Shown: piece by piece, positions 1 to 64,000 of the stretch | How positions within the stretch are numbered: the first letter of the stretch is position 1 | Layout of the letters: every line of letters starts with the position of its first letter | Assembly (NCBI GenBank): GCA_013350335.1 | Contig: CM023540.1 | Coordinates: 54,808,905-54,872,904 of the forward strand | DNA from: Chimonanthus salicifolius | Taxonomy: Eukaryota > Streptophyta > Magnoliopsida > Laurales > Calycanthaceae | Direction: 5' to 3' | Length of the DNA stretch: 64,000 nucleotides | The notes under the pieces: generated by a model | The model's input: the letters and a program-made list of their open reading frames with translations, nothing else | Databases searched by the model: none | Told to the model about the DNA's origin: nothing | Program-made: the position numbers and the translations under genes

Positions 1-542
1 GTTAAAAAAGATCTAGCGCAATGAGTAGTTTCAAGGATTTGTTTTGATGAACCTACTTACATGCCTATACATGATGCACTAATTTAAAGAGCGTTTATCG
101 ATATTTATGATGTTGATCATATATGATGATGCCTATGAGCTATGATGATGTTAATACTACTTTCATGTACCATTAACTACTGAACTATTACTGGCCTTGG
201 GGGTGTCGGTTTACGTCTACTGGACCAAGTGGGTCAGTTGCTGACTTCTGGTGTGTCAGTACGGGTTTTGGATGGGCCGGAGATGTACTTGCAAGGATGA
301 TATTTTGACAGTAGTTACTCTGATTTGTTTAAACAATTATTTCGCTTATGGAAATATGTGATTGTATGTTATGTGTATGCATGTGGGTAGGCTTACGATT
401 TGTGTGTGAGTCCACATGTTGAGAACATGTGTGGCTGGGCCTAACTCGGGACCCAACCCAGTTATAAGTATTGAGATTAGTTTACAAAAAAAAAAAAAAA
501 ATCAGTAGCATTCTGGGTCCACTTCCGGGTCGGGGCGTTACA
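1..542 (+). repeat. 5' LTR, 3'-terminal part
   Basis: Aligns with the last part of the LTR at 5941-9141 (it starts at the equivalent of 8225) and ends in the same GTTACA/ATTACA terminus. It lacks an internal segment present in the other LTR: about 384 bp, corresponding to 8529-8912, are missing at a repeated TGACC motif. The A-rich tract at 485-501 near its end is also present in the other LTR. Confidence 0.88.
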
Positions 543-562
543 GCTGGGTATCAGAGCCTTGG
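543..562 (+). promoter_or_regulatory. Primer-binding site (tRNA-Met type)
   Basis: Immediately after the LTR end lies GCTGGGTATCAGAGCCTTGG. The core GTATCAGAGCC is the usual plant primer site complementary to the 3' end of initiator tRNA-Met, here with one extra G in the TGGTATC part. It fixes the plus orientation of the element. Confidence 0.8.
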
Positions 563-656
563 CTCAAACTCTAGGACTGTGATAGGTTACAGCATAGTTA
601 GAACCTATTCTTGGATTAAAATTGCAAATGATATTTTCTATTTTTGTGATATAGAT

Positions 657-1166
657 ATGTCTAGCAATGTGGAATATTCCGAGAAATGGGACAAGGGAAC
701 CCCTAATTGTCCCATAGATTTGACTTCAACTACCAGTAACTCCAGCATACCAAACTACAATGTTGGAGTTGTACCAAATGTCGAAGTGGTACGAAACGAA
801 AATGTCAAAATGGTTACAGCCTTTGTACAAGATGAGATTATGGGGGATGTCCCAACCATAGAGGAATCCGTAGGAGAAGTATGCTCCCCAGAGTAGACAC
901 CGGCTACACCGATCGCAGAGGATATGATGGTGTATGTTTGTGAGTTTTGCAACTAGGAGGGGCACAACTACATCTATTGCCCTTATCCTATTAATGTGGT
1001 GTGCCCAGTTTGCGGATTCTGCAGGCATGGACGGGAAATGACTAATTGTCCTTATATCGGAGGACCAGGGATAGTACATTGCGGAGTGTTAGAGCACATT
1101 TTAGAGACATGCCCTGACAACATTTTCAATTTTAATAATGATGTAGGATCTTCCACAGAAAATTAG
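657..1166 (+). pseudogene. Pre-gag reading frame with zinc-knuckle-like C-terminal half
   Basis: One frame can be followed from the ATG at 657 to TAG at 1164-1166 (170 codons), broken only by TAG at 894-896 and TAG at 951-953. The first half is acidic and Ser/Thr/Val-rich with no recognised domain. The second half is Cys/His-rich: CEFC, four codons, H, NYIYC gives a CX2CX4HX4C knuckle (one stop inside it), and a second Cys-rich segment begins VCPVCGFCRHGREMTNCP. It lies between the primer site and the gag start at 1380, where a chromovirus normally has only an untranslated leader. AATAAA-like motifs near 1278-1283 follow it. It could be a captured host fragment, an element-specific accessory ORF or a relic of another gag. 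Function unknown. Confidence 0.5.
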
Positions 1167-1379
1167 GCAGGAGGTGGTAGGAAGGGGTTGAGGGGAAACT
1201 TTGTAAGGGCTTTTTGTTGTGTTTTCAGTGTGTGTTGTATGAAGGGTTTTCAAACCCCATAAACTCTTGTAAATATAAATAAAGTCTTTAAGTTTGTTAA
1301 TGACATGTGCAACTCTTTTGATTTGTCTTGATAACTTATTCATCTCAAATAATTAAGCAATATTTGTAAATAACAGGAA

Positions 1380-2330
1380 ATGTCAGGACCAAATGGAAAC
1401 AGAAACAATTGCCGAGGACGGAGGACTGATCCTTTACCTCGTGACGTACCCAATGAAACTATTCACGGGCAATGGATGTTTTCCAACGGATAGCCGAAAA
1501 CATGCAACGCCCTCATGTTAGAACTTAAGAAGAGAGAGCCAATTCGGCTCTAAAGGAATTGAAGAGACTAAACCCGACGAGTTTCTCAAGAATCGAGGAC
1601 CCAGTGCGGCGAGAAATTGGCTCACTCAAATTAGTTAGATCCTAAACACCTTAACCATTGCCGATGATCTGCGAGTCACTTTAGCAATGTATCAATTGGA
1701 GGGGAACGCTTACGGATGGTGGGAGGCCAAAAGTCTGGTTCGTAATCACGAACTCATAACTTGGGAGGAGTTTTCAGCAGCTTTCTTCCCCCGTTATTTC
1801 CCTATGACGATCCAGGAAGCAAGGAAGAGGGAGTTCCTCAACATTCAAAAAGGTTCTGACACAGTGGCACAGTATGCCATAAGGTTCGTCGATCCGATGC
1901 AATTCGTACCCTGGATAACAGCAAATGAGGAAGAGAAAATCCAACATTTTGAAAATGGACTTCGACCCTTCCTACAGCGACAATTGACTGGGTTAACTTT
2001 CAACACCCTGAAGGAGATTATTGAGCGCGCTTTGAAGGTGGAGGTAGTAGATTCCACCAATAGGGGCACCGAGAATTTCTAGAAACCTGCCTCCAACAAA
2101 AGAGCCAAATTCAACCAAAAAAGGCCATTCTTCAAGAAAAGCCAACCTGCTAAGGGACAATCAAGTTAGCCTGACACACGACAGCTAGTGTGTTATACCT
2201 GCAGTCAGCTTGGACATACATCTAAGTTCTGCCTAACATGAAGGGATAGGGCATGCTATCATTGCAAGCAGACCGGGCACCTGCTTAGGGATTGCCCCTA
2301 TCTCGATAGAGCTGCACATTCGCAAAGCGC
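1380..2330 (+). pseudogene. gag (retrotrans_gag plus two CCHC zinc knuckles), degenerate
   Basis: The likely start is ATG at 1380, with a basic N-terminus. The best-preserved block is 1687-2082, a retrotrans_gag domain with the YGWWEAK, FFPRYFP and FLNIQKGS segments typical of plant Ty3 capsid proteins. Downstream, near 2189-2295, two nucleocapsid knuckles can be read: CYTCSQLGHTSKFC and CYHCKQTGHLLRDC. The start and the capsid block are in different frames, and stops such as TAG at 2080-2082 interrupt it. Gag normally packages the element RNA; this copy cannot make an intact protein. Confidence 0.85.
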
Positions 2331-2539
2331 AGGGCCATCTTATTCTGTTGCACAACCATCTATTGGCAGAGGTTCTCAGCAAACCTCCAGAGGCTCGGTG
2401 GCACCTAGGAATGGACCTCCATGGAATGGACAGGGGAGGGGACAGGGAATTCCTCGGACTACCCAAGAGAGAGTCAACACAATTGGGACTTAGAAGGAGG
2501 AGTAATGGAGAATACAGTGATGGAAGGTACACTTACTCT

Positions 2540-2940
2540 TTTCAATCAATTGGCACGAGTACTCTTTGATACCAGTCCTTCGCATTCCTTTATTTCTAAA
2601 ACTTAGTGTGATAGATTGGATTTGCAACTGGTAGAAGTAGCCAACCCATTGATGGTAGTATCACCTTTGGAAAAAAGAGCTTTGGTAAAGAAAAAATGCA
2701 AGTCATGCATTTGCGGTGCAAATTTGTCCTATGACTTTCTGATTTTAGAAATGACGAACTTTGACATCATCCTTAGCATGGATTGGTTGTCAATTTATAA
2801 AATTTTGATTGACCGTTCTCAAAGGCGAATTTTTGGGGTCTCCACGACCGATGAAAGGTTTATGGAGAATTTAATACCCTATGAAAAGATGAGAGTCAAT
2901 TTCTCTAGCCTTAGGGCGTATCCTGTAGTGTGGTGGCGAG
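2540..2940 (+). pseudogene. Retropepsin-like aspartic protease, degenerate
   Basis: The active-site region reads LFDTSPSHSFIS near 2561-2600, with DTS in place of the usual DTG or DSG. The continuation at 2616-2960 contains FLILEMTNFDIILSMDWL, the characteristic second half of plant Ty3 proteases (usually ILGMDWL). A TAG at 2605-2607 separates the two parts. Confidence 0.8.
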
Positions 2941-2999
2941 CATGGGATGAGAAGATGTAGGTGGTATAGAGTCTGTTGCACCTCAGGGTGGTGTGTGAT

Positions 3000-4295
3000 T
3001 TTATGGATGTGTTTCTTGACCAGTTAACTGGGCTACCTCCACACCGAGAGATAGAATTTGTTATCGACCTATAGCCATGAACATCTTCCATTTTCATGGC
3101 ACCTTACCGAATGGCGTCAGCTGAACAGAGAGAGCTAGCTACACAGGTAGATGAGCTCCTTAGACTCGGTTTTATTCGTCAGAGCAATTCGCCATGGGAC
3201 GCGCATGCTCTTTTTATGAAAAAGAAAGATGAATCGATGAGAATGTGTACAAATTACCGACGACTCAACCAGGTAACTATTAAGAATAAGTATCTATTAC
3301 CTAGAATAGACCATTTTTTTTTTCTATTAAGAGGATCGAAATGTTTTTCCAAAAATCAATCTGAGGTCGGGTTATCATCAGTTGTGGATTCGAGAGGAAG
3401 ATATTCCTAAAACTGCTTTCAGGAAGCAGTATGGCTTAATATGAATTCGTGGTGATGCTTTTTGGTTTGACTAATGCACCAGCCATGTTTATGGACTTGA
3501 TGAATCGCGTTTTCCAACCATACCTAAGAGAATTCGTGATAGTCTTTATCGACGATATCCTAATCTTTTCATCATCTGAGGAAGAGCATGAGCGTCATCT
3601 ACGCATTATTCTTCAAATTCTTAGAGACCACAGACTGTACGCTAAGCTGGGAAAATGTGAGTTCTGGTTAACTCAAGCTCAGTTCCTTGGACACGTGGTA
3701 TCTATAAAAGGGATCTAAGTAGATCCAGCAAAAGTAGAAACAATGAAGAATTGGAAAAGCCTCAAGAACGTGTTCGAGATTCGAAACTTTCTGAGATTAG
3801 CTGGATATTATAGAAAGTTTATCCCACACTTTTCCCAGATCGCGGTACCAATGACCAGATTAACAAAGAAGAACGTTAAGTTCGAATGGAGCGATGCTTG
3901 TGAAAAAATATTTCAGGAGTTGAAGGAAAAATGAACCACTTCTCCGGTTTTGATAATACCCGAACAAGAACAATGTTATGATGTATATTGTGTTGCATCT
4001 AAGTTTGAGTTGGGATGTGTTTTGATGCAGGAAGGAAAACTAGTAGCTTATGGTTCCAGACAGCTAAAAGAGCATGAACAAAACTATTCAACTCACGATT
4101 TGGAGTTAGCAGCCGTTGTGTTCTCTTTAAAGTTGTGGAGGCATTACTTGTATGGTGAGAAATTCAATGTGTTTTCTGATCACTATAGTCTTAAATATAT
4201 TTTTCCTCAGAAGGACCTGAATATAAGACAGCGGCGATGGATGAAATATCTGGGGGATAACAATTTCAGTCTCCTACCACCAAGGAAAAACTAAT
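3000..4295 (+). pseudogene. Reverse transcriptase and RNase H, degenerate
   Basis: RT begins around 3096 with MAPYRMA and continues through [15 protein letters not shown] and [16 protein letters not shown]. It then breaks and resumes at 3449, where FIDDILIFS holds the catalytic aspartate pair and FLGHVVS follows. The RNase H region at 3950-4294 has [31 protein letters not shown], split here for description, and [11 protein letters not shown]. Several stops (for example before 3722 and at 3932) interrupt it. These signatures are diagnostic of Ty3/gypsy. Confidence 0.88.
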
Positions 4296-4499
4296 GTAAT
4301 AGTCGACGCCTTAAACAGGAAGTCATATGGCAATGTGACTAGTATGGCATCCCTACGGTAGAAGATGTTGGAAGTCCTATCTGATTATGATCTAGAACTG
4401 ATCGAGGGAAACAGGTCAGCAAGGTTCCACAATTTGGTTCTACAGCCCGAGATAATCGGATTGGTGATGAAAGGATAGCAGAACGATTCAGAAGCAAAA

Positions 4500-5640
4500 G
4501 AATTGATAACTCAGCTTTCAGGAGGAGCAACCTTCGAGGATTGGAAGATCAAGACTGACGGAGATCTGACGTTCAAGGACATGCTTTTCGTACCAAAGTC
4601 GGACGAATGCAGAAGAAAGGTGCTCGATTATTTTCGTCGTTCTTGTTTTGCAGTACATCCTGGTGGTACGAAGATGTATCATGACTTGCGGCAACTATTT
4701 TGTTGGAAAGGCATGAAACGAGAGGTAGCATATTTCGTATCTAGGTGTCTAACCTGTCAACAGTGTTAAAGCGGAACATTAACGATCGGATAGAAAGACA
4801 CAACCTCTTGAAGTGGCTAAATGGAAATGGGAGTACATCACCATGGACTTTGTGACTGGGTTCCCAAAATCTTCCAAGAAAAAGACACTATTTGGGTAAT
4901 AGTCTATCGATTAACAAAATCAACTCATTTTCTACCGATTAAAAGATTGATTCTTTGGCTACCCTAAGTAAATTGTATATAAAGGAGATAGTCAGACTGC
5001 ATGGAGTGCCTATATCTATTGTATTTGATAGAGATCCTAGATTTGTGTCAAGATTTTAGCAGGGATTGCAAGAAGAAGTGGGGACTAAGCTATGCTTTAG
5101 CACTGCTTTTCACCCTCAGACGGATGGTCAATCAGAGAGAACAATTCAGACCTTTGAGGATATGCTAAGGGCATGTGTTATGGATATGTAAGGAAGTTGG
5201 GAAAATCACTTGGCATTGATCGAATTTGTATACAACAACAGCTATCACTCTAGCATACAGATGGTACCATACGAAACTATGTATGGTAGGCCCTGCAGGT
5301 CACCTCTTTGTTGGACAGAAGTGGGAGACAAAACACTTTTGGGACCGGACCTAGTGCGTGAGACGTCTGAACAAGTTGAAGTGAGAAGATAACGTCTCAA
5401 GACAGTCCAAAGCAGACAAAAGAATTACGCAGACAAAAGGCGGAGACCTTTGGAATTTATAGTCGGTGATCGAGTGTTCCTACGTGTGGCACCACATCAT
5501 GGAGTACAGAGCTTCTGGCGCAAGGGAAAACTATCACCTCGATTTGTTGGACCCTTCTAAATTTTGAAGAGAGTAGGGGAAGTAGCCTATCAGTTAGACC
5601 TTCCTCAAGCTATGGAGAGAGTACATAGTACACTTTCACG
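4500..5640 (+). pseudogene. Integrase, degenerate
   Basis: The N-terminal zinc-binding region (HPGGTKMYHDLRQLFCWKGM then CLTCQQC, 4650-4767) is followed by a broken catalytic core and the highly conserved [20 protein letters not shown] block near 5108-5170. Next comes YNNSYHSSIQMVPYETMYGR at 5228-5290. The C-terminal part includes the FVGPF region near 5540. Multiple frame changes and stops. Confidence 0.85.
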
Positions 5641-5687
5641 TATCTATGTTGAAAAAGTACGAGCCTAATATATCGCATGTGATAAGC

Positions 5688-5883
5688 TATGAGGACATCG
5701 AAGTCTCAGAAGATCTAACTTTTGAAGAAGTACCAGTAGAGATAAAAGGATTTCGGACTCAAGAGCTTAGGAGAAAGTCTATTCCTCTAGTGTAAGTGTT
5801 GTGGCAATATTGCGACGTGCAACACGTGACGTAGGAACCAGAGTCAACAATGCGAAAGTTGTACCCTAGCCTGTTCATAGGAT
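5688..5883 (+). pseudogene. Chromodomain-like C-terminal tail of pol
   Basis: One frame reads YEDIEVSEDLTFEEVPVEI, then FRTQELRRKSIPLV, stop, VLWQYCDVQHVT, stop, EPESTMRKLYPSLF and a final stop. The pattern of basic residues, VxW, then T(W)EPE and MRxxYPxLF is the chromodomain of plant chromoviruses, which helps direct integration to heterochromatin. One of the two internal stops stands where the family has tryptophan (TGG to TAG). Confidence 0.8.
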
Positions 5884-5925
5884 AAAAAGGTAAGAGTTTT
5901 ATTTTAAATTTCGGGACGAAATTTC

Positions 5926-5940
5926 TTTAAGGGGGTAGGA
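5926..5940 (+). other. Polypurine tract
   Basis: AAGGGGGTAGGA directly precedes the TGTAAT start of the 3' LTR at 5941. This is the expected plus-strand primer site of the element. Confidence 0.75.
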
Positions 5941-8900
5941 TGTAATACTCTGACCCGAATTAAAGCTTAATCAGTATAATAAATCTTTCTTTAACCGGTT
6001 AATTTTGAAGATTACAGTTAAGGCTTTACGAAAAGTTCAGGGTTGGCCCAGTCTGAGCTTGAAAGCTCGATGATCCAACAACTCGTCTAACTGAAAAGGC
6101 AAAATGGTAATTTTCCATTTATCGACGTTGTTTCTACTATGTATGTAATTATTTGATATTGTTGAATGATATCGATTTCCTTAATCAAAAATTTTAATTT
6201 ATAACTGCAGAATTATATTTGGTATTTAAAACTACCCGAAAAGAGTCCGAAAGAGAATAAATAAATATTTTTAGACGATTTTAGAAATAAGAAAATTCTG
6301 AGAAAAATATGTGAGGTTAGGTTTTAATATAACTGTTTAGTTTATTTCTTCAAATTTTGAAAATAAAGATTTTGAACCATTTTATTAAATACAAGTTAAA
6401 TTAAGTAAATAGTGTCAAAATATGAATTTGGTTTAAATTTATGGTTTTTAATGAAATTTAAATCTCCAAAATTTTATAATGATTAGAATTTATAAAACCC
6501 AACATTTTTGTTAAGTTGGATTAAATTAATTAAATTATTTAAATCATGTTTTTAGTTAAAATTTAATTAAGACAAAAAATGGACTTATTTGTAAAACCTG
6601 ATAGAAGGACTTATCTACAAATTATTTTTACTGTTTTTACTGTTACTGCTTCAATGTGGCCGTGCCGACCCATGCAATCGCCCTGGGCTGTCGGTAATGT
6701 GTCTATCATCTGGCCTAGTTGAAGGGTTTATAAATTCTATCATCTTCCCAGCTCGATTCACCTCAGATCAAATTCTACCCTCTATGACAACCAAATTGTC
6801 GTCCCTCTCTGTTCTTTTCAAAAAAATTCATTGTAACCTTAAGGAGGAAGATTTTTCAAGTTTCAGATTTTCAACTCCAGAGTTTAAGCGAAGGCGACCT
6901 CTGTGTTCCTTTTCAAATTCTAATCGATTTAAAATCAAACAGAACTAAAATTGATCAAGTTTTGAGTGTGTAATTTGGATTTGAAGTTCTAAGTAAAATT
7001 GATCAAGTTTTTTTTTTCACTGGTTTTCCAATCAAAATCGAATGTTTTAATTCAATGTTAAAGTTTTAATTCATTCCATTTGTCTAGAGGACTCACTAAG
7101 GAGTCCATCTGACCAGTTAGATGTGAAAAACAAACTCAGAAAATCCACTGTTTCTGGATTCGTATTTCACATACCCGTTGGCGTTACTGTCTACTGTTGT
7201 AGATAGAGGAGGAAGACGACTCTTGGAAGGTCTGAGAGTTGGGCTTCTGAAGCTCCGAAGCCGATACCTTCTGAAATTCCGAGCTTCGGTTCGGGATTCT
7301 GAAGTGTCCAGAGGCTAACCGTTTCTCCCTCCTCTACTGACGAGATGTTCCGAGTCTGTTTCGGAAGGACCGAACTGCTCAGAAGTTCCGAGCTTTCCTT
7401 GGAAAGTTTCGAGACACACTAAGACCCACAGATTGTTTTGCTTTCTGTTTTCGGCTCGTAAACACCCTCGGAAGTTCTGAGACATGAGCCTCGGAAGTTC
7501 CAAAGGATATAACCATGTTCCGAAGGTTCTGTAGACCAGTTTAGACAGTAGCTTGGAAGGTCCAAAACCACAGTACCAGGTTCCGAGGCATGTTCCGAGG
7601 AGCCCAGTTTTGAATTGTAAATTTTCGTTTGATTTTAGGTTGCATGTTTTAGACCTTAGGTTTTAACGTGATAATTAAACCCTCTTTGATAAATAAAAAT
7701 GATATTAACCCCTTTTTCTTGGTACTATAGTGTATAGACTTATTATATTAACTTCCAGACCAATACTCTCTATCTATGGCTGATTCAGACCAATAGCTAT
7801 CTATAGCTGTGCAATTTCCTTCGCCCCTCGGTAGAAAAGAAAGGTTCGAGTACTGAGTGACCTTTAGGCCTAACTCGCTATAAGAGAAGTGGCCTAAGCA
7901 CTATTTACCTCTAAGTCTAATTCAATACGTCAACCTGGTCATGTCTAGAAGACAATATGAGAAGTGACCTGAGCACCTATTATATATTGCTGATTATTGT
8001 AACTTAAAATGGTGAGTAACCAAATAAGAGACTCAGTTCTATTTCCCCTGGAGATTTCTGGAAAATAGGATAGAAATATTTGAAATACTATGAGTATGTA
8101 TTCTTTTGTATGCTATGTATATGGACTAATCATTGTTTGTATATCTGTTTGTATGCTTAGCAGATACTTCGATACCACACATTTTTGGTGAGAAGACTTA
8201 ACACTGCAGTAAGAGTAAATCAGGTTAAAAATGATCTAGCGCAATGAGTGGTTTCAAAGATCTATTTTGATGAACCCACTTACATTCCTAGCCTTGATGC
8301 ACTAATCTAAAGAGCGCTTATGGATATTTATGATATTGATCATATATGATGATGCTTATGAGCTATGATAATGTTAATACTGGTTCTACGTACCCTTAAC
8401 TATTGAACTATTACCGGCCTTGGGGGTGTCGGTTTACGTCTACTGGACCAAGTGGGTTAGTTGCTGACTTTGGGTGTGTCAGTACCGGTTTTGGGTGGGC
8501 CGGAGACGTACTTATAAGGATGATATTTTGACCGTATCGGGACCTAATACTAATGGTCTCAGCGTAGTAACTAGGTGTTATGGTAGATGTCAGCAGTTAT
8601 GGAATGATGTTGAGATTTTGGTAAGATAAAACTATTATGTTGATAATATTGATTTTGGCTAACCTGATGTTCAATAAACTATATTGTTATGTTATTTCAC
8701 TAGGCTAGTTAGCTCACACTACTCACATTTCAGGAGATGTACTTAAAGAGGAGGAACCTCCATATTGAGCTTAGGAAGGATAAGCTGTAGCGTTGCCTTG
8801 GGTTTTCCCACGGACAGGAACTTGTTGTTGATGATTGGTTCTTTGGAACTATAATTCGTGTAGAGTACCGTATGTGGTACTTATTATGTGTTGGCTTGTA

Positions 8901-9141
8901 TAAACCACTATGTGACCGCAGTTACTCCGATTTGTTTAAACAATTATTTCGTTTATGGAAATATGTGATTGTATGTTATGTATATGCATGTGGGTAGGCT
9001 TACGGTTTGCGTGAGTCCACATGTTGAGAACATGTGTGGCTGGTCATAACTCTGGATCCAGCCCAGTTATAAGTATTGAAATTAGTTAACAAAAAAAAAA
9101 TCAGTAGCATTCCAGGCCCACTTCGGAGTCGAGGCATTACA
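5941..9141 (+). repeat. 3' LTR, 3201 bp
   Basis: Begins TGTAATAC and ends GCATTACA, giving short inverted termini. From 8225 it matches window positions 1-542. A stretch at about 7200-7610 is built of many degenerate repeats around TTCCGAGG and GGAAGTTC. No protein-coding signal; small ORFs such as 6697-6948 have no family features. Confidence 0.88.
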
Positions 9142-9602
9142 CTAAGTATTTCCAAACTACACAGCTAAAATTTCGGTAATTTTTTTTTTCATGATAAAAG
9201 AAATGATATTTAGTAATATTGACTGATATCAGCAGATATATTTCAGACATATCGGCTGATATTATTAAAGTACAACTGATATATATCATATTTTCATCCC
9301 TGACTAGCATATAGCGATCTGAAACCTTCAAGCAGAATACTCACATCCCTTTCATGGACACATTAAAAATTGATTTTTATAATAAAATCATCTTTGACTG
9401 AAAAGGCTTATTTTGAATTTCGTTTCACCCAATATCATCTTTACCGGATAAACATTTCACTTTAATATTTTTTATTCTTTAGGCTTTTGTAACTTCTAAA
9501 AATTTGTGGAGCTCACAAAATAGTGGTTTATGGAAAAATTTGTTTTAATTATGAAATGCACGAACAATACCATGATTGGATAAATGAATCTATGTTTGTT
9601 AA
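9142..9602. other. AT-rich spacer
   Basis: Flank downstream of the chromovirus. I see no coding exon, terminal repeat or RNA gene in it. Confidence 0.5.
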
Positions 9603-9610
9603 GCTCTCTA

Positions 9611-9783
9611 CTTTTATTTTTTTTGAATTTACGTGTGAAAAACCACGGGAACCCAGTGTAAAACCCCCACGTGTGATACCCACTTGTCCTTAGGATACAC
9701 CAGGTTAGGCAATGAGGGCTTAATCTTGGCACCTTTCGCTTTCTGAGGTGGAATGTTAACCTAGTTAAACTACACCTATGTGG
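9611..9783 (-). mobile_element. tRNA-derived SINE
   Basis: On the minus strand it begins CCACATAGGTGTAGTTTAAC, containing a box-A-like TAGTTTAACTAGG, followed by a box-B-like GGTTTTACACT. It ends in an A-rich tail (plus-strand T run, 9611-9624). It is flanked by the 8-bp direct repeat GCTCTCTA at 9603-9610 and 9784-9791, a plausible target-site duplication. It resembles the copy at 9969-10085 over most of its length. Confidence 0.7.
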
Positions 9784-9968
9784 GCTCTCTAAAATTTTGA
9801 TCATACTATTTTTTTATTTAAGATTAAATAATTTGAATTCGTGCACAGATTGAGAGATTTACACATGCTTCAATGATTAGTCAAAAATTCAGGTGAAACG
9901 CTTGAATACCTTAATCTTCAGAAAAATTAAATTAAATAAGTTAAATTTTAAAATATCCCTTGTTTTTT

Positions 9969-10085
9969 TGAATTTTTTCAATTTACGTGTGGGAAACCGT
10001 GGAACAACTGGCTTAAAACCCCTACAGGTGCCGCAACCTCCCGCTTCTTGAGGTGAGAGGCAACCAGTTGAGCTACACCGGTTTC
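9969..10085 (-). mobile_element. tRNA-derived SINE, second copy
   Basis: The minus strand reads ACCGGTGTAGCTCAACTGG (good box A), then CTCTCACCTCAAGAAGCGGG, then GGGGTTTTAAGCC (box-B-like), ending CACACGTAAATTG plus an A-rich tail. TGTTTTTT occurs at 9961-9968 and 10086-10093 and may be the target-site duplication, though it is low-complexity. Same family as the copy about 200 bp to the left. Confidence 0.65.
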
Positions 10086-10093
10086 TGTTTTTT

Positions 10094-11919
10094 CAAAATA
10101 CTATTTAACACATGAAATAGTTAAACTTGAACACAATCATAATAGTTTTTAACCAAAATTAATTGCACTTATCCCCAGCTTAAGGTCCAAATTCATTTTG
10201 TGCCTTGTCTGATGCTTTTTGCGCAAAGGTTTCACCTAGTTCTTTTGGAAGCCTATTTTTTGAAGTCAGTTTTTATTGCCAGTAAATATTATAGTTAATT
10301 TAAAGCAATTGTTAGTAATGTTTAATAAAGAATTTTTAATTTTTTGACAATATAATTGTGCTGCATATAACTGTTACATAATATACTTGAAAGCTTAATA
10401 GCCAACATATATTTTGTTTTTGAATGACATCATTGTACTTTTCGATACAATATAAATATAGATCCATGAATCTATAGCGTATACACATTTTGAAGTATTT
10501 AAATAAATACATCTAGAAAAACTAAGCTAACGCTTAAACATGCAATTTGTGCTCTTAACCCCATGACCTCTTGATGCTTTGATTGCACTTTACATTTTTT
10601 ATTGCTATGAATACAATTAGCATTTAGGTGGATTCTTGTTTATAAACGAGTATATGGTATAATTTAATTCTTAGCTTTTTACCATTTTAGATTGTTCATT
10701 TGATTCTTAAATTTTTATAAGAGCTAAAAATATGTTGAACCCCCAAAATCACCTTCATTGATTCAAACAAGTCATATTTTTTAAGATCTTCAAAATGTAA
10801 TTATATTTTAAACTAAAAATGCCCCAACCAAAAAAAAAAAGCCTTGGTAAGATGGTCAGTGACTTAATATGAAGGATACTAAAATCATCTTAATTAAATC
10901 AACCAAATTTCACCTTTTAAGGTATCCAATTTTAGTATCATTATATTATTTTTCAATCTCTAAACCTTTTATTATAGATAAAACATTAATTGATTTATCT
11001 AAATGTCATCTTAATCAAATCAATGAAACTATATTTTAATCTCCTCAAATATTGATAAGCTTAAAAAGTATTCTAATTCTTTGTATTTTTGGCTTTGAAG
11101 AACATGGTAACTTAAAAAAAGAAATTATCTTTATAAAAAAGTCTATTTTCGAAAATTGAGCCCAAAATAATTAACTGAATCAGACCAATCAATAGCTTTT
11201 CTTTTATCACAGTTCAAGACTTAAATGAGTTAGCAGATTCAATGGACAAGCGGACTGTCCGTCAGGCCTGATGGACATAATCAAACCATGTTAGAAATGG
11301 ATCTTAGCTTTATTGGGCTGGGTATATCCCGACTCTCTGGGCCTATTCCGATCTAGATAAAGTCGAGTGTGCTGGATCTGCATCAGTTTAAAGGCCCATA
11401 CATTTGAAGATCCATGAACAAAATAATAATGAACCAAGAATAGCATAAGTTGGCCACCTTGCAGTGTTTCATGGCATATGTTCACTAGAGAGCATGTAAA
11501 AATAGTGCACTCAACTCCAACGGGTCACTCTCTATAGTCGCTTACATGGTGTATACTAAATAGGAAGATCTTCACATATCCCAAAAATTAATTAGGTTAA
11601 AATGTCTCTTCAAGTGAAATGCTACACCGTCTAAAAATATAGCTCAAGATGCGAAAGTGAGCTCCTCTCTGATATTATTGCACAAAATGGCGCAACGACA
11701 TTAAGCTACTAGATCTAGAACTGCGATCCCTCGCTAATGATATCAGATAAATGAACTGCAGCCTCCTCCAAGAGGCACTCTTGGTTTGAATACAACATCA
11801 AATGAGAGACGAGGGCAATGCTTGAAGAAGACGCTCTGAAAGAAAAGAAAACTTTTGTAAAATCCAAAGACGTTCTAAATTGAAAGATACATTTAGATGC
11901 TTAAAGATCCAAACTCTCA
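10094..11919. other. AT-rich intergenic stretch
   Basis: About 1.8 kb without a supportable gene. The ORF at 11291-11485 on the minus strand is short with no family features. Confidence 0.4.
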
Positions 11920-12002
11920 GTGTCCGTAGCACAGTTGGTAGGTTCTTGTCACAGCCATAGGCTGCAGTTTTGAGTCATGTCATCAATTTATGGAAAAAAA
12001 AT
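11920..12002 (+). mobile_element. tRNA-like SINE or tRNA pseudogene
   Basis: GTCCGTAGCACAGTTGGTAG contains a perfect box A (TAGCACAGTTGG). About 35 bp later GTTTTGAGTC is box-B-like. The unit ends in GGAAAAAAAA. No cloverleaf closes cleanly and no target-site duplication is obvious, so a small degenerate SINE is more likely than a functional tRNA. Confidence 0.4.
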
Positions 12003-12162
12003 CTAGATAGCATTACAGGAAATTGAACTCCCTTCAGATTCTGTTCCCCACCTAAAAGGTCTGAAGCTAATAAGCAGATTTTATTAATGAAACAATTTAC
12101 AAGAACCTGACTGTGAGAACAAAATATTCTTAACATAGAGCTACACCAATTGATGACTAGTG

Positions 12163-12430
12163 TTTTTTTTTTTTAAGACTAAAGGTATCCAGGCGTCATT
12201 GACTAATCCTTGGAACATGTATAAACCTCCCAACCCACACATACTAGGTACAAAACAATGTGAGTGACCCTTTTGGTGTTGTGGGGGACTTGATCCCAGG
12301 ACTGACATAAAAAGGGCATGTTGTATAAACCTCCCAACCCACACATACTAGGTACAGAACAATGCGAGTGACCCTTTTGGTGTTGTGGGGGACTTGATCC
12401 CAAGACTGACTTAAAACGGGCATGTTTTGA
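12163..12430 (-). mobile_element. Poly(A)-tailed retroposon fragment with internal 104-bp tandem duplication
   Basis: On the minus strand the segment ends in a poly(A) tail (plus-strand T run 12163-12174). It contains a box-B-like GGGATCAAGTCCC in each of two tandem units. It abuts the reverse-transcriptase remnant of the Reina-type element just after the ALNKVT motif, so it probably interrupted it. Family not recognised; the boundary near 12430 is approximate. Confidence 0.45.
12220..12427. repeat. Tandem duplication, 2 x 104 bp
   Basis: Unit 1 (12220-12323) and unit 2 (12324-12427) both begin TATAAACCTCCCAACCCACA and end in GGGCATGTT-like sequence. They differ at only a few positions, so the duplication is younger than most decay around it. 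Confidence 0.85.
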
Positions 12431-12439
12431 CCAGCAAGC

Positions 12440-13171
12440 CAACTCCTCAGGGTTACCTTGTTCAGCGCTCGATAGTCTATGCACAACTGTAGGTTTCCAT
12501 CTTGCTTCTTCTGGAACAACACTGGAGCTCCATAAAGCACTTTGGATGGCTGGATGTAGCCCGCATCCAACATCTCCTTAATCTGTCTCCTCAACTCTTC
12601 CAACTTTGGCGGCGAAATTCCGTATGGTGCCATGGCCGGTGGTTTGGAACCTAGCACCAACTAGATGCAATGATTTACTCCCTCCATGGAGGCAGCTGCT
12701 TAGGAAGCTTATTGGACATGATGTCTTTGAACTCCTCCAAGACACCCGTGATCTCTCGTGGCAGGCTGTCCTCTAGTCCTCCCTCTTTCTCATCAACTAA
12801 GGTTGCAAGGTATGCTGTCTCACCTTTCTTGTAGCCCCTAACTAGCTTTAAGGTTGGGACTACCTCCACCCTTGGCTTCTTTGCCTGATGCTCGACCGGT
12901 ATCATGCATGGTGATCCCTTGTCAAGATGCACATTACTCCTGTGCCAAGATGAACGTCTACTGACCAAAGGAACTCCATACCAAGGATCACCTTGAAGTC
13001 GCCCAGCAGGACGGTGGAGAAGTTTGCTTGACCTTTCCATGTCCCCAAGCGTAGCTGCACACCCTTGGCAACTTCGAAGATGGGTTGAGCTTCAGAATTC
13101 ACCGCCTTCATCCTGTTGTCGTCTTTATCAAGTTTGAGGCCCAACCTCTTGGCCTCCTCTCCATCCACCAA
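12440..13171 (-). pseudogene. Protease and N-terminal reverse transcriptase remnant
   Basis: The protease part (13171-12902) runs from LVDGEEAKRLGLKL to FKVILGMEFLWSVDV. The conserved active-site stretch DTGA(T/S)HxF that the family has directly before this point is missing, as if a short in-frame deletion removed it after LVD. Then comes the linker GSPCMIPVEHQAKKPRVEV (from about 12915) and RT start: KPPAMAPYGISPPKLEELRR, AGYIQPSKVLYGAPVLFQKK, LCIDYRALNKVT. Frameshifts lie near 12900 and 12670. Confidence 0.8.
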
Positions 13172-13306
13172 TACGCATGTGGTCGTCCATTGAGCTCAAT
13201 GTTGACGAGCATTAGCTCCCTCGTTTATGACTTAGGCTCTCCTTTGTCACAACCTTTCAGAGCATTCAACAACCTTAGCATGCCAACTCAGGATTCCTCC
13301 CGTTCT

Positions 13307-14077
13307 TCAACTTGGATTGCATTGAGGGCCTTCCATGAAAAAGAAGAGACGATCTTTCTCCAATATGTCGGTGATGTCTAGCATAAGGGTAGTGAACTGC
13401 TTCACGTAGTCACGGATCGAACCTATGTGCCTTGGACACTTTAAGCTCTTTCGTGCAAGGTACTCCACATTCTCGGATAGGAATTGTTGCTTCAACTCCT
13501 GTTTGAGCTCATCTCACGTCTCGATTTTGCAGAGTCCTTTCTCCTTGTCTTCGTAGCGCCAACGCCACCACAGCATGGCATCATCTGTGAGGAACATGAT
13601 GCCTGTGTTGAACTTGTCATACTCGTTTTCAATCTTGATAACCTTAAAGTAGTGCTTCATTTGCCAAATGAAATTCTCCAACACCTTAGCATCCCCGGTC
13701 CCGTTGTAAGGTTTCGACTCCGGGATCTTGAACCTTGAAATTTCATGAGGTGTCGACGTGTCAACACGATTGGCAACGTCCTTCTCTAGGATCACCAACT
13801 TAGTTCTAAGTTCTTCATTGGCGATCTTCAAATCATGCACCTCCTTGTTGAGCGACTCCTCTATCGTCGGTGGCTTGGCCTTGAGGACGTTGATCGCTTC
13901 CCACGACCCATTCTCGATCTCTTCGACCGCCATCAAACAAGATTGTTGGAGTTCTCCAGAAACTAGGATCAACTCCATATTGCCAAGGCGAATCTCCATT
14001 GCATAGTGCTCCTCCGAACGCGACCACTTCTTCTCCTTTGCTGGATCGACCACCTGAGTAACTTCTGATGACAACAT
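13307..14077 (-). pseudogene. gag remnant, Reina-like
   Basis: The N-terminal part (14077-13514) has a heptad-rich stretch (EVHDLKIANEELRTKLVILE), then KIPESKPYNGTGDAKVLENF and DDAMLWWRWRYEDKE, the conserved gag core of this lineage. It continues in another frame at 13495-13307 with LARKSLKCPRHIGSIRDYVK and FTTLMLDITDILEKDRLF. The normal length would be larger. A frameshift and stops make it non-functional. Confidence 0.8.
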
Positions 14078-14079
14078 CG

Positions 14080-14106
14080 TGATTGAACTGAGCTCTGATG
14101 ACCAAT
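14080..14106 (-). promoter_or_regulatory. Primer-binding site of the Reina-like element
   Basis: The minus strand just inside the LTR reads TTGGTCATCAGAGCTCAG. This is the tRNA-Met site TGGTATCAGAGC with one inserted C. Confidence 0.65.
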
Positions 14107-14668
14107 TGTCATGGACTTAGAGATTGCATTCACGAATTGCCCGTGCAACACTTGATCACACCCAGATGGTTGAACAAGTCAGTCTTTCTCACTTGCACTC
14201 AAGACCAACTTCACTCAAACTCTCACTTAAGCACTCACAAAAACACACTAGCACACTTGCTTGGAAAGAACTTGTATTGCACTTGAGAGAAATTAAAATG
14301 TTGTTAAAATTGCATGATTTACGATTTGAATCGTGAAATTCGAATCGAATCGAGAGTTGCAACGAGTCAAATTGCAAGAAGGAAATCGTGCGATTTTGGG
14401 GTTGACTCGCAAATCGTATGAGTCAACCCCATGAATCGGAAACTCATGCGATTCAACTGAAGATAGAAAGACGTGAAAGAAGAGGAAAAAATGAAGAAAA
14501 GACGAGAAAAAGAAGTAGCGAATAAGACATTCCTTTTTCGTCACAACCCTTTCATTGGTGCTTTCTTCTTTTTTTATTTGTGTTTCAGGGTTTAGGATTC
14601 ACACCCCTAGACCGATTCACAATACGATCAAGTTTGACAACATTGGTTGCAAATGAGACCTCACCCCC

Positions 14669-14679
14669 TATTTATATAT
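14669..14679 (-). promoter_or_regulatory. TATA box of the LTR promoter
   Basis: The minus strand reads ATATATAAATA, a good plant TATA box, about 380 bp from the U3 start of the LTR. The expected transcription start would be near 14640. Confidence 0.65.
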
Positions 14680-14739
14680 GAAGTCTTGGAAATGTGTGGC
14701 TCACTTTGTGCCACTAGTCAAACATCTCCTAGGAGAATT

Positions 14740-14990
14740 CTAGAAGCTCCTACCAAATTTTAGACTCTTCCACTTCCATAAGCTTCTAGAACATTCTAGA
14801 ATGTTCTACAAGGCTCCATACATTGCTACATAATTCTAGATGCTACTACAATATTCTAGAATCTTCTAGAGAACTCCATAATTTTGTAGTACCTTCTAGA
14901 GTTTTCTTGAACCATCCAAAACCTTCCACATTGTTACAGACCCTTCTTGCGCGTTCTGGGTCATTCTCGGACATTCTGGAAAGCTCTACA
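14740..14990 (-). promoter_or_regulatory. Heat-shock-element array in LTR U3
   Basis: Alternating TTC and GAA triplets spaced by 2 bp, the binding pattern of heat-shock factors, recur through 250 bp. The best site, 14784-14806, has five perfect alternating triplets. Further partial arrays are at 14736-14750, 14833-14843, 14854-14870, 14893-14911 and 14943-14984; in the last, TTC recurs in 10-bp register with imperfect GAA partners. All lie 60-310 bp upstream of the TATA box, in promoter position. HSF control is inferred from the motif only. Confidence 0.7.
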
Positions 14991-15059
14991 ATGTACATAT
15001 AATCTCTTATGTACATAGATTACAAGATGGCTAGGTTGGGTTATCCTTTGGGTGTGACA

Positions 15060-15505
15060 CAAGTCTCTTAATGATTATCGATCCACTACTAGTTATTGTA
15101 TGCTTTGAGGGTCTCACTTGGTCTCCTGGATGAGCAAGAAATAGAAGTTGTCCATTTCAGTGTTGAGGCATAATACGTGGCTAAGGTCTTGAAAGTTTAT
15201 GGTTAAAACAATTTCTCTATGAATCGGGATTTCTCTATGTAGAGGCGCATATTATGTTTTGTGAAAACCAAGTAGCCATCAATATTTCATCTAATCTAGA
15301 TCTTCATGAGTGTACAAAACATATTTAAGTTGAGTGTTGCTTTCTTCAATAATATATGACTTATGGCAATATTGTCACTCCATACTAAGTGTCCAAGGAT
15401 TAGTTGGGAAACATGCTCACGAAGGCTATCTCTCGTTAGCAACTTCACAGTGTGCTTAACAAGCTGAGCTTACTGGGCATCTATGCACCAACTTGAGGAG
15501 AAGTA
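15060..15505 (+). pseudogene. Ty1/copia RNase H and C-terminal pol remnant
   Basis: Several frames together read NDYRSTTSYC, LVSWMSKK, VVHFSVEA, then AINISSNLDLHECTKHI-like segments. A C-terminus like LTKAIS, HSVLNKLSLLGIYAPT follows near 15408-15485, then the purine-rich GAGGAGAAGT before a probable LTR start TGTGGCAT near 15506. This is the usual end of a copia pol. Many stops. Confidence 0.7.
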
Positions 15506-15840
15506 TTGTGGCATTTTGCATGGATTTGGAAATTTTTATATGTGGAAATGTTTTGTACAAAATTATAGTTTTGCAGATCACCATAAGCATAGAATTGACT
15601 CTTTTTTTGGGTCTACAATCTTTCTTATATATTTTCCCTTTTACTCTTTTGAATATAAGAAATTACAATACAATCTTTTCGCTCATAATTTTCCCATTAT
15701 TCATTTTATTGTTGCATTTTCTAATTCATCAGGTAAAGCGTTGGTTACAACCTTCTATGGCTCAAAGAATCATTGTCTAAATTGGGATTCTATCACCTTG
15801 ATCCCATGGCCATATTCTTTGATAATTAGGTTGCAATTTA
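15506..15840 (+). repeat. Probable copia LTR sequence
   Basis: AT-rich sequence following the copia polypurine tract. The overlapping ORFs at 15483-15893 and 15493-15780 look like chance reading through LTR sequence. The right boundary is uncertain. Confidence 0.35.
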
Positions 15841-16256
15841 TAAAATCAAATCTTGTCTTATATGAGAAAAAGAAGCATATTGAAGTAGATTGACAACTCA
15901 TCCATGATCATGTTTCCTCAAATACCATCTTTACTCCATAGTCTAAAGATCAACTTGCTGTTTTATTCATGAAAGTAGTTACTCGTTCTCAACTTCAAGA
16001 TTCTGTTACTAAGCTAAGCCTAGTCAATATCCACACACTAACTAGAGGGAGAGTTTTGTAAGATACAAGTGTAGTTTTCACATGTGTTGCACAAGTTTGT
16101 CTCGAGACTCATTGATTGTGATTTATCATTTGCATTTTTGTTAGCCATAATTAGCTCCCTGTAATCTAATATTCCTATAACCTCTTCTATAGAATAATGA
16201 TCATCAGAATTTACTTTTCTCCCATTTATTCTCCTTTCTCTTTCCCATTAGCAGAC
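15841..16256 (+). mobile_element. Second copia 3' end (pol C-terminus plus LTR part)
   Basis: KKKHIEVD, stop, QLIHDHVSSN, then SKDQLAVLFMKVVTRSQLQD and LSLVNIHTLT (15860-16040) is a copia RNase H C-terminus. The purine-rich AGAGGGAGAG near 16042-16052 and LTR-like sequence follow, up to the point where the element at 16262 is inserted. Confidence 0.65.
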
Positions 16257-16261
16257 CTAGA

Positions 16262-16707
16262 TGTAGTGTGCCCACTGGTTTGTGCAATACAGGAAGAGAC
16301 TCACTGTGTCTCTCATTGAATATGGAGTTCTGACAGATGAAAGGAAACAAAAGACTGGGTTAATTCGAGGAAACCCGCCCTCCTTAGACTTGGTGTTAAT
16401 TCAAACTCTTCATGATTTCTTATTCATTTCCACTGCTACTTAAGGGATTGCTCCACCATTTACGGTGGGAGTTACAATAACATAGGCTAAAAACATGGAT
16501 CTAGATGAAAGGGAAAACAATGGAATTCAAATTCTAATAAGCACTGTGGCTAAGGGGTAAGAGCCACTATTCGTGATAACTCATCCTTCCTAAGATAAAT
16601 CCCCAAATCTGAAATTGAGTCCTGACTATTGAAGGCACTGATGCGAATGGGCCTGGCTGGTTGTCTCTCCACTGGCTGCCAGTTAAGACACTCGGAAGAA
16701 CGTTACA
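16262..16707 (-). repeat. 3' LTR of gag-only element
   Basis: Plus-strand ends are TGTAGTGTGCC and CGTTACA. It closely matches 17792-18241, apart from small indels. Confidence 0.88.
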
Positions 16708-16844
16708 TCCCTCTCGGCTTGAGATCGACGTCGTCCTCACGGAGGAAATCAGGAGACTTGGTTCGCGCTTTATGGAAAAGTTTCCAGGTGGGCGTCTTGT
16801 TCTTCTGTCTCCTCTGGCCAATTGCCCTCCATGAGGAATAATTT

Positions 16845-17880
16845 TTAAACATGACATTTATGACTTGATACAAACTTTTCATCGCAATCATAACATAGGC
16901 CTTTAGCCCGTCTCTCCTTCATCTCCATCGGTGTTAACTTCTTTATAACAAGAGTTGAAGGTTTATGATGAACCACGTCAAGGAAGGTGCTTGATTTTTT
17001 TGCCTCAAAACATGGTTGTCTCCTCTGCATGTAGACTTTCTCCTCTTGCATGCGGACCAGCTCAATTGCATTGGGAATGTTGTGCGGCCTCAGCATCTGG
17101 ACGCTTAATCGGATGTCATCCTCCAAACCTCCCAAGAAATAACTTACCATAAGGGACTCGTTGAGCCATTCAATACGATTAGCTAGTTCCTCGAAGCGGG
17201 TTTGATACTCCTCCACAGTAGTCGTTTGTTGCAATTTGTAAGTTTGCCAGTGGGATCCTCATATGGAGAAGGGCCAAATCGAGTAAGTAGGCCCTTGGTG
17301 AAGTCCTACCAACTAGCGATGGTGTTGGATCTCTCCATCAAACGAAACCAATTGCAAGGCTTTCCCTTCCAAATGAAAAGATGCCAGTAACAACTTTTGT
17401 GTCATGGGAGTTTGTTGGTGAAGAAAAAATTGTTAGGCTCTTTAGACCTATCCTGAAGGATCAATTCCATCGAATCGCGGAAAATCCAAACACGCCATGC
17501 GGGTGGTGACTACATGATCTGTCCCACCACGTCGCTCCTGCGGACTGTGGTCCACTGCCACGTGAATGTGAACCAGAGGTGCCGCCAACTTCAGTCTTAT
17601 GGATTTGAGATATGTTATCCAATCTAGTGTCTACCAGTTCTAGTCTGGCATCAACTGCGGTCAATCTGTTGACAACGTCATCCAACCGTCGTCCTTGGGT
17701 CTCCATGGCATTGCGCAAGAGGCTCATCATCTCATTGATTTTAGCATTGCGGGTTGCTTCCGCCATGGCCGCGAAACCTGCTCTAATACCTTGTAGTGTG
17801 CCTACTGGTTTGTGCACTGCAGGAAGAGACTCACAGTGTCTCTCTTTGAATTTGGAGTTCTGACAGATGAAAGGAAACAA
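16845..17880 (-). pseudogene. gag remnant of the compact element
   Basis: The 5' part (to about 17461) contains LRNAMETQGRRLDDVVNRLT and further heptads. The 3' part (17234-16845) holds VEEYQTRFEELANRIEWLNE, YFLGGLEDDIRLSV and a nucleocapsid knuckle GLCYDCDEKFVSSHKC, typical of plant Ty3 gag. The retrotrans_gag core between them is disrupted. The track start at 17880 lies inside the LTR, so the true start is probably near 17765 (ATGGCGG on the minus strand), just after the primer site. Confidence 0.75.
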
Positions 17881-18241
17881 AAGACTGGGTTAATTCGAGG
17901 AAACCCGCCCTCCTTAGATTTAGTGTTAATTCAAACTCTTCATGATTTCTTACTCATTTCCATTGCTACTTGAGGGGATTGCTCCACCATTTACGGTGGG
18001 AGTTACAATAACATAGGCTAAAAACATGGTTCTAGATGAAAGGGAAAACAATAGAATTCAAATTCAAATAAGTAACTATGGCTAAGGGATAAGAGCCACC
18101 ATTCATGATAACTCATCCTACCTAAAGATAAATCCCCAAATCCGAAATTGAGTCCTGACTACTAAAGGCACGGATGCGAATGGGCCTGGCTGGTCGTCTC
18201 TCCATTGGCTACCAGCTGAGACACTCGGAAGGTACGTTACA
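17792..18241 (-). repeat. 5' LTR of gag-only element
   Basis: Matches 16262-16707; followed on the plus-strand right by the CTAGA duplication. Confidence 0.88.
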
Positions 18242-18246
18242 CTAGA

Positions 18247-18820
18247 TAAAGTCCAAATTGGCTCCACACAATTGCAAACAAGGGGGTCCATCAAATGGAT
18301 GGATGGCCCAGCTAGAAATGGCTAGGGTTGATGGGGGTCTTTTGAAGAATAAGTCAACCAATCAAAGAAGGTAGGATTTTGACAAAACTATTTCTGCGTT
18401 TTTTCCAGATTTTCCATTTTGTTCTCAAATGACGAAAGAAAAAGGAAAATCTAACCTGTAGTGGCTAAGATGTGGATAATCCACAGGAAGAAAATGATTA
18501 AAAGGACTCAAAAAGTCCAACAACAAGTAGTCATGTAGAAAGTGGTGGTGAAAAGAAAAAAAGATGACACCCCCCAATCAACATATAAAAAACGGCCTTT
18601 ACATACCAAGATAACAACGAAGAGAGAACATGGGAGAAAAGTGTAATGTGGTGATCTATCATGTAAGGATATAGATTACAGGGAGCTTATTGTGTTGACA
18701 AAAAAGGAAAAAATATTTATAGTCAAATCACAATTGATGAGTCAATTCTACTATACAAGCATGTGTAAAATGTGTGTGAGTACAACTACATCTTACAACA
18801 ATGTTTGCGTCTGTATGGTT
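18247..18820. other. Unclassified spacer
   Basis: No coding exon or terminal repeat recognised. The ORF at 18692-18904 runs into the TRIM-like LTR and has no family features. Confidence 0.4.
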
Positions 18821-19036
18821 TCTTATGACGACCCGACCCGACCCCATCGTGATATTGTCCGCTTTGAGCCCATTCTGCCCTCACACTTTTGCTTTGGGCC
18901 CTAGCCCACATGGCCATGCACAAAAGGCCTCACATGGGAAGAGCGGGCTTTCCCTCAAATAAACCTCTTCACACCCAACCCAACTGCCGATGTGGGACAA
19001 ATCCCACACCTAGTTGGGTAGTGTCGGGGTATTACA
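18821..19036 (+). repeat. Solo LTR of a TRIM-like element
   Basis: Begins near TATGACGACCCGACCCGACC and ends GTCGGGGTATTACA. Internally it has GATATTGTCCGCTTTGAGCC, AAAAGGCCTCACATGGGA and CCGATGTGGGACAAATCCCA. This motif series is common in short plant TRIM LTRs. No second LTR or primer site is next to it. The exact left end is uncertain by a few bases. Confidence 0.55.
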
Positions 19037-19149
19037 TTTTTACATAATTTTTTGCTAATAAACTCTTTTCAGAATTTGTGAAATGTGAGCCTGTTCGTTA
19101 CTGTCTCAAAAACGTTACAAATGCATTGAACCTGCCAATGTTAGAAAGT

Positions 19150-19845
19150 TTGTTGATGTCACATTTTCAAACATCTTATTTGGTCAAAACCTAGTTTTGT
19201 GACTCTTCACCTCTAGTGGTTTTTCCCGTACTGATAATACTGAATCCTCTTTTGGCCAAACTTCGTCTACACCTTTTATTGTATATCAAAAGAGAAATCA
19301 CGAGTCCCTTACTCCATTTAGTCGCCATTGGATTGTCCACATCCATCTTCCACCAATCTCAATTTGCCTATTTCTTTGAGGAAAGATAAGTGTGCTTGTA
19401 TTAAACATTCTATTGAATGTTTTGTTTTTAACAATTCCATTTCTCATTCTTAGAAGGGCTTCCTCACTTCCTTGAATGAAACATCTATTGCTAAGAGGAT
19501 TGATACTGCTCTTAAGGATCTATCTTGAAAAGCTGCTATGGAAAAAAAGAATAGCTACACTTCAATGCAGTCACAATTGGGAGATATCTCTTTTGCAGAG
19601 AAAGGCTCCAACTGAGATGCAAATAGGTGTTTGTACTCAAGAACAACCTTAATGGCCCAATTGTTTGATACAAGGCTTGTCTAGTGGCGAAGGTATTTAC
19701 CCAAACTTATGCCATTGATTACCAGTGCACCTTTTCTTCAGTAGCAAAACCCACCTCTATTTGTGTGTTGATCTCCATTACTACCATTCATCAATGGCAA
19801 CTTCATCAATAGGATGTTAAGAAAGCCCAAGGCTAGTTACTTCAA
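19150..19845 (+). pseudogene. Ty1/copia reverse transcriptase remnant
   Basis: Across frames: ALKDLS, stop, KAAMEKK, QLGDIS, then TYAIDYQCTFSSVAKPTSIC and QWQLHQ, stop, DVKKA. This is the start of a copia RT (family pattern TYGIDYxETFSPVAK ... LHQxDVKNAFL). Stops and frameshifts throughout; both ends truncated. Confidence 0.7.
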
Positions 19846-19998
19846 ATTGCTAAAAAAAATTAATTTAGGATAAAAAAGGTAAGATGAGAAAGGGGAGCAA
19901 ACAAAGAGAATCAAAATCATTTCATGGAGTGGAAGAGAATCAGAAGGAAAAAAAGGCTTTCATACATAAAATGGGGTGTCAGAAAGCGGTTATCATTA

Positions 19999-22287
19999 AA
20001 TTTTTTTTTTTTTTTTGAGTGGTACCTAAAACCATTCATTGAGGAGAAAAGAGAACAAAAACAAAAATATTCAGGTCTAAAAGAATTAGACCAAGAAAAA
20101 GAACTAGAGAGAGAGAAAAAACAAACAAGAACTGAAAAAGAAATAAAAGTACGAAAATCATGTGATCTTCCAACTCAGAGGAAGAAAATGCCAGAGAGGG
20201 AGTCACTGACACCGATCTTGGCAAAGTAGTCTACCACGCCATTCGCTGTTCGACCAATCTGAGCAAAGGACACGTCCATTCCTGAAGCCAACTCCCTTAC
20301 CTCCCTTACTGTAGTGATCAGTCTCCAGGGAGGACACCTTTGTCCTTTGGCCCATTTAATTGCATTTGCGTAATCCCCCTCTATGATGAGCTTTCCATGA
20401 CCATCGATTTCCAGATGGTTAGAGTTCTCCTAATGCTAAGGATTTCCGTCTCATTTGAGTCCTTAACTCCCACTGACTCACTGAAGACAATGGAAGTAAT
20501 CCCCTCATGGTTCCTAAGTACTCCCCCTATTCCTGCTGGCCATGGCTTCCCCCTTGCTGCTCCATCGATGTTGAACTTCATGATGTTTTTTTCTGGGTTT
20601 TTCCATCTTTCCTTGGATCGGAATTTCCTCCTATACCATTCATACACCCATCCTAGGACGAAAGGAGGTCCGTGGGTTTTAAACCACTAAACTCTTTACT
20701 AGATAGAAGCCATACACATAGTCTCCATTTAGCTATTTGAAAAAGCTCATCCACATCCATTGACTTTCCTTAAAAAATCCTGGAATTCCTTTCCTTCAAA
20801 ATGGTCCAAAGAATAGCTGTAGGAATTGTGTTCCAAGCAAGTTTGAACCAGGGGGTAAGCCTAGTGAGAAACCATGACTCTAGTGGCCCCTTACATGTAC
20901 GATCCATCACCCAGGGTACGTCTAATAGATTGGCAAAGTTTGTCCATAGTCTCCTAGCTGTTGGGCATCCAATGAAGAGGTGATCAGCATCCTCCTCCTC
21001 TGTCTCACAAAAAGGGCACTTAAGATCCGCCTCTATGCTAATCAATCCTCTTCTATCAAGTTCCACGCTCGTTATCACTCTCTCCTTTAAAACTCACCAC
21101 ACGAAGATTTGAACTCTAGGAGGAGCAGTTCCTTTCCAGGCCAAATTGGTTGAAGATTCTGTAGAGGATTGTTGTAGTAGGACCAAGTCTACTAAAGCTT
21201 TGACTGAGAGCTTACCATAGGGATCCCTAGTCCATAACAATTCATCCTCTTCGCTGGGTGAGATGGGGAATTCCTCCAATTGGCCTAGGAGATCAGATCT
21301 ACTACCTTCTTCAAAGGAGCGCAAAACCCTCCTAAAGTCAACTTGCCAAATCACTTGGTTACCATCTAACTTATAGTTCTCCTGTAACAGCGCATTTTTG
21401 TTCCTACCAACTTGGAATAACCTTGGGTAGACTTCCCTCAGTGGCCTATCTCCTAACCATAGGTCATTCCAAAAAAGTGTGCAGTCATCTTATCCAACCA
21501 AAACTCTAGTTCTGTTCCTAAAAATTGCTCCTGCCTCATCTCCTCCTTGTCCCAATCTCCACCAAGACTTAATCATCGAAGAACCTCTTTTTTCCACATT
21601 ATCATTTAGGAACCAACCACTATCCTCCTCCAGCCCATACCTTGCTTTCAAAATTCTGATCCACAATGCATCATGTTCTCTCCCAAATCTCCATGTCCAC
21701 TTGCACAGGAGAGCTTGGTTCCTTACCTACAAAGGAATCACACCTAGTCCTCCCTTGGATTTTGGTTTGGTTATCTTCGACCAAGCCACCAAATGAACTT
21801 TCTTTTTCGTCTCATTGTCTCCCTACAAAATTTTTCTAAAAAGTTGTTCTATTTTATTTGCTACCTCTGTTGCCATTTCAAAGAGAGAGAGATAATAGAT
21901 AGGTAGATTCAACAGGACGGATTTAATGAGGGTCACTCGTCCACCAAAAGAGATATTTTCTTCCCCACCCGGCCAATATTTTTTCCACTTTTTCTATTAC
22001 CGGGGACATAAATTTTTTGTGTTTGGGATTCCCACCCACCGGCAAACCCAGGTAGATGAAGGGCAGATTCCCAACACCGCAACCCATTCCTTCTGCAAGG
22101 TCCGTGAGTGTATCCACTTCCATATCGATTCATATGATATTGCTTTTTCCAAGGTTGATTCTTAGGCCCGATAATAACTCAAAACATCTTAGGATAGCTT
22201 TGTAACCCAATAATTCTTGATGATCAGGTCCACAAAAGAACAAAGTATCATCCGCAAATTGTAGATGAGTAATTATCGGACCCTTTG
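19999..22287 (-). mobile_element. L1-type LINE, 5'-truncated, 13-bp TSD
   Basis: Minus orientation with a poly(A) tail (plus-strand T run 20001-20016). The 13-bp duplication GCGGTTATCATTA is at 19986-19998 and 22288-22300, so both ends are fixed. Insert length 2289 bp. It carries the end of the RT domain, a zf-RVT domain and an RNase H, in the order expected for plant L1 elements. The 5' half of RT, the endonuclease and ORF1 were lost, as usual in target-primed insertion. Confidence 0.9.
20330..22280 (-). pseudogene. LINE ORF2 remnant (RT C-terminus, zf-RVT, RNase H)
   Basis: LQFADDTLFF with the catalytic FADD lies at about 22247-22262; then LPFIYLGLPVGGNPKHKKFM (22060-22000). The zf-RVT at 21078-20770 has CPFCETEEEDADHLFIGCPT. 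The RNase H at 20647-20381 has MKFNIDGAARGKPWPAGIGG. Stops and frame changes separate the blocks. Confidence 0.85.
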
Positions 22288-22300
22288 GCGGTTATCATTA

Positions 22301-22586
22301 TTGTGCAAGAGAAAAAATCAATATTGAAAAAGATATTCATCAAAAATGGGATATGCAGGTTGGTAGTGTCTCCAAAATGGGGAAAAAAAGGGATATGCAG
22401 GTTGGCACAGTCTCCATCAAAAGGTAATGTAGGGTTTTCTAATTGAAACTGAAGAGGTTCAAACATCAATTTTTTTTTTGATGACCACTTCAAACATTAA
22501 AAATTAAAGTAAAAGATGCATCAACATGGGCTTTATTGATCATGGTGCCTATGCCGTAATTAGGGCAGTCTTGATTCCCATTCCAC

Positions 22587-22587
<1 letters not shown>
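22301..22587. other. Spacer with short tandem repeat
   Basis: Near 22348-22413 the segment GGGATATGCAGGTTGG occurs twice about 40 bp apart with similar following bases. The minus strand has AATAAA at 22537-22532, a possible but unproven polyadenylation signal for the gene to the right. Confidence 0.35.

Positions 22588-22653
<66 letters not shown>
22588..22653. repeat. (C)n(CT)n microsatellite
   Basis: A run of about 32 C followed by about 16 CT dinucleotides. ORFs crossing it translate as poly-proline or poly-glycine and are not genes. Confidence 0.95.
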
Positions 22654-22656
<3 letters not shown>

Positions 22657-23211
22657 AAATAATGATCCCTACAATAGGATCGTGGTCCATAGGAGATTAT
22701 TGTGTAATACAAGTGATGAAGTAAGAAAGATATGGTTGCAATCTTACAGCCAGGATTTTGTAAAGCTTCTTGCAAGCAAGCAGTTCCATGAGACAGGACA
22801 GAAAATCTAAGGTTCAGATATCTTGGCATAATCTAATGACTTAAGTGACTTCTACCATCTGAACAGTCGAAAGATAAACATCTCTCTCCAAATGAAAAAA
22901 AAGGTTCACAGTGCCTAAAAATATAAAATAGTAGTTACTAAATATGTTAGAAGCATTTAGAGTATCATGTAGATACTTCTAAAAAAATAAGAGATAATTA
23001 TCTTTCAAAAAATAAAAGATGATTGGAGAATTTTCTCTTGGTCAGCATGCAATCTCAGTCCAACAAAGTCATGGTTGTCCTCAGTGATGTCATATTGCTT
23101 AGTATCCATGACTATTCTTCCTAAAAGGATGGATAAACACACTCCAACGATTTTAAAGGGTTAATAAGATCAAGTTGATTATAGTGCAGCAGTTTATGAT
23201 TCAGAGTGGAA
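22654..23211 (-). other. 3' flank / probable 3' UTR of the RSY3-like gene
   Basis: No transposon or further gene recognised in this stretch between the candidate terminal exon and the microsatellite. Confidence 0.35.
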
Positions 23212-23268
23212 TCGTTTCACTTTGAAATGCAGGCCTTATGGGAGTGTGCAATTCCCTGGCTGTCTAAT
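23212..23268 (-). CDS. RSY3: Candidate terminal exon of the RSY3-like gene (unresolved)
   Basis: Downstream of the GTGAGT donor there are three possible acceptors: TTTCCAG at about 23269, GACAG at about 23256 and GCCAG at about 23252. Each gives a short tail, of 12-18 codons to TGA near 23214 or of 7 codons to an earlier TAA. I cannot choose between them from sequence alone. Confidence 0.35.
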
Positions 23269-23385
23269 TCAGACTGGAAACTCATATTGAATGAGTTCCA
23301 TGTGTCAGATCTTTCTTGCACAATAAATAAGAACTTAAAAGAAAATGGAACACAATAAGGGTTTAAGAGGAATGGTAGAACTCAC

Positions 23386-24222
23386 AGGTGCACACAGTAG
23401 CAGGCCCTGACGATCGACCAGAACAGGTAGGGCTCTTCTTGCAGGTACTGGGATAGGCTTCAAAGCCTGGAGAGCCCTGTAAGCTGATAACTGTACATAA
23501 TCTGAACATGCAATTTTCCTTACCGTTTTCTGGTCCGTCTTATCCATTTTTGGTTGCATTTGAGAATCATGCATTTGGCCACTTGACACCTTAGATAGAT
23601 ATAACCAATCAGCTTCAACCATGTGACGGATGAGAGCAACCATATCAGGTCCAGCTACACAAAACTTACACAGAAAACCCTGATCCAACTTGCAGTCAAA
23701 ATCAGTTGCACCTGAAGAAAGTCTATCCTCTCTAACCTTCTCAGACATGTTCCATGTGACTAAGAATCTGCTCATAAAATAACATGACTGTCCACATTTG
23801 AGTGTTTCACACAGAGAACTGGCAGTATTCACTTCATGTCTAGAAACATGCTCTGGTTTAAGCTCTCGTTTGGCAATAAAATACTTAGATTCCTCCTTTT
23901 GCAATGAAAGAATGGTTTCATAGGTTGACTTGCTAAGAATATTCAGTTCTTTTGCTTCATTTAAAATTGATTCTGTTGATGCTAATCGTGAGAAGGGCAG
24001 ATCTAAATTATCCGGTACCAGGCTAGCGGAATATGGTTCTGCTTCCTTGATGATATCCTGAATCTCATTTGGTAGGAGGCATTTATGTCCTTCACAGGAA
24101 CATTTGTGAGATAAATCTGCCCTTGAAGGTTGAGGTGAATCAGGAGAACAGCATACCAGGATTTTTGTGCCTTTAGAACCTGGAGCTGCACAGAGGTAAC
24201 AACCAGCTGCAGTAAGGGAGAT
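23386..24222 (-). CDS. RSY3: RSY3-like exon E (C-terminal region)
   Basis: 837 bp (279 codons), open throughout. It starts ISLTAAGCYLCAAPGSKGTK after acceptor CCCTGCAG, runs through SLQKEESKYFIAKREL and EADWLYLSKVSSGQ, and ends VPARRALPVLVDRQGLLLC plus AP before donor GTGAGT. The LPVL(V/W)xxxGLLL pattern matches the C-terminal TilS fold. If the donor is not used, the frame continues to a stop at 23337-23335. The lack of any stop over 279 codons, among heavily decayed repeats, shows it is under selection or only recently lost. Confidence 0.88.
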
Positions 24223-24375
24223 CTGCAGGGTATTAAAAAAGAACTGTGTAAAACAGAGTTGATAGATGATCCAGAATATTTAACTTTGTTGCACTACATA
24301 CATAACAACCAGATAATAAATTCAAAAATAAAGAAAATTGTCGCGTCAAAGTAACGGGCTAAAGCCAATGGATTT

Positions 24376-25071
24376 CATGTCATCTTGGGAGGGGTGCATG
24401 AGTGGAGAAGTAAAAAATCAAAGTCGACCGTAAAATGGGTGCCTCCTCCATGTGATGTTATGAAATTTAATGTTAATGGAGTTGCCAGAGGTAAGCCGGG
24501 GCCAGCAAGGATAGGTGGAGTACTTCAGGATAATAGGGGGGAAACTGCACTGGTTTTCACAAAAAATGTGGGAACTAGAGACTCAAATGAGGCAGAACTC
24601 CTTAGTATTAGGAGGGCATTAGCTATCTGGAAAGCCTATGGGCAAGGTCCACTTGTCATAGAAGGGGACTCAACAAATGCTATTAAATGGGCTAAGGGAC
24701 TCAAGCGACCTCCATGGAAGTTGATTATCATAGCAAGGGAGAATAAGGGTCTATCCTAAGGAATAGACGTCTCCTTCGTCCAAGTTAGTCGCACAATAAA
24801 TGAGGTCGCGGATTTCTTTGCTAAATTTGGAGTCAACAATTCAGACTCTGGGATTTTGTTTCAATGAGTTTGGCGAGTTTTGATCAGGGCCCTTGTATTG
24901 TATCTCTTTTGGGGGGGATTATTGTCTTTGCCTTATGTTGTTTTCCTTTTATGTTTTTTATTTGGTGGCTGGTCTAATTCTTTTAGACCTCTCTTCTATG
25001 ATGTTATGTTTTTGTACTTGGTTTTCTTTTTAATGAAATTTCTTTTGTTACCGCTAAAAAAAAAAAAAAAA
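24376..25071 (+). mobile_element. L1-type LINE 3' end (RNase H), antisense to host gene
   Basis: The RNase H block at 24385-24759 reads MKFNVNGVARGKPGPARIGG, SNEAELLSIRRALAIW and VIEGDSTNAIKWAK. The 3' end GTTACCGCT is followed by a run of 16 A. Related to the RNase H of the LINE at 19999-22287. The 5' boundary is approximate and I found no clear target-site duplication. Confidence 0.82.
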
Positions 25072-25850
25072 TCAGTTTATCATTAACTTTAGAAAAGAGC
25101 AATCAAGGCCTATATATGGACCATCCCATAGACCTAAAAAAAGAGAAGGCAGCAAACAGGTTAATTTGACATCTGAGCAAACCAAGAATACAGAAATTAT
25201 ATAACAAGTGAATCACCTAATTATACAGCAATGATCAACATACGACAATAAAAAATTGTATCTCACTAGCGCTTGTATGGATGAAAATTTATAGTAAGAG
25301 GAATCAACTCTATTTTTCTCATGTAGCATGACTTCGTATGTAATTTGGTTGGAATGCTATTTCTTTGGTCTTATGCGGCAAGAGGAAAGACTTTCAAGTC
25401 TGAATGATTTATAGATACCCATTTGTGGGGCCAATTTGGGGTCCCTTTCTGCCTATCTGAACCAGCAAATTACCAACTCCTTCAAACTTGTCCCAAATTT
25501 TGACTAAGACCAAAGTTACACCAAACATTGGGATAACACTTCATTTGTCATGTCAACTGGTTCCATGGTAGTCCATGCATCATGATCCTTGTGGGGTAGG
25601 AATAAGATAACAAAAATCAAATTCAATTGTACTTACTGGATTTGGCTTACGATGGATGAGAAGCATAACTTACAATTGTGAAATGTAAACAATGTGGTGA
25701 TCTGCAAGAATGCTATATTGAGAAGTAGTAGAGATGCCATGTTGAAAATAACCCACAAGAAGAGACTTGGAGAGCAGATGACGCAGTACCTTAGGGAGAT
25801 GGATGAGAAGAAAAAGCAATAGGAACAGTTTGAACAAGAAAAGGCAAAGA
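25072..25850. other. Intron sequence without recognised feature
   Basis: AT-rich, no terminal repeats or coding remnants recognised. Confidence 0.4.
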
Positions 25851-26541
25851 AATAGACTTAAAAAGATTGATGAGCCAAGGACAAGAGCAGAGTAAAGAAA
25901 TCAAAGAAACAATAGGAACAAAACTTTAAGTGTTGCGGCAGCAATATAAGGAGCAAAAGAGAGGATCGAAAACAATAGGAGGGGAGGTTTGGGTGAGGCG
26001 ACGTTAGGGAAGGGGTTTAGAATATTAATGGAGGCAAAGGATGGGGTCACGGACAAAGCTATAACGGTTTTTTTTTTTTTTTGGAGGGCGGCGATGAGAT
26101 GGAAGGCTAACAGGGATGGGGATCTGTATGGCAGGTTTTCTGGTGTTGACGGAAGGCAGGAGGGACTAAAGGTGGGTTCTCGGTAACAGGTAAAGAAAAC
26201 AAAGGAAAATGAAAATAGAGGGAAAAAGAAGAGAGAAGAAGAAGAAAAGAGAGAAAGAAAAAGATAGAAGTACCTGGAAAAGGATGATGGCTTCGCGTCC
26301 TTGGTTTCTCACCAACACATGCACAACATAGAGGTATGCTCGAAATTTCCGAATCTTAATTCATTCAATCGTGAGTTTGCCTTAAGGAGGCTACAACTTA
26401 TATAGAACTCTTCCTTTTTTAAAATAAAACATTAACTAAATAAAGTAATAAACAAAATAGAAACTAACTAAAACAAACCTAAAAGAAAAAATAAATGCAG
26501 CAACTACTAATTATGGAATCTACAATATATGCTCCACATCA
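25851..26541. repeat. Degenerate LTR of the TGATGC...GCATCA family
   Basis: The right end ATGCTCCACATCA and the preceding purine-rich AAGTACCTGGAAAAGGATG, GGCTTC and CTACAACTTATA blocks match the other members (35041, 37541, 39565, 52369). The left end is not clear. Confidence 0.45.
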
Positions 26542-27610
26542 CATTAACTTAATTCAATTTAAACAAATTGAAACTAGGTATTCAAATGAGAAACTTACTT
26601 GAAAATAACTTAGAGACTTTCTCCAAATTTACTCAACTTGAGTTTCAATTTGTTTCCAAAATTCCATGCCTTACAAGTGACCACTCTGGCCTCTATTTAT
26701 AGGCTCAATAGTGGTAGAAAACCCAAGGTAAACCATGGTTACAATGATGTGAGAATGGAGAAAAACAAGGGGTTGTGGCGTTGGAAACTTTTAAGTCTAC
26801 CCTATCCATGCCACATCACCTTCACAAATAAAAAAAAAGGGGAAAAAACATTACAACCAATCAGAAAATTCCACCTAAGCTAAATGAGATGTCCGAGTTC
26901 TTCACAAGTCTTCAATCCACACGGCCAACGAATGTTCGACTCGATTGGGAGAGTTCAAAACTCTTCAGAGAAGAATTCATGCACCAATGGGAAAGACCAA
27001 ACTAGCCAATGGGGAAAGAACATGTAGGATGATGATGTGTCTTCAACCAATGAGAGATCTCCAACTCCATGCATCTAAGAAGAGTTTTTCACACCTAAGT
27101 GGGAGAAATTTGGGTTTTTGGGCAGTCATGAGGAGTTGCACACGTTTTGGGAGAGTGAAAGTAGGAGAGAGGTCGACCATGGCTAGGGTTCAGCATCTCT
27201 TGACACTTGTTCACCAAAATAGTCATAACTCGGACTACGTAAGTCAGAATGATGCATACTTGGGCTTGTTGGAAAGATATGTGATATCGTTTGATACCTC
27301 AATTATCAAAGTTGTTGCTCGTTTTCTGCCTTAGAGATATTTAGCCAAATTGGCTAAACTTTAACTACTTTGTGCATCCTCCCTTGCCTTGTGTGAATTC
27401 CCTCCTTGCATTAGGGTTTTGGTCGTGCAACCCTCCTCCAAGTGGGGTCCATTAAGCATTTGAGTAGGCCCCAGTCCCATGTCTGGGGTCTCTGGGGTCC
27501 ACATGCATAAAACCTATAAATTTGAAGACCAAAATTGGCTACTTTACTACTCCACTTGCTACTGTAAAAAATGAAGCTTGCTTCTTTCTCATTTCCTTTT
27601 GGTCCCATAT
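26542..27610. repeat. Repeat family R2, copy a
   Basis: Matches 34890-35040 plus 36360-37330 over its whole length. Shared markers are TTACAAGTGACCACTC, AAAACCCAAGGTAAACCATG, GGCAGTCATGAGGAGTTGCA and GGGTCCACATGCATAAAACC. Probably LTR or leader sequence of an unplaced retrotransposon. ORFs inside (26945-27334 and others) have no family features. It provides the empty version of the insertion site used by the solo LTR at 35041-36359. Confidence 0.75.
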
Positions 27611-28217
27611 CATATCCTCCCTCTCGAGAGAAACTCATTCTCCAATTTAGGAGGTGTGCAACTGGATAGTGCAACCTTATCATCAGTGGCCTCCTACGTC
27701 TTCCCCACATCACACTAGGCGGTAGTCATGACCTTCCCGTGAGACTCTTGCACTCATGGTAGCTTTACCGCTTGCTAAAAGTGAGAAAATGCTAGGTGTA
27801 GTGGGTTGGATCAAGTGGCTCTTCCATACCGGATCAACGTAGGACCGAATAATGATGCTCGAGTCTACCAAAAGCCTCTCATTTGTCGCTCCCAACATGC
27901 GAACCCACACTGGCCACTCCCTGTCAAGCTTTCCTACAACATCTGTTGGTTGTTGCTTCTCTTACTGGAAATCAAGATTCTGGCATGGTTGTTCATGTAT
28001 TGACTCCAAGAGTCCAACACTCCTGGATGTCTCCCCAATCAACTCTTTGACCTCTACCTTTGGTGCAATAAGAGAATGTTGGATCATTAAGTTATCACCA
28101 GAATCCCCGTATAAGATCTCACTTTCTTCAAAGGAATTTTCTCTATTGGGTTGATTATTTGGCTCCTTGTCTGTGCATTCGGCAAGTTGGTGTTTCATTG
28201 AGGCCATTCCAGAGCAA
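27611..28217 (-). pseudogene. Unrecognised coding-like remnant next to R2a
   Basis: Minus-strand segments (28207-27962 and 27910-27710) can be joined by a frame change into a roughly 160-residue acidic, Ser-rich product including LAECTDKEPNNQPNRENSFE and VRMLGATNERLLVDSSIIIR. The style suggests the gag or pre-protease region of an LTR retrotransposon, but no diagnostic motif is present. Confidence 0.3.
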
Positions 28218-28279
28218 GATGTGTTAGCCCTAAGGTTTCAACTCAATGGTATAAGGGTAATTTTGATGATAACAAAGTC

Positions 28280-29180
28280 TTAACGTATGACACTTATGTT
28301 TTTGAAGGAGTAAAATGAGCTCATCATGGTGAGATAAATGAGCTTTCTGGCGAGTTTCTGATAAAAACTCAGTGTATCCAGAAGAGTCCCATTAGATGCA
28401 GATAACTTGGTGTTCACATCCAGCGGAATATCAGTAGGTTTGCATCCATAATAGCCAGCTCCCTTGAGGAGATCCAGGGCATACTTCTGCTTCGAGAGAG
28501 AGTACATGAGAAGACCGAGCAACTTCTATGCCAAGAAAGTACCATGAGGGCCCCAAATCCTTAATATCAAAAGTCCATTGAAGATAATGTTTGAAGGACA
28601 AGATGCTCGCATCATTGTTACCTGTGAGTACAATATCATCAACATAAACTACCAAAATCACCACAACTAAGTGGAGGTGGTTGATAAAGGCTGAGTGATC
28701 CACCTGGCAACGAGTAAAACAATAAGGTAACAAAGCACTGCTAAACTTCTCAACCAAGCATGGGGAGACTGCTTAAAGACCATAGAGAGCCTTCTAGAGT
28801 CTGCAGACAGAGTTGGGCTCCCCCTCCTTGACAAAGAGGAGGAAGCACATACACTTCTTCCTGAAAATCACTATGGATAAAAGCATTCTTCACATCTAGC
28901 TGGTGAATAGCCAAGCAAAAGTCGTGGCAAGGGAGAAAAGATCCGCATAGATATAATCTTGGCAATAGAGATGGTGTCCAGGTAGTCCACACCATGTCTA
29001 CATGAAGCCTTTGGCAACGAGGCGAGCCTTATACCTAGCAATGGAGCCATCAAGATTATGCTTCATGGCAAATACCCACTTGCACCAAGTCTTCCCTAGT
29101 GGCAAGGGAACCTGGTACCAAGTGTTGTTCTTCTCAAGGGCAGATAATTCTTCATCCATGGCTGCTTTTCACGAGGGATG
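28280..29180 (-). pseudogene. copia reverse transcriptase remnant
   Basis: From high to low coordinate: KAAMDEELSALEKNNTWYQV, WCKWVFAMKHNLDG, DVKNAFIHSDFQEEVYVLPP, VVYVDDIVLTGNN (catalytic YVDD near 28640), WYFLGIEVARS and CKPTDIPLDVNTKL. This is the full order of a copia RT, spread over several frames. Confidence 0.85.
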
Positions 29181-29589
29181 TTTCAAGGTCGTGCCAATCC
29201 TCTTTGGTATCTTAATGTTATCCAATGCTGTGAGAAAGTTGTGATAGAAAGAGGAAACAAACATGATATGATACAAATTGATCAAGTGGATGACTAGTGC
29301 AAGAATACTTACCTTTGCGAAGAGCAATAGGGAGATCAGACTAGTCAGAGACGGGTGGATCTGGACCACTCGCAGATGAGTGGGTGGAGTTAGTCGCAGA
29401 TGATAGATGGGACTATCGGCGTTGATACACCAGAAGAGGCTTGATCAGACTGGTGGGGCTAAGATCTGTAGGAAGAAGAGGATGCACTGGGGAAGGAGAA
29501 AAGGTAGAGGGAGATGGAAAATAAGGATCGTGCTCAAAACGGTGATATCCATAGAAATATAGGTTTTCCCAGTGAAGGGATCAAGGCAT

Positions 29590-29965
29590 TTATAGCCTTT
29601 GTGAAAAGGTGAGTAACTGAGAAACACGCAAGCACATCCCTAGGAGTGAGCCAGAGAAATTGTAAACAAAGCAGACACACCTAAAGACATGTAGGGGGAT
29701 AAAATGGATGGGTTTATGTAAGGAGAGACGGTCAATGGGGGATTGGCTTTGCAAAATGCGAGATGGCATTCTTTTGATAAGATAACAAACAGTTAACACT
29801 GCTTCGGGCCAATAGAACTGTGGGACATGCATGGTGAAAAGAAGAGAATGAGTCACCTCAAGAAGGTGACGATTCTTTCGTTCAGCTACACCATTTTGTT
29901 GAGGTATAGAGGGACATGAGAATTGAGAGTCTATACCATGTTTCAAGGTAGGCCGTGGTGACAGA
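29590..29965 (-). pseudogene. copia integrase, C-terminal half
   Basis: KHGIDSQFSCPSIPQQNGVA, ERKNRHLLEV and YWPEAVLTVCYLIKRMPSRI are the conserved copia integrase core and following region. Separated from its N-terminal half by the LINE at 29966-30945. Confidence 0.85.
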
Positions 29966-30945
29966 ATTAAGTTTTGGACTGATTCTTAGTGCGATAGTTC
30001 TTCGTTGGCTTCCTGATTTCCTACTCTTTACCGTCTCTCTTAGCCCCCGAGAGACTATATCATGCTTCTATTCTATTATAGGTGAACAAGTTGTGGGACA
30101 TTCCTCTTCGCTGTAACCTGTTAGACTCAGATACCGATGCCTTTGCGAACCTCCTCCATACAATATCATCCTACAAAATTTGCACCAATATAGAGGATAG
30201 TCTTGTTTGGTGGCCTAACAAAACTGAAGTCTTCTCAGTAAAGTCCTTCTCTTGTAGGTTGTCAATTGTCAGTACTCCGACTGTCAACCCCAAAATTTGG
30301 ACTTCCAAAGCTTCCCCGAAGGCAATTAGTTTTGTTTGGACTATTGGACTGGGGAAAATCTTGACTCAAGATAACTTGCGGAGATGAGGAAGAAAAATGG
30401 TTAGTGCATGTCTGTTTTGTCTACAAGCATCAAAAGAGTCGAATCATCTACTCATTCATTGTTCCTTCACTTCCGTGATGTGGAACTCTATTTTAGATCA
30501 GTTTGGTATGGCTTGGGTTATGCCTTCGTCGGTGGTTGAATTGTCATTTGAGTGGGACATCATATCCGTCTCTCTTAAATGTTCCTCATTGTGGCAGTTA
30601 TCGTTCTTTGCAACTATCTGGAGCCTATGATGGGAACGTAATAACATGATTTTCAAAGGTATTATCAAGTCCAGTGTGTCAGTTGCAAGTCGTAGTCTCA
30701 CCAAGTGTGCATCGTGGGTTGCCTCACTCCAGGAATTCCAGAATATCTCCATGTCAGATATCTTGCGTGCTTGAAAAGAATGTGCTGATCTTGCTTGAGC
30801 TCAGAAGGGCTTTTTGTGGGCGCTTCAGATATCTATTTTTGGCTTGTAGCTTTTTGGTCTTCTATTTTTTTTTGTATTTGCACCTTTGGTGCTTTTTATT
30901 TATTAATATATGAACCATTTCAATATATATATATATATATATATA
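29966..30945 (+). mobile_element. L1-type LINE 3' fragment nested in copia integrase
   Basis: Plus orientation, opposite to the copia host. It carries a zf-RVT block: KIWTSKASPKAISFVWTIGL (30290-30350) and CLFCLQASKESNHLLIHCSF (30409-30470). It ends with TTATTAATATATGAACC and a (AT)n tail at 30922-30945. Copia integrase resumes directly on each side (REY before, KHGI after). No clear target-site duplication. Confidence 0.78.
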
Positions 30946-31316
30946 TTCCCGACCGTTATCACTTCGTAAAACTTGAATTTTACACCCAAATTGAGTGTCG
31001 ACCCACTGGTAAATTTTTTGGAAGTGATAAAAAACCTCGGTTTTATGTTTCTTCAAATATGTCCAAGTCAATCGAGAATAATCATCAATAAATGTGATAA
31101 AATAATGAAAATCATTACGAGATACAGTGGGAGATTTTCAACCATCAGAGTGAATAAAGTAGATGATTTTTTATTAATAGACAGGGGAAAATGAGATCTA
31201 ACATGCTTGCCATATTGGCAATGTTGATACTTAAAATAACTAAAAGATAAACTAGGAACAAACTGTTTTAAAACAGAATCTGCAACATGTCCCAAACAAC
31301 AATGCCATAGCCACAC
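30946..31316 (-). pseudogene. copia GAG-pre-integrase and integrase N-terminal half
   Basis: MWLWHCCLGHVADSVLKQFV with the CQYGK motif (zinc-binding HHCC region), then FYHFQKIYQWVDTQFGCKIQ and VLRSDNGREY at the integrase core, cut off by the LINE. Confidence 0.82.
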
Positions 31317-31639
31317 ATCTCAAGAAGAAGAGATCGAACATGCTTTTGAGTTGCCATGGCGAGAGCCAAGAAGGTAAAGACCACCCGCTTCACGACCAAC
31401 ACCCAACACCTGCTTCGTGGTCAGATCCTAGAAAACACAAGGAGAATGAAAGAAAGTGACTGAGCAATTCATATGTTTAGTTAAGGCACTAACAAATAAT
31501 AAATTGGGAGATAATAAATTTGGAACATGCAAAACAACGGAAAGGTCCAAATTACGGGTAACGAGAACAATCTATTTCCCAACAATATCAGTATACGAGT
31601 CATTGGTTAATTTAACCTTCCCACATGAAACAGGTGAAA

Positions 31640-32741
31640 AGGAGGAGAAATGGTGGACATACCAGCCATATGATCAGTAGCACCAAAATCGACTATCTAG
31701 GAATGATGGGAGAAACGGTGTGCAGAGGACTCATTACCTGAAGTGGAGGAGACAACATTGGAAACCTTGGAGGATTGAAGGAGCTCCAATCGTTGTAGTA
31801 TTAAGGTAATGTCCTGGCCAGTCATAGGGACATTTTCACTTGCTTGGGTCGCCCATGAAGCTTGTAGCATGAATCAACTTAGTGGTTGATCATTTTGCAA
31901 TAAATGCAGAACCACGTACCCCTCTTCTGTGAGCCTTTAGTGCCCTTTCGAGTATTAGAAGATGGATCAATGCCATGGGAAACAGGAGGCCCATGAGTTG
32001 GAGAAGGTGCGGAAGCATGAGTGGTGATCAAGGCAGAGCGTTCAACTGGCAGAGGAGTCATAACAAGGCAACTCCTATCATCCTGAAGTAATGTAGAGTA
32101 GACCTCATCCAAAGAGGGAAGAGGTCGTTGCCCAAGCAATTGGGCCCGTATATGCTCAAATTCCTCATTCAGTCTAACCAATAACTCAAATGTCCGTCCC
32201 CGAGCAACCAAATGCCTAGAGATAACAATAACACTAGGGCACTCAAACGTGGCAGATTCGAGTTGATCCAACTCTAACCAACAGGTCCGTAGTTTGGAAT
32301 AATACTGAATCAATGATAACTCCCTTGTCGGAGATGAGGTGCGGTCTAATATAACTCGTATAAGCGGGCGGAATTGTCACCATCAGAATAGAGAACTTTA
32401 ACTGTGTCCCAAACATCCTTGGCAGTCGGAAGAGTATAAACAGTGCTACGAACATGATCTTCCATGGAGTGAAGAAGCCAGGACTTGACCAAGGAGTTAT
32501 TAGCATTCCAGGGTCGGTATGGGGGATTACCCTTGGCTGGTTCGGTGGTAGTGCCATTAATATAGTTGGACAGTTGCTTGACTCCAAGAAACATTGTGGC
32601 GGAGTGAGACTATTGGAAATAATTGGTCTCATTCAACAACACTGTGGTGATCTTGCCAATATGAGTGGACCCATAAGAGGTCATATCAGGAATCAAACTG
32701 ATAAAAGAATATACTATAGAAGATCCACTAGAAGAGGCCAT
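31640..32741 (-). pseudogene. copia gag and protease start
   Basis: The start is at the minus-strand ATG near 32741 (MASSSGSS). UBN2-type gag follows: YINGTTTEPAKGNPPYRPWN, NSLVKSWLLHSMEDHVRSTV, YYSKLRTCWLELDQLES. A CCHC knuckle CIYCKMINH, stop, VDSC lies near 31900-31870. The protease active site near 31680 reads DFGATDHMAG where copia elements have DSGAT. Confidence 0.82.
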
Positions 32742-32760
32742 GGTGCTGCAGTTATAACCT

Positions 32761-33770
32761 AAGAAACACCGATACGGGTGTCTCTATCGGATACGACACG
32801 TATCCAATACAAAATTACGACAAATTTTTAAAAACTAGGATATGAGCGCGGCAGAATATGCCAAATTAAAAAAATTATTATTTTATCTATATATATATAT
32901 ATATACATGCAAATCAGTTGAAGAAATACCTTTAATTATTGCTCAATTTCAGCTGAAGAAAAGTTAAAAACAATTCATTGCGGGCATGAGATAAGAACAT
33001 TTAAAATTATTATTTATGAAAATTATTGATGAAAAGTTTAAAATATTTTAAGTAACAATTCATTTTGAGACCCAACTGTTTTATTATTGTGGCACTATAT
33101 TTTTAAAAATTTTTTAATTAAAAATGTATAATTTTATTCAGTCATGTTATCTTAATAGTAAAGATGACTTCTAATATTACCATTTTTCAGCCTAATTTTG
33201 TCTATATAATGGGATATTTTAACATTTCAGCTATTTTGTTGTTCTATTTTGAAAAAAAAAAAAAGACATAAAATAAAATAATAACATAAACATAAATTTA
33301 TTAAAATTAATTATTTTCATTTTTCACTAATCTACATTAATAAAAATATAAATTATCAGTATATACATACTTATGTTTCTAACTTCATTTTATAACAATA
33401 TAATTATCAAATAGTAATTAAATCAGAGTTACTCAGTGTGTGTTGATAGAGTGATTTGCACATTCTTGGAAGATTAGCTATTTAACTAATGCTCTAAGAG
33501 ACTTGGACAACTAAGTTATAAAGAAATTAAATAATTAAAAATATTTGAATAATATAATCCTATTTTGTAATTTAAATTAGTGGGCTTAGGAAGTCATGCA
33601 TTATGCATATAATAAAAAATAAATTTGATATAATTATATATTTTTATATAATAAATAAATTTATTTAGAAAAAAAATTAAAACTTCCATATTTAGAAAAA
33701 CTATTTATCAAAATTTTAAAAAAGGGCTGGTTCCACGCAGATCTACAGAAAAAAAAAAAATCTGGGAATA
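32761..33770. other. AT-rich stretch in copia leader
   Basis: Very AT-rich kilobase between gag and the primer-site side of the copia element. At 32789-32805 GGATACGACACGTATCC forms a 7-bp perfect inverted repeat. May be a separate insertion; no ends identified. Confidence 0.35.
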
Positions 33771-34246
33771 CATGTGTCACAAGCAGCAATGGTGAGAATG
33801 CAGAAACGTGGGTCCCATGGTTGGTCGAAGGTGTCACAACCAAGTGCGATTAAAAGAAGGGGCACGAGAGACTATAGTAGTGAAGGGTCGAAAGCGATCA
33901 GTGCCTTGAATCAACCGATCAAAGCATACAATCGAAAAATGGGTTTTCTTAACCGGAAAAATAGTTGGAAGAGGGAAGAGGTAGAAACCTGATAAAACTC
34001 CTCCAAAACAGAGATCCAACCCTATGGATGAAAGCTTTGTCAAAAATGATAGGGGTGGGTAGGGTCCCGCCGACAGGATCTTTGTCGGAAAAAAAGATCG
34101 ACAACAAAGAAGAAATAGCTGCAGGAGACATTCATAGGAACAAAAAACAAAAAAACAGATCCGTGAAAAGGTGTGGAAATAGCAAGTCTAAAGGGACGAT
34201 CCGCTACAAAGATAAAACAGAGTCAAATAAATCTTCAGAAATCTTT
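33771..34246 (-). other. copia leader region
   Basis: Between the AT-rich block and the primer site. No coding remnant recognised. Confidence 0.35.
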
Positions 34247-34508
34247 CTGGCTCTGATACCATTTAGAAAAATAGATTGAAGAGAAGAGAAGAATGAGAAT
34301 GGAGAAGAAATTCTCTATATTCAATGTAATGATTGTAAGAGCTATACATGTATAAATAATGAACAAGGAGCAACCATGGTGGCTAATATGGAAAGGAATA
34401 AAAGAAATATCAATTACAAGAAATCATCCAACTAATGAAATAAACTAAGTTGACTTTCCCAAATAAGATGATTCTAGTCAACTTTGTCTTGGAGTGGGTC
34501 CCACAACA
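34247..34508 (-). repeat. copia 5' LTR with primer-binding site
   Basis: The minus strand reads CTATTTTTCTAAATGGTATC then AGAGCCAGAAAG at the LTR/primer junction. Further up, TTATTTATACATGTATAGC provides a TATA-like region. The probable LTR start is TGTTGTGGGACCCACTCC near 34508. Confidence 0.55.
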
Positions 34509-34889
34509 CCTTACGTGTCCTGCAGTAAGTCCCACAACATTCGCCGCTCTCCCAAAAAGTGAGGATGCTTGCTAAAAAAAACACCATCTCCAAATACACA
34601 ACAATAGACGGCACAATGAAAGCTTGGCGTATGTCGAACAAAGGTGTATTCAAGAAACAAGTTCTGATCACCAACTGTTGAAAGCTGAGATAGTGGAAGA
34701 ACCTTTCTTAGTCTTCTAGGAAATAATGGACCAAATAAACTTCTGTTAGAAGTGGTTTCAAACCAAAGACGTCACTAATGGCAATCTTTGGTGATACTAG
34801 TTTCCAATGAAAACTAATTTCCAGTTTAAAGTGAATTAAATTAAAAGAAAATTGCAATTCCAAAAACAACAATCAAATGTAACTTAAGT
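34509..34889. other. Unclassified intron sequence
   Basis: Between the copia LTR and R2 copy b; nothing recognised. Confidence 0.35.
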
Positions 34890-37330
34890 ATTGACTGAAA
34901 AAGCTTTAACTTAATTCAATTTAAACAAAGTGAAACTAGAAATTCAAATTAGAAACTTGAAAATAATGTAAGAGACTTTTCTCCAACTTCACTCAACTTG
35001 AGGTTCAATTGGCTTCCAAAATTCCATTCCATACAAGTGATGATGCAGGACAAGGGATAAAGTAACCCTAAATGCCTAATGTGATTCCATAAAAATGAAA
35101 AGGGGATGAAAATAATGCACCATAGATCTAAAAGGGCTGAAATTAAACAATCAATTAATAATAGCAATTAACTAATATGAAATTTACCACATATAATCAT
35201 GCAAATACTAAGGATCTAATGTGCTTAATGGGAATAATGAGTCTTAACTGGGTTAATGACATCAATTAATGGGATGGATTTAATGGACTTTGGGTAAATG
35301 GGTAAAGGGGGGCTCACGTGGGTTAATAAATGGAAAATTGTTACTGTTGAACGAAAATAGGAATATAGGAAAGGAAACGAATGAAACTAAAATGGAGGTG
35401 CGGTAAAACAGATGGGCCAAGGGGTTTACGGTAAAACTGTAGGGATATGAGAAGGTCACGGCTGCAATGTATGGCTTTGGGGAAGATGTTGGCAACACCT
35501 GGGGAATGAAATAAGGTTGGGACAGCACTATGAATGTCTAAAAGGGGCTATGGCATCAAAGGGGACTGGATATGGGGGTGGCAAGAACAGAGAAGAGGGT
35601 TGTTTGGGCTGGCGATGGAGATGGGAAGGCCAAAAGGGCCTTGCGATAGCAACAAAGGGCAGTTTAAGGAGGGGCGACAGCAGTGGAGGGGAGTTTGGAA
35701 GGGGGAGGCATTCTGGGATGGGGTTTTGGAGGGGGACGTTGGCCGTTAGGTGGCTTGCGAAAGGCTAAGGGAAGGGGCACATGCTTGGGAAAGGTTAAAG
35801 GGGAAGGGGCGAAATCTAAGGATGGGTTATAGAGGTAGGGCGAACGCTTGGGACTCGGTTAGAAAGGGGCGGAAGGTCAGGGGGTGGGTATGCAGATGGA
35901 AATAGCTAAGGGTGGGGTTTTGGGCGAAAACGGCGAGTGGGGGTTGGGCTAAGGGTCACGACAGTCACGTGGGATGGGGTATTGGATCACGTCAGTAGGT
36001 GGGATGGGGGTATGGGGTCGCGAAAATCAAATGGGATGTGATATGGCTTGGTTGGAAGGTAAAGGAAGAAGAAAACGAAAAGGAAAAGAGAGAGAGAAGA
36101 GAGAGAGAGAAGAGGAAGGAAGAAAAAGAGTACCTGGACAAGGATGGCTTCTCACTCTTCTCCCTGTCTCTCGCCATTGCTTCTCACGTACTCGGCAGGG
36201 TTGCTTCCGTTCTCCACTTCGTTCCTTTCTTTCTTTTCTTATGATCGTCGAATTTTCTTCTTTAGGCTTACAAAACCCTTTTTAAGTTATGGCTGGCTGG
36301 GCCTGAAACTGGGCCTGGCTCGAGACTGGGCCAAGGCCCAGTTGGGCTGCTCTGCATCAAGTGACCACTCAGACTCTGTTTATAGGCCTAAGAGTGATAG
36401 AAAACCCAAGGTAAACCATGCTTACAATGGCATGGGAATGGAGAAAAAAAGGGGTTTTGGCGTTGGAACTCTAAGTCTATACCATATCGATGCCACATCA
36501 CCTTAATGAATGAAAAAAAAAAAAAAAGGAAAAACTATTACAACCAATCATAAAACTCCACCTAAGCTAAATGAGATGTCCAAGTTCTCCACAAGTCTTC
36601 AATCCACACGACCAAGGAGTGGTGGAATTGAATGGAAGAGTTCAAAACTCGTCGTAGAAGAATTCATACGCCAATGAGAGAGATCAAACTAGCCAATGGG
36701 GAAAAGCAATGTAGGATGATGATGTGTCTTCAACCAATTGAGTGATCTCCAACTCCATGCATCTAAGAAGAGTCTCACATGCCTAAAGGAGTGAAATTAG
36801 GGCTTGTGGGCAGTCATGAGGAGTTGCACACGTTTTGGGAGAGCGAGAGTAGGAGAGAGGTCAGCCATGACTAGGGTTCAACATCTCTTGACACTTGTTC
36901 ACCAAAACAGTTATAACTCAGGCTACATAAGTCGGAATCGTGCAAACTTGGGCTCGTTCAAAAAGTCTTTGAATAAGCTTTCAAGCAAATCTAATTTCAT
37001 AAAAATTCGATATTGTTTGATACCTCAATTATGCCTGCAAAGTTGCTTCTCACTTTTTGCCATGGAGAAATTAGCCAAATTGGCTAAAATTTAGCTATTT
37101 TGTGCCTCCTCCCTTGCGTTGTGTGAATTCCCTCTGTGCATTAGGATTTTGGTCATGCAACCCTCAACCAAGTGGGGTCCATTAAGCGTTTGGGTGGGCC
37201 TCGGTCCCATGTGTGGGGTCCATTGGGTCCACATGCATAAAACCAACCAATTTGAAGCCCAAAATGGCTAGTTTACTCTTCCACTTGCCACAATAAAGCC
37301 TTCTTCTTTCTCATTTGCTTCCGGTTTGAT
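34890..37330. repeat. Repeat family R2, copy b, split by a solo LTR
   Basis: Left arm 34890-35040 and right arm 36360-37330 match R2 copy a in the same order. The interrupting 1319-bp LTR and its 5-bp duplication are absent at the same point in copy a (between 26680 and 26681). Confidence 0.78.
35041..36359. repeat. Solo LTR, 1319 bp, TSD AGTGA
   Basis: Begins TGATGCAGGACAAGGG, ends CTCTGCATCA, and is flanked by AGTGA at 35036-35040 and 36360-36364. Member of the TGATGC...GCATCA LTR family with variable G-rich interior. ORFs such as 35517-35768 and 35974-36285 lie entirely inside it and have no known domain. Confidence 0.88.
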
Positions 37331-37540
37331 GCTTACATCATTAGACTTGGAGGAGTTGGCGTGGAGAAAAAAAAAATAGAACTTTATGGCTTAAGGAAGG
37401 GGATAAGAATACTATGTTTTCCATTGCATTGCAAATCTTACGAGAAAATGTAACAATATCAAATCTACAATAGTGGATGGAAGGATGTTGAGAGAGAAGA
37501 GATTTGGGCGTGGTGAACAAGTATTCTTTCAAGTATCTTT
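37331..37540. other. Intron sequence left of the non-autonomous element
   Basis: Continues on the far side of the element at 40288, so this is the pre-insertion host sequence. Confidence 0.5.
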
Positions 37541-38287
37541 TGATGCAGGACAAACTATAGAGTGACCCTAAATGCCTAAATTTAAATAAAAATAATATAT
37601 CCTAAAATCTAATATGGCTGAAATTAACTAATCAATTAATAACGGCAACAAAAAAAATGTGTAGAACAACAGTAAAAGGGTTAATAAGAGGGTTGTACAT
37701 GTCTAAGATACAGATCTAAATGTAATAGTAGATCTGATAGGTCTAAGATAGATCTTGGACAGAACTGGGACTGGTCTTGGGGCTGTTTTGGGACAGATCT
37801 AGGGCTGAACTGGGACAAAATTTGGGACAGATCTGGGACAAATTTTGGGACAGATCTGGGACAAATTTTGAACTTGTTTCTAGGACAGATTTAGGACAGG
37901 TTTTGGAGTAATCTGGGATAGCAATTCAAGGAGAAGAAAAGGAAAAGAGAGGAAGAGATAGAAGTAGAAGAAGAATACCTGAAGCTGATAAGATGGTAGC
38001 CTCACGCTAGGCTTCACGCCAAAAGGGCCTCACGCCAAAGAAATCACTCCCAAATTATTTTCGTCGCACAAGCAACGGAAGAAAACTTCAATTTCATTCA
38101 TCATTAAGTGTCTTACTTCCCTAATGGGCTTACAACCTATTATTCAGATACATAAGGCACAAAGACCAAAATACCTTTGCATGAAAAAAGTCTAAAATAC
38201 GTTCAGATAATAAATAAATAAAAAGAAATTACATCAAGCCAAATAAATAAAAATAAATAAATTTGGTGAATCAAATGCTCCGCATCA
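37541..38287 (-). repeat. 3' LTR, 747 bp
   Basis: Ends are TGATGCAGGAC and GCTCCGCATCA. Contains short tandem repeats of the kind GGGACAGATCTGGGACAAAT at about 37800-37870, shared with the other LTR. Closely matches 39565-40282; it has an extra GCTAGGCTTCACGCC-type segment near 38003-38030. Confidence 0.9.
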
Positions 38288-38307
38288 ATCTCCCGTCTGA
38301 GAAGAAC

Positions 38308-39186
38308 TCAACCTCGAGTTCCAATGGACAAGAAGGAAGTGAGCCAAATCACGCGTACGCCTTCCCAGTGTGAGGTCTTCAAAGTGTAGCTTGCGCATGT
38401 GAGACAAATCAACCCACATGCACATCTTCCCAGAGTGGGGTCTTCAAGTGATATATGCGCGCGTGAGGTCTTCAGTCGAACTCTCCTCCTCCATCGATGG
38501 TATACTCGGAACCCTAAACGGATGTTACGAGCAACTGTAGGTGTCGTCAGCAGAAAAGTGTGAACAACATACTCCGATGAAACAAGACTACGATATCTCT
38601 CCAGTAGATTCGGAGCAAGTTGTTGCGGCTTTCTTGCAGTAAACCAAGTGGCATCAGTCATGGACTTGGTATTCCGCGTAACAGGATATAGCTGGTGTCC
38701 TTTTGCAGTGATGGAAACATCTTCCTCTACCAGGATATATTCCATCTTTTCTCTCTCGGGTGGCAAGGAAGGTACAGACTGAGTAGGTTGTACAGGTGCA
38801 AACCATGGGTCATGTACTGGATTAGGTAGGCTAATAAGAGAGTCAACGCAATGAGGTGAGGTTGGGTCCAATGGTGTAGTTGTTGGTGGGTCCGGAAGGC
38901 CAATAGGCTGGTCAGGAAGGACAATATGTGGGACAGGGTCATATTGATGTGTGGTGGGGCCTAGAAGTGAAGGTGTTGGACCTAGACAAGGTGTGAGGTC
39001 CTCCACATGATCATCCACATCAGATTCCTTGGATCCACAATGATTATCTACAGTAAACTCATATTCTTTATTACTTATATTAATTTGACAATTAATTTCA
39101 GCATGCAAATTGTGAGTGTGTTGTATAGATGAAGGTACTCCAAACGTTGTTTTCGAATCAGCCACACCAGTCTTTAAGTCGGTCAC
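38308..39186 (-). CDS. Unrecognised 292-aa ORF of the non-autonomous LTR element
   Basis: An uninterrupted 292-codon frame in the sense of the element. Features seen: a short heptad-like start (TDLKTGVADSKTTFGV) that continues upstream in frame as IRKGV after a stop; a long Pro-rich acidic middle (LGPTPSLLGPTTHQYDPVPH and similar, about residues 65-150); a segment EKMEYILVEEDVSITAKGHQ (about 148-167); then a basic, Cys-containing tail. No CCHC knuckle, protease, RT or integrase motif. The start resembles the coiled-coil N-terminus of some Ty3 gag proteins; the rest I do not recognise. The last part may read through non-coding repeats (CTTCCCAG..GAGGTCTTCA). Confidence 0.5.
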   Translation of the reverse strand: MTDLKTGVADSKTTFGVPSSIQHTHNLHAEINCQINISNKEYEFTVDNHCGSKESDVDDHVEDLTPCLGPTPSLLGPTTHQYDPVPHIVLPDQPIGLPDPPTTTPLDPTSPHCVDSLISLPNPVHDPWFAPVQPTQSVPSLPPEREKMEYILVEEDVSITAKGHQLYPVTRNTKSMTDATWFTARKPQQLAPNLLERYRSLVSSEYVVHTFLLTTPTVARNIRLGFRVYHRWRRRVRLKTSRAHISLEDPTLGRCACGLICLTCASYTLKTSHWEGVRVIWLTSFLSIGTRG

Positions 39187-39564
39187 ACCTTTACGGATTT
39201 CGGCTACTTAGGCAAGGGGTTGAATAGCCCAAGGTGGGATTGGTTCTCCTAACATAACTCTTAGAGGATTCTAAATGTTGTGTCCTAGATTCTACATGCC
39301 ATGATGAAAAAATTGATTTTTTTTTTTTAAATGCAATATTTTTTTAATTATTTTATTTTTTTATTTTTTTAAAAAATTACGATGCAACCTAAGACTGTGG
39401 GTGTTTAAGAAAACAACCTAACCATGCTAGATGCTATGATGACAATAATAAACAAAAAATAATATTTTTTTAATTAATTAATTACTTTTTTTAAATATAC
39501 TTAATGTAAAGCCAAGACCGTGGATGTTTAAGAAAACACCCTGAGCTAAGCTCTGATACCAATT

Positions 39565-40282
39565 TGATGCAGGAGCAACTATAGGGTGACCCTAAATGCC
39601 TAACTTTAAATAAAAATAATATATCCTAAAATCTAATATTGCTGAAATTAACTAATAAATTAATAACGGCAATAAGAAAACGTGTAGAACAGCAGTAAAA
39701 GGGTTAAGAAGAGGGTTGTACAGATCTAAGATACAGATCTAAATGTAGTAGCAGATCTGATAGGTCTAGGACAGATCTTGGACAGAATTGGGACTAGTAT
39801 TGGGGCTGTTTTGGGACAAATCTAGGGCTGAACTGGGACAAATTTTGGGACAGATCTGGGACAAGTTTTGGGCTTGTTTCTGGGACAGATTTAAGATAGG
39901 TTTTGGAGTAATCTGGGATAGCCATTCAAGGAGAAGAAAAGGAAAAGAGAGAGGAAGAGAGATAAAGAGATAGAAGTAGAAGAAGAATACCTGAAGCTGA
40001 GAAGATGGTAGCCTCATGCCAAAGGAATCACTCCCAAATTATTTTCGTCGCACAAGCAACGGAAGAAAACTACAATTTCATTCATCATTAAGTGTCTTGC
40101 TGCCCTAATGGGCTTACAACCTATTTATTCAAATACATAAGGCACAAAGACCAAAATACCCTTGCATGAAAAATGTCTAAAATACCTTCAGATAATAAAT
40201 AAATAAAAAGAAATTACATCAAGCCAAATAAATAAAAATAAATAAATTTGGTGAATCATATGCTCCAAAATGCTCCGCATCA
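39565..40282 (-). repeat. 5' LTR, 718 bp
   Basis: Pair of 37541-38287, with the same termini and internal GGGACAGATCT repeats. It contains a duplicated ATGCTCC near its right end. Confidence 0.9.
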
Positions 40283-40287
40283 TCTTT

Positions 40288-40811
40288 TTGTCTTCTCCTT
40301 AGCATGGAAATCATTTCTCTACCTTGTCTTCTCACTCATCCAGTGCTTCACCTTCAAATCTCTTTGCTTGGTTTCAGCCCTCCACCGAATCACATCTAGG
40401 TAATAGTCTCTCTCTCCTCTCTTTTCTATTGCATCTTCTTTATTTTCTTTGCTCCACAGGTAAGTTTTATTGTGCTTAACCTAGGTGGTCTCTCACGCAG
40501 GTTCAAAGATCGATTCTTATGGACTTATCTTCTCCTTCAGTTGCTATTTCATCTCCCATCATCCATTGAAGATCTTTGGAAGTATGCATAAATTCTTGCA
40601 GTTTCGACCAAACATCTTCATCACATATGTATACAAACATTAATATATATAGAAATAGAGCAAGTGGTTTTCTGCGGATGAAACATGAGCACCTAAATAA
40701 ACACAAACAGATAAGAGTTCCCACAAATACAAAGACAAGCAACATTATAGAAGGTTTCATTATAGTATATGAAGATATTAAACTAGATGAAATTTTTGAA
40801 GATCAATGGAC
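40288..40811 (-). other. Start of the 16.6-kb intron next to exon D
   Basis: Contains a minus-strand ORF (40760-40503) that shows no TilS or transposon similarity. Its downstream half reads DEDVWSKLQEFMHTSKDLQW, which looks protein-like, but I have no support for an exon. Confidence 0.4.
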
Positions 40812-40892
40812 CTTGCATGGAATGTTGCGAGTGTAGTTCAACAGCAACCTTGACGTTCTACCCCTGATTGGCCGATGCCTTTGAGAGATGAA
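40812..40892 (-). CDS. RSY3: RSY3-like exon D
   Basis: Exactly 81 bp (27 codons), phase 0 at both ends. It reads FISQRHRPIRGRTSRLLLNY then TRNIPCK. Acceptor GATAG, donor GTCCAT. The QRHRPIRG motif is a conserved stretch of plant TilS. Its last residues (PCK) join ISLTAAGCYL of exon E, the expected continuity. Confidence 0.87.
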
Positions 40893-41063
40893 CTATCATT
40901 CAATGTACAATTAAAGCATTTTTAGTGAATAGTTATTTGTAGAGCACCATAAATGATGTTAAAATGGTAAATATGTATTAGTTGAAAGAAAGAAAAATTA
41001 CTTAAAAACAATTACTTAAAAAATATAACCAACATCTAAACAAGACAAAAATAAATAAAATAC
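40893..41063 (-). other. RSY3-like intron, 171 bp
   Basis: Begins GTATTTTATTTA and ends GAATGATAG. Short and AT-rich, like an ordinary plant intron, unlike its giant neighbours. Confidence 0.8.
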
Positions 41064-41153
41064 CTGCACAATAATTGCAAGAAATTTTGACAAGCACAAG
41101 TCTTCAACATTCAAGGGATCCAACTTCATGAGATCAATAACAGCATATCCATG
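41064..41153 (-). CDS. RSY3: RSY3-like exon C
   Basis: Exactly 90 bp (30 codons), phase 0 at both ends. It reads HGYAVIDLMKLDPLNVEDLC then LSKFLAIIVQ. Acceptor TTGTAG, donor GTATTT. The GYAVIDL block follows the VTIM end of exon B in plant TilS proteins as I know them. It is too short to show as a long ORF and is found only by reading the conserved protein across the large intron. Confidence 0.85.
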
Positions 41154-42079
41154 CTACAATCAATGATAAGTAGTGAATAAATAATAATGGATTTTATATT
41201 ACTATCATCACAATCTTTAGTTTCTTTTTTTTTTCGAAGGAAGAAATGAAGTTTTAGTAGATGGAGATAAAACAAGGGAAACAATCTCATTGCACAAATA
41301 GAAACCAAGCAGATCAAAAGCCCTATAAATTTTGAAAAGATAATGGATTTTATTAATAACTCAGATGTCAATTCCATAATGTTCCGGCCAGAACGGTTGG
41401 AAAGTTCTACATCTGGCCAAAAAACGGAACGAAACAAGACCAACTCTGGTACAGGGCATCATTCTGGCCTGTTTCAGCCGAAATGGGCCTGTTCGGGGAA
41501 AACATGCCAAAGTGGACTATTTTGGCCCTACCCATTCTGCTCTATAGATTTCAAATTTTTTTTTTTTTTTTTTGGATACATATATAAAATCCAACCGTAC
41601 AACTAAAAAATAGACTTCATGGGCTAAAATTGTGGAAAAAAAAAAATTGAGCCTAAAAGGAAATATGAAGTCACCTGATCTTAATGGTCAAAGTCATTAG
41701 GTGCTCTAAATTCAAGGGCACCCGCTAAATTTCACCACAAAGATCAGGTGGCTAGAAATTGAATTTCAGGCTAAAATTTGATTCAGTTGTAGTTCATGAA
41801 GTATATTTTCAATTCATATGGTATATTTTTAAACAGTATGACAAAAATTTGAGGGAAAAAAAATGGACCCAGTATGCCGATGTCTTTTAAATTTTGACCT
41901 TCAATTTTGAATAACATGAGAATTCTATATTCTATTTTTCATTTTTGTCTGTCTACAAAAATTACAAAAGTGTCTTTAAATGGATTCTTAATTACACAAA
42001 AAAAAAAAGTCAGTGATGTTACAGTATGATACATCTACATACTATTAGAATTATTACACTCATTGCTATATTTGCAATA
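41154..42079. other. Intron sequence near exon C
   Basis: Contains a T run at 41551-41572 preceded by a GTTCCGGCCAGAACGG-type repeat, and a small inverted repeat (CACCTGATCTT 41672-41682, AAGATCAGGTG 41740-41750). No gene seen. Confidence 0.4.
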
Positions 42080-42379
42080 TTTACATTTCCATAACACTCA
42101 CCCTCAAGCTGGAGTAAAGATGTCAATCAAGTTTTGCTTGCACAATAAGTCAACTAGATGTGCATGAGATATGGTCTTAATAAGCATATTCACAAATTGG
42201 TCTTTGGATTTCACATAAAAAGTGATAATAATCTGAACAGCGATGAGAGAAAATGAATTGGAAGCAATATTAATTGCTACTTGAAGGGGTGTAAATATTC
42301 CTTGAGAGCAAGCATAGATTTCTCATTGTTCCCATTAACAATAATGTCATCCACAGACAACTAAAAACATAATCATATC
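42080..42379 (-). pseudogene. copia pol C-terminal remnant with internal deletion
   Basis: The minus strand goes from an RT VDD(I)IV-like segment near 42355-42335 straight into the RNase H end: QVAINIASNS, FYVKSKDQFVNMLIKTISHA and LIDIFTPA (to about 42100). The intervening part of pol is gone. An LTR-like start TGTTATGGAAATG follows near 42095. Confidence 0.6.
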
Positions 42380-42441
42380 TGAAAGTTCCCTTGGGAGCTA
42401 GAACAACACGATTGACCCTAGAGGAGGAGGAGAGAAAGAAG

Positions 42442-42512
42442 GGGGGGGGGGGGGGGGGGGGGGGGGGTTGCGCGGGGGGAAGGGGTGGGAGGGGGGGGGG
42501 GGGGGGGTGGGT
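42442..42512. repeat. G-homopolymer-rich tract in the SIRE-type LTR
   Basis: Two long G runs (about 42442-42467 and about 42492-42508) separated by a G-rich stretch. The same LTR position in the other LTR (49712-49725) has only GAGAGGGGGG. Length is likely to be unreliable in assembly. Confidence 0.85.
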
Positions 42513-43998
42513 GTTGAATGAGTCAATCTAATAACGTTGCTCCTTTTTAAAATTATCTTGATTGATTAATTAAGTGCAGTGGATATACCAACCAAGTGAG
42601 TGTGTGTTATCAAATGTGATTAAACAATCAACACAAGAAAATGGCTTTACCACCACAAACAAAGGACACAAGATATAAAGTGGTTTGGTTCGCCAATCTA
42701 CATCAACTATTAGGACTCGCTCAACCTTGAGTTATCCCCAAATTCATTCTGTGGGGACTTACACCCTCACATAGAGTAGGAATTCCACCTCATTCAGTCG
42801 GCTAGGAATTCCACCTGTAATGGCTCAGGTCAACAAAATGGTTATGGGAATAAGAGGATATATGAATTGTACGATTTTACGATTTTCGATTCACACCTAT
42901 AGACCGATTTCAATACGATTCGAGTTCGATAACATTGGAGAATGCCATACACTTGGAGCATTGGGAATATTTGTAAAATTTCATGCTCACAAGGTGTGTG
43001 ATAATATACTTGAGTGAATGTTGCTTTGTGCACATTCCAATGCATAGTTGTGTAAGGTTATGGTTTGACCTCCTTATGTGCCTATGTGTGATTGATGTGA
43101 ATATATGGTATCAGCTACATATGTATGAGTTTCCCAAGTTCCCTATGATTAGATGTTTAATATAATTGAGAATTCATAGATTTATGATGTGTTAAAGTAT
43201 GATAGAATGTATGATAAATCAAGATTTCCCAAGATGTGTAATGTAAGGCCTTGATAACTTCCCACACTTGTGTATGGTTATAAGTAATGTATATATCAAA
43301 TGAATTCTCATAATTGTGATCGAAATTCTTAGATGGGTAACTCATATAATAAGAGCATGATAAATGTGTTTTAATATCATGCTTGGATTTTGTGATGATG
43401 TGTACATTACTAGTAAATACCTATGTTGATAATGGTTGTAGTGGATCGACCTAACCATGTGTAGAACGAATTTCCATGATTTGAAGAAGAACTTGACAAA
43501 GGGTTAGACTAAGTGATATGGGTGAGTTAAGGTCAATTATCTTAGAACCCAAAGGGGGTTAACTTGTGCTACAATGGGGATGGGCTAGCATGATTGAGAA
43601 TGCATGAAATGTGATGTAAATGCTAAGAAAGGCTTGATTGATTTCCCCAAAGTAAAAGTATGACCACTCTCCAATGTCAACCCAAATGTGAAAATGATGA
43701 ATTACAGTTGATCTGATCCACTATGTGGTACGTAAGCAACTGAGAGCATTGTGCCTCAGCTCGATCAAAAGATATATTGTGTCATCCATTTATATTTAGG
43801 ATGATGTAAGATGTTGAGAAAATGTGAAGGGTATAAAGGGATTGCTGGGATATACCTTCCCTAATATAGACCCTAATGCTAGATGTTGGATACCTCGAAA
43901 GCGGCCCGAAGAGATTATGATGCCTTGGGAGTCCCGATATGATGAGACATATATGTTTGTTCTCAAGTAAAGCCTAGAGTGGCTAGAGAACCGTGAGT

Positions 43999-44190
43999 AG
44001 GTCACTTGATTATTTTGAGACGTGGTATGGGTGTGTCCCTCACGTGATGATTATATTGAGACGTGATATGGGTGTGTCCCTCACGTGATATTGATGATTG
44101 AGACGTGGTATGAGTGCGTCCCTCACGTGATATTGATTATTTTGAGGAGTGGTATAGGTGCATCCCTCACGTGATATTGATAACATTATG
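43999..44190. repeat. Minisatellite in the solo LTR, ACGTGGTATGGG unit
   Basis: Four successive variants of GAGACGTGGTATGGGTGTG then TCCCTCACGTGAT, spaced about 40-55 bp, with a further copy near 44383-44412. Confidence 0.8.
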
Positions 44191-44869
44191 CCTCAGTCCG
44201 TTGAAAAAGGAAACTGTCCGATCAGTAGATCATTGTCTCACATTTGTATAGGTAAAATGATTACATAAGTATATAGATTCCATGAGTAAGGCCTAGACTA
44301 GCCGTGAGACTGCGGGAGCCTCGATAAAAACATATGGAGACTGTGGCATTGAGATGTATATGTGACTTAGTCACTTGATATTGAGACATGGTATGGGTAC
44401 GTCCCTCACGTGATTATGATGGTTGACTGACCGTTCTAGAGAGGTATTCGATATGGTGGAGTCGGCTACGGAGACTTGGTCCCGTAGGGTTGCCGTCGAG
44501 GAGTAGGTCCCTCACATGCTATGCGCTGGAGGGCGCTCTCACGGCTATTTAGCACACTTGATGTGCGTTGATGCGCAGGGCTAGATACTATTTTACCCCA
44601 TGGGGGTGGTGCTAGATTCGTTAGATGCGGTCCGACCGCCTTAGAGCTTGACTGAATCACCCTTGAGGTGAAGGGATACAAGGCGAGGTAGACTTGATCA
44701 CGCTAGTCGTGGGTCTCCCGCTTAGCAAGTCATAGGCCCTAAGTCTTACTAGGGGTCGTGGTATATTTATGATATGATATGATGATTTGATATTATTGCC
44801 ACAGTCACAGAGTGATTCATTCGAGTGTTGTTCCTACAGATAAAAGATCTCATGGTAGATGATGTGCCC

Positions 44870-45470
44870 CTGGATTAGTTATGCCTATGGATGGATTATA
44901 CCCATGGAGGGATTATATTCATGGATGGTTATTACCCATGGATAGATGATACTCACTGATAGAGTGTTACCAGGGATGGATGTGTATACCCATGGATGAT
45001 GGTTCCCATGATGGTGCTTGGATGTTGGTCTTAGGGTAGACATCTTGGTCCCATGGTAGACGTATTGGTCTTATGTTAGACATGTTGGTCTCATGGTAGA
45101 CGTATTGGTATTATGGTAGACATGTTGGTCCCATAGTAGACGTATTGGTCTTATGTTAGATATGTTAGTCTCATGGTAGACGTATTAGCATTATGGTGGA
45201 CATGTTGGTCCCATGGTAGATGTATTGGTATTATGGTGGACATGTTGGTCCCATAGTAGACGTATTGGTCTTATGTTAGACATGTTGGTCCTATGATAGA
45301 TATATTGGTTCTACGAATGTATAAGTTATGCCCATGGATGGATTATACCCATAGCGTGATTATATTCATGGATGGTTATTATCCATGGATAGATGATAGT
45401 CACTGATGGAGAGTTACCAGGGATGGATGATGAATCCCATCATAGGCATATTGGATTCATGCCTAGATAT
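44870..45470. repeat. Minisatellites in the solo LTR, CCCATGG and TAGACGTATTGGT units
   Basis: Units of about 20-40 bp around CATGGTAGACGTATTGGTCT and TTAGACATGTTGGTC fill 45030-45310. They are bracketed by two copies of a block of about 110 bp beginning CCCATGGATGGATTATACCC (44888 and 45332), so the array has a higher-order duplication. Confidence 0.8.
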
Positions 45471-47636
45471 TGACTATATGGTGGGCATATTGATCCCATG
45501 ATAGATATAATGGTCTCATGGTAAACGTATTGGTCTCATGGTGGAAGTGACGGTTCCATGGATAGATATTATTTTCCCATGGATGGTTATTCCCATGGAA
45601 GGCTTTGTGACTATGGATGAGTATTGTATACCGTGGATAGATATTCTCACGGAGGGCATTGATTCCATAGAGGATTAGACCCATATTTAGAGTATTGTCC
45701 CCGAGGAGGGATGTATTTATGTTCAGATATAGGTCTCATGGTTGAGGTTTATCCCATGTGTGACATTAACCCCATAGTTGACCGTGTTCCCATGGTTGGT
45801 ATAGACCCGTGATTGGTTAGACCCGTGATAGATGAAATCTATTCTATTGATGAGGCCCACGATAGGGTAATTAGAATGTCTTGATGTGATATCATGAATA
45901 GCACGGGGTTAGTGCCATGAAATAAATGAATTGAGAACTACGCAGGATCTGATCTCCATTGGAGTACGTATGCAGCTAATAATTCAGTTCGATCAAATCA
46001 AGGGTCCAAAAAGTCCTGTGATCTGTAGGAATCTCGCAACACGTGTAGATGTCACGTGTTTGGACTATGAGTTATGTATGCTTCAAAAAAATAAAAATAA
46101 AAATTATTATTGTTTCTCACGTGTCCGTTGGGTCGGGCCGTGACACCACCCACTAATGTGCAGAGACGACGCTCTAGAACCACTTTCGGGTCAAAGGTTT
46201 TAGAATAAAATAAAACCAAGAAGCTCCTTTTTGCTAACATGTGCTTCTTGAAGATTCCACTCACTCAGTGCTGATGCTCCTCTTTGTAGCCATCGTATAG
46301 CAATCATAAACTCAAGGTGACAAGGAAACTTGGCTAAATCAAAGCTTTCCTCAATCAATAGATTGGTTGATAAAGGCTTTTGTTTCCTCCTATTTCTCAC
46401 AAGAGTGTTGATCGTTTCTTAGAGTGTATTAACTCTTTTCAGCTCAAGGAAGATAATAAAACGATCACCCAGCACTCAAATTTATAGAGGAGTCTTAACG
46501 GTTTTTCTGACTGTCCAGGACCGATGGGTCGGTGGCACCGTGTTCATATTTATTACCGTTCAACCACTCAACCGTTGCGTATTAAATACACTCCCAACGG
46601 CATAATTACTTCCCGGTCGACATGTCAGTGTCGCCGATAGGTCGACAGTTATGGCACCGATAGGTCGATCCATACGAGAGGCTCGGTCTGGGGCAAAGAC
46701 ATGCTGACAATAGTTTCTATTTTAGAAACCTGTTACCCAGAACGACCTGTCACCCTTTACCGTTGGGTCGGTCCTGTTACTCTCGATCGGTCTTGATATA
46801 CCGATATATCTGTTTCTTCGAGAGCCCATTTGAGTTCACAGTCCAGAACTCATAAACCCTAAACGTAGAAGCTAACCCAATTATAAGCCCACCTTTTATT
46901 ACAACATATTTGAATACAAAAAATATTACATCACGTGTACATATTCAAATGGACAACAAGACTATGGTCTTCGTATAATCTTGATCAGCTTGCTTCTTTT
47001 ACTTGTGTTTCATGTTCAAGCACACAAGCAAACAATACTAAAGAAATCATAAGAGGAGTTAGTCCAAAACATAGTTCAAAAGACTAAACGAGATTTCCTA
47101 GCCAACAACACTAGCTAGTGTTGGGAGGTTTTATCGACTGGTCTACGGCAAGGGAGGAGGAGGGACCACTAGACCTTCGCAGGGAGGGGAGGCAGCGAAT
47201 TCGAATGAATTGTCACTTTCGCAGAAAAAAGTCCCTTTCTAATTCAAACTTTCTAACTCACCGACGTGTCGGTTCCATCGACAGGTCAACTTTTTCGACA
47301 TTTTCCCCCTTTTCAACAGTGCTCAATTTAGCACAGTATCGACATGTTTGTCACACCGACATGTCGATTACACCGAGAGGTTCCAGATTGCAGTGCAATC
47401 ATACTTGATATGTGCAACTTGATGAAGTCCTATTCTAGACGTGGCATTCATAGGTTTATTCCAATGCATAGACACATGACTCATCAAATCAACAAATGCA
47501 CATACAAAAATTCACATTCCAAAACATACAATTCAACAATGTTTTGAATGGAATTTATGACTTTTCAAGTAGAATACGTACTATAGCCAAGAAAAATACA
47601 TTCTAGACTTGTATTTAGCCAGTTCCTCTCCACATG

Positions 47637-49672
47637 TCATAGCATTTTTCCTGTTATGTGAACTGACATGGTCTCTTGTGAATTCATTTGAAAGATATGA
47701 AATTGAATCTTAAACCACAACAAAATATGATTAATGGTCCATCTCCTAGGTACGAAGATTGTTGCATTTGGTGTTGCATATACACCCCTACGATCGTACC
47801 TTTGATGACCAACCTTGGGATTCATCAACTCTTTTAAGACATGATTCATTTGTCTTAACAAAGAGTCTTGTCTTGTATCCACCTTCCTTAGGTTTCTTTT
47901 AAGCTTAGGGTTGGTGGATGTCTTTTAAGCATAGGCTTTATTTGATTGAGCCTTTGTGCTTTCATTTCCAAGTATCTCTTCAGATGATGGCAGTTTCTTT
48001 TGAAATGTCCATCTTTGTGGCAGAAATTGCACTTACCCTTTGAAGGGTGAGAGATACTTGTTTTTCTGAACATCCCATGGTACATAGGTACTTTGGTGGA
48101 TGAGGCACCAAGTCCAGACCTATCACCATACTGTCTACCCGAACCTAGGAGTCTTTTGAGTCTTTCATCTCCTTGGGTAAATTTGTCTTGGAATTTTTCT
48201 TTACGAGTTTTTAATTCTTTAACTTCCAAAGATAGTTTTTTAACATCTTCTTCAAGAAGTTTGTTGTGATGCCATAAATTTTCGGCATCCTTACAATGTA
48301 TACTCATTTCATCTTGAAGACTTTTGTTATCTTCTTTAAGCTTAGTGTTTTCAACATCTGATTGATTAAGCTTAGAGATTTGAAGAGATTTTTCATCTTT
48401 CAACTCTTCCACTTGATTGGAGAGGTTAAGGTTTTCATTTTTAACCTTGTTGAGTTTTTTAGCCAACCTCTCATCATCTTCACTCTCATCTTCCTCTGTT
48501 ACAATTGTGGGATTTTCATGATCACCAATGATCGAAGCTATGAGACCATTTGACACAACAGTTTTTTGTTGAGTCTCCTCATCTAAATCGCTCTCTGATT
48601 CAGAAGTTTCCATATAGGTCACACTCACATTCATAGCCTTCTTTATTTGTCTGAGGGACATTCATTCATGTAGTGTCCTCTTCCCCCACAGTTGAAGTAG
48701 GTCTGCTCCTTGACATCCTCTCTCTCTCTCTCTCTCTCCCCCCCTTTCCCTCTAATCTCCTATTGCCTTTTTAGGTAATTTTTACTTGTTTCACCCTTAC
48801 CCATTCTTCTCAAGTTATTTATTTTCACAAAGTTTTTATAAAACTTTTTGGCAAGCATTGTCATTTCATCACTTGAGAGTTCATCTTCTGAAATTTTTTC
48901 CTTTTCTTTTAGTCTTCTTTTGTTTTAAAGAAGATTTCAAGGCAATGGATTTATCCCTTAGTTGTTCAAAGTGAAGTTCATAAGTTTGCAATGAACTAAC
49001 CAAATCATCAATATTCATTAAGGACAAATCTCTGTTGTCCTCCATGGCTACTGCTTTGGGTTTGAATCTTTCAGCAAGATTCCAGACAATTTTGGTACAT
49101 ACTTTGTCCTCAGGTATCCTTTTCCTAAAACGTACATTTGATTTACAATGTCGCTAACTTTGGAATAAAAGTACATGAAGACTTCATTCTCCCTCATCTT
49201 GACAGTGTCAAACTGATTTTGGAGGATCTGAAGTTTCGACCTCTTCACTATTGAGGTCCCTTCATGAGTTCTCTCTAGAATGTCCCATGCCTCCTTTGCA
49301 GTTTTACAGATCATGATCCGCCTGTATTCACAGACAGAAACTGCACAATTTAGTGCATTCATGGCTTTCCCATCTGCTGTCTGAGCAGCTTTCTCAGCAG
49401 AGGTCCAAGAGGCAAAAGGCTTGGGTACCTTGGATACAAAGGTTGTTCTAGTTTTTTTTTCCATGGGTTCCTCCCATCCAGTCCTTACAATATCCCATAC
49501 TGATGAGTCGATGGAAACAAAAAAAACTCCTCATTGTGGCCTTCCATGAGGTATAGTTTGTTCCATCAAATAAGGAGGTTTGGATATTGCATGGCTGTCT
49601 CCCATGGTGTTCTAGCTTGGATCTTACTCTGATGGTTAAATCCTTATAATGAGCACTAAGCTCTGATACCAA
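47637..49672 (-). pseudogene. gag of the SIRE-type element
   Basis: From 49672: FDGTNYTSWKATMRSFF, then KEAWDILERTHEGTSIVKRS and YSKVSDIVNQMYVLGKG (UBN2-type gag, 49464-49048). After a gap comes a 257-codon ORF (48661-47888) with an acidic region, a long coiled coil (VKNENLNLSNQVEELKDEKS and so on) and a CCHC knuckle CNFCHKDGHFKRNC. It continues at 47882-47637 with a partial downstream segment. Several stops and frame changes; the order matches the gag at 58172-60004. Confidence 0.8.
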
Positions 49673-49673
49673 T

Positions 49674-51310
49674 TGAAAGTTTCCTTGGGAGCTAGAACAA
49701 CACGATTGACTCGAGAGGGGGGTGAATAGGTCAATCTAATATCGTTGGTCCTTTTTAAAATTATCTTGATTGATAAATTAAGAGTATCGGATATACTAAT
49801 CAAGTGAGTGTGTGTTAGCAAATGTGATTAAACAATCAACACAATAAAATAGCTCCAATACCACAAACAAAGTACACAAGATATATAGTGGTTCAGTTCG
49901 CCAACCTACATCCATTGTTAGGACTCGCTCAACCTTGAGCTATCCCCAAATTCACTATGTGGGGACTTACACCCTCACAGAGTAGGAATTCCACCTCACT
50001 CAATCGGCTCGGAATTCCACCCACCACTGTGCCAGAGACGACGCTCTAGAGTTTTTTATAATGGTTCCGGAACAAATCCCCCTTAATCCACTTTCGGGTC
50101 AAAGGTTTTAGAATAAAATAAAACCAAGAAGCACTTGCCTTGAAGCTCTTTCTCGCTGATGTGTGCTTCTTGAAGATTCCACCCACTGAGTGCCGACGCA
50201 TAACAATCACAAACTCAGGGTGACAAGGAAACTTGGCTAAACCAAAGCGTTCATAGATTAGTTCTTTTCTTCCCATTTTCCTCACTGACAAACTCAATCA
50301 ATAGATTGGTTGATAAAGGCTTTTCTTTCCTCATCTTTTTCTCACAAGAGTGTTGATCGTTCCTTAGAGTATCTTAACTCTTTTCAGCTCAAGAAAGATA
50401 GTAAAACGATCACTCAACACTCATATTTATAGATGAGTCTTAACTATCTTTATGATTGTCCAGGACTGACAGGTCGGTGGCACCGACGAGTCAGTGTTCA
50501 TATTTGTTACCGTTCAACCATCCGACTGTGGCGCATTAAATGCACTCCCAACAGCATAATTAGTTCCCAATCGACATGTCGGTGTCGCCGATGGGTCGAC
50601 AGTCATGGCACCAATAGGTCAGTCCATACGAGAGGCTCAGTCTAGGGCAAAGACATGTTGACAGTAATTTCTAGTTTAGAAACCTATTACCTAGAACGAC
50701 ATGTCGCCCTTTACCTATGGGTCGGTCCTGTTACTCTCAATCAGTCTTGATGTATCGATGTATGTTTCTTCGAAAGCCCATTTGAGTTCACAATCCAAAA
50801 CTCATGAGCCTTTTACCAACGAGTCGTCGACCACGAGGGGTCATTTAAGTTCATCACCGTAGGGTTGGTGCATACGAGACTCTCGGTCAGAGACATACCC
50901 AGAATAACAGTTCTTTGATCCAAAACTTCTGTCAATCTGGCCAACCAGTCCTTGACCACGATGTATCGATCTTGTCTCCACCGAGAGGCCGGTGAGAACA
51001 ACTGGTCGAGCTGACAGTGAACATAATTCATATTTCCAAGTTCACTGTCCAACATCTTCTCTATGCTTTATTATATTTAATACCAACATATGCAACTAAG
51101 CCTAGGAATAGTCCTCTCTCAGGTGTGGGTACCACCTAAGATCATCTATAGGCAATTACATGTTTTTGTGATTGTCATATCGATGAGCTTGAACTTGGTG
51201 GAGCATGATCTTCACTCTTAATCATCTTGAGTTTTCAAGCTTCTTAGCAAGTGCTTCTTCACGAGTAATAGAATTGACAAACATAGACTCGGCTAAGCCG
51301 GGGCACTAAC
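49674..51310 (-). repeat. 5' LTR of the SIRE-type element
   Basis: Matches 42380-42815 plus 46146-46990 in order. Shared blocks include GGACTCGCTCAACCTTGAG, GAGACGACGCTCTAGA and GGGTCAAAGGTTTTAGAATA. The stretch 50450-50960 is rich in GACATGTCGG/CCGATGGGTCG-type repeats. The outer end is approximate. Confidence 0.65.
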
Positions 51311-51475
51311 AATATTTAAAGCACAATATACAAAGATAAAATGGTTTGACTAGTTTGACTAACAACAAGAGAATCCATAGGACACCAAGGCACAACTAAA
51401 TTTGCCAAACCAAGTTCGCAGAGACTTCTTAATGTTGTAGATAAAGTGTATTTTTCACAATTTACACGTGTATAT

Positions 51476-52363
51476 TCTTTTTTTAAGCGGTAACAATTGT
51501 GAATTTTATTGATAGAAAAAATTAATTACAAAACATAAAGAGAGAAGTGATAGACACAGAAAGAACACAATAGAGAACAAAGAAAAAATACATCCATTGA
51601 CAATCTCCAAGAATCTATATTTGCCTTTCGGTTGTAATTGATTGTAACTTATTTCTTCTTTCCTTTTTTCTCACCTTGATTCGCTCCTTTGTTCTACACA
51701 TACATGAATCCCCCTCTGTTGAAAGTCCAAGGAATATAATAACAAAAGAGAATAATCTCTCTTAATTTGTCCCTCTTCCTCCATTACCTTTTTTTTTCTT
51801 TTTTCTATTTTCATTTTAACATGCTATCAGCCGAGTTCGATTTCTGAGTTCCTGCAGCCTTTGGGGTACCTCTCCCCCCTACAATCTTCTCCCTTTGTGG
51901 ATAGAACCATCTCGTTTTCAGGTTCACATTCTTTTCAGATTGTAAGATGCCTAACGACAACTTCAAAGCAGTCTTACTGTTCACCTTCGATTTGTATGGA
52001 TATTGTTCATTAGTCGTCAAATCCACCCCAACCTTAATCACTTTTGGATCCTCCTTTCATCCATCAAATGAGCCCTAAGGTTTGGTGCCTTGTGGGGCCG
52101 TTTTCTGCATTTCATTTTCACATATGGGACGCATGATAGCAATCTTACTACCCTTTTGTTTTTTTTTTCTTTCTAATCTGCAACAGGGCCTTTCAAATTT
52201 TGTTGGAAACCATACTGCTGAAGTCACCTAGGGCCCCACTATCTATCCCTTCAGCTTCTTCTTTCCGAGATCAGTGGGACCCACGGTTGCTGCTACTCTG
52301 TCGTCTATGAAAACTCTTTTGAGTCTTGACTTTTTTTCTCCAAATTTTGTCCAGATCTGGAGC
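51476..52363 (-). mobile_element. Possible LINE 3' end and unclassified flank
   Basis: The minus strand near 51505-51480 reads TTGTTACCGCTTAAAAAAAG, like the 3' terminus GTTACCGCT-poly(A) of the LINE at 24376-25071. The remaining sequence has an unassigned minus-strand ORF (52041-51811). No RT or RNase H block found. Confidence 0.35.
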
Positions 52364-52368
52364 ATTAG

Positions 52369-53450
52369 TGATGCAGGACACGGGATAAGATGACCCTAAA
52401 TGCCTAAATTTGGTTTCCTAAATATTAGGAGGGATGAAAATAATGCACCCTAAATTAAAATGGACTGAAATTAAATTCTAATTAATATAAGAATTGCCAC
52501 ACAATCATGCAAATATCCTCGAAATCCAATGTGAACAATTACTTGAAAATTAAATAAAAGGATGAAAGGCTTATCTCATTTTAAATGGCATAGTATAAAG
52601 TGTTAAATGGGTTATGTGGCACGTGGGTTATAAGATGGGAGGAAATAAAGGCACGTGGGGTAGTGGGTTTTAGGGCAAAAGGAGGAAACAAATGAAAGGG
52701 GATCGAAATGAATGAAAGGGGAGTAAAGAGAAGAATGGAAAGGGTTAAGGGGTCACAAAGGGTTCACGGCAAAAGGGGAAGGCTAACAACAAAGAAGATG
52801 GGCTGCAGAAGGATTGGCGACAAGGAAGGAAGGACTTGGAGATGGAGACGATGGTTTTAGATGGGCCTCAATGAAGGAAAAAGTTGTGGGATGGATAACG
52901 ATAGCGATTATGGGGTCTAAGGAAGGGAGTGACGAAGACAAAGAGGATTTTGGAAGGTGGTGGCGAAGGGGTTTGGGTCTAAGACAGGTAACGGCAGCAG
53001 ATCTTGGGTTTATGGACAAAGGCGAAAGGGTAAAGGGGTTTTGAAAGAGTGGCGAAGGCTGTATGGGATAGGGAAAGATGGGGCGAAAGTCAGGGATAGG
53101 TTTCTAGGTTGCAGTTGCAGCAAAGGTAAAGAGAAACGAAGGTGAAGAAGGAAGAAGAGAAGGAAGAGAAGGGAAGTACCTGAAGAAGAAGGTGGGATGG
53201 CCTCACGCCAGACTTCACGCCAAATTCCTATCTTAAATCTCAAATCTTATTTTTTATTCATTCGTATCTTCTTTGCCTCAAAGGCTACAATTTATAAACT
53301 TTCATCTTACCAAGAAAAAACATAAACAATTTCCTAAAATACCCTTACTAAGATTACTACCCTGTCCTAAAAATAAACTACATGCTAAATATGGAAATAA
53401 TAAAATAAGAAACACACGAAATAGGAAGGTGTTGGAGATGCACCGCATCA
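52369..53450. repeat. Solo LTR, 1082 bp, TSD ATTAG
   Basis: Begins TGATGCAGGACACGGG, ends TGCACCGCATCA, and is flanked by ATTAG at 52364-52368 and 53451-53455. Same LTR family as 35041-36359 and 37541-40282. Internal ORFs (52783-53243, both strands) have no family features. Confidence 0.88.
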
Positions 53451-53600
53451 ATTAGGGATCAAATTAACATCAAACCAATTCCTACCCAGTCGCCCTTGGC
53501 CCCTTTTCTCATTCCATTGTTCAATGGTGGGACCCATTTTTGCTGCTTTTTGCACAGTTATTGCAGCAGATTTGTTTTTTTCTTCTGCATATTATATTTA

Positions 53601-54550
53601 ATGGCCTCCTCTAATACTTCAAACATGCTTGGCAACACATCTTCTAATTCCACCTATATTGGAAAGATCACCGTTACCCGTTTAAATGAGACCAATTACT
53701 TTCAATGGTCCCATTCGGCCAAAATGCTCCTTGATGCAAAGCAAAAGACTAGTTATATAGATGGTAATGCCACGGAACCCTCGAAGAATGATCCAAAATA
53801 CAAGGAATAGAAAGTCAATAATTCATTGGTTCAAACATGTCTCTTACACTGTATGGAGAAGCATGTTCGAGAATTGGTGTATACACTACCCACTACAAAG
53901 GATGTATGAGATACAATCCAAGCTTTATATTCTGATGATGATAACTTTACTTGAATTGACAAGCTCTAGTAGGATGTTGCCCATCTTCGATAGGGGGAGT
54001 AATCTCTCATTCAATATTACTCAAAACTTAAGAGTTGTTGGCTAGAACTTGACTAGCTTGAGAATCTTCAATTTGAGAAACATATAGATACTTTGTTGCA
54101 CAAGAAATATATTGAAAAAAGGCACACATTTGACTTACCGGAAAGCCTTAATCCAGACATTGAGCCTATTCGTGCACAAATTCCGAGTAAGTAGCCTCTT
54201 CCACCCCTGATTAAGGTATATTCTACATTACTATGTGATGAGAGGTGTCATTTGGTTATGTCCCTGCCATTGTGCCTGTTGATTGGTCGACTCTGGTCTC
54301 TAAGGGACCTTCTTCTCTTAAAGGGAAGGACCTTATGCTTGACGAACAACGGGATACCAGAGGACCAAAGAAGAAGGGTGCTCAGTTTTGTACATACTCC
54401 AATCACTATATTGATTCTTGCTATAAGCTTCATAGTCAACCCCCCTCTAAGCAGACTCATGTTGAAACCTCTTCTTCTGCTGCTGAAGATGACATCATTC
54501 GAGTATCTAACGTAAGCATGCATCATTGCAGTAAGACAGGTTGCAATTGA
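53601..54550 (+). pseudogene. copia gag remnant
   Basis: IGKITVTRLNETNYFQWSHS, then AKMLLDAKQKTSYIDGNATE, LHCMEKHVRELVYTLPT, YYSKLKSCWLELD and FCTYSNHYIDSCYKLHS. The last is a nucleocapsid knuckle whose second cysteine is replaced by serine. Related to the gags at 31640-32741 and 55810-56400. Confidence 0.8.
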
Positions 54551-54559
54551 AGACTCTTC

Positions 54560-55795
54560 AATCCTCTACGGTCTCCCATGTTGCTACAGATCAATCAGGT
54601 ACTACACCACTGGCCCTCCATGGCTCATCTGATAGTTCATGGATTATCAATTCTGGAGCTACTAATCATATGGCTGGTATGTCTCATCTTTTTTCCACAC
54701 CTTCCTCTATTTCACTTGGCAAAGTGGCATGAGCTAATGGTTTTTTCACATATATTGTTGGTAAAGGGACTATTCACTTGTCTTCTAATCTCTTGTTAGT
54801 GGCCTTACTAAGTCATTGAATTGTTCAGGAACTTTTTATCCTGCCCACTATCTTTTCCAGGACTTGGCCTCGAAGCACATGATTTGTGGTGGTCGTGAAA
54901 CCAACGGCTTATATTTCTTCGATTCTCAGACTGACAACCACTCTAAAACTTGTTTAAGCTTGTTTTCTCAGAAATGTGGCTTTGGCACTGTCGTTTAGAA
55001 CACCCATCAAATGAAGTCTTGAAGCAACTGGTTCCTTCTTTGTCTTTTAAATAAATTTGAGTGTGAAAGTTGTCAATATAGAAAACATCATAGACCTTTT
55101 CCCATTTCACTAAATAAAAGTACTTCTACATTTTGTTCCCTTATTCACTCTGATGTATGGATGTGTGGATGATTACTCTCATTTGCTCGGGTATACATGA
55201 TGAAACAGATGTTTGAGATTTTTAATTACTTTTGCACATTTTATCGAGTCAAAACCAATTTGACTGCCATATCAAAATTTTGCGAAATAATAATGAAGGG
55301 GAGTATTTGTCACATTCATTCTTATAGTTTTTGCAAGACCACAGCATTCAATTTCAAGCCTCTTGTCCTCACACTCCTCAACAAAATGGTATTGCCAAAA
55401 GGAAGAATTGCCACGTTCATAAGTAGCCCATTCCTTGCTATTTACCATGCATATACCTAAGTAATATTAGCAAGGAGTTGTTTTAACTTCATGCTATCTA
55501 ATTAATCGCATGCCCTCACGTGTAATGCATAACAAAGCTCATATTGATCGTGTCTATCACAAACATGTTTCCATCACTCCTTTACATGTCTTGGGATGTG
55601 TTTGCTTTGTCCATATGTTTTCTAGTGATAAACTCTCCAAGCATTCTGTCAAATGTCTATTTTTGGGATATTGTCCTTTGGTATCTCATTGGGCGTCAAT
55701 CACCACGTCATTCCCTGCAAGAGAGGACTGCCCCTTAGAGACAAGTGTCGACCGATCAGCAGGCACAAAGGCAAAAGACATAATTAGGTGACGCC
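54560..55795 (+). pseudogene. copia protease, GAG-pre-integrase and integrase remnant
   Basis: The protease site SWIINSGATNHMAG (N where the catalytic D is expected) is near 54640-54690. The pre-integrase block LWHCRLEHPSNEVLKQLVPS can be read near 54973-55045 with a frame change. Integrase-like VYMMKQMFEIFNYF and SRVMHNKAHIDRVYHKHVSI with the HVLGCVCFVHMF segment follow. Both catalytic sequence and frame are damaged. Confidence 0.7.
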
Positions 55796-55809
55796 TCTTA
55801 TCATGACAC

Positions 55810-56400
55810 AATTTAGAATACGCGCTTGCTCAAAATTTGGACACGAATAGCCTCAAAGTCAGAATTAAAACCAGTCAACAAGTCAAAGGTGTGTCATTTG
55901 TCAATATATTGCTTATGCAATAAAGTATCCGGGGGATAGTCAAATTTAATAATCTTCAGCTGATCAAGTTTCAACCAATAACTTTGCATTTTTTAATAAT
56001 ATTGAAATAGGGATAACTCCCCCTATCGAAGATAAGCAACATCTTGACGTAATTCATAAATGCGAGTTGAGTTGTCATCATCAGAATATAAGGCTTGGAC
56101 TGTATCCCATACATCCTTTGCAGTAAGTAATGTATACATCAACCCACTAACATGCTCCTCCATAAAATGAAAGAGCCAGGTTTGGACCAAGGAATTATTA
56201 CCTTTCCATTACTTGTATTTTGGATCATCCTTTGCAGAATCCGTGGTAGTACCACCAACATAATCAGTCTTTTGTTTAGCATGAAGGAACATTTTGGCCG
56301 ATTGAGACAATTGAAAGTAATTGGTCTCATTTAGAAGGGCAGTAGTGATATTCCCAATATAGGTTGAATTAGAAGAAGTCCAGCGGAGAACATCATGCAA
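55810..56400 (-). pseudogene. copia gag remnant, minus strand
   Basis: The minus strand reads SSNSTYIGNITTALLNETNY, FQLSQSAKMFLHAKQKTDYV, then YYQKMQSYWLKLDQL-like and downstream gag segments to about 55810. Homologous to 53640-54230 but inverted. Its leader and 5' LTR are separated from it by the element at 56566-62104. Confidence 0.75.
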
Positions 56401-56565
56401 GTCCATGGATGAGATAGTGAAGTAATGACTAAAAAAATGCGAAAGAAAACCCACCACCAACACAAGTATCAAATTAGCAACTATAAGAGATCCAAGAGCC
56501 CAAATGTAAGAAATAAGGGGTTGCACAGCACCAGTAAGGCCAAATATGAGAAAATGAGTTAAAAG

Positions 56566-58104
56566 TATTAGGGCCTCGGTTTGACCGAGTCTATGTATTG
56601 TCAATTCCGTGACCAAGTGTGACCGTCTGTGTTGAACCTTGCCTTGGAAGAATATGAAGATGTCAGAAGATCTACTATGCATAGAAGAGTCTACAACGAA
56701 CATGTGATTGACACACAGGCAAGTGGACTGTAGTGGACCTTAGGTTAAGCCTAAACATCCTAGAAATCAATGGTTAGTAAATTGGAAATCTGAAAAATAT
56801 TTAGTCTCAACCTCGAGGCCTCAAGCATTTTGTCGAGGCCTCAAAGACTGTCCATAACTGAGTGAAATTATGACAGCTAGACTTCAGCGTGTGATCTGAG
56901 GGCCATCTATCCTTTGACCAATTATCTTACAAAATATGGTAAGGAAAATCTGAAAAAGGGGGAAAGGCTTCTCATGATTTCAAAACATCTTATGCCTTCA
57001 TCGTAATTGGCAATCATGGTTATAATTGGAAATCTTGAGAAGGCTCCTCAATCTAATAAGGGATAAAAGTCTTTTTATGATTTGCAATCACATGCAAATC
57101 TGGAAATTCAAGAAGTCTAGATTGACAATCTTACAAATCTGGAAATTTTCAAGAGACTCCTCTTGATTTAAAAAAATATTGTAGAAATCTTTTTGCCATC
57201 ACATGATTAGTTAATTGAATAATCTGATTGACAATCATGAACATGTGGCAAATGAATGAGCTGGTTTCTTCCAAAATATCAGTAAGATCAAAGTTTGAAA
57301 TTTAAAATTTAAGTGTATTGTATTTCCACATACAGGCTCGAGGCCTCGAAGTCCTGGAGGCGTCGAGACTGAACTGTTAGGCAGAAACTCTATAAATACC
57401 TGCTTAAGCCCTGGTTTAAAATGTAGCTGATAAATTGGAAAAATATAGGCATTCTCCAGAGACTTATCCTTCCCTAATCTCCTCACTTTCATCATCCTTT
57501 AATGGAAGAGTTTAAGCATTCAATGCTTGTTTAGTTGTGAAGATGAGGACATTCTTCTAAGACCCAAAAATAGTAAAACCCTTGTCCTAGAATCCATATT
57601 CCGCTGTGCCAATACTCAACAAAGATGGACTTTATTTGAAGGAAGAAGGCGCAGAGACATCTACAAGAAGAACACAAATTTTGGAGAATTATTAAGGCCC
57701 AAGGCAAGTGTTCTTTGTTTACTTTGTTTATCATTGTACGGTGGATTAGATCAGTATAATTGAACCACCTTAAAAAATAGGTGTCAAGGATTAAAGCAGG
57801 ACGGTCGAACCTTTCAAAACTAGGTTGTAATGTTTGGGTGTGACTCCCATACAAGTGGATTTGGGATAGCCCTACAGAGGGTGAATCTAACAGTGGATGT
57901 AGGTTCAGGTGCACCGAACCACTATATATCATTGTGCATCTGTGGTTTACTTTAATGATTTGATTCATTTGTTTATCATTTGCACACACATTTATTCGGC
58001 TGCACATGTTGTTAAATTGATTTATTTTAAAAAGGAGAATAAAATCGGATCAAACCTATTCACCCCCACTCTAGGTCTTGCATACTTCTAGTAACGGAAT
58101 TTCA
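56566..58104 (+). repeat. 5' LTR, 1539 bp
   Basis: Starts TATTAGGG (expected TGTTAGGG) and ends GGAATTTCA. Highly similar to the 3' LTR by eye, with scattered substitutions and a few indels, including about 17 extra bases near 57350. Confidence 0.9.
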
Positions 58105-58171
58105 ATTGACATCAAGAGCTCGGTTACTCTGAGTTTGACTTAATCGTCCGAGTTGATCCTGTACTAGAATC

Positions 58172-60004
58172 ATGCATAGAGGTGATAGTCACCCTGTTTC
58201 CAAACCTCCCTACTTTGACGGCTCTAACTATGCCTCTTGGAAGGCAAAAATGAAAAGCTTCTTTATATCACTTGATGGAGCCGTCTGGGAATCAGTAGCA
58301 AGAGGTTGGGAACATCCTGTTAAAGAAATCTCTGAAAAATCCGCCAAAGATGATGCAAGAAAATCTGTTCAATAAATCATTGGTACTAAATCTAAGGATT
58401 ACATCACCTGGACCGACATGGAAAAGACTTTATATACTGCAAATGGAAAGGCTTTAAATGCCATTAACTGTGTTGTCTCACCAGATGAGTTCAAACGTAT
58501 AATGACATGTGTGACAGCCAAAGATGCTTGGGACATCTTAAAAAGGACACATGAGGGAACCTCAGTTGTTAAGAGGTCTAAACTCCAAATCCTCCAGTCA
58601 CAATTTGATAACATACACACAGAGGAAAATGAAGTGTTTATGGAGTTTTATTCGAAACTAAGTGACATTATAAATTCCATGTGGACCTTGGGTGAAATAA
58701 TCCCTGAATCTAAAATTTGTACCAAAATACTAAGAAATTTGTCCAAAAGTTTTAAGCCCAAGGTTGCCGCCATTGAAGAATACAGAGATGTGTCTCTAAC
58801 GAGGGTTGATGACTTGGTAGGATCCCTTCAAACCTATGAGCTTCACTTTGATGATGAAAAACCTAAGAAAAAATCAATTGCCCTAAAAACTAAATTTAAA
58901 AGGGATGAAGAATCTGATGACTCACAAAGTGATATAGATGAAGAGGTTGTCACTCTTCTTAAAAATTTCTTAAAACATTTTAATGTGAAGAAAGAGAGAA
59001 GACGACTTAATAACGAAGACTATAGAGAATTCAATAAAAGTAAAACACATATTTTAAAAGAAGAGTCAAAAGGTAGATTCAAAGAAAAATCCAAGCCTAA
59101 AGAAACTCAATGTTTTAATTGTGATGGATATGGGCACTTTGCTAATAAATGTCCTTCTAAGAAGACATCTAAAAAGAAAGCTATGACCACTGTGGTGGAA
59201 GAAGACACATCACAATCCGAAAGTGAATCCGATGTGTCAACCCATGAAGATGTTGTCAAGACGAAAGGTTTCATTGCTTCCATCTCTTGTGATCCTAAAA
59301 ATACTCCAAATGTTGAAAGTGATAGTGAAGGATTAGACTGTGAGGATGATGGCTTACAAGAAGCTTATGATGCTTTGTTCTTAAAAAGCAAAGATTTAGC
59401 TAAAAGACTTAGTAAATTTAAAAATGAAAATGTAAAATTGAAAAATCAATTAAAAACTGAAAAAGAAACATTTGAAAAAAACTTAAAAATTGTTCAAGAT
59501 GAAAATCTAAGTCTTCAAGAAAAGCTCAATTTAGCTCAAGATGAAATTTTAAAACTAAAGAAAGATGAGTCAAAATTTAGAAGTGAAAAGCAAAAATTGG
59601 AATTTGACTTAAACCATTTAAGGAGTCACAAAATAAAATTTGAAGATAAATTTACTCAAGGGGAAGAAAAATTTGAAAAACTCTTAAATATTAGAAAATA
59701 ATTTGGAGATAAAACTGGTCTAGGTTTTGATAAGTAATCTAACTCCAAAACTGTTTTTGTGAAAGGTGAGCATTCCTCCTCCAAATCTTCAAGTGTGACA
59801 TGTTATTATTGTGGGAAAAAGGATCACATGAGGTTTGAATGCAACTTGAGAAAAAAGCACCTTAAAGATAAAATCTCTCAAACAAAGGTAAATCTTCGGG
59901 CCAATAATAAAAGTATTGTGTATGGAGGAAACCAACATGATCCCTTGGTCCAAAAGCTAAAAGAATTGGTGAATGAGCTCACCATGAAATGTGACAAAAG
60001 ATGA
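58172..60004 (+). pseudogene. gag of the SIRE-type element, 610 codons, three in-frame stops
   Basis: A single frame runs from ATG 58172 to 60004. It is broken only by TAA at 58373-58375, 59699-59701 and 59735-59737; the longest open part is 58418-59701 (427 aa). In order: FDGSNYASWKAKMKSFF; UBN2 core KDAWDILKRTHEGTSVVKRS; knuckle CFNCDGYGHFANKC (near 59111-59152); an acidic Ser-rich region; a long coiled coil (59380-59690); a second knuckle CYYCGKKDHMRFEC (near 59801-59842). Without the stops this would be a full SIRE-type gag. Very little frameshift damage compared with other elements here. Confidence 0.85.
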
Positions 60005-60560
60005 GCAAGTTTCAAAGATCTTAGGGGTGACAACAGGCCTTTAACCTTCAATGAAAAATGGGTTCAAAAGGTGAGAGGGTTGGTTTAAGCCTCTTGATGT
60101 GCCCAGTTCCTCCTTGTGCCTAATAGGAAATTGGGTTTTTGAGGATCTGACAAATTGGTTGGGTGGTGGATCTTTCTTAGTTTCAATATTGGAATTTTTT
60201 TTTTTTAAAAAAAAACATCTTATGTTTTGTTGAATCTTAATCTCCATGATATTTTTTTTTGTATCCTTCGTCAATTTATGACAAAAAGGGGTAGAAAAAT
60301 GGTACTAATGTTGAGGAGGAGAAATTTCAAAATCCTACCTGGTTCCCTGTCTTTTGCAGGAATTTTTTTTTTAAGCATCATTTCAGGAGGAGAAAAAGAA
60401 AAAGGGGGACAGAAGTGTTAGTACAAGAAATTCAAGTCTTGATATGGTCATTGTTTGAGTTGTATTTTTTTTCAAAGGCTTTTATTTCATTGTAAAGGGG
60501 CTAAATGAGATGTATTTGTTAGAGTCTAGGTTTTGTCACGAAATTGACAAAGGGGGAGAT
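60005..60560 (+). other. Untranslated interior after gag
   Basis: T-rich and A-rich spacer between gag and the polypurine tract where pol would normally lie. No protease, RT or integrase motif seen on either strand. Confidence 0.6.
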
Positions 60561-62104
60561 TGTTAGGGACCCGGTTTGACCGAGTCTATGTATTGTCAAT
60601 TCCGTGACCACGTGACCGTGTTTGTTGGACCTTGCCTTGGAAGAATCTAAAGATGTCAGAAGATCTACTATGCATAGAAGAGTCTACACCGAACATGTGA
60701 TTGACACACAGGTAAGTAGACTATAGTGGACCTTAGGTCAAGTCTAAGCATCCTAGAAATCAATGGTTAATAAATTGGAAATCTGAAAAATGTTTAGTCT
60801 CAGCCTTGAGGCCTCAAGCATTTTGTCCAAGCCTCAAAGACTGTCCATAACTAAGTGAAAATTATGACAATTGGACGTGTGATCTCAGGGTCATCTGTCC
60901 TTTGACCAATTATCTTACAAAATATGGTAAGGAAAATCTGAAAAAGGGGGAAAGGCTCCTCATGATTTCTAAACATCTTATGCCTTCATCGTAATTGGCA
61001 ATTATGGTTATAATTGGAAATCTTGAGAAGGCTCCTCAATCTAATAAGGGATAAAAGTCTTTCTATGATTTGCAATCACATGCAAATCTGGAAATTCCAG
61101 AAGTCTAGATTGACAATCTTACAAATCTGGAAATTTTCAAGAGACTCCTCTTGATTTAAAAAAATATTGTAGAAATCTTTTTGCCATCACATGATTAGTT
61201 AATTGAATAATCTGATTAACAATCATGGACATGTGGCAAATGAGTGAGCTGGTTTCTTCCAAAATATCAGTAAGATCAAAGTTTGAAATTTAAAATTTAA
61301 GTGTATTGTATTTCCACATACAGGCTCGAGGCCTCGAGACTGAACCGTTGGGCAGAAACTTTATAAATACCTGCTTAAGCCCTGGTTTAAAATAAAGCTG
61401 ATAAATTGGAAAAATGTAGGCATTCTCTAGAGACTTATCCTTCTCTAATCTCCTCACCTTTATCATCCTTTAATGGAAGAGTAAGCATTCAATGCTTATT
61501 TAGTTGTGAAGATGAGGACATTCTTCTAGGACCCAAAAACAGTAAAACCCTTGTCTTAGAATCCATATTCCGTTGTGCCAATACTCAACAAAGATGGACC
61601 TGATTTAAAGGAAGAAGGCGCAGAGACATCTACAAGAAGAATACACATTTTGGATAATTGTTAAGGCCCAAGGCAAGTGTTCTTTGTTTACTTTGTTTAT
61701 CATTGTACGGTAGATTAGATAAGTGTGATTGAACCACCTTAAAAAATAGGTGTCAAGGATTAGACCAGGGCGATCGAACCTTTCAAAACTAGGTTGTAAT
61801 GTTTGGGTGTGACTCTCATATATAGTGGATTTGGGATAGCCCTAGAGAGGGTGAGTCCAACAGTGGATGCAGTTTCAAGTGAACTGAACCACTATATATC
61901 GTTGTGCATGTGTGGTTTGCTTTAATGGTTTGATTCATTTGTTTATCACTTGCACACACGCTTATTCCGCTGTACATATTGTTAAATTGATTTATTTTAA
62001 AAAGGAAAATAAAATCGGATCAGACCTATTCACCCCCCCCCCCCCCCCCTCCTCTCTCTTCCCCCCTTTCTCTCGGTCCTGCATACTTCTAGTAACGAAA
62101 TTTC
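60561..62104 (+). repeat. 3' LTR, 1544 bp
   Basis: Starts TGTTAGGGACCC and ends CGAAATTTCA. Near its end (62033-62050) it has a long C run and a CT-rich stretch where the 5' LTR (58066-58073) has only CACCCCCACT. Confidence 0.9.
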
Positions 62105-62886
62105 AAAAAATGGGTCCCACTAATCACAAAAGAACTAAGAATCCTACTATGACTACAATGGTGGTGGTTTAAAGAGGAAACAGTAGTCTACAAGCCAGAT
62201 CAAAGGAAAAAAAATGCATAAAATGGGGTTTCAGGGTGTCCTTGGGTCAGATTTGAAAAGACTACAATGTGGGTCCCACCAATGACTGAAGATCAAGGTC
62301 AACAGGATGGACAAGGGGGTGGTCCAGGGTCGAAACAGGGGTATAAGTCCCAAGGTCAAACAAGGTCTGGGCAGCCAGATCCAAGGGTTGAAATCAAAAA
62401 TATGGGTTTGAGGTTGTTTTTGTCGGGGCTACAGAGAAGCTCCAAAAGGAACCTTTCCAATGACTGTGCCCCTCTAAGATCCGTATGGATGGAAGGTAGG
62501 GGAAGAAACAATGAGGGTGTTGATGGGTTATGGGTTCAAACCTACAAACAAAGAGCAAATCTAAGGACGGAAAGAATGATCCGTCCTATGAACCAACAAA
62601 TGCAAAAAAAACTCAAGAAAACCTAATTTGTTTGGGGAGGATGAACCACCAAAAAATGTAGTATAAACATTTCCCTGAAATGATGGAGAAGAGATCTTCT
62701 GTAAGAACTAGTTGCTGAAAAAGAAAACAATGTTGCAAAGGAAAAATAAAAAAAACTGTACGTTCTGGCTGATACCATGGTAGAAGAAAAATAGGAGAAG
62801 GGAAGAAAATGATGGAATAGAAGGGAAAAAGACGGATTCTCTGTATTGTCTTTCTTGTGTTTAATGAAAAGAGGATACACACACAC

Positions 62887-62888
<2 letters not shown>
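62105..62888 (-). repeat. Leader, primer site and LTR part of a minus-strand copia element
   Basis: The minus strand near 62790-62765 reads CTACCATGGTATCAGCCAGA, a tRNA-Met primer site with two bases missing. It resembles the junction at 34247-34262. The LTR part above it (about 62788-62888) merges into the AT microsatellite. Together with the gag at 55810-56400 it forms one copia copy split by the element at 56566-62104. Confidence 0.5.
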
Positions 62889-62935
<47 letters not shown>

Positions 62936-62962
62936 CATATATATATACATATATATATATAC

Positions 62963-63037
<75 letters not shown>

Positions 63038-63041
63038 GAGA
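62889..63041. repeat. (AT)n/(GA)n compound microsatellite
   Basis: About 105 bp of AT/AC-type dinucleotides followed by about 45 bp of GA. Several ORFs of 62-166 aa cross it and translate as Ile-Tyr or Ser-Leu repeats; they are artefacts. Confidence 0.95.
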
Positions 63042-63423
63042 ATAGCCAATCAAGGCAAGCCAAAAAAGGAAAGGAAGATCAAATGCACATGTAAAATGTG
63101 AAATTACTAACATTTACAACAGGGCTTTGGGCTCAGGCCTCAACATTTATATGTTCAAGCCCAGTCTGAATTTTATTTGGGCATTATTTTTTTAGCCAAG
63201 TCATAGCCCGATCAATATCCAGGCTAAAAAATGAGAGCCAAGCACTTTTTACTTCAGGCCAGGCTCTTCGGGCTATTGGGCTTTCGCGCTAAATTGTCAT
63301 CCCTATTCATAGAGGATAGATATGTTGAGGGGGAAGGAGTGTTAATGGGAGAGCACTTGGGACAAACAAAGCATACATGCATATATAGAGACATACACAA
63401 AAATCATCGGCAAGGATACTTAC
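63042..63423 (-). other. Proximal part of the 22-kb intron with GGGCT-rich repeat
   Basis: After donor GTAAGT this stretch contains, at about 63121-63305, a sequence rich in GGGCTTTGGGCTCAGGCC and GGGCTATTGGGCTTT, ending TTGTCATCCCTA. Such GGGCT-rich units with a TAGGGATGACAA end are common interspersed repeats in plants, but I cannot assign a family. Confidence 0.4.
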
Positions 63424-63533
63424 AGCCATGATGGTAACAGCTTGATGTATCAAACTGCGGCATTTATGGTCAATAAATGAACGTGTTTTCCGGCACAAAG
63501 AGATAATGGCTTGCAATTCAGATTTAAAACTAC
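63424..63533 (-). CDS. RSY3: RSY3-like exon B
   Basis: 110 bp. After the two bases completing Cys it reads SFKSELQAIISLCRKTRSFI then DHKCRSLIHQAVTIMA, with donor GTAAGT directly after. The phase-2 start fits exon A and the phase-0 end fits exon C. No stop. The reading frame also stays open upstream of the acceptor, but the canonical TTTTCAG acceptor and the phase match favour the start at 63533. Confidence 0.85.
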
Positions 63534-63893
63534 CTGAAAAGGTAGAGCCAAGGCAATTTTGTAAAGACACAAAAGCCGGAATAAGCAGTCTGGCTGGCTG
63601 GCAAACTGCCACTAGCAAACATCTACCGAGTTCTCATCAGATGTAAAGCATTTTCATGTAAAAACATGAAACTGAAATTGCAAAGAATGAGAGTACAAAT
63701 AAAGATTCCATTACATGCTAAAGAAAATAGTACCACAAAAAATTGAACGAAGTTGTGAAGCATAAAGAAATGCCATAACACCACTAAAAATAAAATAATG
63801 CAATAAATAAATGTTGCATCACATTGCAATATGCAGCCACAGAAATATTTTCATGCTGGGATGAACTCCGAATTGTCTAGTATTGAAACTCAC
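63534..63893 (-). other. RSY3-like intron, 360 bp
   Basis: Starts GTGAGTTTC and ends with a pyrimidine-rich TGGCTCTACCTTTTCAG. No transposon recognised in it. Confidence 0.8.
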
Positions 63894-64000
63894 ATGACGA
63901 TAAATTTCCTAATGACATGCGAATCCGGTTTCGAGCATAAACTGGGTTTCTATTTGTTGGATCTTCTACCCACTCTTGACAGCTAGCTTGACATATCTGC
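63894..64000 (-). CDS. RSY3: RSY3-like exon A (continues to or beyond window edge)
   Basis: Reads ICQASCQEWVEDPTNRNPVY then ARNRIRMSLGNLSS, ending in the first base of a split codon before donor GTGAGT. W(I/V)EDPTN followed by RNxIR is the conserved TilS signature behind the catalytic domain. The bases GCAG at the extreme window edge could be an acceptor, which would put the exon start at 63996, but the exon may equally continue. The T left over joins GT of exon B to make Cys. Confidence 0.85.

Follow-up and report, generated by a model that had tools for sequence, protein, structure and literature searches.

The locus raises the question of whether short coding blocks separated by as much as 22 kb of repeats in Chimonanthus salicifolius DNA can belong to one working gene. 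The window analysed was a stretch of 64,000 nucleotides, which the first-pass annotation had read as carrying an RSY3/TilS gene with large retrotransposon-filled introns. That interpretation was supported, though the end of the gene had been misplaced and its size underestimated. We regard the locus, with a probability of roughly 0.93, as the nuclear gene for the organelle TilS homologue RASPBERRY3 (RSY3), expanded by intronic retrotransposons.

The gene model comprised 11 exons on the minus strand, with a coding sequence of 2,013 nt (670 aa) spread over 90,067 bp from the ATG (position 101809 of the extended window, outside the window itself) to the stop at 11743. All ten introns were GT-AG, with a summed length of 88,054 bp (98% of the gene); five exceeded 10 kb. 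A single open frame ran across all 670 codons. The exon 4 donor, GTTTTG, was unusual. Residues 1-45 were placed by homology, the remainder being covered by P0001, the translation of a 2,286-bp intronless contig from a close relative that is known here as a protein only. The region beyond 64000, which had been singled out for inspection, contained five further exons (1-5), with the junctions 98975/79744 and 79669/69099 (extended coordinates) among them, and the earlier figure of about 39 kb of intron to be crossed was thus too low.

Within the window, the coordinates first proposed for exons 7, 8 (90 bp) and 9 (81 bp) and for the upstream edge of exon 10 (24222) were exact to the base, as were the intron lengths of 22,270, 171 and 16,589 bp; the GT-AG edges and matching phases held at the junctions that had been named, and the joined exons were open over 408 codons. 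Exon 6 is a real exon, but its edge is 63996; the upstream intron already covers 63997-64000. The coding part had been wrongly extended down to 23212: the 3' end of exon 10 is at 23386 (donor GTGAGT), and the end of the protein, FKPRVPLGGGCSSFI-stop, is encoded by exon 11 behind an intron of 11,550 bp. A terminal exon near 23212 was considered and rejected, as the reading of all frames there gave nothing matching the relatives. Scans of the window for Rfam families (gathering threshold) and tRNA genes each returned 0 matches.

Table 1. Exons, introns and repeat elements of the RSY3 locus within the window (letters A-E, exon names of the first-pass annotation)
Feature	Position	Strand	Description
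Exon 6 (A)	63894..63996	-	103 bp; contains ICQASCQEWVEDPTNRNPVYARNRIR; GT-AG edges, phase, own-genome match
Exon 7 (B)	63424..63533	-	110 bp; junctions, own-genome match
Intron 7	41154..63423	-	22,270 bp; Copia-type remains and repeat pairs
Exon 8 (C)	41064..41153	-	90 bp; own-genome match; 30/30 residues identical to P0001
Intron 8	40893..41063	-	171 bp
Exon 9 (D)	40812..40892	-	81 bp; junctions, own-genome match
Intron 9	24223..40811	-	16,589 bp; Copia-type and LINE-type remains
Exon 10 (E)	23386..24222	-	837 bp; own-genome match
Intron 10	11836..23385	-	11,550 bp; missed in the first-pass annotation
Exon 11, true terminal exon	11743..11835	-	93 bp; TGA stop; own-genome match
Copia-type element, intron 7	56568..62037	+	LTR-type repeats of ~1.5 kb, 92.2% identical
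Two interleaved LTR-type repeat pairs, intron 7	42505..50805		42509-42815/49717-50021 and 46180-46853/50088-50805
Old Copia-type element, intron 9	26674..37320	-	LTR-type repeats of ~0.95 kb, 80.6% identical
Short element-like repeat pair, intron 9	37539..40266		37539-38281/39563-40266
Short Ty3-type LTR element, intron 10	16262..18241	-	446/450-bp LTRs, TG..CA ends

The joined 408-aa protein, searched against protein relatives as the first-pass annotation had advised, had 377 relatives at E<=0.001 (best 7.8e-267), and the open joined exons are therefore not due to chance. The named relatives among the matches listed were all plant proteins, including one from Hibiscus trionum annotated as RASPBERRY 3 (P0070). 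Homology to the plant organellar TilS of Magnolia sinica (LOC131223077) was full-length, with 63% identity over the 408-aa query. The predicted protein matched the PP-loop domain PF01171 (166.9 bits, 5e-49; cut-off 27) and the TilS N-terminal equivalog TIGR02432 (TilS_N; 155.1 bits, cut-off 93.6), and has SGGGDS at residues 60-65, in agreement with SGGxDS, which we take to be the PP-loop motif of the TilS family. It retained 139 of 141 conserved columns and carried an N-terminal extension. In a tree of 26 rows it fell within the plant TilS/RSY3 clade and grouped with magnoliid proteins, its own stem branch being somewhat long (0.35).

A sequence search of the PDB gave three distinct sequences, named TilS, MesJ or UPF0072, and the PP-loop domain and conserved blocks could be aligned with bacterial TilS (PDB 3a2k, 1ni5, 1wy5/2e21/2e89). 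The plant protein differs from the bacterial enzyme in its long C-terminal half: the part encoded by exons 10-11 had no Pfam match, and the full-length bacterial equivalog NF007942 (PRK10660) failed at 69.6 vs 606 bits, a bacterial model that we do not regard as defining for the plant branch. An AlphaFold run on P0001 with 27 relatives gave a poor model, with a mean pLDDT of 56.2; its top six hits in Foldseek, all TilS entries, thus lend weak support.

P0001 starts inside exon 1 and aligned with the gene model over 625 of 625 residues, with no gaps and nine substitutions, spanning all ten junctions. Given this gap-free match, the close relative very probably splices its TilS gene correctly, as judged from sequence. 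All nine differences fall in variable columns. A C/Y difference in the last exon was considered as a warning sign and discounted, since its column is variable (H 85, Y 21, others 8; n=114). The borders of exon 5 and of exons 10/11 were those implied by the Magnolia isoforms P0002 and P0003, which differ from each other at exactly these places.

The alternative that survives best, although unlikely, is that alternative polyadenylation or exon skipping yields mostly short products and little full-length enzyme. Exon 5 is absent from Magnolia isoform X3 (P0002), whose C-terminus also differs, and in rice, loss of OsIBM2 leads to truncated, polyadenylated variants from genes with heterochromatic introns (PMC7145194). 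No sign of such products was present within the window, however, and P0001 is full length from its start.

P0001 could also represent an intronless retrocopy in the genome of the relative, in which case it would be silent on the splicing of the long gene; its being known here from a translation alone would allow this. We consider it very improbable, as the frame of P0001 stays open for 625 aa, with departures at just 2 of 138 conserved columns scored, and the 852.6-Mb Chimonanthus genome argues against an intronless copy, with 0 matches to an uninterrupted PF01171 domain (five candidates scored), though a retrocopy present in the relative alone would be compatible with this. The P0001 search of the same assembly gave ten matches, all at the locus and one for each of exons 2-11. 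This search, which scored the best candidates and could miss a badly decayed copy, also addressed the possibility, raised at the outset, of an intact TilS copy elsewhere. The RSY3 locus was the sole copy found by the genome search. When annotated fragments were sought with exon 10 alone, 37 proteins were recovered with a best identity of 56%; no fragment from Chimonanthus salicifolius was thus seen among them. Least probable of all is a recently dying copy, with open exons but with full-length expression blocked by its long introns while another copy does the work: the five introns above 10 kb, and elements with sense-strand domains that could bring their own termination signals, would fit, but no second copy was found in the genome, every exon is open, nearly all conserved columns are kept, and the joined product exists in the close relative.

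The retrotransposon-expanded RSY3 gene remains the preferred reading, and its introns contained domains and repeats of Copia, Ty3 and LINE type, including the sense-strand elements mentioned above. Spans bounded by repeat pairs, which are not a TE-library fraction, accounted for 13,771 of 22,270 bp in intron 7 and 13,375 of 16,589 bp in intron 9. The description 'nested retrotransposons' was borne out in part: the introns have LTR-type repeat pairs with Copia/Ty3 gag or RT domains, two of the pairs in intron 7 interleave, and pieces of LINE type occur as well. The element at 56568..62037, in which gag is open at 58376-59698, runs antisense to the gene, and a target-site duplication was looked for but not found. 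A Copia gag stretch (49051-49530, minus strand) lies within the interleaved pairs, and an RVT_2 stretch (28434-28772, minus strand) within the old element of intron 9, a repeat piece of which had at least 44 genome matches (best 40 of 190 candidates scored). The Ty3-type element has a gag-like stretch (16848-17258) and the 5-bp target-site duplication CTAGA. Target-site duplications were proposed by script at three of seven repeat pairs, and 5-bp duplications were accepted at two (16262-18241 and 70689-72732); the candidate at 37541-40282 was dropped because its end lies 16 bases past the repeat. CpG depletion as a sign of intron methylation was also set aside: the observed/expected ratio was 0.45-0.54 in introns above 4 kb vs 0.46 in exons, and this lack of contrast gives no sign of intron silencing.

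In the mechanism we propose, the introns would have grown by retrotransposon insertions over a long time, and the inserted DNA would have been tolerated in a silenced state through which polymerase can pass. The entire 90 kb would be transcribed and the introns removed, and the protein would be imported into plastids and/or mitochondria. There the enzyme would use ATP and lysine on C34 of tRNA-Ile(CAU), allowing AUA to be read; in plant organelles the lysidine step probably leads mainly to ava2C as the end product, not lysidine. Loss of RSY3 is embryo-lethal in Arabidopsis. More speculatively, and we think this improbable, RSY3 output may depend on IBM2/EDM2-type machinery carrying polymerase through intronic heterochromatin, tying plastid and mitochondrial AUA decoding to nuclear retrotransposon silencing.

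An organelle-translation gene has stayed intact while mobile DNA stretched its length to ~45x that of the coding sequence. Gene finders may fail at such a locus, where exons of 76-110 bp lie between introns of 10-22 kb and the last coding exon is 11.5 kb from the preceding one. The first reading is corrected here and the exact exon junctions are given. The annotation is correct and useful, and biologically ordinary; in some plant groups such stretching is nothing unusual, and knowledge of plant genes is unchanged. No literature tying RASPBERRY3 or plant TilS to long introns was found in the collection searched. RSY3 exceeds 20 kb through its introns with a normal coding sequence and has intronic LTR retrotransposons, as expected of a TE-expanded long-intron gene. 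Long genes filled with TEs are reported to be widespread among Chloranthales and magnoliids (PMC8626473, PMC8626421) and among cycads (Cycas; PMC9023351); these genes share with RSY3 a length above 20 kb, LTR elements as a main intron component and unchanged coding exons. The mean Cycas gene, at ~121.3 kb (PMC9023351), is longer than the 90 kb of RSY3, with no difference in kind.

The first-pass annotation had placed five minus-strand exons of a plant TilS homologue, RASPBERRY3 (RSY3), in the window. The core of this observation was right: the exon positions held, and the 408 joined codons contained no stop. The outer ends were misplaced, as the first of these exons begins at 63996 and the last ends at a donor at 23386, and the lower end given for the gene was wrong. 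In a tblastn search, P0001, the best protein relative (625 aa), matched a last coding exon at 11746-11835 in 28 of 30 residues; this exon has an AG acceptor, and the TGA stop occupies 11743-11745. The terminal exon at 11743-11835 brings with it an additional intron of 11,550 bp. Five more exons were detected upstream in 60 kb retrieved around and past the window end. GT-AG borders were present at all 10 introns, and the coding sequence comprised 2,013 nt including the stop, encoding 670 aa. For residues 1-45 the prediction relies on similarity to Magnolia and Tasmannia proteins, and we infer that they may direct organelle targeting.

Exons and introns of the RSY3/TilS gene (positions above 64000 are extended window coordinates; position on contig CM023540.1, C9 = window position + 54,808,904)
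Exon	Coordinates	Strand	Following intron (bp)	Basis
1	101809-101644	-	107	first 45 residues predicted by homology
2	101536-101342	-	2,282	
3	99059-98975	-	19,230	
4	79744-79669	-	10,569	
5	69099-68923	-	4,926	
6	63996-63894	-	360	
7	63533-63424	-	22,270	
8	41153-41064	-	171	
9	40892-40812	-	16,589	
10	24222-23386	-	11,550	
11	11835-11743	-		

With the joined five-exon product, the protein search gave 377 relatives (E ≤ 0.001), 120 of them listed. Among the matches listed, the named proteins were from plants, several bearing the names RASPBERRY 3, tRNA(Ile)-lysidine synthetase or tRNA lysidine(34) synthetase TilS; many were uncharacterized proteins and one had been misnamed as an HTH regulator. 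P0001 was translated from a 2,286-bp contig with the source tag 'lgn', which we take to denote the Logan assemblies of public reads. All 625 of its residues aligned to the gene product, from a start within exon 1 through to the end, with 9 substitutions and no gaps. As its 1,875-nt coding length fits the contig only without introns, P0001 crosses all ten junctions. The interpretation of the locus as an RSY3/TilS gene with large retrotransposon-containing introns is supported, and extended to 11 exons.

The predicted isoform X3 of Magnolia sinica (P0002) skips exon 5 and has a different C-terminus. Compared with isoform X2 (P0003), it lacks exactly the exon 5 block, in frame, and diverges exactly from the exon 10/11 border. 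These differences are an independent sign of the old age of both borders, and the gene may have alternative products in magnoliids.

The gene retained 139 of the 141 conserved columns (defined by conservation in ≥95% of the remaining sequences). Departures from these columns in 91 well-filled relatives had a median of 1, a mean of 1.9 and a maximum of 12, and all nine differences from P0001 fell at variable columns. A 26-row tree grouped the gene with P0001 (100/100), adjoined by another relative, P0004 (89/83); Magnolia, Tasmannia and Aristolochia stood at an open fork with this group. The stem of the gene and P0001 measured 0.35, the end branches of Magnolia, Tasmannia and P0004 0.22, 0.20 and 0.23, and the Aristolochia stem 0.40.

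One alternative to a working gene is an intact TilS locus elsewhere, with the present one a decayed duplicate. The species' own genome (852,596,351 bases, 591 contigs; window at C9:54808905-54872904) was searched with P0001. All 10 matches (10 candidates, 10 scored) lay on a single strand of C9 within the RSY3/TilS locus, one each for exons 2-11. Stops appeared in three of them, where the alignments overran exon edges into intron sequence. No uninterrupted PP-loop family domain was matched in the genome (5 candidates scored), which speaks against an intronless copy. Neither search found a second copy, although a badly decayed one could escape both.

The encoded protein matched PF01171 at 5e-49 and exceeded the TIGR02432 cut-off; that of the full-length bacterial model NF007942 was not reached. 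Searching the PDB by sequence yielded three distinct entries in terms of sequence, under the names TilS, MesJ or UPF0072. The predicted structure was of poor quality; the six folds ranked closest to it were TilS entries, and next came LarE and NcsA, which are other PP-loop enzymes. PMC11938285 describes RSY3 as the TilS homologue of plants, with an embryo-lethal knockout and a predicted localisation to both plastid and mitochondrion. Organellar tRNA-Ile2 in land plants is described there as bearing ava2C, with a little lysidine in Arabidopsis mitochondria, and the route of plant ava2C synthesis is left open. The name 'lysidine synthase' thus calls for caution where the end product is concerned. 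Low TilS abundance in plant mitochondrial proteomes is reported in PMC13308715.

Seven LTR-type repeat pairs examined at the locus had K2P distances of 0.060-0.162, and two of the seven had TG..CA ends with 5-bp target-site duplications. At an alternative rate of 1.3e-8, which we assume here, the pairs would be roughly 2.3-6.2 million years old. The 1.51e-9 rate quoted in PMC8626473 gives rough ages of ~20-54 million years. Repeat pairs bounded 13,771 of the 22,270 bp of intron 7 and 13,375 of the 16,589 bp of intron 9; the sequence enclosed by the repeats is not necessarily all of transposon origin. Entirely intronic open stretches ≥110 aa in length numbered 64, of which 20 were scanned for domains. 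Nine carried a domain of transposon type (E ≤ 0.01), which in six cases exceeded the Pfam cut-off. These domains were LINE-type endonuclease, RNase H-type RVT_3, and Copia gag or RT, and they occurred in both orientations with respect to the gene; ten stretches had no domain and one a coiled-coil match only. Two repeats were searched against the genome, one giving 25 matches and the other 44 (40 of 190 candidates scored), spread over contigs C1-C11 plus one on the small contig C115, a hint of eleven chromosomes. Taken with the tree, this may indicate a Calycanthaceae-like plant of the Laurales. CpG depletion was similar between long introns (0.45-0.54) and exons (0.46), and there was therefore no hint of special intron silencing.

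Intron 7 also contained a tandem array with a 20/40-bp unit at 44985-45344 (the 20-bp unit repeated ~14 times at 45025-45309), another two register copies around 45450-45589, and a ~730-bp inverted repeat, 74% identical, at 53637-56379 (arms 53637-54365 and 55673-56379). In the short element of intron 9, the two repeats enclosed an open stretch of 299 aa at 38311-39207 (-) that had no Pfam match.

A long-intron gene expanded by transposable elements is of a known kind, of which this locus is one more case, and is unremarkable in genomes of this type. In PMC8626473, long genes and introns are prevalent in Chloranthales and magnoliids with LTRs as the main contributor, 876 of 2,184 orthologues exceed 20 kb in Chloranthus spicatus, and expression drops only at intron lengths >40 kb. 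There are 8,187 genes >20 kb in C. sessilifolius (PMC8626421), and Cycas averages ~30.8 kb for introns and ~121.3 kb for genes (PMC9023351). A conserved IBM2/EDM2-type machinery serves the transcription of genes with heterochromatic introns (PMC7145194). Within a limited literature collection, nothing relevant was found on RSY3/TilS together with long introns.

Downstream of the gene, at window 1-9141, the direct repeat pairs 1-313/8224-8536 (89.5%) and 306-542/8913-9141 (87.8%) resemble the termini of a further LTR element. Upstream, two ~4.2-kb direct copies (extended coordinates 105955-110136 and 119670-123762; L005-L006) were 80% identical and 13.7 kb apart.
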